NCBI GenBank assembly: GCA_943735955.1
Contig: CALSEQ010000041.1
Span: 148,501-212,500 of the forward strand
Length of the DNA stretch: 64,000 nucleotides
Direction: 5' to 3'
Source of the DNA: Piscicola geometra
Taxonomy: Eukaryota > Annelida > Clitellata > Hirudinida > Piscicolidae
Shown in pieces: positions 1 to 64,000 of the stretch (position 1 is its first letter; every line of letters starts with the position of its first letter). Below the pieces are notes generated by a model. The model saw only the letters and a program-made list of their open reading frames with translations. It was not told the DNA's origin and ran no database searches. A program made the translations under genes and the position numbers.

Positions 1-48
1 GTGAGTGAGTGAGTGAATGAGTGAATGAGTGAGTGAGTGAATGAGTGT
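1..48. repeat. GTGA-type microsatellite at window edge
   Basis: Tandem tetranucleotides GTGA, interspersed with GAAT versions, fill the first 48 bases and probably continue to the left of the window. On the minus strand this is a CTCA/TTCA pyrimidine-rich run, which would lie downstream of the last visible exon of the minus-strand gene, in an intron or in 3' flank. No coding potential is seen. Confidence 0.85.
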
Positions 49-84
49 GTAACGTATCGTTTTGAAATATGAAAAGAGAGAGCG

Positions 85-90
85 TTTATT
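85..90 (-). promoter_or_regulatory. Candidate poly(A) signal AATAAA on minus strand
   Basis: The plus strand reads TTTATT, so the minus strand carries the canonical hexamer AATAAA. It lies about 40 bases downstream of an in-frame TAG stop (positions 133-131 on the minus strand), which is reached if the splice donor at 210/209 is ignored. This would allow the exon at 442-211 to be used as an alternative terminal exon by intronic polyadenylation. A lone AATAAA in AT-rich DNA is weak evidence. Confidence 0.3.
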
Positions 91-140
91 AATCCAAAGG
101 CTCCCTATATACAGTACGAGACAAAGGGGACTAAGGAGTG

Positions 141-165
141 GCCGTGTGTACATAGCGTACACGGC
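141..165. repeat. Imperfect hairpin in intron or 3' flank
   Basis: GCCGTGTGTAC at 141-151 can pair with GTACACGGC at 157-165 around the loop ATAGC, with a 2-nt GT bulge on the left arm. It lies between the splice donor at 210 and the candidate poly(A) signal at 85-90. It may be the remains of a mobile-element end or an RNA structure; nothing further supports either. Confidence 0.45.
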
Positions 166-210
166 ACGCTACAAGTGAAAGAGTGTGGGTAAATGAGTAA
201 AAGAACTTAC

Positions 211-442
211 CTTGTTGGAAGGTGGTGTGTGCACCAGCGAAGTTGTTGTTGTGAAGAAGTTTGTTGTGGAGAAGGGAAGTGCCTTGCAGTATCGAAGTGA
301 TGCTCGCATCGCCTCTTGACTTGTCGTGCTTGAGTGGAAGGGTGGGCTGGTGGAGGTTTGGTTGGCAAAGTGGTGTGGTTGTGGTTGGCAAAGAAGATTC
401 GATGGTGACCAGTAAAGGAGACGTAGTGGTGGTGTAAAGATA
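211..442 (-). CDS. Candidate exon F of minus-strand gene, Ser/Thr/Leu-rich segment
   Basis: The open frame on the minus strand encodes a Thr run followed by a segment with SPLLVTIESSLPTTTTPL, then LHQPTLPLKHDKSRGDAS, and ends near NNNFAGAHTTFQQ. The right-hand (5') border is an AAG before TATCTTTAC at 444/443; its polypyrimidine stretch is poor, so this border is uncertain. The left-hand (3') border is excellent: CAACAAG followed by GTAAGT, which leaves codon phase 1. Length 232 bp fits phase 0 in and phase 1 out. If the donor is not used, the frame continues 26 codons to a TAG at 133-131, followed by AATAAA. I recognise no domain; the composition suggests a disordered region. Confidence 0.45.
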
Positions 443-619
443 CTTTTTTAAACTTTTAAATGCATACAAACTGAACCCTAAAAATAATTAGAGCAACAAT
501 AATTTTCATTTGACCAAACTTTTGAAAACTTCCAAACATCAAACAAGCAACAACAAAAAAACACGAAACAAACATGCAACACCATCAAACCACAAACAGC
601 AACAACTAAACAACAAATA
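443..619. other. A-rich and CAA-rich intronic sequence
   Basis: This is part of the intron between candidate exons E and F. It is low-complexity A/CAA-rich sequence on the plus strand with no open frame of note. Near 625-650 it merges into the AT-rich tail of the SINE-like element. I see no other feature in it. Confidence 0.6.
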
Positions 620-682
620 AAATTATATAATAAATAATGCCTATTTGTAATGCGCTAAGGCACGCAACTGAGGCGCCACTCA

Positions 683-698
683 CACGACATACGTCGTG
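683..698. repeat. Perfect hairpin CACGAC/GTCGTG in the SINE body
   Basis: CACGAC at 683-688 and GTCGTG at 693-698 are exact inverted repeats separated by ATAC. The hairpin falls in the body of the SINE-like element, 10 bases from a second, longer hairpin. Confidence 0.6.
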
Positions 699-707
699 AA
701 ACACCGC

Positions 708-730
708 ATCATATACACTAGGTATATGAT
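708..730. repeat. Perfect 9-bp hairpin in the SINE body
   Basis: ATCATATAC at 708-716 and GTATATGAT at 722-730 are exact inverted repeats with the 5-nt spacer ACTAG. It lies just downstream of the tRNA-like head in the element's own orientation. Two perfect hairpins in about 50 bp suggests the transcript folds, but no function is known to me. Confidence 0.65.
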
Positions 731-982
731 AGCTCACGGTTGTCTCAAAAGGGATTCGAACTGGCGACCTGTCAGTTGCAGGTCCAATCTAAGCCAACCC
801 GCTCGCCAAAAACCAACGAGCCACAAATAAGAACAAGCCAACATGAAACAAATACTATTAAACCTGACAATCAAACACAAACCTCTAAGAAGAACCCCGA
901 ACACAACAAGAACAAAAAGAACCGGCACAAAGTGGTGCGGCTCACAGACGGATTTGACGGCACAGGCACAAAGAAGACCAAC

Positions 983-1158
983 CGAGTCGGCCTCCTCGTC
1001 AGTGTCGAACATCTTGTCGAGGTCCTGGATGTTCGGAATGAGGTCGTTCTCCGTCATCAGCGTCGGTGGAATCGAGATCAACTTGTTGCCGTTGTTGTTG
1101 CCGTTGTTGTTTGAAGGCGAGAGTCCTGTTGTTGTTGTTGTTATGTTCCAATGTTGCA
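983..1158 (-). CDS. Candidate exon E, Asn-rich tract and acidic DLDKMFDTDEEAD motif
   Basis: The acceptor TTTGAG lies at 1160/1159 and the exon starts TG-CAA-CAT, which is phase 1 and matches the G left over from exon D (joint codon GTG, Val). The exon encodes QHWN, a Thr run, SPSNNNGNNNGN, then KLISIPPTLMTENDLIPNIQ and the acidic motif DLDKMFDTDEEADS. The 3' border is ambiguous: TCG before GTTGGT (last base 983, phase 0, fits exon F) or GTCT before GTGAGC (last base 946, phase 1, better donor but no phase-matched acceptor found). The DLDxMF motif recalls a short motif I associate with Mediator subunit 13, but the flanks do not match what I know of that family, so no name is given. Confidence 0.55.
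1080..1142. repeat. GTT/TTG trinucleotide runs inside exon E
   Basis: Two short GTT/TTG-rich stretches (around 1084-1110 and 1128-1142) are read on the minus strand as the NNNGNNNGN and poly-Thr tracts of exon E. They are coding microsatellites and candidates for length polymorphism. Confidence 0.6.
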
Positions 1159-1355
1159 CTCAAAGATTTTGTATTTGCGGATTATAAAGCGATAAAGAAA
1201 ACTATATTTTAAAAGAAAACTTATTTATTGCTTAGCAATTTGAATTTAAAACTGCAGCAAACGACCAGCAAGTGAATAAATGGCAATTAGTTAATCAACT
1301 GAACAGAGAACAACAGTGAAGAGAGTTCAAAGGTGCATGTAGAAGCAGCACGAAC
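1159..1355 (-). other. Intron between exons D and E (about 197 bp)
   Basis: On the minus strand the intron opens with GTTCGT after GCAG and ends with CTTTGAG before TGCAAC. It is AT-rich with an A/T-rich middle (about 1190-1300). I see nothing else in it. Confidence 0.5.
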
Positions 1356-1419
1356 CTGCATTGGCTCTGTACTCGCCATAGGCAGCCTCGTTTGCCTCCG
1401 TCATCAGAGCGGCCTCCCC
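1356..1419 (-). CDS. Candidate exon D, short exon with Ala/Glu-rich helix-like segment
   Basis: The exon encodes GEAALMTEANEAAYGEYRANA in pieces GEAALMTEAN and EAAYGEYRANA. The 5' border is the acceptor CCTGGCAG (1422-1420), phase 0, matching the phase-0 end of exon C. An alternative acceptor, CTGGAAG at 1454/1453, is also phase 0 and would add 11 residues beginning QQGHTACTTWQ. The 3' border is GCAATGCAG followed by GTTCGT, phase 1, matching exon E. Lengths 64 or 97 bp both equal whole codons plus one base. The Ala/Glu/Arg-rich run could form a helix. No family is recognised. Confidence 0.5.
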
Positions 1420-1540
1420 CTGCCAGGTGGTGCATGCTGTATGCCCTTGTTGCTTCCAGTATTATGGCAATGGTGCAAGCATCTTTGCACAGCTATCAAC
1501 AGCAAATAGAACATAAACAAAAACACCAACACATACAACA

Positions 1541-1684
1541 ACTAAGCAAGAAACTACACGAGCAACAACAAAAAGAACTAAGCAAGAAACTACACGAGCA
1601 ACAACACAAAGAACTAAGCAAGAAACTACACGAGCAACAACACAAAGAACTAAGCAAGAAACTACACGAGCAACAACACAAAGC
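1541..1684. repeat. 36-bp minisatellite, four copies
   Basis: The start ACTAAGCAAG recurs at 1541, 1577, 1613 and 1649, exactly 36 bp apart, giving four copies; the rest of each unit is AAACTACACG then AGCAACAACA plus AAAAGA or CAAAGA. Because 36 is a multiple of 3, several frames stay open across it: the plus strand reads repeats of LSKKLHEQQHKE and the minus strand reads Cys/Val-rich repeats. In the gene model it lies in the intron between exons C and D, so neither reading is proposed as coding. Copies 2-4 are nearly identical, which suggests recent expansion. Confidence 0.85.
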
Positions 1685-1709
1685 AAACTACCCAAAGCAA
1701 AGGACATAC
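1685..1709 (-). other. 5' splice site region of intron C-D
   Basis: On the minus strand GCCGCCCCT is followed by GTATGT, a good donor sequence, at 1709 downward. The intron then enters the 36-bp minisatellite. Confidence 0.5.
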
Positions 1710-1926
1710 AGGGGCGGCGAAGAGGGACTGCTTCCTTGCCTCAGCATCAGTGCTTGCCTGCTTCACTTCCCGCCTCAGCAGGCGCTTGTCGAGGAGCAGT
1801 GCTTGCGAGGTGCTCAGGTCGTTGTGCACAGGCTCAGATGATGATGCTGATAATGATGCTGATAGTGTTGATAATGATGTTGATGATGATGCTGGGTGGT
1901 AAGGATGGTACCTTTCCAAGTCACAC
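1710..1926 (-). CDS. Candidate exon C, Ser-rich region plus charged helix
   Basis: The acceptor is TTCGGACAG (1928/1927) and the exon starts G-TGT-GAC, phase 2; the joint codon with exon B is CTG (Leu). It encodes CDLERYHPYHP, then a Ser/Thr/Leu-rich stretch from ATC/AGC repeats, then SEPVHNDLSTSQALLLDK and RLLRREVKQASTDAEARKQ, ending SLFAAP at CCCCT before GTATGT (phase 0). Length 217 bp equals one base plus 72 codons, which fits both neighbours. The C-terminal half looks helical and charged; the N-terminal half looks disordered. No known domain is recognised. Confidence 0.6.
1842..1893. repeat. GATGAT/GATAAT microsatellite inside exon C
   Basis: Interrupted GAT trinucleotides on the plus strand give the Ser/Thr/Leu-rich tract of exon C on the minus strand. 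The period of three keeps the frame open. Confidence 0.6.
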
Positions 1927-2433
1927 CTGTCCGAAATAACGAAGTGGTTGTTTGCAATGGATTTTGTAGAATAGAACTATTAAGTACTCTAATGCCTTCT
2001 TCAAAAACTCCTTTCTTTTTTAATTAATTTTCAAATATTAACTTTATTATTATATTTATCTCAATTATTATGCTTTTTGATGTTAAATTCACGTTTACCT
2101 CAGATTTGAGTGGTCTTTAAAGCAAATATATAAACAAGTCGGCAAAGACTCTCGGCTTGACCAATAATGAAAGGTCCTAGGTTCAAGTGCAACCAATGCC
2201 CTAGTAACCCAAAGGCGCAAATGAAATATGCAGCTCAAATGGCCTGGAAGCTCGTTCGGGTTATACGCTACTATAATAATATTTGTTTACAAAAAGACCC
2301 TATACTGTAGATGAGTAATCATTCAAAACATACAATGCACACTTAAAATACACATTCATGCCACACAAACACAAGGTATAATAGACTTTCAAGATTCATA
2401 CTACACACAAGACACGCAAAAGAGACTGCTCAC
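1927..2433 (-). other. Intron between exons B and C (507 bp)
   Basis: On the minus strand it opens GTGAGC (2433 downward) and closes TTCGGACAG (1927). It is AT-rich, especially 1970-2100, and contains one tRNA-like element at about 2130-2275. No open frame of note is present on either strand. The ACACAC-rich piece at 2330-2410 is low complexity. Confidence 0.55.
2130..2275 (+). mobile_element. Degenerate tRNA-like (SINE-type) element, plus strand
   Basis: A B-box-like sequence GGTTCAAGTGC lies at 2180-2190 and an A-box-like stretch TCGGCAAAGACTCTCGG at 2139-2155, at tRNA-like spacing. Between them GACC and GGTC can pair, as in the anticodon arm of the element at 620-812. Beyond the B box a body of about 80 bp ends in an AT-rich tail with TATAATAATA near 2270-2282. 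The pairing of the other arms is poor, so this is not a tRNA gene. It looks like an old tRNA-derived SINE copy, but the identification is tentative. Confidence 0.35.
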
Positions 2434-2666
2434 AGGGTGGTCTGGAAGGCAAACGTGGGCACCTTGTCCTCCTCCTCCTCGTCCTCGAACATGCACTTGA
2501 GCACTGGCCGCACCCTCCTCTCCCTCCTCCTCAACCTCCGCTCCACCCACGTGACGCCGATGTCTGCGCTGCGAAGCCTGGAGAAGAGTTCAGTGCGCAT
2601 GCGAGCTTGCAGGTGGTTGTTGAGCAGGAGATCCGAGTCAGCCTTGAAGTCGTGTGCCGAGTAGTG
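2434..2666 (-). CDS. Candidate exon B, basic Arg-rich helix followed by acidic run
   Basis: The acceptor is very good: a pyrimidine run ending TTCTCTTCCAG at 2668/2667. The exon starts CAC-TAC (phase 0) and encodes HYSAHDFKADSDLLLNNHL, then QARMRTELFSRLRSADIG, VTWVERRLRRRERRVRP and KCMFEDEEEEDKVPTFAFQ. The donor is CACCCT before GTGAGC (2433), phase 2, matching exon C; reading on instead meets TGA at once. Length 233 bp equals 77 codons plus two bases. The adjacent strongly basic and strongly acidic segments suggest a nuclear protein, but no named domain is seen. This is the best-bounded exon in the window. Confidence 0.6.
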
Positions 2667-2800
2667 CTGGAAGAGAAGTGACGTTGGCAGTGATGATGAT
2701 GATGCCGTTGATGTGCATGATGATGGTGACGACGAGGGTGGTGGTGGTGGTAATAATGATGATGACGTTGCAGAACTGCTTTCGACGTGATTGTCCGTTG
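2667..2800. repeat. GAT/GGT trinucleotide-rich low-complexity block
   Basis: The plus strand carries GATGATGATG, GGTGGTGGTGG and related runs (about 2690-2768). On the minus strand these would read as poly-Ser and poly-Pro. In the gene model the block lies in the intron between exons A and B, just upstream of the pyrimidine-rich acceptor of exon B. In an alternative model, where exon B begins at the ATG at 2804-2802, it would code for the Ser/Pro-rich start. Confidence 0.5.
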
Positions 2801-2952
2801 TCATGTGTTGTTGTTCTTGATGGTGGAGTTGAAGGTGAGGCCTTTGTTCTTCAGGTCAGCCTCTCCCTTGCCTGTTTCGCTGGCACTCGAGGGCTGCGGA
2901 CTGAGGGTCGGCATGGTGGGGTCGCCTCCGTTCTGGTTCGGCAGGGAGGATA

Positions 2953-3212
2953 TCACGAAGCCCTGTGAGGCGAGCAATGGTGAAGGTGCTGCCGAGTTGG
3001 GCGATGAATCGAAGCCAGGGACTTGGTAGAAGAAGGACTTGCTGCTCGGTTGCATGGAGTTGTTGTTGTTGTTGTTGTTCTTCAGGGTGAGGTGGTTGGA
3101 GGTGTTCACATTTTTGGAGTTTAGGTTGTTGCTGAGGACGTTGTTTTTTCCGAAGGAGGGCGAGAGGGGGAAGTTGATAAGGTCGCTTAGTCGGAGGTCC
3201 TTGGCACGACAG
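2953..3212 (-). CDS. Candidate exon A, Asn/Ser/Pro-rich segment; most upstream exon seen
   Basis: The acceptor CACACCTTGCTCAG lies at 3214/3213 with a fair pyrimidine tract; the exon starts in phase 2 (AG from this side would make Ser only by chance, so the upstream exon supplies two bases). It encodes CRAKDLRLSDLINFPLSPSF, GKNNVLSNNLNSKNVNTS, a seven-Asn run, MQPSSKSFFYQVPGFDSS and PNSAAPSPLLASQGF. The 3' border is least certain: TTC before GTGATA (last base 2953) is phase 0 and fits exon B, but the frame stays open to a TGA at 2803-2801. A stop at 2803 overlaps an ATG of the exon-B frame (ATGA), probably by chance. No domain recognised. Confidence 0.45.
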
Positions 3213-3354
3213 CTGAGCAAGGTGTGGCGTCGGTGGTAGGGCGTGTGGTTCTTGTGCAGACGGATCGGATGCGGTTCTGTCTTGACGCTGCCCTGCTGTT
3301 GTTTCCATGAGGATAGGCTGCCACTGCTGTAGTTCGCCAGTGACTGCAGGCCTT
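3213..3354. other. Short unique sequence between exon A and the repeats
   Basis: This is about 140 bp of non-repetitive DNA between the acceptor of candidate exon A and the 9-bp minisatellite. Minus-strand frames are open but their composition (mixed Pro/Ala/Thr/Arg) changes at the exon A acceptor, so I read this as the 3' end of the upstream intron. A further small exon here cannot be excluded. Confidence 0.4.
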
Positions 3355-3388
3355 TGGCAGTGGTGGCAGTGGTGGCAGTGGTGGCAGT
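3355..3388. repeat. 9-bp minisatellite TGGCAGTGG abutting the satellite
   Basis: Three full units of TGGCAGTGG start at 3355, 3364 and 3373, followed by a partial unit TGGCAGT at 3382-3388. The next base starts the 28-bp satellite with no unique sequence between. On the minus strand it reads as Cys-His-His repeats, which I regard as incidental. Confidence 0.85.
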
Positions 3389-4940
3389 CTGGTATAAGCA
3401 CTCAATTACATTTTAATGGGTATAAGCACTCAATTACATTTTAATGGGTATAAGCACTCAATTACATTTCAACTGGTATAAGCACTCAATTACATTTCAA
3501 CTGGTATAAGCACTCAATTACATTTCAATGGGTATAAGCACTCAATTACATTTCAACTGGTATAAGCACTCAATTACATTTCAACTGGTATAAGCACTCA
3601 ATTACATTTCAATGGGTATAAGCACTCAATTACATTTCAATGGGTATAAGCACTCAATTACATTTCAACTGGTATAAGCACTCAATTACATTTCAACTTG
3701 GTATAAGCACTCAATTACATTTCAACTGGTATAAGCACTCAATTACATTTTAACTGGTATAAGCACTCAATTACATTTTAATGGGTATAAGCACTCAATT
3801 ACATTTCAATGGGTATAAGCACTCAATTACATTTCAACTGGTATAAGCACTCAATTACATTTCAATGGGTATAAGCACTCAATTACATTTTAACTGGTAT
3901 AAGCACTCAATTACATTTCAATGGGTATAAGCACTCAATTACATTTCAATTGGTATAAGCACTCAATTACATTTCAATGGGTATAAGCACTCAATTACAT
4001 TTCAATGGGTATAAGCACTCAATTACATTTCAATGGGTATAAGCACTCAATTACATTTCAACTGGTATAAGCACTCAATTACATTTCAACTGGTATAAGC
4101 ACTCAATTACATTTCAACTGGTATAAGCACTCAATTACATTTCAATGGGTATAAGCACTCAATTACATTTCAATGGGTATAAGCACTCAATTACATTTCA
4201 ACTGGTATAAGCACTCAATTACATTTCAATGGGTATAAGCACTCAATTACATTTCAATGGGTATAAGCACTCAATTACATTTCAACTGGTATAAGCACTC
4301 AATTACATTTCAATGGGTATAAGCACTCAATTACATTTCAATGGGTATAAGCACTCAATTACATTTCAATGGGTATAAGCACTCAATTACATTTCAATGG
4401 GTATAAGCACTCAATTACATTTCAATGGGTATAAGCACTCAATTACATTTCAATGGGTATAAGCACTCAATTACATTTCAATGGGTATAAGCACTCAATT
4501 ACATTTTAACTGGTATAAGCACTCAATTACATTTCAATGGGTATAAGCACTCAATTACATTTCAATGGGTATAAGCACTCAATTACATTTCAATGGGTAT
4601 AAGCACTCAATTACATTTCAATGGGTATAAGCACTCAATTACATTTCAATGGGTGTAAGCACTCAATTACATTTTAATTGGTATAAGCACTCAATTACAT
4701 TTCAATGGGTATAAGCACTCAATTACATTTCAATGGGTATAAGCACTCAATTACATTTCAACTTGGTATAAGCACTCAATTACATTTCAACTGGTATAAG
4801 CACTCAATTACATTTCAATGGGTATAAGCACTCAATTACATTTCAATGGGTATAAGCACTCAATTACATTTCAACTGGTATAAGCACTCAATTACATTTC
4901 AATGGGTATAAGCACTCAATTACATTTCAATGGGTATAAG

Positions 4941-4949
4941 CACCCAATT
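4941..4949. repeat. Marker CACCCAATT, cassette copy 1
   Basis: This monomer has CACCC in place of CACTC and is followed by one TGGG monomer and then a TTGG monomer. The same three-monomer context occurs at 12489, 18549, 39084 and 44891. A sixth CACCC monomer, near 8980, has a different context (followed by CTGG) and looks independent. Confidence 0.85.
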
Positions 4950-7900
4950 ACATTTCAATGGGTATAAGCACTCAATTACATTTCAATTGGTATAAGCACT
5001 CAATTACATTTCAATGGGTATAAGCACTCAATTACATTTCAATGGGTATAAGCACTCAATTACATTTCAATGGGTATAAGCACTCAATTACATTTCAATG
5101 GGTATAAGCACTCAATTACATTTCAATTGGTATAAGCACTCAATTACATTTCAATGGGTATAAGCACTCAATTACATTTCAATGGGTATAAGCACTCAAT
5201 TACATTTCAACTGGTATAAGCACTCAATTACATTTCAACTGGTATAAGCACTCAATTACATTTCAACTGGTATAAGCACTCAATTACATTTCAATGGGTA
5301 TAAGCACTCAATTACATTTCAACTGGTATAAGCACTCAATTACATTTCAATGGGTATAAGCACTCAATTACATTTTAATGGGTATAAGCACTCAATTACA
5401 TTTCAACTGGTATAAGCACTCAATTACATTTCAATGGGTATAAGCACTCAATTACATTTCAATGGGTATAAGCACTCAATTACATTTCAATGGGTATAAG
5501 CACTCAATTACATTTCAATGGGTATAAGCACTCAATTACATTTCAACTGGTATAAGCACTCAATTACATTTCAACTGGTATAAGCACTCAATTACATTTC
5601 AATGGGTATAAGCACTCAATTACATTTCAACTGGTATAAGCACTCAATTACATTTCAACTGGTATAAGCACTCAATTACATTTCAATGGGTATAAGCACT
5701 CAATTACATTTCAATGGGTATAAGCACTCAATTACATTTCAATGGGTATAAGCACTCAATTACATTTCAATGGGTATAAGCACTCAATTACATTTCAATG
5801 GGTATAAGCACTCAATTACATTTCAATGGGTATAAGCACTCAATTACATTTCAATGGGTATAAGCACTCAATTACATTTCAATTGGTATAAGCACTCAAT
5901 TACATTTCAATGGGTATAAGCACTCAATTACATTTCAATGGGTATAAGCACTCAATTACATTTCAATGGGTATAAGCACTCAATTACATTTCAATGGGTA
6001 TAAGCACTCAATTACATTTTAATGGGTATAAACACTCAATTACATTTCAACTGGTATAAGCACTCAATTACATTTCAATGGGTATAAGCACTCAATTACA
6101 TTTCAATGGGTATAAGCACTCAATTACATTTCAATGGGTATAAGCACTCAATTACATTTCAATGGGTATAAGCACTCAATTACATTTCAATGGGTATAAG
6201 CACTCAATTACATTTCAATGGGTATAAGCACTCAATTACATTTCAATGGGTATAAGCACTCAATTACATTTCAATGGGTATAAGCACTCAATTACATTTC
6301 AATGGGTATAAGCACTCAATTACATTTCAATGGGTATAAGCACTCAATTACATTTCAATGGGTATAAGCACTCAATTACATTTTAATTGGTATAAGCACT
6401 CAATTACATTTTAATGGGTATAAGCACTCAATTACATTTCAATGGGTATAAGCACTCAATTACATTTCAATGGGTATAAGCACTCAATTACATTTTAATT
6501 GGTATAAGCACTCAATTACATTTCAATGGGTATAAGCACTCAATTACATTTCAATGGGTATAAGCACTCAATTACATTTCAATGGGTATAAGCACTCAAT
6601 TACATTTCAATGGGTATAAGCACTCAATTACATTTCAACTGGTATAAGCACTCAATTACATTTCAACTTGGTATAAGCACTCAATTACATTTCAATGGGT
6701 ATAAGCACTCAATTACATTTCAATGGGTATAAGCACTCAATTACATTTCAATGGGTATAAGCACTCAATTACATTTCAATGGGTATAAGCACTCAATTAC
6801 ATTTCAATGGGTATAAGCACTCAATTACATTTCAACTGGTATAAGCACTCAATTACATTTCAACTTGGTATAAGCACTCAATTACATTTCAATGGGTATA
6901 AGCACTCAATTACATTTCAATGGGTATAAGCACTCAATTACATTTCAATGGGTATAAGCACTCAATTACATTTCAATGGGTATAAGCACTCAATTACATT
7001 TCAACTGGTATAAGCACTCAATTACATTTCAACTGGTATAAGCACTCAATTACATTTCAACTGGTATAAGCACTCAATTACATTTCAATGGGTATAAGCA
7101 CTCAATTACATTTCAACTGGTATAAGCACTCAATTACATTTCAATGGGTATAAGCACTCAATTACATTTCAATGGGTATAAGCACTCAATTACATTTCAA
7201 TGGGTATAAGCACTCAATTACATTTCAACTTGGTATAAGCACTCAATTACATTTCAATGGGTATAAGCACTCAATTACATTTCAACTGGTATAAGCACTC
7301 AATTACATTTCAACTGGTATAAGCACTCAATTACATTTCAATGGGTATAAGCACTCAATTACATTTCAATGGGTATAAGCACTCAATTACATTTCAATGG
7401 GTATAAGCACTCAATTACATTTCAATGGGTATAAGCACTCAATTACATTTCAACTTGGTATAAGCACTCAATTACATTTCAATGGGTATAAGCACTCAAT
7501 TACATTTCAACTGGTATAAGCACTCAATTACATTTTAACTGGTATAAGCACTCAATTACATTTCAATGGGTATAAGCACTCAATTACATTTCAATGGGTA
7601 TAAGCACTCAATTACATTTCAACTGGTATAAGCACTCAATTACATTTCAACTGGTATAAGCACTCAATTACATTTCAACTGGTATAAGCACTCAATTACA
7701 TTTCAACTGGTATAAGCACTCAATTACATTTCAATGGGTATAAGCACTCAATTACATTTCAATGGGTATAAGCACTCAATTACATTTCAATTGGTATAAG
7801 CACTCAATTACATTTCAATGGGTATAAGCACTCAATTACATTTCAATGGGTATAAGCACTCAATTACATTTCAATGGGTATAAGCACTCAATTACATTTC

Positions 7901-10900
7901 AATGGGTATAAGCACTCAATTACATTTCAATGGGTATAAGCACTCAATTACATTTTAACTGGTATAAGCACTCAATTACATTTCAATGGGTATAAGCACT
8001 CAATTACATTTCAATGGGTATAAGCACTCAATTACATTTCAACTGGTATAAGCACTCACTTACATTTCAATGGGTATAAGCACTCAATTACATTTCAATG
8101 GGTATAAGCACTCAATTACATTTCAATGGGTATAAGCACTCAATTACATTTCAACTTGGTATAAGCACTCAATTACATTTCAATTGGTATAAGCACTCAA
8201 TTACATTTCAATGGGTATAAGCACTCAATTACATTTCAATGGGTATAAGCACTCAATTACATTTCAATGGGTATAAGCACTCAATTACATTTCAATGGGT
8301 ATAAGCACTCAATTACATTTCAACTTGGTATAAGCACTCAATTACATTTCAACTGGTATAAGCACTCAATTACATTTCAACTGGTATAAGCACTCAATTA
8401 CATTTCAACTTGGTATAAGCACTCAATTACATTTCAATGGGTATAAGCACTCAATTACATTTCAATGGGTATAGGCACTCAATTACATTTCAACTGGTAT
8501 AAGCACTCAATTACATTTCAACTGGTATAAGCACTCAATTACATTTCAATGGGTATAAGCACTCAATTACATTTCAATGGGTATAAGCACTCAATTACAT
8601 TTCAATGGGTATAAGCACTCAATTACATTTCAACTGGTATAAGCACTCAATTACATTTCAATGGGTATAAGCACTCAATTACATTTCAATGGGTATAAGC
8701 ACTCAATTACATTTCAACTGGTATAAGCACTCAATTACATTTCAATGGGTATAAGCACTCAATTACATTTCAACTGGTATAAGCACTCAATTACATTTCA
8801 ACTGGTATAAGCACTCAATTACATTTCAACTGGTATAAGCACTCAATTACATTTCAACTGGTATAAGCACTCAATTACATTTCAACTGGTATAAGCACTC
8901 AATTACATTTTAATGGGTATAAGCACTCAATTACATTTCAACTGGTATAAGCACTCAATTACATTTCAATGGGTATAAGCACCCAATTACATTTCAACTG
9001 GTATAAGCACTCAATTACATTTCAACTGGTATAAGCACTCAATTACATTTCAATGGGTATAAGCACTCAATTACATTTCAACTGGTATAAGCACTCAATT
9101 ACATTTCAATGGGTAAAAGCACTCAATTACATTTCAATGGGTATAAGCACTCAATTACATTTCAATGGGTATAAGCACTCAATTACATTTCAATGGGTAT
9201 AAGCACTCAATTACATTTTAATTGGTATAAGCACTCAATTACATTTCAATGGGTATAAGCACTCAATTACATTTCAATGGGTATAAGCACTCAATTACAT
9301 TTCAACTTGGTATAAGCACTCAATTACATTTCAACTGGTATAAGCACTCAATTACATTTCAATGGGTATAAGCACTCAATTACATTTCAATGGGTATAAG
9401 CACTCAATTACATTTCAATGGGTATAAGCACTCAATTACATTTCAATGGGTATAAGCACTCAATTACATTTCAATTGGTATAAGCACTCAATTACATTTC
9501 AACTTGGTATAAGCACTCAATTACATTTCAATGGGTATAAGCACTCAATTACATTTCAATGGGTATAAGCACTCAATTACATTTCAACTTGGTATAAGCA
9601 CTCAATTACATTTCAATGGGTATAAGCACTCAATTACATTTCAATGGGTATAAGCACTCAATTACATTTCAATGGGTATAAGCACTCAATTACATTTCAA
9701 CTGGTATAAGCACTCAATTACATTTCAACTGGTATAAGCACTCAATTACATTTCAACTGGTATAAGCACTCAATTACATTTCAACTGGTATAAGCACTCA
9801 ATTACATTTCAATGGGTATAAGCACTCAATTACATTTCAACTGGTATAAGCACTCAATTACATTTCAACTGGTATAAGCACTCAATTACATTTCAATGGG
9901 TATAAGCACTCAATTACATTTTAATGGGTATAAGCACTCAATTACATTTCAATGGGTATAAGCACTCAATTACATTTCAATGGGTATAAGCACTCAATTA
10001 CATTTCAATGGGTATAAGCACTCAATTACATTTCAATGGGTATAAGCACTCAATTACATTTCAATGGGTATAAGCACTCAATTACATTTCAATGGGTATA
10101 AGCACTCAATTACATTTCAATGGGTATAAGCACTCAATTACATTTCAATGGGTATAAGCACTCAATTACATTTCAACTTGGTATAAGCACTCAATTACAT
10201 TTCAATGGGTATAAGCACTCAATTACATTTCAACTGGTATAAGCACTCAATTACATTTCAACTGGTATAAGCACTCAATTACATTTCAATGGGTATAAGC
10301 ACTCAATTACATTTCAATGGGTATAAGCACTCAATTACATTTCAATGGGTATAAGCACTCAATTACATTTCAATGGGTATAAGCACTCAATTACATTTTA
10401 ACTGGTATAAGCACTCAATTACATTTCAATGGGTATAAGCACTCAATTACATTTCAATTGGTATAAGCACTCAATTACATTTTAATGGGTATAAGCACTC
10501 AATTACATTTTAATGGGTATAAGCACTCAATTACATTTCAACTGGTATAAGCACTCAATTACATTTCAACTGGTATAAGCACTCAATTACATTTCAATGG
10601 GTATAAGCACTCAATTACATTTCAACTGGTATAAGCACTCAATTACATTTCAACTGGTATAAGCACTCAATTACATTTCAATGGGTATAAGCACTCAATT
10701 ACATTTCAACTGGTATAAGCACTCAATTACATTTCAACTTGGTATAAGCACTCAATTACATTTCAACTGGTATAAGCACTCAATTACATTTTAACTGGTA
10801 TAAGCACTCAATTACATTTTAATGGGTATAAGCACTCAATTACATTTCAATGGGTATAAGCACTCAATTACATTTCAACTGGTATAAGCACTCAATTACA

Positions 10901-13900
10901 TTTCAATGGGTATAAGCACTCAATTACATTTCAACTGGTATAAGCACTCAATTACATTTCAATGGGTATAAGCACTCAATTACATTTCAACTTGGTATAA
11001 GCACTCAATTACATTTCAACTGGTATAAGCACTCAATTACATTTCAATGGGTATAAGCACTCAATTACATTTCAATGGGTATAAGCACTCAATTACATTT
11101 CAATGGGTATAAGCACTCAATTACATTTCAACTTGGTATAAGCACTCAATTACATTTCAACTGGTATAAGCACTCAATTACATTTCAATGGGTATAAGCA
11201 CTCAATTACATTTCAACTGGTATAAGCACTCAATTACATTTCAATGGGTATAAGCACTCAATTACATTTCAATGGGTATAAGCACTCAATTACATTTTAA
11301 CTGGTATAAGCACTCAATTACATTTCAATGGGTATAAGCACTCAATTACATTTCAATTGGTATAAGCACTCAATTACATTTCAATGGGTATAAGCACTCA
11401 ATTACATTTCAATGGGTATAAGCACTCAATTACATTTCAATGGGTATAAGCACTCAATTACATTTCAACTGGTATAAGCACTCAATTACATTTCAACTGG
11501 TATAAGCACTCAATTACATTTCAACTGGTATAAGCACTCAATTACATTTCAATGGGTATAAGCACTCAATTACATTTCAATGGGTATAAGCACTCAATTA
11601 CATTTCAACTGGTATAAGCACTCAATTACATTTCAATGGGTATAAGCACTCAATTACATTTCAATGGGTATAAGCACTCAATTACATTTCAACTGGTATA
11701 AGCACTCAATTACATTTCAATGGGTATAAGCACTCAATTACATTTCAATGGGTATAAGCACTCAATTACATTTCAATGGGTATAAGCACTCAATTACATT
11801 TCAATGGGTATAAGCACTCAATTACATTTCAATGGGTATAAGCACTCAATTACATTTCAATGGGTATAAGCACTCAATTACATTTCAATGGGTATAAGCA
11901 CTCAATTACATTTCAATGGGTATAAGCACTCAATTACATTTTAACTGGTATAAGCACTCAATTACATTTCAATGGGTATAAGCACTCAATTACATTTCAA
12001 TGGGTATAAGCACTCAATTACATTTCAATGGGTATAAGCACTCAATTACATTTCAATGGGTATAAGCACTCAATTACATTTCAATGGGTATAAGCACTCA
12101 ATTACATTTTAATTGGTATAAGCACTCAATTACATTTTAATGGGTATAAGCACTCAATTACATTTCAATGGGTATAAGCACTCAATTACATTTCAATGGG
12201 TATAAGCACTCAATTACATTTCAATGGGTATAAGCACTCAATTACATTTCAATGGGTATAAGCACTCAATTACATTTCAATGGGTATAAGCACTCAATTA
12301 CATTTCAACTTGGTATAAGCACTCAATTACATTTCAACTGGTATAAGCACTCAATTACATTTCAATGGGTATAAGCACTCAATTACATTTCAATGGGTAT
12401 AAGCACTCAATTACATTTCAACTGGTATAAGCACTCAATTACATTTCAATGGGTATAAGCACTCAATTACATTTCAATGGGTATAAGCACCCAATTACAT
12501 TTCAATGGGTATAAGCACTCAATTACATTTCAATTGGTATAAGCACTCAATTACATTTCAATGGGTATAAGCACTCAATTACATTTCAATGGGTATAAGC
12601 ACTCAATTACATTTCAATGGGTATAAGCACTCAATTACATTTCAATGGGTATAAGCACTCAATTACATTTCAACTTGGTATAAGCACTCAATTACATTTC
12701 AATGGGTATAAGCACTCAATTACATTTCAATGGGTATAAGCACTCAATTACATTTCAATGGGTATAAGCACTCAATTACATTTCAATGGGTATAAGCACT
12801 CAATTACATTTCAATGGGTATAAGCACTCAATTACATTTTAACTGGTATAAGCACTCAATTACATTTCAATGGGTATAAGCACTCAATTACATTTCAATG
12901 GGTATAAGCACTCAATTACATTTCAATGGGTATATGCACTCAATTACATTTCAATGGGTATAAGCACTCAATTACATTTCAATGGGTATAAGCACTCAAT
13001 TACATTTTAATTGGTATAAGCACTCAATTACATTTCAATGGGTATAAGCACTCAATTACATTTCAATGGGTATAAGCACTCAATTACATTTCAACTTGGT
13101 ATAAGCACTCAATTACATTTCAACTGGTATAAGCACTCAATTACATTTCAACTGGTATAAGCACTCAATTACATTTCAACTTGGTATAAGCACTCAATTA
13201 CATTTCAATGGGTATAAGCACTCAATTACATTTCAATGGGTATAAGCACTCAATTACATTTCAATGGGTATAAGCACTCAATTACATTTCAACTGGTATA
13301 AGCACTCAATTACATTTCAATGGGTATAAGCACTCAATTACATTTCAACTGGTATAAGCACTCAATTACATTTCAACTGGTATAAGCACTCAATTACATT
13401 TCAATGGGTATAAGCACTCAATTACATTTCAACTGGTATAAGCACTCAATTACATTTCAATGGGTATAAGCACTCAATTACATTTCAACTGGTATAAGCA
13501 CTCAATTACATTTCAACTTGGTATAAGCACTCAATTACATTTCAATGGGTATAAGCACTCAATTACATTTCAACTGGTATAAGCACTCAATTACATTTCA
13601 ATGGGTATAAGCACTCAATTACATTTCAATGGGTATAAGCACTCAATTACATTTCAACTGGTATAAGCACTCAATTACATTTCAATGGGTATAAGCACTC
13701 AATTACATTTCAACTGGTATAAGCACTCAATTACATTTCAACTGGTATAAGCACTCAATTACATTTCAACTTGGTATAAGCACTCAATTACATTTCAACT
13801 GGTATAAGCACTCAATTACATTTCAACTGGTATAAGCACTCAATTACATTTCAATGGGTATAAGCACTCAATTACATTTCAATGGGTATAAGCACTCAAT

Positions 13901-16900
13901 TACATTTCAATGGGTATAAGCACTCAATTACATTTCAATGGGTATAAGCACTCAATTACATTTTAATTGGTATAAGCACTCAATTACATTTTAATGGGTA
14001 TAAGCACTCAATTACATTTCAATGGGTATAAGCACTCAATTACATTTCAATGGGTATAAGCACTCAATTACATTTCAACTGGTATAAGCACTCAATTACA
14101 TTTCAATGGGTATAAGCACTCAATTACATTTCAATGGGTATAAGCACTCAATTACATTTCAATGGGTATAAGCACTCAATTACATTTCAACTTGGTATAA
14201 GCACTCAATTACATTTCAACTGGTATAAGCACTCAATTACATTTCAATGGGTATAAGCACTCAATTACATTTCAATGGGTATAAGCACTCAATTACATTT
14301 CAACTGGTATAAGCACTCAATTACATTTCAATGGGTATAAGCACTCAATTACATTTCAATGGGTATAAGCACTCAATTACATTTCAATGGGTATAAGCAC
14401 TCAATTACATTTCAATGGGTATAAGCACTCAATTACATTTCAATGGGTATAAGCACTCAATTACATTTCAATGGGTATAAGCACTCAATTACATTTCAAC
14501 TGGTATAAGCACTCAATTACATTTCAACTGGTATAAGCACTCAATTACATTTCAATGGGTATAAGCACTCAATTACATTTCAATGGGTATAAGCACTCAA
14601 TTACATTTCAATGGGTATAAGCACTCAATTACATTTCAATGGGTATAAGCACTCAATTACATTTCAATGGGTATAAGCACTCAATTACATTTCAATGGGT
14701 ATAAGCACTCAATTACATTTCAACTGGTATAAGCACTCAATTACATTTCAATGGGTATAAGCACTCAATTACATTTCAATGGGTATAAGCACTCAATTAC
14801 ATTTCAATGGGTATAAGCACTCAATTACATTTCAACTGGTATAAGCACTCAATTACATTTCAATGGGTATAAGCACTCAATTACATTTCAATGGGTATAA
14901 GCACTCAATTACATTTCAATGGGTATAAGCACTCAATTACATTTCAATGGGTATAAGCACTCAATTACATTTCAATGGGTATAAGCACTCAATTACATTT
15001 CAATGGGTATAAGCACTCAATTACATTTCAATGGGTATAAGCACTCAATTACATTTCAATGGGTATAAGCACTCAATTACATTTCAATGGGTATAAGCAC
15101 TCAATTACATTTCAACTGGTATAAGCACTCAATTACATTTCAATGGGTATAAGCACTCAATTACATTTCAATGGGTATAAGCACTCAATTACATTTCAAC
15201 TGGTATAAGCACTCAATTACATTTCAACTGGTATAAGCACTCAATTACATTTCAACTTGGTATAAGCACTCAATTACATTTCAATGGGTATAAGCACTCA
15301 ATTACATTTCAACTGGTATAAGCACTCAATTACATTTCAATGGGTATAAGCACTCAATTACATTTCAACTGGTATAAGCACTCAATTACATTTCAACTGG
15401 TATAAGCACTCAATTACATTTCAACTGGTATAAGCACTCAATTACATTTCAATGGGTATAAGCACTCAATTACATTTCAATGGGTATAAGCACTCAATTA
15501 CATTTCAATGGGTATAAGCACTCAATTACATTTCAATGGGTATAAGCACTCAATTACATTTCAATGGGTATAAGCACTCAATTACATTTCAACTGGTATA
15601 AGCACTCAATTACATTTCAACTGGTATAAGCACTCAATTACATTTCAATGGGTATAAGCACTCAATTACATTTCAATGGGTATAAGCACTCAATTACATT
15701 TCAATGGGTATAAGCACTCAATTACATTTCAATGGGTATAAGCACTCAATTACATTTTAATTGGTATAAGCACTCAATTACATTTCAATGGGTATAAGCA
15801 CTCAATTACATTTCAATGGGTATAAGCACTCAATTACATTTCAACTTGGTATAAGCACTCAATTACATTTCAACTGGTATAAGCACTCAATTACATTTCA
15901 ATGGGTATAAGCACTCAATTACATTTCAACTGGTATAAGCACTCAATTACATTTCAACTTGGTATAAGCACTCAATTACATTTCAATGGGTATAAGCACT
16001 CAATTACATTTCAATGGGTATAAGCACTCAATTACATTTCAACTGGTATAAGCACTCAATTACATTTCAATGGGTATAAGCACTCAATTACATTTCAATG
16101 GGTATAAGCACTCAATTACATTTCAACTGGTATAAGCACTCAATTACATTTCAATGGGTATAAGCACTCAATTACATTTCAACTGGTATAAGCACTCAAT
16201 TACATTTCAATGGGTATAAGCACTCAATTACATTTCAATGGGTATAAGCACTCAATTACATTTCAATGGGTATAAGCACTCAATTACATTTCAACTGGTA
16301 TAAGCACTCAATTACATTTCAACTGGTATAAGCACTCAATTACATTTCAACTGGTATAAGCACTCAATTACATTTCAACTGGTATAAACACTCAATTACA
16401 TTTCAACTGGTATAAGCACTCAATTACATTTCAATGGGTATAAGCACTCAATTACATTTCAACTGGTATAAGCACTCAATTACATTTCAACTGGTATAAG
16501 CACTCAATTACATTTCAATGGGTATAAGCACTCAATTACATTTTAATGGGTATAAGCACTCAATTACATTTCAATGGGTATAAGCACTCAATTACATTTC
16601 AATGGGTATAAGCACTCAATTACATTTCAATGGGTATAAGCACTCAATTACATTTCAATGGGTATAAGCACTCAATTACATTTCAATGGGTATAAGCACT
16701 CAATTACATTTCAATGGGTATAAGCACTCAATTACATTTCAATGGGTATAAGCACTCAATTACATTTCAATGGGTATAAGCACTCAATTACATTTCAATG
16801 GGTATAAGCACTCAATTACATTTCAATGGGTATAAGCACTCAATTACATTTCAACTTGGTATAAGCACTCAATTACATTTCAATGGGTATAAGCACTCAA

Positions 16901-19900
16901 TTACATTTCAACTGGTATAAGCACTCAATTACATTTCAACTGGTATAAGCACTCAATTACATTTCAATGGGTATAAGCACTCAATTACATTTCAATGGGT
17001 ATAAGCACTCAATTACATTTTAATGGGTATAAGCACTCAATTACATTTCAACTGGTATAAGCACTCAATTACATTTCAACTGGTATAAGCACTCAATTAC
17101 ATTTCAATGGGTATAAGCACTCAATTACATTTCAACTGGTATAAGCACTCAATTACATTTCAACTGGTATAAGCACTCAATTACATTTCAATGGGTATAA
17201 GCACTCAATTACATTTCAATGGGTATAAGCACTCAATTACATTTCAACTGGTATAAGCACTCAATTACATTTCAACTTGGTATAAGCACTCAATTACATT
17301 TCAATGGGTATAAGCACTCAATTACATTTCAATGGGTATAAGCACTCAATTACATTTCAATGGGTATAAGCACTCAATTACATTTCAACTTGGTATAAGC
17401 ACTCAATTACATTTCAACTGGTATAAGCACTCAATTACATTTCAATGGGTATAAGCACTCAATTACATTTCAATGGGTATAAGCACTCAATTACATTTTA
17501 ACTGGTATAAGCACTCAATTACATTTCAATGGGTATAAGCACTCAATTACATTTCAATTGGTATAAGCACTCAATTACATTTCAATGGGTATAAGCACTC
17601 AATTACATTTCAATGGGTATAAGCACTCAATTACATTTCAATGGGTATAAGCACTCAATTACATTTCAACTGGTATAAGCACTCAATTACATTTCAACTG
17701 GTATAAGCACTCAATTACATTTCAACTGGTATAAGCACTCAATTACATTTCAATGGGTATAAGCACTCAATTACATTTCAATGGGTATAAGCACTCAATT
17801 ACATTTCAACTGGTATAAGCACTCAATTACATTTCAATGGGTATAAGCACTCAATTACATTTCAATGGGTATAAGCACTCAATTACATTTCAACTGGTAT
17901 AAGCACTCAATTACATTTCAATGGGTATAAGCACTCAATTACATTTCAATGGGTATAAGCACTCAATTACATTTCAATGGGTATAAGCACTCAATTACAT
18001 TTCAATGGGTATAAGCACTCAATTACATTTCAATGGGTATAAGCACTCAATTACATTTCAATGGGTATAAGCACTCAATTACATTTCAATGGGTATAAGC
18101 ACTCAATTACATTTTAACTGGTATAAGCACTCAATTACATTTCAATGGGTATAAGCACTCAATTACATTTCAATGGGTATAAGCACTCAATTACATTTCA
18201 ATGGGTATAAGCACTCAATTACATTTCAATGGGTATAAGCACTCAATTACATTTCAATGGGTATAAGCACTCAATTACATTTTAATTGGTATAAGCACTC
18301 AATTACATTTCAATGGGTATAAGCACTCAATTACATTTCAATGGGTATAAGCACTCAATTACATTTCAACTTGGTATAAGCACTCAATTACATTTCAACT
18401 GGTATAAGCACTCAATTACATTTCAATGGGTATAAGCACTCAATTACATTTCAATGGGTATAAGCACTCAATTACATTTCAACTGGTATAAGCACTCAAT
18501 TACATTTCAATGGGTATAAGCACTCAATTACATTTCAATGGGTATAAGCACCCAATTACATTTCAATGGGTATAAGCACTCAATTACATTTCAATTGGTA
18601 TAAGCACTCAATTACATTTCAATGGGTATAAGCACTCAATTACATTTCAATGGGTATAAGCACTCAATTACATTTCAATGGGTATAAGCACTCAATTACA
18701 TTTCAATGGGTATAAGCACTCAATTACATTTCAACTTGGTATAAGCACTCAATTACATTTCAATGGGTATAAGCACTCAATTACATTTCAATGGGTATAA
18801 GCACTCAATTACATTTCAATGGGTATAAGCACTCAATTACATTTCAATGGGTATAAGCACTCAATTACATTTCAATGGGTATAAGCACTCAATTACATTT
18901 TAACTGGTATAAGCACTCAATTACATTTCAATGGGTATAAGCACTCAATTACATTTCAATGGGTATAAGCACTCAATTACATTTCAATGGGTATAAGCAC
19001 TCAATTACATTTCAATGGGTATAAGCACTCAATTACATTTCAATGGGTATAAGCACTCAATTACATTTTAATTGGTATAAGCACTCAATTACATTTCAAT
19101 GGGTATAAGCACTCAATTACATTTCAATGGGTATAAGCACTCAATTACATTTCAACTTGGTATAAGCACTCAATTACATTTCAACTGGTATAAGCACTCA
19201 ATTACATTTCAACTGGTATAAGCACTCAATTACATTTCAACTTGGTATAAGCACTCAATTACATTTCAATGGGTATAAGCACTCAATTACATTTCAATGG
19301 GTATAAGCACTCAATTACATTTCAATGGGTATAAGCACTCAATTACATTTCAACTGGTATAAGCACTCAATTACATTTCAATGGGTATAAGCACTCAATT
19401 ACATTTCAACTGGTATAAGCACTCAATTACATTTCAACTGGTATAAGCACTCAATTACATTTCAATGGGTATAAGCACTCAATTACATTTCAACTGGTAT
19501 AAGCACTCAATTACATTTCAATGGGTATAAGCACTCAATTACATTTCAACTGGTATAAGCACTCAATTACATTTCAACTTGGTATAAGCACTCAATTACA
19601 TTTCAATGGGTATAAGCACTCAATTACATTTCAATGGGTATAAGCACTCAATTACATTTCAATGGGTATAAGCACTCAATTACATTTCAATGGGTATAAG
19701 CACTCAATTACATTTCAATGGGTATAAGCACTCAATTACATTTCAATGGGTATAAGCACTCAATTACATTTCAACTGGTATAAGCACTCAATTACATTTC
19801 AATGGGTATAAGCACTCAATTACATTTCAACTGGTATAAGCACTCAATTACATTTCAACTGGTATAAGCACTCAATTACATTTCAACTGGTATAAGCACT

Positions 19901-20310
19901 CAATTACATTTCAATTGGTATAAGCACTCAATTACATTTCAACTGGTATAAGCACTCAATTACATTTCAACTGGTATAAGCACTCAATTACATTTCAACT
20001 GGTATAAGCACTCAATTACATTTTAATGGGTATAAGCACTCAATTACATTTCAACTGGTATAAGCACTCAATTACATTTCAATGGGTATAAGCACTCAAT
20101 TACATTTCAATGGGTATAAGCACTCAATTACATTTCAATGGGTATAAGCACTCAATTACATTTTAACTGGTATAAGCACTCAATTACATTTCAATGGGTA
20201 TAAGCACTCAATTACATTTCAATGGGTATAAGCACTCAATTACATTTCAACTGGTATAAGCACTCAATTACATTTCAATGGGTATAAGCACTCAATTACA
20301 TTTTAATGGG

Positions 20311-20739
20311 TATAAACACTCAATTACATTTCAACTGGTATAAGCACTCAATTACATTTCAATGGGTATAAGCACTCAATTACATTTCAATGGGTATAAG
20401 CACTCAATTACATTTCAATGGGTATAAGCACTCAATTACATTTCAATGGGTATAAGCACTCAATTACATTTCAATGGGTATAAGCACTCAATTACATTTC
20501 AATGGGTATAAGCACTCAATTACATTTCAACTGGTATAAGCACTCAATTACATTTCAATGGGTATAAGCACTCAATTACATTTCAACTGGTATAAGCACT
20601 CAATTACATTTCAACTGGTATAAGCACTCAATTACATTTCAATGGGTATAAGCACTCAATTACATTTCAATGGGTATAAGCACTCAATTACATTTCAATG
20701 GGTATAAGCACTCAATTACATTTCAATGGGTATAAACAC
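20311..20739. repeat. TATAAACAC marker pair, 420 bp apart
   Basis: Two monomers with TATAAACAC lie at 20311 and 20731, exactly 15 monomers apart. The same pair with the same spacing occurs at 40818/41238 and 46625/47045. The first of each pair follows a T-switch TGGG monomer and precedes a CTGG monomer, as does the lone copy at 6027. Confidence 0.85.
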
Positions 20740-23700
20740 TCAATTACATTTCAACTGGTATAAGCACTCAATTACATTTCAACTGGTATAAGCACTCAAT
20801 TACATTTCAACTGGTATAAGCACTCAATTACATTTCAACTGGTATAAGCACTCAATTACATTTCAATGGGTATAAGCACTCAATTACATTTCAACTGGTA
20901 TAAGCACTCAATTACATTTCAACTGGTATAAGCACTCAATTACATTTCAATGGGTATAAGCACTCAATTACATTTCAATGGGTATAAGCACTCAATTACA
21001 TTTCAATGGGTATAAGCACTCAATTACATTTCAATGGGTATAAGCACTCAATTACATTTCAATGGGTATAAGCACTCAATTACATTTCAATGGGTATAAG
21101 CACTCAATTACATTTCAACTGGTATAAGCACTCAATTACATTTCAATGGGTATAAGCACTCAATTACATTTTAATGGGTATAAGCACTCAATTACATTTC
21201 AATGGGTATAAGCACTCAATTACATTTCAATGGGTATAAGCACTCAATTACATTTCAATGGGTATAAGCACTCAATTACATTTCAATGGGTATAAGCACT
21301 CAATTACATTTCAATGGGTATAAGCACTCAATTACATTTCAATGGGTATAAGCACTCAATTACATTTCAATGGGTATAAGCACTCAATTACATTTCAATG
21401 GGTATAAGCACTCAATTACATTTCAATTGGTATAAGCACTCAATTACATTTCAATGGGTATAAGCACTCAATTACATTTCAATGGGTATAAGCACTCAAT
21501 TACATTTCAATGGGTATAAGCACTCAATTACATTTCAATGGGTATAAGCACTCAATTACATTTCAATGGGTATAAGCACTCAATTACATTTTAATTGGTA
21601 TAAGCACTCAATTACATTTCAATGGGTATAAGCACTCAATTACATTTCAATGGGTATAAGCACTCAATTACATTTTAATTGGTATAAGCACTCAATTACA
21701 TTTCAACTGGTATAAGCACTCAATTACATTTCAACTGGTATAAGCACTCAATTACATTTCAATGGGTATAAGCACTCAATTACATTTCAATGGGTATAAG
21801 CACTCAATTACATTTCAATGGGTATAAGCACTCAATTACATTTCAACTGGTATAAGCACTCAATTACATTTCAATGGGTATAAGCACTCAATTACATTTC
21901 AACTGGTATAAGCACTCAATTACATTTCAATGGGTATAAGCACTCAATTACATTTCAACTGGTATAAGCACTCAATTACATTTCAATGGGTATAAGCACT
22001 CAATTACATTTCAACTGGTATAAGCACTCAATTACATTTCAACTGGTATAAGCACTCAATTACATTTCAACTGGTATAAGCACTCAATTACATTTCAACT
22101 GGTATAAGCACTCAATTACATTTCAACTGGTATAAGCACTCAATTACATTTCAATGGGTATAAGCACTCAATTACATTTCAATGGGTATAAGCACTCAAT
22201 TACATTTCAATGGGTATAAGCACTCAATTACATTTCAATGGGTATAAGCACTCACTTACATTTCAATGGGTATAAGCACTCAATTACATTTCAATGGGTA
22301 TAAGCACTCAATTACATTTCAATGGGTATAAGCACTCAATTACATTTCAATGGGTATAAGCACTCAATTACATTTCAATGGGTATAAGCACTCAATTACA
22401 TTTCAATGGGTATAAGCACTCAATTACATTTCAATGGGTATAAGCACTCAATTACATTTCAATGGGTATAAGCACTCAATTACATTTCAATGGGTATAAG
22501 CACTCAATTACATTTCAATGGGTATAAGCACTCAATTACATTTCAACTGGTATAAGCACTCAATTACATTTCAATGGGTATAAGCACTCAATTACATTTC
22601 AATGGGTATAAGCACTCAATTACATTTCAACTGGTATAAGCACTCAATTACATTTCAACTGGTATAAGCACTCAATTACATTTCAATGGGTATAAGCACT
22701 CAATTACATTTCAATGGGTATAAGCACTCAATTACATTTCAATGGGTATAAGCACTCAATTACATTTCAATGGGTATAAGCACTCAATTACATTTCAATG
22801 GGTATAAGCACTCACTTACATTTCAATTGGTATAAGCACTCAATTACATTTCAATTGGTATAAGCACTCAATTACATTTCAATGGGTATAAGCACTCAAT
22901 TACATTTCAATGGGTATAAGCACTCAATTACATTTCAATGGGTATAAGCACTCAATTACATTTCAATGGGTATAAGCACTCAATTACATTTCAACTGGTA
23001 TAAGCACTCAATTACATTTCAATGGGTATAAGCACTCAATTACATTTCAATGGGTATAAGCACTCAATTACATTTCAACTGGTATAAGCACTCAATTACA
23101 TTTCAATGGGTATAAGCACTCAATTACATTTCAATGGGTATAAGCACTCAATTACATTTCAACTTGGTATAAGCACTCAATTACATTTCAACTGGTATAA
23201 GCACTCAATTACATTTCAATGGGTATAAGCACTCAATTACATTTTAACTGGTATAAGCACTCAATTACATTTCAATGGGTATAAGCACTCAATTACATTT
23301 CAACTGGTATAAGCACTCAATTACATTTCAATGGGTATAAGCACTCAATTACATTTCAATGGGTATAAGCACTCAATTACATTTCAATGGGTATAAGCAC
23401 TCAATTACATTTCAATGGGTATAAGCACTCAATTACATTTCAATGGGTATAAGCACTCAATTACATTTCAATGGGTATAAGCACTCAATTACATTTCAAT
23501 GGGTATAAGCACTCAATTACATTTCAACTGGTATAAGCACTCAATTACATTTCAACTGGTATAAGCACTCAATTACATTTCAACTGGTATAAGCACTCAA
23601 TTACATTTCAACTTGGTATAAGCACTCAATTACATTTCAATGGGTATAAGCACTCAATTACATTTCAACTGGTATAAGCACTCAATTACATTTCAATGGG

Positions 23701-26700
23701 TATAAGCACTCAATTACATTTCAATGGGTATAAGCACTCAATTACATTTCAATGGGTATAAGCACTCAATTACATTTCAATGGGTATAAGCACTCAATTA
23801 CATTTCAATGGGTATAAGCACTCAATTACATTTCAACTGGTATAAGCACTCAATTACATTTTAATGGGTATAAGCACTCAATTACATTTCAACTGGTATA
23901 AGCACTCAATTACATTTCAACTGGTATAAGCACTCAATTACATTTCAACTGGTATAAGCACTCAATTACATTTCAATGGGTATAAGCACTCAATTACATT
24001 TCAATGGGTATAAGCACTCAATTACATTTCAACTGGTATAAGCACTCAATTACATTTCAATGGGTATAAGCACTCAATTACATTTCAATGGGTATAAGCA
24101 CTCAATTACATTTCAATGGGTATAAGCACTCAATTACATTTCAATGGGTATAAGCACTCAATTACATTTCAATGGGTATAAGCACTCAATTACATTTCAA
24201 CTGGTATAAGCACTCAATTACATTTCAACTGGTATAAGCACTCAATTACATTTCAACTGGTATAAGCACTCAATTACATTTCAACTGGTATAAGCACTCA
24301 ATTACATTTCAACTGGTATAAGCACTCAATTACATTTCAACTGGTATAAGCACTCAATTACATTTCAATGGGTATAAGCACTCAATTACATTTCAATGGG
24401 TATAAGCACTCAATTACATTTCAATGGGTATAAGCACTCAATTACATTTCAACTTGGTATAAGCACTCAATTACATTTCAATGGGTATAAGCACTCAATT
24501 ACATTTCAATGGGTATAAGCACTCAATTACATTTCAATGGGTATAAGCACTCAATTACATTTCAACTTGGTATAAGCACTCAATTACATTTCAATGGGTA
24601 TAAGCACTCAATTACATTTCAATGGGTATAAGCACTCAATTACATTTCAATGGGTATAAGCACTCAATTACATTTCAATGGGTATAAGCACTCAATTACA
24701 TTTTAATGGGTATAAGCACTCAATTACATTTCAATGGGTATAAGCACTCAATTACATTTCAATGGGTATAAGCACTCAATTACATTTCAATGGGTATAAG
24801 CACTCAATTACATTTCAATGGGTATAAGCACTCAATTACATTTCAACTTGGTATAAGCACTCAATTACATTTCAATTGGTATAAGCACTCAATTACATTT
24901 CAATGGGTATAAGCACTCAATTACATTTCAATGGGTATAAGCACTCAATTACATTTCAATGGGTATAAGCACTCAATTACATTTCAATGGGTATAAGCAC
25001 TCAATTACATTTCAACTGGTATAAGCACTCAATTACATTTTAATGGGTATAAGCACTCAATTACATTTCAATGGGTATAAGCACTCAATTACATTTCAAC
25101 TGGTATAAGCACTCAATTACATTTCAATGGGTATAAGCACTCAATTACATTTCAATTGGTATAAGCACTCAATTACATTTCAATGGGTATAAGCACTCAA
25201 TTACATTTCAATTGGTATAAGCACTCAATTACATTTCAATGGGTATAAGCACTCAATTACATTTCAATTGGTATAAGCACTCAATTACATTTTAATGGGT
25301 ATAAGCACTCAATTACATTTCAATGGGTATAAGCACTCAATTACATTTCAATGGGTATAAGCACTCAATTACATTTCAATGGGTATAAGCACTCAATTAC
25401 ATTTCAACTGGTATAAGCACTCAATTACATTTCAATTGGTATAAGCACTCAATTACATTTCAACTGGTATAAGCACTCAATTACATTTTAATTGGTATAA
25501 GCACTCAATTACATTTCAATGGGTATAAGCACTCAATTACATTTCAATGGGTATAAGCACTCAATTACATTTCAACTTGGTATAAGCACTCAATTACATT
25601 TCAACTGGTATAAGCACTCAATTACATTTCAATTGGTATAAGCACTCAATTACATTTTAACTGGTATAAGCACTCAATTACATTTCAATTGGTATAAGCA
25701 CTCAATTACATTTCAACTGGTATAAGCACTCAATTACATTTCAATGGGTATAAGCACTCACTTACATTTCAACTGGTATAAGCACTCAATTACATTTCAA
25801 TGGGTATAAGCACTCAATTACATTTCAATGGGTATAAGCACTCAATTACATTTCAATGGGTATAAGCACTCAATTACATTTCAATGGGTATAAGCACTCA
25901 ATTACATTTCAATGGGTATAAGCACTCAATTACATTTCAACTGGTATAAGCACTCAATTACATTTCAATGGGTATAAGCACTCAATTACATTTCAATTGG
26001 TATAAGCACTCAATTACATTTCAATGGGTATAAGCACTCAATTACATTTCAACTGGTATAAGCACTCAATTACATTTCAATGGGTATAAGCACTCAATTA
26101 CATTTTAATTGGTATAAGCACTCAATTACATTTCAATGGGTATAAGCACTCAATTACATTTCAATGGGTATAAGCACTCAATTACATTTCAATGGGTATA
26201 AGCACTCAATTACATTTCAATGGGTATAAGCACTCAATTACATTTCAACTGGTATAAGCACTCAATTACATTTCAACTGGTATAAGCACTCAATTACATT
26301 TCAATGGGTATAAGCACTCAATTACATTTCAATGGGTATAAGCACTCAATTACATTTCAACTTGGTATAAGCACTCAATTACATTTCAACTGGTATAAGC
26401 ACTCAATTACATTTTAATGGGTATAAGCACTCAATTACATTTCAATGGGTATAAGCACTCAATTACATTTCAATGGGTATAAGCACTCAATTACATTTCA
26501 ATGGGTATAAGCACTCAATTACATTTCAATGGGTATAAGCACTCAATTACATTTCAATGGGTATAAGCACTCAATTACATTTCAATGGGTATAAGCACTC
26601 AATTACATTTCAATGGGTATAAGCACTCAATTACATTTCAATGGGTATAAGCACTCAATTACATTTCAACTGGTATAAGCACTCAATTACATTTCAACTG

Positions 26701-29700
26701 GTATAAGCACTCAATTACATTTTAATGGGTATAAGCACTCAATTACATTTCAATGGGTATAAGCACTCAATTACATTTTAATGGGTATAAGCACTCAATT
26801 ACATTTCAACTGGTATAAGCACTCAATTACATTTCAATTGGTATAAGCACTCAATTACATTTTAACTGGTATAAGCACTCAATTACATTTTAATGGGTAT
26901 AAGCACTCAATTACATTTCAATGGGTATAAGCACTCAATTACATTTCAACTGGTATAAGCACTCAATTACATTTTAATGGGTATAAGCACTCAATTACAT
27001 TTCAACTTGGTATAAGCACTCAATTACATTTCAATGGGTATAAGCACTCAATTACATTTCAATGGGTATAAGCACTCAATTACATTTCAATGGGTATAAG
27101 CACTCAATTACATTTCAATGGGTATAAGCACTCAATTACATTTCAACTTGGTATAAGCACTCAATTACATTTCAACTGGTATAAGCACTCAATTACATTT
27201 CAATGGGTATAAGCACTCAATTACATTTCAATGGGTATAAGCACTCAATTACATTTTAATGGGTATAAGCACTCAATTACATTTCAACTGGTATAAGCAC
27301 TCAATTACATTTCAACTGGTATAAGCACTCAATTACATTTCAATGGGTATAAGCACTCAATTACATTTCAATTGGTATAAGCACTCAATTACATTTCAAT
27401 GGGTATAAGCACTCAATTACATTTCAATGGGTATAAGCACTCAATTACATTTCAATGGGTATAAGCACTCAATTACATTTCAACTGGTATAAGCACTCAA
27501 TTACATTTCAATGGGTATAAGCACTCAATTACATTTCAATGGGTATAAGCACTCAATTACATTTCAACTGGTATAAGCACTCAATTACATTTCAATGGGT
27601 ATAAGCACTCAATTACATTTCAATGGGTATAAGCACTCAATTACATTTCAATGGGTATAAGCACTCAATTACATTTCAACTTGGTATAAGCACTCAATTA
27701 CATTTCAACTGGTATAAGCACTCAATTACATTTCAATGGGTATAAGCACTCAATTACATTTCAACTTGGTATAAGCACTCAATTACATTTCAACTGGTAT
27801 AAGCACTCAATTACATTTCAATGGGTATAAGCACTCAATTACATTTCAATGGGTATAAGCACTCAATTACATTTCAATGGGTATAAGCACTCAATTACAT
27901 TTCAATGGGTATAAGCACTCAATTACATTTCAATGGGTATAAGCACTCAATTACATTTTAATGGGTATAAGCACTCAATTACATTTTAACTGGTATAAGC
28001 ACTCAATTACATTTCAATGGGTATAAGCACTCAATTACATTTCAATGGGTATAAGCACTCAATTACATTTCAATGGGTATAAGCACTCAATTACATTTCA
28101 ATGGGTATAAGCACTCAATTACATTTCAATGGGTATAAGCACTCAATTACATTTCAATGGGTATAAGCACTCAATTACATTTCAATGGGTATAAGCACTC
28201 AATTACATTTCAACTGGTATAAGCACTCAATTACATTTCAACTGGTATAAGCACTCAATTACATTTTAACTGGTATAAGCACTCAATTACATTTCAACTG
28301 GTATAAGCACTCAATTACATTTCAACTGGTATAAGCACTCAATTACATTTCAATGGGTATAAGCACTCAATTACATTTCAACTGGTATAAGCACTCAATT
28401 ACATTTCAACTGGTATAAGCACTCAATTACATTTCAATGGGTATAAGCACTCAATTACATTTCAACTTGGTATAAGCACTCAATTACATTTCAATGGGTA
28501 TAAGCACTCAATTACATTTCAACTGGTATAAGCACTCAATTACATTTCAACTGGTATAAGCACTCAATTACATTTCAACTGGTATAAGCACTCAATTACA
28601 TTTCAACTGGTATAAGCACTCAATTACATTTCAATGGGTATAAGCACTCAATTACATTTCAATGGGTATAAGCACTCAATTACATTTCAACTGGTATAAG
28701 CACTCAATTACATTTCAACTGGTATAAGCACTCAATTACATTTCAATGGGTATAAGCACTCAATTACATTTCAATGGGTATAAGCACTCAATTACATTTC
28801 AATGGGTATAAGCACTCAATTACATTTCAATGGGTATAAGCACTCAATTACATTTCAACTGGTATAAGCACTCAATTACATTTCAATGGGTATAAGCACT
28901 CAATTACATTTCAATGGGTATAAGCACTCAATTACATTTCAATGGGTATAAGCACTCAATTACATTTCAATGGGTATAAGCACTCAATTACATTTCAATG
29001 GGTATAAGCACTCAATTACATTTCAATGGGTATAAGCACTCAATTACATTTCAATGGGTATAAGCACTCAATTACATTTCAATGGGTATAAGCACTCAAT
29101 TACATTTCAATGGGTATAAGCACTCAATTACATTTCAACTGGTATAAGCACTCAATTACATTTCAATGGGTATAAGCACTCAATTACATTTCAATTGGTA
29201 TAAGCACTCAATTACATTTCAACTTGGTATAAGCACTCAATTACATTTTAACTGGTATAAGCACTCAATTACATTTCAATGGGTATAAGCACTCAATTAC
29301 ATTTCAATGGGTATAAGCACTCAATTACATTTCAATGGGTATAAGCACTCAATTACATTTCAATGGGTATAAGCACTCAATTACATTTCAATGGGTATAA
29401 GCACTCAATTACATTTCAATGGGTATAAGCACTCAATTACATTTCAATGGGTATAAGCACTCAATTACATTTCAACTGGTATAAGCACTCAATTACATTT
29501 CAATGGGTATAAGCACTCAATTACATTTCAATGGGTATAAGCACTCAATTACATTTCAACTTGGTATAAGCACTCAATTACATTTTAACTGGTATAAGCA
29601 CTCAATTACATTTCAACTGGTATAAGCACTCAATTACATTTCAATGGGTATAAGCACTCAATTACATTTCAATGGGTATAAGCACTCAATTACATTTCAA

Positions 29701-30269
29701 TGGGTATAAGCACTCAATTACATTTCAACTGGTATAAGCACTCAATTACATTTCAATGGGTATAAGCACTCAATTACATTTCAATGGGTATAAGCACTCA
29801 ATTACATTTCAATGGGTATAAGCACTCACTTACATTTCAATGGGTATAAGCACTCAATTACATTTCAATGGGTATAAGCACTCAATTACATTTCAATGGG
29901 TATAAGCACTCAATTACATTTCAATTGGTATAAGCACTCAATTACATTTCAATGGGTATAAGCACTCAATTACATTTCAACTGGTATAAGCACTCAATTA
30001 CATTTCAATGGGTATAAGCACTCAATTACATTTCAATGGGTATAAGCACTCAATTACATTTCAACTGGTATAAGCACTCAATTACATTTCAATGGGTATA
30101 AGCACTCAATTACATTTCAACTTGGTATAAGCACTCAATTACATTTCAATGGGTATAAGCACTCAATTACATTTCAACTGGTATAAGCACTCAATTACAT
30201 TTCAATGGGTATAAGCACTCAATTACATTTCAACTGGTATAAGCACTCAATTACATTTCAATTGGTATA

Positions 30270-32620
30270 AGCACTCAATTACATTTCAATTGGTATAAGC
30301 ACTCAATTACATTTCAATGGGTATAAGCACTCAATTACATTTCAATGGGTATAAGCACTCAATTACATTTCAATGGGTATAAGCACTCAATTACATTTCA
30401 ACTGGTATAAGCACTCAATTACATTTCAATGGGTATAAGCACTCAATTACATTTCAACTGGTATAAGCACTCAATTACATTTCAATGGGTATAAGCACTC
30501 AATTACATTTCAATTGGTATAAGCACTCAATTACATTTCAATTGGTATAAGCACTCAATTACATTTCAATGGGTATAAGCACTCAATTACATTTTAATGG
30601 GTATAAGCACTCAATTACATTTCAATGGGTATAAGCACTCAATTACATTTCAACTGGTATAAGCACTCAATTACATTTCAATGGGTATAAGCACTCAATT
30701 ACATTTCAACTGGTATAAGCACTCAATTACATTTCAATGGGTATAAGCACTCAATTACATTTCAACTGGTATAAGCACTCAATTACATTTCAATGGGTAT
30801 AAGCACTCAATTACATTTTAATGGGTATAAGCACTCAATTACATTTCAACTGGTATAAGCACTCAATTACATTTCAATGGGTATAAGCACTCAATTACAT
30901 TTCAACTGGTATAAGCACTCAATTACATTTCAATGGGTATAAGCACTCAATTACATTTTAATGGGTATAAGCACTCAATTACATTTCAACTGGTATAAGC
31001 ACTCAATTACATTTCAATGGGTATAAGCACTCAATTACATTTCAATGGGTATAAGCACTCAATTACATTTCAACTGGTATAAGCACTCAATTACATTTCA
31101 ATGGGTATAAGCACTCAATTACATTTCAATGGGTATAAGCACTCAATTACATTTCAATGGGTATAAGCACTCAATTACATTTCAATGGGTATAAGCACTC
31201 AATTACATTTCAATGGGTATAAGCACTCAATTACATTTCAATGGGTATAAGCACTCAATTACATTTCAATGGGTATAAGCACTCAATTACATTTCAACTG
31301 GTATAAGCACTCAATTACATTTTAATGGGTATAAGCACTCAATTACATTTCAATGGGTATAAGCACTCAATTACATTTTAATGGGTATAAGCACTCAATT
31401 ACATTTCAATTGGTATAAGCACTCAATTACATTTCAATGGGTATAAGCACTCAATTACATTTCAATGGGTATAAGCACTCAATTACATTTCAATGGGTAT
31501 AAGCACTCAATTACATTTCAACTGGTATAAGCACTCAATTACATTTCAATGGGTATAAGCACTCAATTACATTTCAACTGGTATAAGCACTCAATTACAT
31601 TTCAATGGGTATAAGCACTCAATTACATTTCAATTGGTATAAGCACTCAATTACATTTCAATTGGTATAAGCACTCAATTACATTTCAATGGGTATAAGC
31701 ACTCAATTACATTTTAATGGGTATAAGCACTCAATTACATTTCAATGGGTATAAGCACTCAATTACATTTCAACTGGTATAAGCACTCAATTACATTTCA
31801 ATGGGTATAAGCACTCAATTACATTTCAACTGGTATAAGCACTCAATTACATTTCAATGGGTATAAGCACTCAATTACATTTCAACTGGTATAAGCACTC
31901 AATTACATTTCAATGGGTATAAGCACTCAATTACATTTTAATGGGTATAAGCACTCAATTACATTTCAACTGGTATAAGCACTCAATTACATTTCAATGG
32001 GTATAAGCACTCAATTACATTTCAACTGGTATAAGCACTCAATTACATTTCAATGGGTATAAGCACTCAATTACATTTTAATGGGTATAAGCACTCAATT
32101 ACATTTCAACTGGTATAAGCACTCAATTACATTTCAATGGGTATAAGCACTCAATTACATTTCAATGGGTATAAGCACTCAATTACATTTCAACTGGTAT
32201 AAGCACTCAATTACATTTCAATGGGTATAAGCACTCAATTACATTTCAATGGGTATAAGCACTCAATTACATTTCAACTGGTATAAGCACTCAATTACAT
32301 TTCAATGGGTATAAGCACTCAATTACATTTCAATGGGTATAAGCACTCAATTACATTTCAATGGGTATAAGCACTCAATTACATTTCAATGGGTATAAGC
32401 ACTCAATTACATTTCAATGGGTATAAGCACTCAATTACATTTCAATGGGTATAAGCACTCAATTACATTTCAATGGGTATAAGCACTCAATTACATTTCA
32501 ATGGGTATAAGCACTCAATTACATTTCAACTGGTATAAGCACTCAATTACATTTTAATGGGTATAAGCACTCAATTACATTTCAATGGGTATAAGCACTC
32601 AATTACATTTTAATGGGTAT
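30270..32620. repeat. 1,120-bp (40-monomer) tandem higher-order duplication
   Basis: The linker order from about 30,270 repeats from about 31,390. Anchors: TTTTAATGGG monomers at 30591 and 31711, and at 30816 and 31936, both exactly 1,120 bp apart. The second unit carries four extra monomers (112 bp) near 32,280. The corresponding place in super-block copy 2 (57.3-58.5 kb) has a single unit without the extra four. Confidence 0.8.
30816..30960. repeat. 140-bp (5-monomer) sub-pattern
   Basis: T-switch TGGG monomers at 30816 and 30956 are separated by the linker order CTGG, TGGG, CTGG, TGGG. The same 140-bp spacing and order is found at 31936/32076 and at 57887/58027. Confidence 0.75.
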
Positions 32621-33559
32621 AAGCACTCAATTACATTTCAACTGGTATAAGCACTCAATTACATTTCAATTGGTATAAGCACTCAATTACATTTTAATGG
32701 GTATAAGCACTCAATTACATTTCAATGGGTATAAGCACTCAATTACATTTCAATGGGTATAAGCACTCAATTACATTTCAATGGGTATAAGCACTCAATT
32801 ACATTTCAACTTGGTATAAGCACTCAATTACATTTCAACTGGTATAAGCACTCAATTACATTTCAATTGGTATAAGCACTCAATTACATTTCAATGGGTA
32901 TAAGCACTCAATTACATTTCAACTGGTATAAGCACTCAATTACATTTTAATTGGTATAAGCACTCAATTACATTTCAATGGGTATAAGCACTCAATTACA
33001 TTTCAATGGGTATAAGCACTCAATTACATTTCAACTTGGTATAAGCACTCAATTACATTTCAACTGGTATAAGCACTCAATTACATTTCAATTGGTATAA
33101 GCACTCAATTACATTTTAACTGGTATAAGCACTCAATTACATTTCAATTGGTATAAGCACTCAATTACATTTCAACTGGTATAAGCACTCAATTACATTT
33201 CAATGGGTATAAGCACTCAATTACATTTCAACTTGGTATAAGCACTCAATTACATTTCAATTGGTATAAGCACTCAATTACATTTCAACTGGTATAAGCA
33301 CTCAATTACATTTCAACTGGTATAAGCACTCAATTACATTTCAATGGGTATAAGCACTCAATTACATTTCAATGGGTATAAGCACTCAATTACATTTCAA
33401 TGGGTATAAGCACTCAATTACATTTCAATGGGTATAAGCACTCAATTACATTTCAACTTGGTATAAGCACTCAATTACATTTCAACTGGTATAAGCACTC
33501 AATTACATTTCAATGGGTATAAGCACTCAATTACATTTCAATGGGTATAAGCACTCAAT

Positions 33560-34740
33560 TACATTTCAACTTGGTATAAGCACTCAATTACATTTCAACT
33601 GGTATAAGCACTCAATTACATTTCAATGGGTATAAGCACTCAATTACATTTCAATGGGTATAAGCACTCAATTACATTTCAATTGGTATAAGCACTCAAT
33701 TACATTTCAACTTGGTATAAGCACTCAATTACATTTTAATGGGTATAAGCACTCAATTACATTTCAATGGGTATAAGCACTCAATTACATTTCAATGGGT
33801 ATAAGCACTCAATTACATTTCAACTGGTATAAGCACTCAATTACATTTCAATGGGTATAAGCACTCAATTACATTTCAATGGGTATAAGCACTCAATTAC
33901 ATTTCAACTGGTATAAGCACTCAATTACATTTCAACTGGTATAAGCACTCAATTACATTTCAATGGGTATAAGCACTCAATTACATTTCAATGGGTATAA
34001 GCACTCAATTACATTTCAATGGGTATAAGCACTCAATTACATTTCAACTTGGTATAAGCACTCAATTACATTTCAACTGGTATAAGCACTCAATTACATT
34101 TCAATGGGTATAAGCACTCAATTACATTTCAATGGGTATAAGCACTCAATTACATTTCAACTTGGTATAAGCACTCAATTACATTTCAACTGGTATAAGC
34201 ACTCAATTACATTTCAATGGGTATAAGCACTCAATTACATTTCAATGGGTATAAGCACTCAATTACATTTCAATTGGTATAAGCACTCAATTACATTTCA
34301 ACTTGGTATAAGCACTCAATTACATTTTAATGGGTATAAGCACTCAATTACATTTCAATGGGTATAAGCACTCAATTACATTTCAATGGGTATAAGCACT
34401 CAATTACATTTCAACTGGTATAAGCACTCAATTACATTTCAATGGGTATAAGCACTCAATTACATTTCAATGGGTATAAGCACTCAATTACATTTCAATG
34501 GGTATAAGCACTCAATTACATTTCAATGGGTATAAGCACTCAATTACATTTCAACTGGTATAAGCACTCAATTACATTTCAACTGGTATAAGCACTCAAT
34601 TACATTTCAATGGGTATAAGCACTCAATTACATTTCAACTTGGTATAAGCACTCAATTACATTTCAATGGGTATAAGCACTCAATTACATTTCAATGGGT
34701 ATAAGCACTCAATTACATTTCAATGGGTATAAGCACTCAA
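33560..34740. repeat. 591-bp tandem duplication (21 monomers, three of them 29 bp), copy 1
   Basis: The order CTTGG, CTGG, TGGG, TGGG, TTGG, CTTGG, then a T-switch TGGG occurs twice, with the last element at 33734 and 34325 (591 bp apart). 591 equals 21 monomers with three CTTGG forms. The same pair appears at 59572 and 60163. Confidence 0.75.
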
Positions 34741-35199
34741 TTACATTTCAATGGGTATAAGCACTCAATTACATTTCAATTGGTATAAGCACTCAATTAC
34801 ATTTCAATGGGTATAAGCACTCAATTACATTTCAATGGGTATAAGCACTCAATTACATTTCAATGGGTATAAGCACTCAATTACATTTCAACTTGGTATA
34901 AGCACTCAATTACATTTCAATGGGTATAAGCACTCAATTACATTTCAACTGGTATAAGCACTCAATTACATTTCAATGGGTATAAGCACTCAATTACATT
35001 TCAATGGGTATAAGCACTCAATTACATTTCAATGGGTATAAGCACTCAATTACATTTCAACTGGTATAAGCACTCAATTACATTTCAATGGGTATAAGCA
35101 CTCAATTACATTTCAATGGGTATAAGCACTCAATTACATTTCAATGGGTATAAGCACTCAATTACATTTCAACTGGTATAAGCACTCAATTACATTTCA

Positions 35200-38100
35200 A
35201 CTGGTATAAGCACTCAATTACATTTCAACTTGGTATAAGCACTCAATTACATTTCAATGGGTATAAGCACTCAATTACATTTCAACTGGTATAAGCACTC
35301 AATTACATTTCAATGGGTATAAGCACTCAATTACATTTCAACTGGTATAAGCACTCAATTACATTTCAACTGGTATAAGCACTCAATTACATTTCAACTG
35401 GTATAAGCACTCAATTACATTTCAATGGGTATAAGCACTCAATTACATTTCAATGGGTATAAGCACTCAATTACATTTCAATGGGTATAAGCACTCAATT
35501 ACATTTCAATGGGTATAAGCACTCAATTACATTTCAACTGGTATAAGCACTCAATTACATTTCAACTGGTATAAGCACTCAATTACATTTCAATGGGTAT
35601 AAGCACTCAATTACATTTCAATGGGTATAAGCACTCAATTACATTTCAATGGGTATAAGCACTCAATTACATTTCAATGGGTATAAGCACTCAATTACAT
35701 TTTAATTGGTATAAGCACTCAATTACATTTCAATGGGTATAAGCACTCAATTACATTTCAATGGGTATAAGCACTCAATTACATTTCAACTTGGTATAAG
35801 CACTCAATTACATTTCAACTGGTATAAGCACTCAATTACATTTCAATGGGTATAAGCACTCAATTACATTTCAACTGGTATAAGCACTCAATTACATTTC
35901 AACTTGGTATAAGCACTCAATTACATTTCAATGGGTATAAGCACTCAATTACATTTCAATGGGTATAAGCACTCAATTACATTTCAACTGGTATAAGCAC
36001 TCAATTACATTTCAATGGGTATAAGCACTCAATTACATTTCAATGGGTATAAGCACTCAATTACATTTCAACTGGTATAAGCACTCAATTACATTTCAAT
36101 GGGTATAAGCACTCAATTACATTTCAACTGGTATAAGCACTCAATTACATTTCAATGGGTATAAGCACTCAATTACATTTCAATGGGTATAAGCACTCAA
36201 TTACATTTCAATGGGTATAAGCACTCAATTACATTTCAACTGGTATAAGCACTCAATTACATTTCAACTGGTATAAGCACTCAATTACATTTCAACTGGT
36301 ATAAGCACTCAATTACATTTCAACTGGTATAAACACTCAATTACATTTCAACTGGTATAAGCACTCAATTACATTTCAATGGGTATAAGCACTCAATTAC
36401 ATTTCAACTGGTATAAGCACTCAATTACATTTCAACTGGTATAAGCACTCAATTACATTTCAATGGGTATAAGCACTCAATTACATTTTAATGGGTATAA
36501 GCACTCAATTACATTTCAATGGGTATAAGCACTCAATTACATTTCAATGGGTATAAGCACTCAATTACATTTCAATGGGTATAAGCACTCAATTACATTT
36601 CAATGGGTATAAGCACTCAATTACATTTCAATGGGTATAAGCACTCAATTACATTTCAATGGGTATAAGCACTCAATTACATTTCAATGGGTATAAGCAC
36701 TCAATTACATTTCAATGGGTATAAGCACTCAATTACATTTCAATGGGTATAAGCACTCAATTACATTTCAATGGGTATAAGCACTCAATTACATTTCAAC
36801 TTGGTATAAGCACTCAATTACATTTCAATGGGTATAAGCACTCAATTACATTTCAACTGGTATAAGCACTCAATTACATTTCAACTGGTATAAGCACTCA
36901 ATTACATTTCAATGGGTATAAGCACTCAATTACATTTCAATGGGTATAAGCACTCAATTACATTTCAATGGGTATAAGCACTCAATTACATTTCAATGGG
37001 TATAAGCACTCAATTACATTTTAACTGGTATAAGCACTCAATTACATTTCAATGGGTATAAGCACTCAATTACATTTCAATTGGTATAAGCACTCAATTA
37101 CATTTTAATGGGTATAAGCACTCAATTACATTTTAATGGGTATAAGCACTCAATTACATTTCAACTGGTATAAGCACTCAATTACATTTCAACTGGTATA
37201 AGCACTCAATTACATTTCAATGGGTATAAGCACTCAATTACATTTCAACTGGTATAAGCACTCAATTACATTTCAACTGGTATAAGCACTCAATTACATT
37301 TCAATGGGTATAAGCACTCAATTACATTTCAATGGGTATAAGCACTCAATTACATTTCAACTGGTATAAGCACTCAATTACATTTCAACTTGGTATAAGC
37401 ACTCAATTACATTTCAACTGGTATAAGCACTCAATTACATTTTAACTGGTATAAGCACTCAATTACATTTTAATGGGTATAAGCACTCAATTACATTTCA
37501 ATGGGTATAAGCACTCAATTACATTTCAACTGGTATAAGCACTCAATTACATTTCAATGGGTATAAGCACTCAATTACATTTCAACTGGTATAAGCACTC
37601 AATTACATTTCAATGGGTATAAGCACTCAATTACATTTCAACTTGGTATAAGCACTCAATTACATTTCAACTGGTATAAGCACTCAATTACATTTCAATG
37701 GGTATAAGCACTCAATTACATTTCAATGGGTATAAGCACTCAATTACATTTTAACTGGTATAAGCACTCAATTACATTTCAATGGGTATAAGCACTCAAT
37801 TACATTTCAATTGGTATAAGCACTCAATTACATTTCAATGGGTATAAGCACTCAATTACATTTCAATGGGTATAAGCACTCAATTACATTTCAATGGGTA
37901 TAAGCACTCAATTACATTTCAACTGGTATAAGCACTCAATTACATTTCAACTGGTATAAGCACTCAATTACATTTCAACTGGTATAAGCACTCAATTACA
38001 TTTCAATGGGTATAAGCACTCAATTACATTTCAATGGGTATAAGCACTCAATTACATTTCAACTGGTATAAGCACTCAATTACATTTCAATGGGTATAAG

Positions 38101-41100
38101 CACTCAATTACATTTCAATGGGTATAAGCACTCAATTACATTTCAACTGGTATAAGCACTCAATTACATTTCAATGGGTATAAGCACTCAATTACATTTC
38201 AATGGGTATAAGCACTCAATTACATTTCAATGGGTATAAGCACTCAATTACATTTCAATGGGTATAAGCACTCAATTACATTTCAATGGGTATAAGCACT
38301 CAATTACATTTCAATGGGTATAAGCACTCAATTACATTTCAATGGGTATAAGCACTCAATTACATTTTAACTGGTATAAGCACTCAATTACATTTCAATG
38401 GGTATAAGCACTCAATTACATTTCAATGGGTATAAGCACTCAATTACATTTCAATGGGTATAAGCACTCAATTACATTTCAATGGGTATAAGCACTCAAT
38501 TACATTTCAATGGGTATAAGCACTCAATTACATTTTAATTGGTATAAGCACTCAATTACATTTCAATGGGTATAAGCACTCAATTACATTTCAATGGGTA
38601 TAAGCACTCAATTACATTTCAACTTGGTATAAGCACTCAATTACATTTCAACTGGTATAAGCACTCAATTACATTTCAATGGGTATAAGCACTCAATTAC
38701 ATTTCAATGGGTATAAGCACTCAATTACATTTCAATGGGTATAAGCACTCAATTACATTTCAACTGGTATAAGCACTCAATTACATTTCAATGGGTATAA
38801 GCACTCAATTACATTTCAATGGGTATAAGCACTCAATTACATTTCAATGGGTATAAGCACTCAATTACATTTCAATGGGTATAAGCACTCAATTACATTT
38901 CAACTTGGTATAAGCACTCAATTACATTTCAACTTGGTATAAGCACTCAATTACATTTCAATGGGTATAAGCACTCAATTACATTTCAATGGGTATAAGC
39001 ACTCAATTACATTTCAACTGGTATAAGCACTCAATTACATTTCAATGGGTATAAGCACTCAATTACATTTCAATGGGTATAAGCACCCAATTACATTTCA
39101 ATGGGTATAAGCACTCAATTACATTTCAATTGGTATAAGCACTCAATTACATTTCAATGGGTATAAGCACTCAATTACATTTCAATGGGTATAAGCACTC
39201 AATTACATTTCAATGGGTATAAGCACTCAATTACATTTCAATGGGTATAAGCACTCAATTACATTTCAACTTGGTATAAGCACTCAATTACATTTCAATG
39301 GGTATAAGCACTCAATTACATTTCAATGGGTATAAGCACTCAATTACATTTCAATGGGTATAAGCACTCAATTACATTTCAACTGGTATAAGCACTCAAT
39401 TACATTTCAATGGGTATAAGCACTCAATTACATTTCAATGGGTATAAGCACTCAATTACATTTCAATGGGTATAAGCACTCAATTACATTTTAACTGGTA
39501 TAAGCACTCAATTACATTTCAATGGGTATAAGCACTCAATTACATTTCAATGGGTATAAGCACTCAATTACATTTCAATGGGTATAAGCACTCAATTACA
39601 TTTCAATGGGTATAAGCACTCAATTACATTTCAATGGGTATAAGCACTCAATTACATTTTAATTGGTATAAGCACTCAATTACATTTCAATGGGTATAAG
39701 CACTCAATTACATTTCAATGGGTATAAGCACTCAATTACATTTCAACTTGGTATAAGCACTCAATTACATTTCAACTGGTATAAGCACTCAATTACATTT
39801 CAACTGGTATAAGCACTCAATTACATTTCAACTTGGTATAAGCACTCAATTACATTTCAATGGGTATAAGCACTCAATTACATTTCAATGGGTATAAGCA
39901 CTCAATTACATTTCAATGGGTATAAGCACTCAATTACATTTCAACTGGTATAAGCACTCAATTACATTTCAATGGGTATAAGCACTCAATTACATTTCAA
40001 CTGGTATAAGCACTCAATTACATTTCAACTGGTATAAGCACTCAATTACATTTCAATGGGTATAAGCACTCAATTACATTTCAACTGGTATAAGCACTCA
40101 ATTACATTTCAATGGGTATAAGCACTCAATTACATTTCAACTGGTATAAGCACTCAATTACATTTCAACTTGGTATAAGCACTCAATTACATTTCAATGG
40201 GTATAAGCACTCAATTACATTTCAATGGGTATAAGCACTCAATTACATTTCAATGGGTATAAGCACTCAATTACATTTCAACTGGTATAAGCACTCAATT
40301 ACATTTCAATGGGTATAAGCACTCAATTACATTTCAACTGGTATAAGCACTCAATTACATTTCAACTGGTATAAGCACTCAATTACATTTCAACTGGTAT
40401 AAGCACTCAATTACATTTCAATTGGTATAAGCACTCAATTACATTTCAACTGGTATAAGCACTCAATTACATTTCAACTGGTATAAGCACTCAATTACAT
40501 TTCAACTGGTATAAGCACTCAATTACATTTTAATGGGTATAAGCACTCAATTACATTTCAACTGGTATAAGCACTCAATTACATTTCAATGGGTATAAGC
40601 ACTCAATTACATTTCAATGGGTATAAGCACTCAATTACATTTCAATGGGTATAAGCACTCAATTACATTTTAACTGGTATAAGCACTCAATTACATTTCA
40701 ATGGGTATAAGCACTCAATTACATTTCAATGGGTATAAGCACTCAATTACATTTCAACTGGTATAAGCACTCAATTACATTTCAATGGGTATAAGCACTC
40801 AATTACATTTTAATGGGTATAAACACTCAATTACATTTCAACTGGTATAAGCACTCAATTACATTTCAATGGGTATAAGCACTCAATTACATTTCAATGG
40901 GTATAAGCACTCAATTACATTTCAATGGGTATAAGCACTCAATTACATTTCAATGGGTATAAGCACTCAATTACATTTCAATGGGTATAAGCACTCAATT
41001 ACATTTCAATGGGTATAAGCACTCAATTACATTTCAACTGGTATAAGCACTCAATTACATTTCAATGGGTATAAGCACTCAATTACATTTCAACTGGTAT

Positions 41101-44100
41101 AAGCACTCAATTACATTTCAACTGGTATAAGCACTCAATTACATTTCAATGGGTATAAGCACTCAATTACATTTCAATGGGTATAAGCACTCAATTACAT
41201 TTCAATGGGTATAAGCACTCAATTACATTTCAATGGGTATAAACACTCAATTACATTTCAACTGGTATAAGCACTCAATTACATTTCAACTGGTATAAGC
41301 ACTCAATTACATTTCAACTGGTATAAGCACTCAATTACATTTCAACTGGTATAAGCACTCAATTACATTTCAATGGGTATAAGCACTCAATTACATTTCA
41401 ACTGGTATAAGCACTCAATTACATTTCAACTGGTATAAGCACTCAATTACATTTCAATGGGTATAAGCACTCAATTACATTTCAATGGGTATAAGCACTC
41501 AATTACATTTCAATGGGTATAAGCACTCAATTACATTTCAATGGGTATAAGCACTCAATTACATTTCAATGGGTATAAGCACTCAATTACATTTCAATGG
41601 GTATAAGCACTCAATTACATTTCAACTGGTATAAGCACTCAATTACATTTCAATGGGTATAAGCACTCAATTACATTTCAATGGGTATAAGCACTCAATT
41701 ACATTTCAATGGGTATAAGCACTCAATTACATTTTAATGGGTATAAGCACTCAATTACATTTCAATGGGTATAAGCACTCAATTACATTTCAATGGGTAT
41801 AAGCACTCAATTACATTTCAATGGGTATAAGCACTCAATTACATTTCAATGGGTATAAGCACTCAATTACATTTCAATGGGTATAAGCACTCAATTACAT
41901 TTCAATGGGTATAAGCACTCAATTACATTTCAACTGGTATAAGCACTCAATTACATTTCAACTTGGTATAAGCACTCAATTACATTTCAATGGGTATAAG
42001 CACTCAATTACATTTCAATGGGTATAAGCACTCAATTACATTTCAATGGGTATAAGCACTCAATTACATTTTAATGGGTATAAGCACTCAATTACATTTC
42101 AATGGGTATAAGCACTCAATTACATTTCAATGGGTATAAGCACTCAATTACATTTCAATGGGTATAAGCACTCAATTACATTTCAATGGGTATAAGCACT
42201 CAATTACATTTCAATGGGTATAAGCACTCAATTACATTTCAATGGGTATAAGCACTCAATTACATTTCAATGGGTATAAGCACTCAATTACATTTCAATG
42301 GGTATAAGCACTCAATTACATTTCAATTGGTATAAGCACTCAATTACATTTCAATGGGTATAAGCACTCAATTACATTTCAATGGGTATAAGCACTCAAT
42401 TACATTTCAATGGGTATAAGCACTCAATTACATTTCAATGGGTATAAGCACTCAATTACATTTCAATGGGTATAAGCACTCAATTACATTTTAATTGGTA
42501 TAAGCACTCAATTACATTTCAATGGGTATAAGCACTCAATTACATTTCAATGGGTATAAGCACTCAATTACATTTTAATTGGTATAAGCACTCAATTACA
42601 TTTCAACTGGTATAAGCACTCAATTACATTTCAACTGGTATAAGCACTCAATTACATTTCAATGGGTATAAGCACTCAATTACATTTCAATGGGTATAAG
42701 CACTCAATTACATTTCAACTTGGTATAAGCACTCAATTACATTTCAACTGGTATAAGCACTCAATTACATTTTAACTGGTATAAGCACTCAATTACATTT
42801 TAATGGGTATAAGCACTCAATTACATTTCAATGGGTATAAGCACTCAATTACATTTCAATGGGTATAAGCACTCAATTACATTTCAATGGGTATAAGCAC
42901 TCAATTACATTTCAATGGGTATAAGCACTCAATTACATTTCAATGGGTATAAGCACTCAATTACATTTCAACTGGTATAAGCACTCAATTACATTTCAAC
43001 TGGTATAAGCACTCAATTACATTTCAATGGGTATAAGCACTCAATTACATTTCAACTGGTATAAGCACTCAATTACATTTCAACTGGTATAAGCACTCAA
43101 TTACATTTCAATGGGTATAAGCACTCAATTACATTTCAATGGGTATAAGCACTCAATTACATTTCAACTGGTATAAGCACTCAATTACATTTCAACTTGG
43201 TATAAGCACTCAATTACATTTCAACTGGTATAAGCACTCAATTACATTTTAACTGGTATAAGCACTCAATTACATTTTAATGGGTATAAGCACTCAATTA
43301 CATTTCAATGGGTATAAGCACTCAATTACATTTCAACTGGTATAAGCACTCAATTACATTTCAATGGGTATAAGCACTCAATTACATTTCAACTGGTATA
43401 AGCACTCAATTACATTTCAATGGGTATAAGCACTCAATTACATTTCAACTTGGTATAAGCACTCAATTACATTTCAACTGGTATAAGCACTCAATTACAT
43501 TTCAATGGGTATAAGCACTCAATTACATTTCAATGGGTATAAGCACTCAATTACATTTTAACTGGTATAAGCACTCAATTACATTTCAATGGGTATAAGC
43601 ACTCAATTACATTTCAATTGGTATAAGCACTCAATTACATTTCAATGGGTATAAGCACTCAATTACATTTCAATGGGTATAAGCACTCAATTACATTTCA
43701 ATGGGTATAAGCACTCAATTACATTTCAACTGGTATAAGCACTCAATTACATTTCAACTGGTATAAGCACTCAATTACATTTCAACTGGTATAAGCACTC
43801 AATTACATTTCAATGGGTATAAGCACTCAATTACATTTCAATGGGTATAAGCACTCAATTACATTTCAACTGGTATAAGCACTCAATTACATTTCAATGG
43901 GTATAAGCACTCAATTACATTTCAATGGGTATAAGCACTCAATTACATTTCAACTGGTATAAGCACTCAATTACATTTCAATGGGTATAAGCACTCAATT
44001 ACATTTCAATGGGTATAAGCACTCAATTACATTTCAATGGGTATAAGCACTCAATTACATTTCAATGGGTATAAGCACTCAATTACATTTCAATGGGTAT

Positions 44101-47100
44101 AAGCACTCAATTACATTTCAATGGGTATAAGCACTCAATTACATTTCAATGGGTATAAGCACTCAATTACATTTTAACTGGTATAAGCACTCAATTACAT
44201 TTCAATGGGTATAAGCACTCAATTACATTTCAATGGGTATAAGCACTCAATTACATTTCAATGGGTATAAGCACTCAATTACATTTCAATGGGTATAAGC
44301 ACTCAATTACATTTCAATGGGTATAAGCACTCAATTACATTTTAATTGGTATAAGCACTCAATTACATTTCAATGGGTATAAGCACTCAATTACATTTCA
44401 ATGGGTATAAGCACTCAATTACATTTCAACTTGGTATAAGCACTCAATTACATTTCAACTGGTATAAGCACTCAATTACATTTCAATGGGTATAAGCACT
44501 CAATTACATTTCAATGGGTATAAGCACTCAATTACATTTCAATGGGTATAAGCACTCAATTACATTTCAACTGGTATAAGCACTCAATTACATTTCAATG
44601 GGTATAAGCACTCAATTACATTTCAATGGGTATAAGCACTCAATTACATTTCAATGGGTATAAGCACTCAATTACATTTCAATGGGTATAAGCACTCAAT
44701 TACATTTCAACTTGGTATAAGCACTCAATTACATTTCAACTTGGTATAAGCACTCAATTACATTTCAATGGGTATAAGCACTCAATTACATTTCAATGGG
44801 TATAAGCACTCAATTACATTTCAACTGGTATAAGCACTCAATTACATTTCAATGGGTATAAGCACTCAATTACATTTCAATGGGTATAAGCACCCAATTA
44901 CATTTCAATGGGTATAAGCACTCAATTACATTTCAATTGGTATAAGCACTCAATTACATTTCAATGGGTATAAGCACTCAATTACATTTCAATGGGTATA
45001 AGCACTCAATTACATTTCAATGGGTATAAGCACTCAATTACATTTCAATGGGTATAAGCACTCAATTACATTTCAACTTGGTATAAGCACTCAATTACAT
45101 TTCAATGGGTATAAGCACTCAATTACATTTCAATGGGTATAAGCACTCAATTACATTTCAATGGGTATAAGCACTCAATTACATTTCAACTGGTATAAGC
45201 ACTCAATTACATTTCAATGGGTATAAGCACTCAATTACATTTCAATGGGTATAAGCACTCAATTACATTTCAATGGGTATAAGCACTCAATTACATTTTA
45301 ACTGGTATAAGCACTCAATTACATTTCAATGGGTATAAGCACTCAATTACATTTCAATGGGTATAAGCACTCAATTACATTTCAATGGGTATAAGCACTC
45401 AATTACATTTCAATGGGTATAAGCACTCAATTACATTTCAATGGGTATAAGCACTCAATTACATTTTAATTGGTATAAGCACTCAATTACATTTCAATGG
45501 GTATAAGCACTCAATTACATTTCAATGGGTATAAGCACTCAATTACATTTCAACTTGGTATAAGCACTCAATTACATTTCAACTGGTATAAGCACTCAAT
45601 TACATTTCAACTGGTATAAGCACTCAATTACATTTCAACTTGGTATAAGCACTCAATTACATTTCAATGGGTATAAGCACTCAATTACATTTCAATGGGT
45701 ATAAGCACTCAATTACATTTCAATGGGTATAAGCACTCAATTACATTTCAACTGGTATAAGCACTCAATTACATTTCAATGGGTATAAGCACTCAATTAC
45801 ATTTCAACTGGTATAAGCACTCAATTACATTTCAACTGGTATAAGCACTCAATTACATTTCAATGGGTATAAGCACTCAATTACATTTCAACTGGTATAA
45901 GCACTCAATTACATTTCAATGGGTATAAGCACTCAATTACATTTCAACTGGTATAAGCACTCAATTACATTTCAACTTGGTATAAGCACTCAATTACATT
46001 TCAATGGGTATAAGCACTCAATTACATTTCAATGGGTATAAGCACTCAATTACATTTCAATGGGTATAAGCACTCAATTACATTTCAACTGGTATAAGCA
46101 CTCAATTACATTTCAATGGGTATAAGCACTCAATTACATTTCAACTGGTATAAGCACTCAATTACATTTCAACTGGTATAAGCACTCAATTACATTTCAA
46201 CTGGTATAAGCACTCAATTACATTTCAATTGGTATAAGCACTCAATTACATTTCAACTGGTATAAGCACTCAATTACATTTCAACTGGTATAAGCACTCA
46301 ATTACATTTCAACTGGTATAAGCACTCAATTACATTTTAATGGGTATAAGCACTCAATTACATTTCAACTGGTATAAGCACTCAATTACATTTCAATGGG
46401 TATAAGCACTCAATTACATTTCAATGGGTATAAGCACTCAATTACATTTCAATGGGTATAAGCACTCAATTACATTTTAACTGGTATAAGCACTCAATTA
46501 CATTTCAATGGGTATAAGCACTCAATTACATTTCAATGGGTATAAGCACTCAATTACATTTCAACTGGTATAAGCACTCAATTACATTTCAATGGGTATA
46601 AGCACTCAATTACATTTTAATGGGTATAAACACTCAATTACATTTCAACTGGTATAAGCACTCAATTACATTTCAATGGGTATAAGCACTCAATTACATT
46701 TCAATGGGTATAAGCACTCAATTACATTTCAATGGGTATAAGCACTCAATTACATTTCAATGGGTATAAGCACTCAATTACATTTCAATGGGTATAAGCA
46801 CTCAATTACATTTCAATGGGTATAAGCACTCAATTACATTTCAACTGGTATAAGCACTCAATTACATTTCAATGGGTATAAGCACTCAATTACATTTCAA
46901 CTGGTATAAGCACTCAATTACATTTCAACTGGTATAAGCACTCAATTACATTTCAATGGGTATAAGCACTCAATTACATTTCAATGGGTATAAGCACTCA
47001 ATTACATTTCAATGGGTATAAGCACTCAATTACATTTCAATGGGTATAAACACTCAATTACATTTCAACTGGTATAAGCACTCAATTACATTTCAACTGG

Positions 47101-50100
47101 TATAAGCACTCAATTACATTTCAACTGGTATAATCACTCAATTACATTTCAACTGGTATAAGCACTCAATTACATTTCAATGGGTATAAGCACTCAATTA
47201 CATTTCAACTGGTATAAGCACTCAATTACATTTCAACTGGTATAAGCACTCAATTACATTTCAATGGGTATAAGCACTCAATTACATTTCAATGGGTATA
47301 AGCACTCAATTACATTTCAATGGGTATAAGCACTCAATTACATTTCAATGGGTATAAGCACTCAATTACATTTCAATGGGTATAAGCACTCAATTACATT
47401 TCAATGGGTATAAGCACTCAATTACATTTCAACTGGTATAAGCACTCAATTACATTTCAATGGGTATAAGCACTCAATTACATTTCAATGGGTATAAGCA
47501 CTCAATTACATTTCAATGGGTATAAGCACTCAATTACATTTTAATGGGTATAAGCACTCAATTACATTTCAATGGGTATAAGCACTCAATTACATTTCAA
47601 TGGGTATAAGCACTCAATTACATTTCAATGGGTATAAGCACTCAATTACATTTCAATGGGTATAAGCACTCAATTACATTTCAATGGGTATAAGCACTCA
47701 ATTACATTTCAATGGGTATAAGCACTCAATTACATTTCAACTGGTATAAGCACTCAATTACATTTCAACTTGGTATAAGCACTCAATTACATTTCAATGG
47801 GTATAAGCACTCAATTACATTTCAATGGGTATAAGCACTCAATTACATTTCAATGGGTATAAGCACTCAATTACATTTTAATGGGTATAAGCACTCAATT
47901 ACATTTCAATGGGTATAAGCACTCAATTACATTTCAATGGGTATAAGCACTCAATTACATTTCAATGGGTATAAGCACTCAATTACATTTCAATGGGTAT
48001 AAGCACTCAATTACATTTCAATGGGTATAAGCACTCAATTACATTTCAATGGGTATAAGCACTCAATTACATTTCAATGGGTATAAGCACTCAATTACAT
48101 TTCAATGGGTATAAGCACTCAATTACATTTCAATTGGTATAAGCACTCAATTACATTTCAATGGGTATAAGCACTCAATTACATTTCAATGGGTATAAGC
48201 ACTCAATTACATTTCAATGGGTATAAGCACTCAATTACATTTCAATGGGTATAAGCACTCAATTACATTTCAATGGGTATAAGCACTCAATTACATTTTA
48301 ATTGGTATAAGCACTCAATTACATTTCAATGGGTATAAGCACTCAATTACATTTCAATGGGTATAAGCACTCAATTACATTTTAATTGGTATAAGCACTC
48401 AATTACATTTCAACTGGTATAAGCACTCAATTACATTTCAACTGGTATAAGCACTCAATTACATTTCAATGGGTATAAGCACTCAATTACATTTCAATGG
48501 GTATAAGCACTCAATTACATTTCAATGGGTATAAGCACTCAATTACATTTCAATGGGTATAAGCACTCAATTACATTTCAACTGGTATAAGCACTCAATT
48601 ACATTTCAATGGGTATAAGCACTCAATTACATTTCAATGGGTATAAGCACTCAATTACATTTTAATTGGTATAAGCACTCAATTACATTTCAATGGGTAT
48701 AAGCACTCAATTACATTTCAACTGGTATAAGCACTCAATTACATTTCAACTGGTATAAGCACTCAATTACATTTCAACTGGTATAAGCACTCAATTACAT
48801 TTCAATGGGTATAAGCACTCAATTACATTTCAATGGGTATAAGCACTCAATTACATTTCAATGGGTATAAGCACTCAATTACATTTCAATGGGTATAAGC
48901 ACTCAATTACATTTCAATGGGTATAAGCACTCAATTACATTTCAATGGGTATAAGCACTCAATTACATTTCAATGGGTATAAGCACTCAATTACATTTCA
49001 ACTGGTATAAGCACTCAATTACATTTCAATGGGTATAAGCACTCAATTACATTTCAATGGGTATAAGCACTCAATTACATTTCAATGGGTATAAGCACTC
49101 AATTACATTTCAATTGGTATAAGCACTCAATTACATTTCAATGGGTATAAGCACTCAATTACATTTCAATGGGTATAAGCACTCAATTACATTTCAATGG
49201 GTATAAGCACTCAATTACATTTCAATGGGTATAAGCACTCACTTACATTTCAATTGGTATAAGCACTCAATTACATTTCAATTGGTATAAGCACTCAATT
49301 ACATTTCAATGGGTATAAGCACTCAATTACATTTCAATGGGTATAAGCACTCAATTACATTTCAATGGGTATAAGCACTCAATTACATTTCAATGGGTAT
49401 AAGCACTCAATTACATTTCAACTGGTATAAGCACTCAATTACATTTCAATGGGTATAAGCACTCAATTACATTTCAATGGGTATAAGCACTCAATTACAT
49501 TTCAACTGGTATAAGCACTCAATTACATTTCAATGGGTATAAGCACTCAATTACATTTCAATGGGTATAAGCACTCAATTACATTTCAACTTGGTATAAG
49601 CACTCAATTACATTTCAACTGGTATAAGCACTCAATTACATTTCAATGGGTATAAGCACTCAATTACATTTCAATGGGTATAAGCACTCAATTACATTTC
49701 AATGGGTATAAGCACTCAATTACATTTCAATGGGTATAAGCACTCAATTACATTTCAACTGGTATAAGCACTCAATTACATTTCAATGGGTATAAGCACT
49801 CAATTACATTTCAACTGGTATAAGCACTCAATTACATTTCAATGGGTATAAGCACTCAATTACATTTCAATGGGTATAAGCACTCAATTACATTTCAATG
49901 GGTATAAGCACTCAATTACATTTCAATGGGTATAAGCACTCAATTACATTTCAATGGGTATAAGCACTCAATTACATTTCAATGGGTATAAGCACTCAAT
50001 TACATTTCAATGGGTATAAGCACTCAATTACATTTCAATGGGTATAAGCACTCAATTACATTTCAATGGGTATAAGCACTCAATTACATTTCAACTGGTA

Positions 50101-53100
50101 TAAGCACTCAATTACATTTCAATGGGTATAAGCACTCAATTACATTTCAACTGGTATAAGCACTCAATTACATTTCAATGGGTATAAGCACTCAATTACA
50201 TTTCAATGGGTATAAGCACTCAATTACATTTCAATGGGTATAAGCACTCAATTACATTTCAATGGGTATAAGCACTCAATTACATTTCAATGGGTATAAG
50301 CACTCAATTACATTTCAATGGGTATAAGCACTCAATTACATTTCAACTGGTATAAGCACTCAATTACATTTCAATGGGTATAAGCACTCAATTACATTTC
50401 AACTGGTATAAGCACTCAATTACATTTCAATGGGTATAAGCACTCAATTACATTTCAACTGGTATAAGCACTCAATTACATTTCAACTTGGTATAAGCAC
50501 TCAATTACATTTCAACTGGTATAAGCACTCAATTACATTTCAACTGGTATAAGCACTCAATTACATTTCAACTTGGTATAAGCACTCAATTACATTTCAA
50601 TGGGTATAAGCACTCAATTACATTTCAACTGGTATAAGCACTCAATTACATTTCAATGGGTATAAGCACTCAATTACATTTCAATGGGTATAAGCACTCA
50701 ATTACATTTCAATGGGTATAAGCACTCAATTACATTTCAATGGGTATAAGCACTCAATTACATTTCAATGGGTATAAGCACTCAATTACATTTCAACTGG
50801 TATAAGCACTCAATTACATTTTAATGGGTATAAGCACTCAATTACATTTCAACTGGTATAAGCACTCAATTACATTTCAACTGGTATAAGCACTCAATTA
50901 CATTTCAACTGGTATAAGCACTCAATTACATTTCAATGGGTATAAGCACTCAATTACATTTCAATGGGTATAAGCACTCAATTACATTTCAACTGGTATA
51001 AGCACTCAATTACATTTCAATGGGTATAAGCACTCAATTACATTTCAATGGGTATAAGCACTCAATTACATTTCAATGGGTATAAGCACTCAATTACATT
51101 TCAATGGGTATAAGCACTCAATTACATTTCAATGGGTATAAGCACTCAATTACATTTCAATGGGTATAAGCACTCAATTACATTTCAACTGGTATAAGCA
51201 CTCAATTACATTTCAATGGGTATAAGCACTCAATTACATTTCAACTGGTATAAGCACTCAATTACATTTCAACTGGTATAAGCACTCAATTACATTTCAA
51301 CTGGTATAAGCACTCAATTACATTTCAACTGGTATAAGCACTCAATTACATTTCAACTGGTATAAGCACTCAATTACATTTCAACTGGTATAAGCACTCA
51401 ATTACATTTCAATGGGTATAAGCACTCAATTACATTTCAATGGGTATAAGCACTCAATTACATTTCAATGGGTATAAGCACTCAATTACATTTCAACTTG
51501 GTATAAGCACTCAATTACATTTCAATGGGTATAAGCACTCAATTACATTTCAATGGGTATAAGCACTCAATTACATTTCAATGGGTATAAGCACTCAATT
51601 ACATTTCAACTTGGTATAAGCACTCAATTACATTTCAATGGGTATAAGCACTCAATTACATTTCAATGGGTATAAGCACTCAATTACATTTCAATGGGTA
51701 TAAGCACTCAATTACATTTCAATGGGTATAAGCACTCAATTACATTTTAATGGGTATAAGCACTCAATTACATTTCAATGGGTATAAGCACTCAATTACA
51801 TTTCAATGGGTATAAGCACTCAATTACATTTCAATGGGTATAAGCACTCAATTACATTTCAACTTGGTATAAGCACTCAATTACATTTCAATTGGTATAA
51901 GCACTCAATTACATTTCAACTGGTATAAGCACTCAATTACATTTCAATGGGTATAAGCACTCAATTACATTTCAATGGGTATAAGCACTCAATTACATTT
52001 CAATGGGTATAAGCACTCAATTACATTTCAATGGGTATAAGCACTCAATTACATTTCAATGGGTATAAGCACTCAATTACATTTCAATGGGTATAAGCAC
52101 TCAATTACATTTCAACTGGTATAAGCACTCAATTACATTTTAATGGGTATAAGCACTCAATTACATTTCAATGGGTATAAGCACTCAATTACATTTCAAC
52201 TGGTATAAGCACTCAATTACATTTCAATGGGTATAAGCACTCAATTACATTTCAATTGGTATAAGCACTCAATTACATTTCAATGGGTATAAGCACTCAA
52301 TTACATTTCAATTGGTATAAGCACTCAATTACATTTCAATGGGTATAAGCACTCAATTACATTTCAATTGGTATAAGCACTCAATTACATTTTAATGGGT
52401 ATAAGCACTCAATTACATTTCAATGGGTATAAGCACTCAATTACATTTCAATGGGTATAAGCACTCAATTACATTTCAATGGGTATAAGCACTCAATTAC
52501 ATTTCAACTGGTATAAGCACTCAATTACATTTCAATTGGTATAAGCACTCAATTACATTTCAACTGGTATAAGCACTCAATTACATTTTAATTGGTATAA
52601 GCACTCAATTACATTTCAATGGGTATAAGCACTCAATTACATTTCAATGGGTATAAGCACTCAATTACATTTCAACTTGGTATAAGCACTCAATTACATT
52701 TCAACTGGTATAAGCACTCAATTACATTTCAATTGGTATAAGCACTCAATTACATTTTAACTGGTATAAGCACTCAATTACATTTCAATTGGTATAAGCA
52801 CTCAATTACATTTCAACTGGTATAAGCACTCAATTACATTTCAATGGGTATAAGCACTCAATTACATTTCAATGGGTATAAGCACTCAATTACATTTCAA
52901 TGGGTATAAGCACTCAATTACATTTCAATGGGTATAAGCACTCAATTACATTTCAACTGGTATAAGCACTCAATTACATTTCAACTGGTATAAGCACTCA
53001 ATTACATTTCAACTGGTATAAGCACTCAATTACATTTCAATGGGTATAAGCACTCAATTACATTTCAATTGGTATAAGCACTCAATTACATTTTAATTGG

Positions 53101-56100
53101 TATAAGCACTCAATTACATTTCAATGGGTATAAGCACTCAATTACATTTCAATGGGTATAAGCACTCAATTACATTTCAATGGGTATAAGCACTCAATTA
53201 CATTTCAATGGGTATAAGCACTCAATTACATTTCAATGGGTATAAGCACTCAATTACATTTCAATGGGTATAAGCACTCAATTACATTTCAATGGGTATA
53301 AGCACTCAATTACATTTCAATGGGTATAAGCACTCAATTACATTTCAATGGGTATAAGCACTCAATTACATTTCAATGGGTATAAGCACTCAATTACATT
53401 TCAATGGGTATAAGCACTCAATTACATTTCAATGGGTATAAGCACTCAATTACATTTCAACTGGTATAAGCACTCAATTACATTTCAACTGGTATAAGCA
53501 CTCAATTACATTTTAATGGGTATAAGCACTCAATTACATTTCAATGGGTATAAGCACTCAATTACATTTTAATGGGTATAAGCACTCAATTACATTTCAA
53601 CTGGTATAAGCACTCAATTACATTTCAATTGGTATAAGCACTCAATTACATTTTAACTGGTATAAGCACTCAATTACATTTTAATGGGTATAAGCACTCA
53701 ATTACATTTCAATGGGTATAAGCACTCAATTACATTTCAACTGGTATAAGCACTCAATTACATTTTAATGGGTATAAGCACTCAATTACATTTCAACTTG
53801 GTATAAGCACTCAATTACATTTCAATGGGTATAAGCACTCAATTACATTTCAATGGGTATAAGCACTCAATTACATTTCAATGGGTATAAGCACTCAATT
53901 ACATTTCAATGGGTATAAGCACTCAATTACATTTCAACTTGGTATAAGCACTCAATTACATTTCAACTGGTATAAGCACTCAATTACATTTCAATGGGTA
54001 TAAGCACTCAATTACATTTCAATGGGTATAAGCACTCAATTACATTTTAATGGGTATAAGCACTCAATTACATTTCAACTGGTATAAGCACTCAATTACA
54101 TTTCAACTGGTATAAGCACTCAATTACATTTCAATGGGTATAAGCACTCAATTACATTTCAATTGGTATAAGCACTCAATTACATTTCAATGGGTATAAG
54201 CACTCAATTACATTTTAATGGGTATAAGCACTCAATTACATTTCAACTGGTATAAGCACTCAATTACATTTCAACTGGTATAAGCACTCAATTACATTTC
54301 AATGGGTATAAGCACTCAATTACATTTCAATGGGTATAAGCACTCAATTACATTTCAATGGGTATAAGCACTCAATTACATTTCAATGGGTATAAGCACT
54401 CAATTACATTTCAACTGGTATAAGCACTCAATTACATTTCAATGGGTATAAGCACTCAATTACATTTCAATGGGTATAAGCACTCAATTACATTTCAACT
54501 GGTATAAGCACTCAATTACATTTCAATGGGTATAAGCACTCAATTACATTTCAATGGGTATAAGCACTCAATTACATTTCAATGGGTATAAGCACTCAAT
54601 TACATTTCAACTTGGTATAAGCACTCAATTACATTTCAATGGGTATAAGCACTCAATTACATTTCAACTTGGTATAAGCACTCAATTACATTTCAACTGG
54701 TATAAGCACTCAATTACATTTCAATGGGTATAAGCACTCAATTACATTTCAATGGGTATAAGCACTCAATTACATTTCAATGGGTATAAGCACTCAATTA
54801 CATTTCAATGGGTATAAGCACTCAATTACATTTCAATGGGTATAAGCACTCAATTACATTTTAATGGGTATAAGCACTCAATTACATTTTAACTGGTATA
54901 AGCACTCAATTACATTTCAATGGGTATAAGCACTCAATTACATTTCAATGGGTATAAGCACTCAATTACATTTCAATGGGTATAAGCACTCAATTACATT
55001 TCAATGGGTATAAGCACTCAATTACATTTCAATGGGTATAAGCACTCAATTACATTTCAATGGGTATAAGCACTCAATTACATTTCAATGGGTATAAGCA
55101 CTCAATTACATTTCAACTGGTATAAGCACTCAATTACATTTCAACTGGTATAAGCACTCAATTACATTTTAACTGGTATAAGCACTCAATTACATTTCAA
55201 CTGGTATAAGCACTCAATTACATTTCAACTGGTATAAGCACTCAATTACATTTCAATGGGTATAAGCACTCAATTACATTTCAACTGGTATAAGCACTCA
55301 ATTACATTTCAATGGGTATAAGCACTCAATTACATTTCAATGGGTATAAGCACTCAATTACATTTCAACTTGGTATAAGCACTCAATTACATTTCAATGG
55401 GTATAAGCACTCAATTACATTTCAACTGGTATAAGCACTCAATTACATTTCAACTGGTATAAGCACTCAATTACATTTCAATGGGTATAAGCACTCAATT
55501 ACATTTCAATGGGTATAAGCACTCAATTACATTTCAACTGGTATAAGCACTCAATTACATTTCAACTGGTATAAGCACTCAATTACATTTCAATGGGTAT
55601 AAGCACTCAATTACATTTCAATGGGTATAAGCACTCAATTACATTTCAATGGGTATAAGCACTCAATTACATTTCAATGGGTATAAGCACTCAATTACAT
55701 TTCAACTGGTATAAGCACTCAATTACATTTCAATGGGTATAAGCACTCAATTACATTTCAATGGGTATAAGCACTCAATTACATTTCAATGGGTATAAGC
55801 ACTCAATTACATTTCAATGGGTATAAGCACTCAATTACATTTCAATGGGTATAAGCACTCAATTACATTTCAATGGGTATAAGCACTCAATTACATTTTA
55901 ATTGGTATAAGCACTCAATTACATTTCAATGGGTATAAGCACTCAATTACATTTTAATGGGTATAAGCACTCAATTACATTTCAATTGGTATAAGCACTC
56001 AATTACATTTCAACTTGGTATAAGCACTCAATTACATTTCAACTGGTATAAGCACTCAATTACATTTCAATGGGTATAAGCACTCAATTACATTTCAATG

Positions 56101-59100
56101 GGTATAAGCACTCAATTACATTTCAATGGGTATAAGCACTCAATTACATTTCAATGGGTATAAGCACTCAATTACATTTCAATGGGTATAAGCACTCAAT
56201 TACATTTCAATGGGTATAAGCACTCAATTACATTTCAATGGGTATAAGCACTCAATTACATTTCAACTGGTATAAGCACTCAATTACATTTCAATGGGTA
56301 TAAGCACTCAATTACATTTCAACTGGTATAAGCACTCAATTACATTTCAATGGGTATAAGCACTCAATTACATTTCAATGGGTATAAGCACTCAATTACA
56401 TTTCAATGGGTATAAGCACTCAATTACATTTCAATGGGTATAAGCACTCAATTACATTTCAACTGGTATAAGCACTCAATTACATTTCAATGGGTATAAG
56501 CACTCAATTACATTTCAATGGGTATAAGCACTCAATTACATTTCAACTGGTATAAGCACTCAATTACATTTCAATGGGTATAAGCACTCAATTACATTTC
56601 AATGGGTATAAGCACTCAATTACATTTCAATGGGTATAAGCACTCAATTACATTTCAATGGGTATAAGCACTCAATTACATTTCAACTTGGTATAAGCAC
56701 TCAATTACATTTTAACTGGTATAAGCACTCAATTACATTTCAACTGGTATAAGCACTCAATTACATTTCAATGGGTATAAGCACTCAATTACATTTCAAT
56801 GGGTATAAGCACTCAATTACATTTCAATGGGTATAAGCACTCAATTACATTTCAACTGGTATAAGCACTCAATTACATTTCAATGGGTATAAGCACTCAA
56901 TTACATTTCAATGGGTATAAGCACTCAATTACATTTCAATGGGTATAAGCACTCACTTACATTTCAATGGGTATAAGCACTCAATTACATTTCAATGGGT
57001 ATAAGCACTCAATTACATTTCAATGGGTATAAGCACTCAATTACATTTCAATTGGTATAAGCACTCAATTACATTTCAATGGGTATAAGCACTCAATTAC
57101 ATTTCAACTGGTATAAGCACTCAATTACATTTCAATGGGTATAAGCACTCAATTACATTTCAATGGGTATAAGCACTCAATTACATTTCAACTGGTATAA
57201 GCACTCAATTACATTTCAATGGGTATAAGCACTCAATTACATTTCAACTTGGTATAAGCACTCAATTACATTTCAATGGGTATAAGCACTCAATTACATT
57301 TCAACTGGTATAAGCACTCACTTACATTTCAATTGGTATAAGCACTCAATTACATTTCAATTGGTATAAGCACTCAATTACATTTCAATGGGTATAAGCA
57401 CTCAATTACATTTCAATGGGTATAAGCACTCAATTACATTTCAATGGGTATAAGCACTCAATTACATTTCAACTGGTATAAGCACTCAATTACATTTCAA
57501 TGGGTATAAGCACTCAATTACATTTCAACTGGTATAAGCACTCAATTACATTTCAATGGGTATAAGCACTCAATTACATTTCAATTGGTATAAGCACTCA
57601 ATTACATTTCAATTGGTATAAGCACTCAATTACATTTCAATGGGTATAAGCACTCAATTACATTTTAATGGGTATAAGCACTCAATTACATTTCAATGGG
57701 TATAAGCACTCAATTACATTTCAACTGGTATAAGCACTCAATTACATTTCAATGGGTATAAGCACTCAATTACATTTCAACTGGTATAAGCACTCAATTA
57801 CATTTCAATGGGTATAAGCACTCAATTACATTTCAACTGGTATAAGCACTCAATTACATTTCAATGGGTATAAGCACTCAATTACATTTTAATGGGTATA
57901 AGCACTCAATTACATTTCAACTGGTATAAGCACTCAATTACATTTCAATGGGTATAAGCACTCAATTACATTTCAACTGGTATAAGCACTCAATTACATT
58001 TCAATGGGTATAAGCACTCAATTACATTTTAATGGGTATAAGCACTCAATTACATTTCAACTGGTATAAGCACTCAATTACATTTCAATGGGTATAAGCA
58101 CTCAATTACATTTCAATGGGTATAAGCACTCAATTACATTTCAACTGGTATAAGCACTCAATTACATTTCAATGGGTATAAGCACTCAATTACATTTCAA
58201 TGGGTATAAGCACTCAATTACATTTCAATGGGTATAAGCACTCAATTACATTTCAATGGGTATAAGCACTCAATTACATTTCAATGGGTATAAGCACTCA
58301 ATTACATTTCAATGGGTATAAGCACTCAATTACATTTCAATGGGTATAAGCACTCAATTACATTTCAACTGGTATAAGCACTCAATTACATTTTAATGGG
58401 TATAAGCACTCAATTACATTTCAATGGGTATAAGCACTCAATTACATTTTAATGGGTATAAGCACTCAATTACATTTCAACTGGTATAAGCACTCAATTA
58501 CATTTCAATTGGTATAAGCACTCAATTACATTTTAATGGGTATAAGCACTCAATTACATTTCAATGGGTATAAGCACTCAATTACATTTCAATGGGTATA
58601 AGCACTCAATTACATTTCAATGGGTATAAGCACTCAATTACATTTCAACTTGGTATAAGCACTCAATTACATTTCAACTGGTATAAGCACTCAATTACAT
58701 TTCAATTGGTATAAGCACTCAATTACATTTCAATGGGTATAAGCACTCAATTACATTTCAACTGGTATAAGCACTCAATTACATTTTAATTGGTATAAGC
58801 ACTCAATTACATTTCAATGGGTATAAGCACTCAATTACATTTCAATGGGTATAAGCACTCAATTACATTTCAACTTGGTATAAGCACTCAATTACATTTC
58901 AACTGGTATAAGCACTCAATTACATTTCAATTGGTATAAGCACTCAATTACATTTTAACTGGTATAAGCACTCAATTACATTTCAATTGGTATAAGCACT
59001 CAATTACATTTCAACTGGTATAAGCACTCAATTACATTTCAATGGGTATAAGCACTCAATTACATTTCAACTTGGTATAAGCACTCAATTACATTTCAAT

Positions 59101-60800
59101 TGGTATAAGCACTCAATTACATTTCAACTGGTATAAGCACTCAATTACATTTCAACTGGTATAAGCACTCAATTACATTTCAATGGGTATAAGCACTCAA
59201 TTACATTTCAATGGGTATAAGCACTCAATTACATTTCAATGGGTATAAGCACTCAATTACATTTCAATGGGTATAAGCACTCAATTACATTTCAACTTGG
59301 TATAAGCACTCAATTACATTTCAACTGGTATAAGCACTCAATTACATTTCAATGGGTATAAGCACTCAATTACATTTCAATGGGTATAAGCACTCAATTA
59401 CATTTCAATGGGTATAAGCACTCAATTACATTTCAACTGGTATAAGCACTCAATTACATTTTAATGGGTATAAGCACTCAATTACATTTCAATGGGTATA
59501 AGCACTCAATTACATTTCAATTGGTATAAGCACTCAATTACATTTCAACTTGGTATAAGCACTCAATTACATTTTAATGGGTATAAGCACTCAATTACAT
59601 TTCAATGGGTATAAGCACTCAATTACATTTCAATGGGTATAAGCACTCAATTACATTTCAACTGGTATAAGCACTCAATTACATTTCAATGGGTATAAGC
59701 ACTCAATTACATTTCAATGGGTATAAGCACTCAATTACATTTCAACTGGTATAAGCACTCAATTACATTTCAACTGGTATAAGCACTCAATTACATTTCA
59801 ATGGGTATAAGCACTCAATTACATTTCAATGGGTATAAGCACTCAATTACATTTCAATGGGTATAAGCACTCAATTACATTTCAACTTGGTATAAGCACT
59901 CAATTACATTTCAACTGGTATAAGCACTCAATTACATTTCAATGGGTATAAGCACTCAATTACATTTCAATGGGTATAAGCACTCAATTACATTTCAACT
60001 TGGTATAAGCACTCAATTACATTTCAACTGGTATAAGCACTCAATTACATTTCAATGGGTATAAGCACTCAATTACATTTCAATGGGTATAAGCACTCAA
60101 TTACATTTCAATTGGTATAAGCACTCAATTACATTTCAACTTGGTATAAGCACTCAATTACATTTTAATGGGTATAAGCACTCAATTACATTTCAATGGG
60201 TATAAGCACTCAATTACATTTCAATGGGTATAAGCACTCAATTACATTTCAACTGGTATAAGCACTCAATTACATTTCAATGGGTATAAGCACTCAATTA
60301 CATTTCAATGGGTATAAGCACTCAATTACATTTCAATGGGTATAAGCACTCAATTACATTTCAATGGGTATAAGCACTCAATTACATTTCAACTGGTATA
60401 AGCACTCAATTACATTTCAACTGGTATAAGCACTCAATTACATTTCAATGGGTATAAGCACTCAATTACATTTCAACTTGGTATAAGCACTCAATTACAT
60501 TTCAATGGGTATAAGCACTCAATTACATTTCAATGGGTATAAGCACTCAATTACATTTCAATGGGTATAAGCACTCAATTACATTTCAATGGGTATAAGC
60601 ACTCAATTACATTTCAATTGGTATAAGCACTCAATTACATTTCAATGGGTATAAGCACTCAATTACATTTCAATGGGTATAAGCACTCAATTACATTTCA
60701 ATGGGTATAAGCACTCAATTACATTTCAACTTGGTATAAGCACTCAATTACATTTCAATGGGTATAAGCACTCAATTACATTTCAACTGGTATAAGCACT
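35200..60800. repeat. Super-block copy 2, containing an extra 5,807-bp duplication
   Basis: This stretch repeats the linker barcode of 15.2-34.9 kb. It is longer mainly because 37.16-42.7 kb is duplicated internally. It lacks the 1,120-bp tandem unit and an extra 112 bp present in copy 1, and differs by further gains or losses of whole monomers (for example 11 monomers between 25.8 and 26.8 kb against 52.9 and 53.6 kb). Confidence 0.7.
37160..48520. repeat. 5,807-bp tandem duplication inside super-block copy 2
   Basis: Exact offset 5,807 holds at every anchor checked: 37440 with 43247, 37749 with 43556, 39084 with 44891, 39657 with 45464, 40818 with 46625, 41238 with 47045 and 42489 with 48296. 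No net indel across more than 5 kb means this copy event is recent, or that the two copies are kept identical. The match starts near 37,160/42,967 and ends near 42,700/48,510. Confidence 0.85.
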
Positions 60801-63800
60801 CAATTACATTTCAATGGGTATAAGCACTCAATTACATTTCAACTGGTATAAGCACTCAATTACATTTCAATGGGTATAAGCACTCAATTACATTTCAATG
60901 GGTATAAGCACTCAATTACATTTCAATTGGTATAAGCACTCAATTACATTTCAATGGGTATAAGCACTCAATTACATTTCAATGGGTATAAGCACTCAAT
61001 TACATTTTAATGGGTATAAGCACTCAATTACATTTCAATTGGTATAAGCACTCAATTACATTTCAATGGGTATAAGCACTCAATTACATTTCAATGGGTA
61101 TAAGCACTCAATTAAATTTCAATGGGTATAAGCACTCAATTACATTTCAACTGGTATAAGCACTCAATTACATTTCAATGGGTATAAGCACTCAATTACA
61201 TTTCAATGGGTATAAGCACTCAATTACATTTTAACTGGTATAAGCACTCAATTACATTTCAATGGGTATAAGCACTCAATTACATTTCAATGGGTATAAG
61301 CACTCAATTACATTTCAACTGGTATAAGCACTCAATTACATTTCAATGGGTATAAGCACTCAATTACATTTCAATTGGTATAAGCACTCAATTACATTTC
61401 AACTGGTATAAGCACTCAATTACATTTCAATGGGTATAAGCACTCAATTACATTTCAATGGGTATAAGCACTCAATTACATTTCAACTGGTATAAGCACT
61501 CAATTACATTTCAATTGGTATAAGCACTCAATTACATTTCAATGGGTATAAGCACTCAATTACATTTCAATGGGTATAAGCACTCAATTACATTTCAATG
61601 GGTATAAGCACTCAATTACATTTCAATTGGTATAAGCACTCAATTACATTTCAACTTGGTATAAGCACTCAATTACATTTTAATGGGTATAAGCACTCAA
61701 TTACATTTCAATGGGTATAAGCACTCAATTACATTTCAATGGGTATAAGCACTCAATTACATTTCAATGGGTATAAGCACTCAATTACATTTTAATGGGT
61801 ATAAGCACTCAATTACATTTCAATGGGTATAAGCACTCAATTACATTTCAATGGGTATAAGCACTCAATTACATTTCAATGGGTATAAGCACTCAATTAC
61901 ATTTCAATGGGTATAAGCACTCAATTACATTTCAATGGGTATAAGCACTCAATTACATTTCAATGGGTATAAGCACTCAATTACATTTCAATGGGTATAA
62001 GCACTCAATTACATTTCAATGGGTATAAGCACTCAATTACATTTCAATGGGTATAAGCACTCAATTACATTTCAATGGGTATAAGCACTCAATTACATTT
62101 CAATGGGTATAAGCACTCAATTACATTTCAACTGGTATAAGCACTCAATTACATTTCAATGGGTATAAGCACTCAATTACATTTCAATGGGTATAAGCAC
62201 TCAATTACATTTCAATGGGTATAAGCACTCAATTACATTTCAATGGGTATAAGCACTCAATTACATTTCAACTGGTATAAGCACTCAATTACATTTCAAC
62301 TGGTATAAGCACTCAATTACATTTCAATGGGTATAAGCACTCAATTACATTTCAACTTGGTATAAGCACTCAATTACATTTCAATGGGTATAAGCACTCA
62401 ATTACATTTCAATGGGTATAAGCACTCAATTACATTTCAATGGGTATAAGCACTCAATTACATTTCAATGGGTATAAGCACTCAATTACATTTCAATTGG
62501 TATAAGCACTCAATTACATTTCAATGGGTATAAGCACTCAATTACATTTCAATTGGTATAAGCACTCAATTACATTTCAATGGGTATAAGCACTCAATTA
62601 CATTTCAACTTGGTATAAGCACTCAATTACATTTCAATTGGTATAAGCACTCAATTACATTTCAATGGGTATAAGCACTCAATTACATTTCAATGGGTAT
62701 AAGCACTCAATTACATTTCAATGGGTATAAGCACTCAATTACATTTCAATGGGTATAAGCACTCAATTACATTTCAACTGGTATAAGCACTCAATTACAT
62801 TTCAATGGGTATAAGCACTCAATTACATTTCAATGGGTATAAGCACTCAATTACATTTCAATGGGTATAAGCACTCAATTACATTTCAATGGGTATAAGC
62901 ACTCAATTACATTTCAATTGGTATAAGCACTCAATTACATTTCAATGGGTATAAGCACTCAATTACATTTCAACTTGGTATAAGCACTCAATTACATTTC
63001 AATGGGTATAAGCACTCAATTACATTTCAATTGGTATAAGCACTCAATTACATTTCAATGGGTATAAGCACTCAATTACATTTCAACTTGGTATAAGCAC
63101 TCAATTACATTTCAATTGGTATAAGCACTCAATTACATTTCAATGGGTATAAGCACTCAATTACATTTCAATGGGTATAAGCACTCAATTACATTTCAAT
63201 GGGTATAAGCACTCAATTACATTTCAATGGGTATAAGCACTCAATTACATTTCAATGGGTATAAGCACTCAATTACATTTCAATGGGTATAAGCACTCAA
63301 TTACATTTCAATGGGTATAAGCACTCAATTACATTTCAATGGGTATAAGCACTCAATTACATTTCAATGGGTATAAGCACTCAATTACATTTCAATGGGT
63401 ATAAGCACTCAATTACATTTCAATGGGTATAAGCACTCAATTACATTTCAATTGGTATAAGCACTCAATTACATTTCAATGGGTATAAGCACTCAATTAC
63501 ATTTCAATGGGTATAAGCACTCAATTACATTTCAATGGGTATAAGCACTCAATTACATTTCAATGGGTATAAGCACTCAATTACATTTCAATGGGTATAA
63601 GCACTCAATTACATTTCAATGGGTATAAGCACTCAATTACATTTCAATGGGTATAAGCACTCAATTACATTTCAATGGGTATAAGCACTCAATTACATTT
63701 CAATGGGTATAAGCACTCAATTACATTTCAATGGGTATAAGCACTCAATTACATTTCAATGGGTATAAGCACTCAATTACATTTCAATGGGTATAAGCAC

Positions 63801-64000
63801 TCAATTACATTTCAATGGGTATAAGCACTCAATTACATTTCAATGGGTATAAGCACTCAATTACATTTCAATTGGTATAAGCACTCAATTACATTTCAAT
63901 GGGTATAAGCACTCAATTACATTTCAATGGGTATAAGCACTCAATTACATTTCAATGGGTATAAGCACTCAATTACATTTCAATGGGTATAAGCACTCAA

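Follow-up and report, generated by a model that had tools for sequence, protein, structure and literature searches.

Minisatellites, or VNTRs, are built from tandem units of roughly 10 to 60 bp. Classical satellite DNA with higher-order repeats runs head to tail over tens of kilobases, is homogenised and carries internal block duplications. Human MSY1 is a minisatellite that has been studied by variant-repeat mapping (MVR) (PMC2599865), and satellites that grew from short tandem arrays within retrotransposons have been described (PMC7004042). Here, we analyzed a window of 64,000 nucleotides (C55:148501-212500) from an assembly of 171,024,195 bases in 66 contigs, together with related sequences elsewhere in that assembly. 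We consider it likely that the array found on C55 is a young, non-coding minisatellite of the VNTR type, located at one locus and grown by unequal exchange.

3391..64000, plus strand: 28-bp minisatellite array, 2,160 monomers and a 15-base partial one, seen up to the window end.

A scan of the window gave 2,160 matches to the monomer core at 3391..63958, all head-to-tail, with the first complete unit beginning at 3391. The spacing between matches was 28 bases in 2,044 cases and 29 bases in 115, and neither an interruption nor a reverse copy was found among the 2,160 matches. The unit of 28 or 29 bp falls within the size range of minisatellites. The array was AT-rich, long and homogeneous: only 19 distinct monomers occurred among the 2,159 measured, and seven types made up 2,130 of these. 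The tail states were CAATG (1295 units), CAACT (507), CAACTT (115), CAATT (92), TAATG (80), TAACT (41) and TAATT (29), so that nearly all variation came from a C/T switch at position 24 and from the linker (AATG, AACT, AACTT or AATT). Nine rare core variants were found, six of them singletons, and these six were the only singletons of the array; no rare or new tail state was seen in the 2,159 units. The preliminary description had reported about 2,160 uninterrupted, non-inverted monomers over 60 kb, with variation mostly in the linker and at one C/T switch, and on both points our counts agree with it. Its statement that the core is almost invariant holds by copy number, since only 29 of 2,159 units depart, but not by site, since 7 of the 23 core sites vary and all six singletons fall there. 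The array continues up to the final base of the window, where 5,000 N begin (C55:212501-217500). This run starts and stops on 500-base boundaries and may thus represent withheld sequence and not an assembly gap; beyond it lies sequence with a reverse-transcriptase domain. An 812-base dispersed element with at least 32 other matches at 98-100% identity (40 of 752 candidates scored) overlaps a reverse-transcriptase frame and was apparently recently active.

The distribution of the monomer was then examined genome-wide. With an 18-mer of the core and one mismatch allowed, 2,173 forward matches and 1 reverse match were obtained; with a 25-mer and up to 3 mismatches, there were 2,173 forward and 2 reverse matches, and the controls gave 0. 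The forward 25-mer matches comprised 2,160 in the window, 12 that were units of a second array on C11 (at about 7,820,533-7,820,867), and one elsewhere. The C11 units were diverged, with core changes at 6 of 23 sites (G2A, T5C, A7G, T16A, A18G and A20G). Moreover, two of the units were only 27 bases long, one base of the T run being absent. Their tails included TAATG, TAATT and CAACTT, three of the seven states of the big array, and the frequent C11 variants sat at or beside the same unit junction as in C55. Each C11 flank matched itself alone in the genome and was thus single copy, and no element carrying the short array was found. The 25-mer search located no third array with this core in the 171-Mb assembly. 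The idea of a new satellite with genome-wide arrays, raised in the preliminary description, was not borne out, because one large and one 12-copy array were located in 171 Mb. Such a small number of loci is what is seen in minisatellites; many arrays across chromosomes, as in classical satellites, were not found in the assembly. In the assembled sequence, the 28-bp monomer is not a genome-wide family, and unassembled arrays are possible. The 18-mer gave three single bacterial matches in GTDB contigs, which we read as chance, and no match in viral contigs, and a literature search with substrings of the monomer did not find it in any of the papers covered. An origin from a transposon was considered and rejected: the C11 flanks are single copy, four copies of the C55 flank were read without an array, and the array was not found to lie inside a repeated mobile element.

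To examine the internal order of the units, the array was recoded as a string of monomer types and aligned with itself. The self-alignment revealed irregular duplicated blocks, including 5.5-kb blocks placed 5.8 kb apart and blocks of about 25 kb placed 26 kb apart. The top three block alignments scored 769, 329 and 317, while controls (3 shuffles and 3 Markov strings) scored at most 25.4. The main blocks were the following.

37139..42692, plus strand: block A of the youngest duplication, units 1204-1401.
42946..48499, plus strand: block B of the youngest duplication, units 1411-1608.
9591..34978, plus strand: older block, units 222-1126, aligned to units 1168-2047.
36130..60816, plus strand: partner of the older block, units 1168-2047.

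Blocks A and B aligned without gaps over 198 unit pairs at an offset of 5,807 bases and differed by one base. Units 222-1126 and 1168-2047 gave 779 unit pairs, 96.4% of the same type, with 45 unit gaps. A further pair, units 419-656 and 1131-1401, gave 234 pairs with one type different and seven unit gaps, 118 pairs were aligned between units 222-362 and 457-578, and units 1-61 also aligned with units 1202-1278. The order of types showed no strong higher-order period at lags 1-1499 (best identity, 0.467 versus 0.412 expected), and thus nothing like the regular multi-monomer period of a higher-order-repeat satellite. The identity at lag 1 was 0.444 versus 0.412 in shuffles (z 4.1), an excess consistent with slight local duplication. 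Variant repeats were interspersed along the array, as in minisatellites.

Part of this length or block structure could have been produced by the assembly, either as false block repeats or as haplotypes joined end to end. C55 is a small scaffold of 457 kb, and the array ends in N. In addition, C55:128501-149634 recurs piecewise and in the same direction at 231791-259980, with most long pieces 94-97% identical, so that C55 would consist either of large duplicons in tandem or of two haplotypes joined one after the other; the single base separating the two 5.5-kb blocks points in the same direction. On the other hand, the blocks are nested, unequal and irregularly overlapping, and they are set apart from each other by gained or lost units and by private variants. 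Moreover, the second flank copy on C55 was found without an adjoining array, and joining by itself does not create the array. We regard such an artefact as unlikely, although more credible than any of the other alternatives considered below, and it is compatible with a young minisatellite grown by unequal exchange. Window positions 1-1134 belong to the duplicated segment of C55, and neighbouring parts of this segment also recur on C36, C48, C62 and C17, the C17 copy lying about 18 kb from the contig end. C55 also carries an interstitial telomere-like (AACCCT)n stretch that has about 133 units and adjoins a 17-bp repeat. The telomere assembled at the start of C1 is very long, with pure AACCCT over at least 10 kb.

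Next, we asked whether the distribution of variants reflects constraint on the core, a mutational hotspot in the linker or the amplification of few founder types. Variable sites made up 7 of 23 in the core and 3 of 5 in the tail (Fisher p 0.32). That all six singletons fell in the core and none in the tail has a chance of 0.31 under even mutation. Four young block pairs, which share units and are therefore not independent, gave 491 unit pairs at least 3 units from a gap, with 3 core and 0 tail differences; without the gap margin, there were 611 pairs with 3 core differences and 1 tail difference. A fifth pair (65 unit pairs, one core and one tail difference), which overlaps the oldest pair, was omitted from this sum. 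For the oldest pair, the comparison covered the 415 unit pairs that lay 5 or more units from a gap; it gave differences at 2 of 9,545 core sites and in 8 tails (2,075 tail sites), an excess of about 18-fold per site in the tail (p 3e-5). This excess speaks against a purely even process. All eight tail differences involved already existing types, and unit conversion therefore explains them without new mutation; the excess is also compatible with a mutable linker or a constrained core.

We also simulated arrays from twelve founder units under even mutation and kept the runs with 6-13 new variants. This gave 45 runs; three mutation rates with 60 runs each contributed 34, 11 and 0 of them. No common core variant was present in 32 of the 45, which speaks for the founder account, but the five tail sites stayed free of new variants in only 6 of the 45, which speaks against it. 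Overall, a small set of founder types that unequal exchange amplified and conversion reshuffled fits better than constraint and is favoured, not proved. This account does not in itself explain why all common variants cluster in five bases.

A linker that acts as a mutational hotspot would place all common C55 states in those five bases and the frequent C11 variants at or beside the same junction, and it would agree with the 8 tail differences in the 415 oldest unit pairs. However, only seven tail states exist in total, the rarest is present in 29 copies, no new state appeared in 2,159 units, and the four young pairs showed 0 tail versus 3 core differences in 491 unit pairs. We consider such a hotspot improbable. 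A constrained 23-bp core, which might for instance bind a protein, with the linker alone free to vary, is about as improbable as the hotspot or slightly more so. In its favour are the near-invariance of the core when copies are counted, with departures in 29 of 2,159 units, and the higher per-site difference of the tail in the oldest block pair. Against it are the variable sites, 7 of 23 in the core versus 3 of 5 in the tail (Fisher p 0.32), the confinement of all singletons to the core, the changes at 6 core sites and the two 27-mers among the 12 units of C11, and the search that located no third array with this core. The preliminary description had put forward two ideas, a constrained core and the amplification of few founder types. 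Constraint finds little support, as the core varies in both arrays and the tail excess of the oldest pair alone fits it; the amplification of few founder types is strengthened by the three tail states shared with C11, the recognisable blocks, the singletons restricted to the core and the lack of rare tail states.

The left junction was then compared with related sequences elsewhere, with the following features.

1700..3388, plus strand: left flank, belonging to a duplicated segment that has at least nine near-full-length copies.
3355..3388, plus strand: 9-bp repeat TGGCAGTGG, 3.8 copies, adjoining the junction; fewer copies are present in the four empty sites read.
3389..3391, plus strand: CTG at the left junction; empty sites read GTCTG followed by AAAGG, and array units read AACTG followed by GTATAAG.
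2804..3412, minus strand: open frame that extends 22 bases into the array, with no match in Pfam.

The left flank has at least 8 other near-full-length copies that are 94-100% identical (rounded values; 40 of 2,325 candidates scored), located on C17, C36, C48 and C4, at three places on C62 and at another on C55. Four of them (C36, C17, C62 and C55:58318) were read at the join, and all were array-free at the same base; according to the genome-wide match count, there is no array at the remaining four joins either. The four empty sites contain GGTGGCAGTCTG, or its start in the 9-bp repeat, followed by AAAGGAGGAGG. At the join in the window, GGTGGCAGTCTG is followed by GTATAAGC, and array units read AACTGGTATAAG at the corresponding place, so that CTG is common to flank and array. 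We read this CTG as a 3-bp microhomology at the left join. The C55 pieces examined, from 217501 to 272500, did not contain the sequence that flanks the empty site on its right; the array may therefore have come to this place by a simple insertion or by a rearrangement. On the minus strand, the empty sites read CTCCTCCTTTCAG followed by ACTGCC at about position 3388, which resembles a 3' splice site. The open frame up to about this position is thus a possible exon, and because of the resemblance, a duplicated gene may harbour the array in one of its introns. A Pfam search with four frames of the flank gave sub-cut-off matches, to one frame, and named no family. Window positions 2137-2280 hold a dispersed repeat of about 145 bases with at least 31 genome matches at 92-96% identity among the matches listed.

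The three shared bases at the junction would also suit the insertion of a product of rolling-circle amplification from a small circle. Since the types show no strong period at lags 1-1499 and the blocks are nested and unequal, we judge this route very improbable. For the minisatellite grown by unequal exchange, the following course of events is proposed. A small number of units akin to those on C11 would have joined this flank copy at the shared 3 bp. The array would then have gained between one and several hundred units at a time, either through unequal sister-chromatid exchange or through replication slippage, and unit-to-unit conversion would have reshuffled the old linker types. The longest stop-free frame in the array had 65 codons; no open frame runs through the units, and a coding role was rejected. 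No hairpin better than those of shuffles was found (z 0.27 and 0.93). The array is probably without function and located in an intron or between genes; we take it to be most likely neutral because no sign of function was seen. A centromeric or other structural satellite, which a long, homogeneous and AT-rich array could suggest, is most improbable given one large array in the assembly and flanks that are duplicated, gene-like and retroelement-like. Equally far-fetched, in our estimate, is a unit junction that serves as the exchange site: a protein or recombinase would recognise the monomer and cut or switch template at the AA/GG linker, thereby both driving block growth and confining variation to the linker, and the array would be a self-expanding one, seen here shortly after its entry into one copy of a gene family.

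The genome is that of an animal: an actin exon was up to 98% identical to named animal actins, homeobox matches (150 scored of 279 candidates) and a labial-like Hox gene were found, and so was a piece of COI, read with code 5, whose best match with a species name, among at least 120 matches, was an Octopus vulgaris record at 81% identity. Long minisatellites are usual in this genome. Among 14 sampled 2-kb pieces from ten large contigs, 3 were tandem-rich (fractions of 0.49, 0.52 and 1.00), one of them being entirely a 24-bp array, and C55 itself opens with a 10-kb array of a 16-bp unit and closes in a 21-bp array. Other long minisatellite arrays seen in the genome have units of 16, 16 or 31, 21 and 24 bp. 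As an object, the C55 array is ordinary in a tandem-repeat-rich genome. As a worked case, it offers a very long minisatellite that can be read as a type string; because a short and diverged relative exists elsewhere, the paralogous sites are empty and the junction is known to the base, its birth order and block growth are open to testing.

The C55 array resembles classical higher-order satellites in length, head-to-tail order, homogenisation and block duplications, and differs from them in its lack of a regular higher-order period and in its single large locus. Like the retrotransposon-born satellites (PMC7004042), it pairs one expanded array with one short array elsewhere; unlike them, its short relative on C11 has single-copy flanks. 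The MSY1 array studied (PMC2599865) contains 77 repeats in ordered blocks, has no length-variant units and has a predicted hairpin, whereas the C55 array has 2,160 repeats with interspersed types, includes a 29-bp type and has no hairpin better than shuffles. MSY1 (PMC2599865) and the C55 array are alike in having an AT-rich unit of about 25-28 bp, few variant types that differ by base changes, a single locus, and an array that can be read as a string of types.
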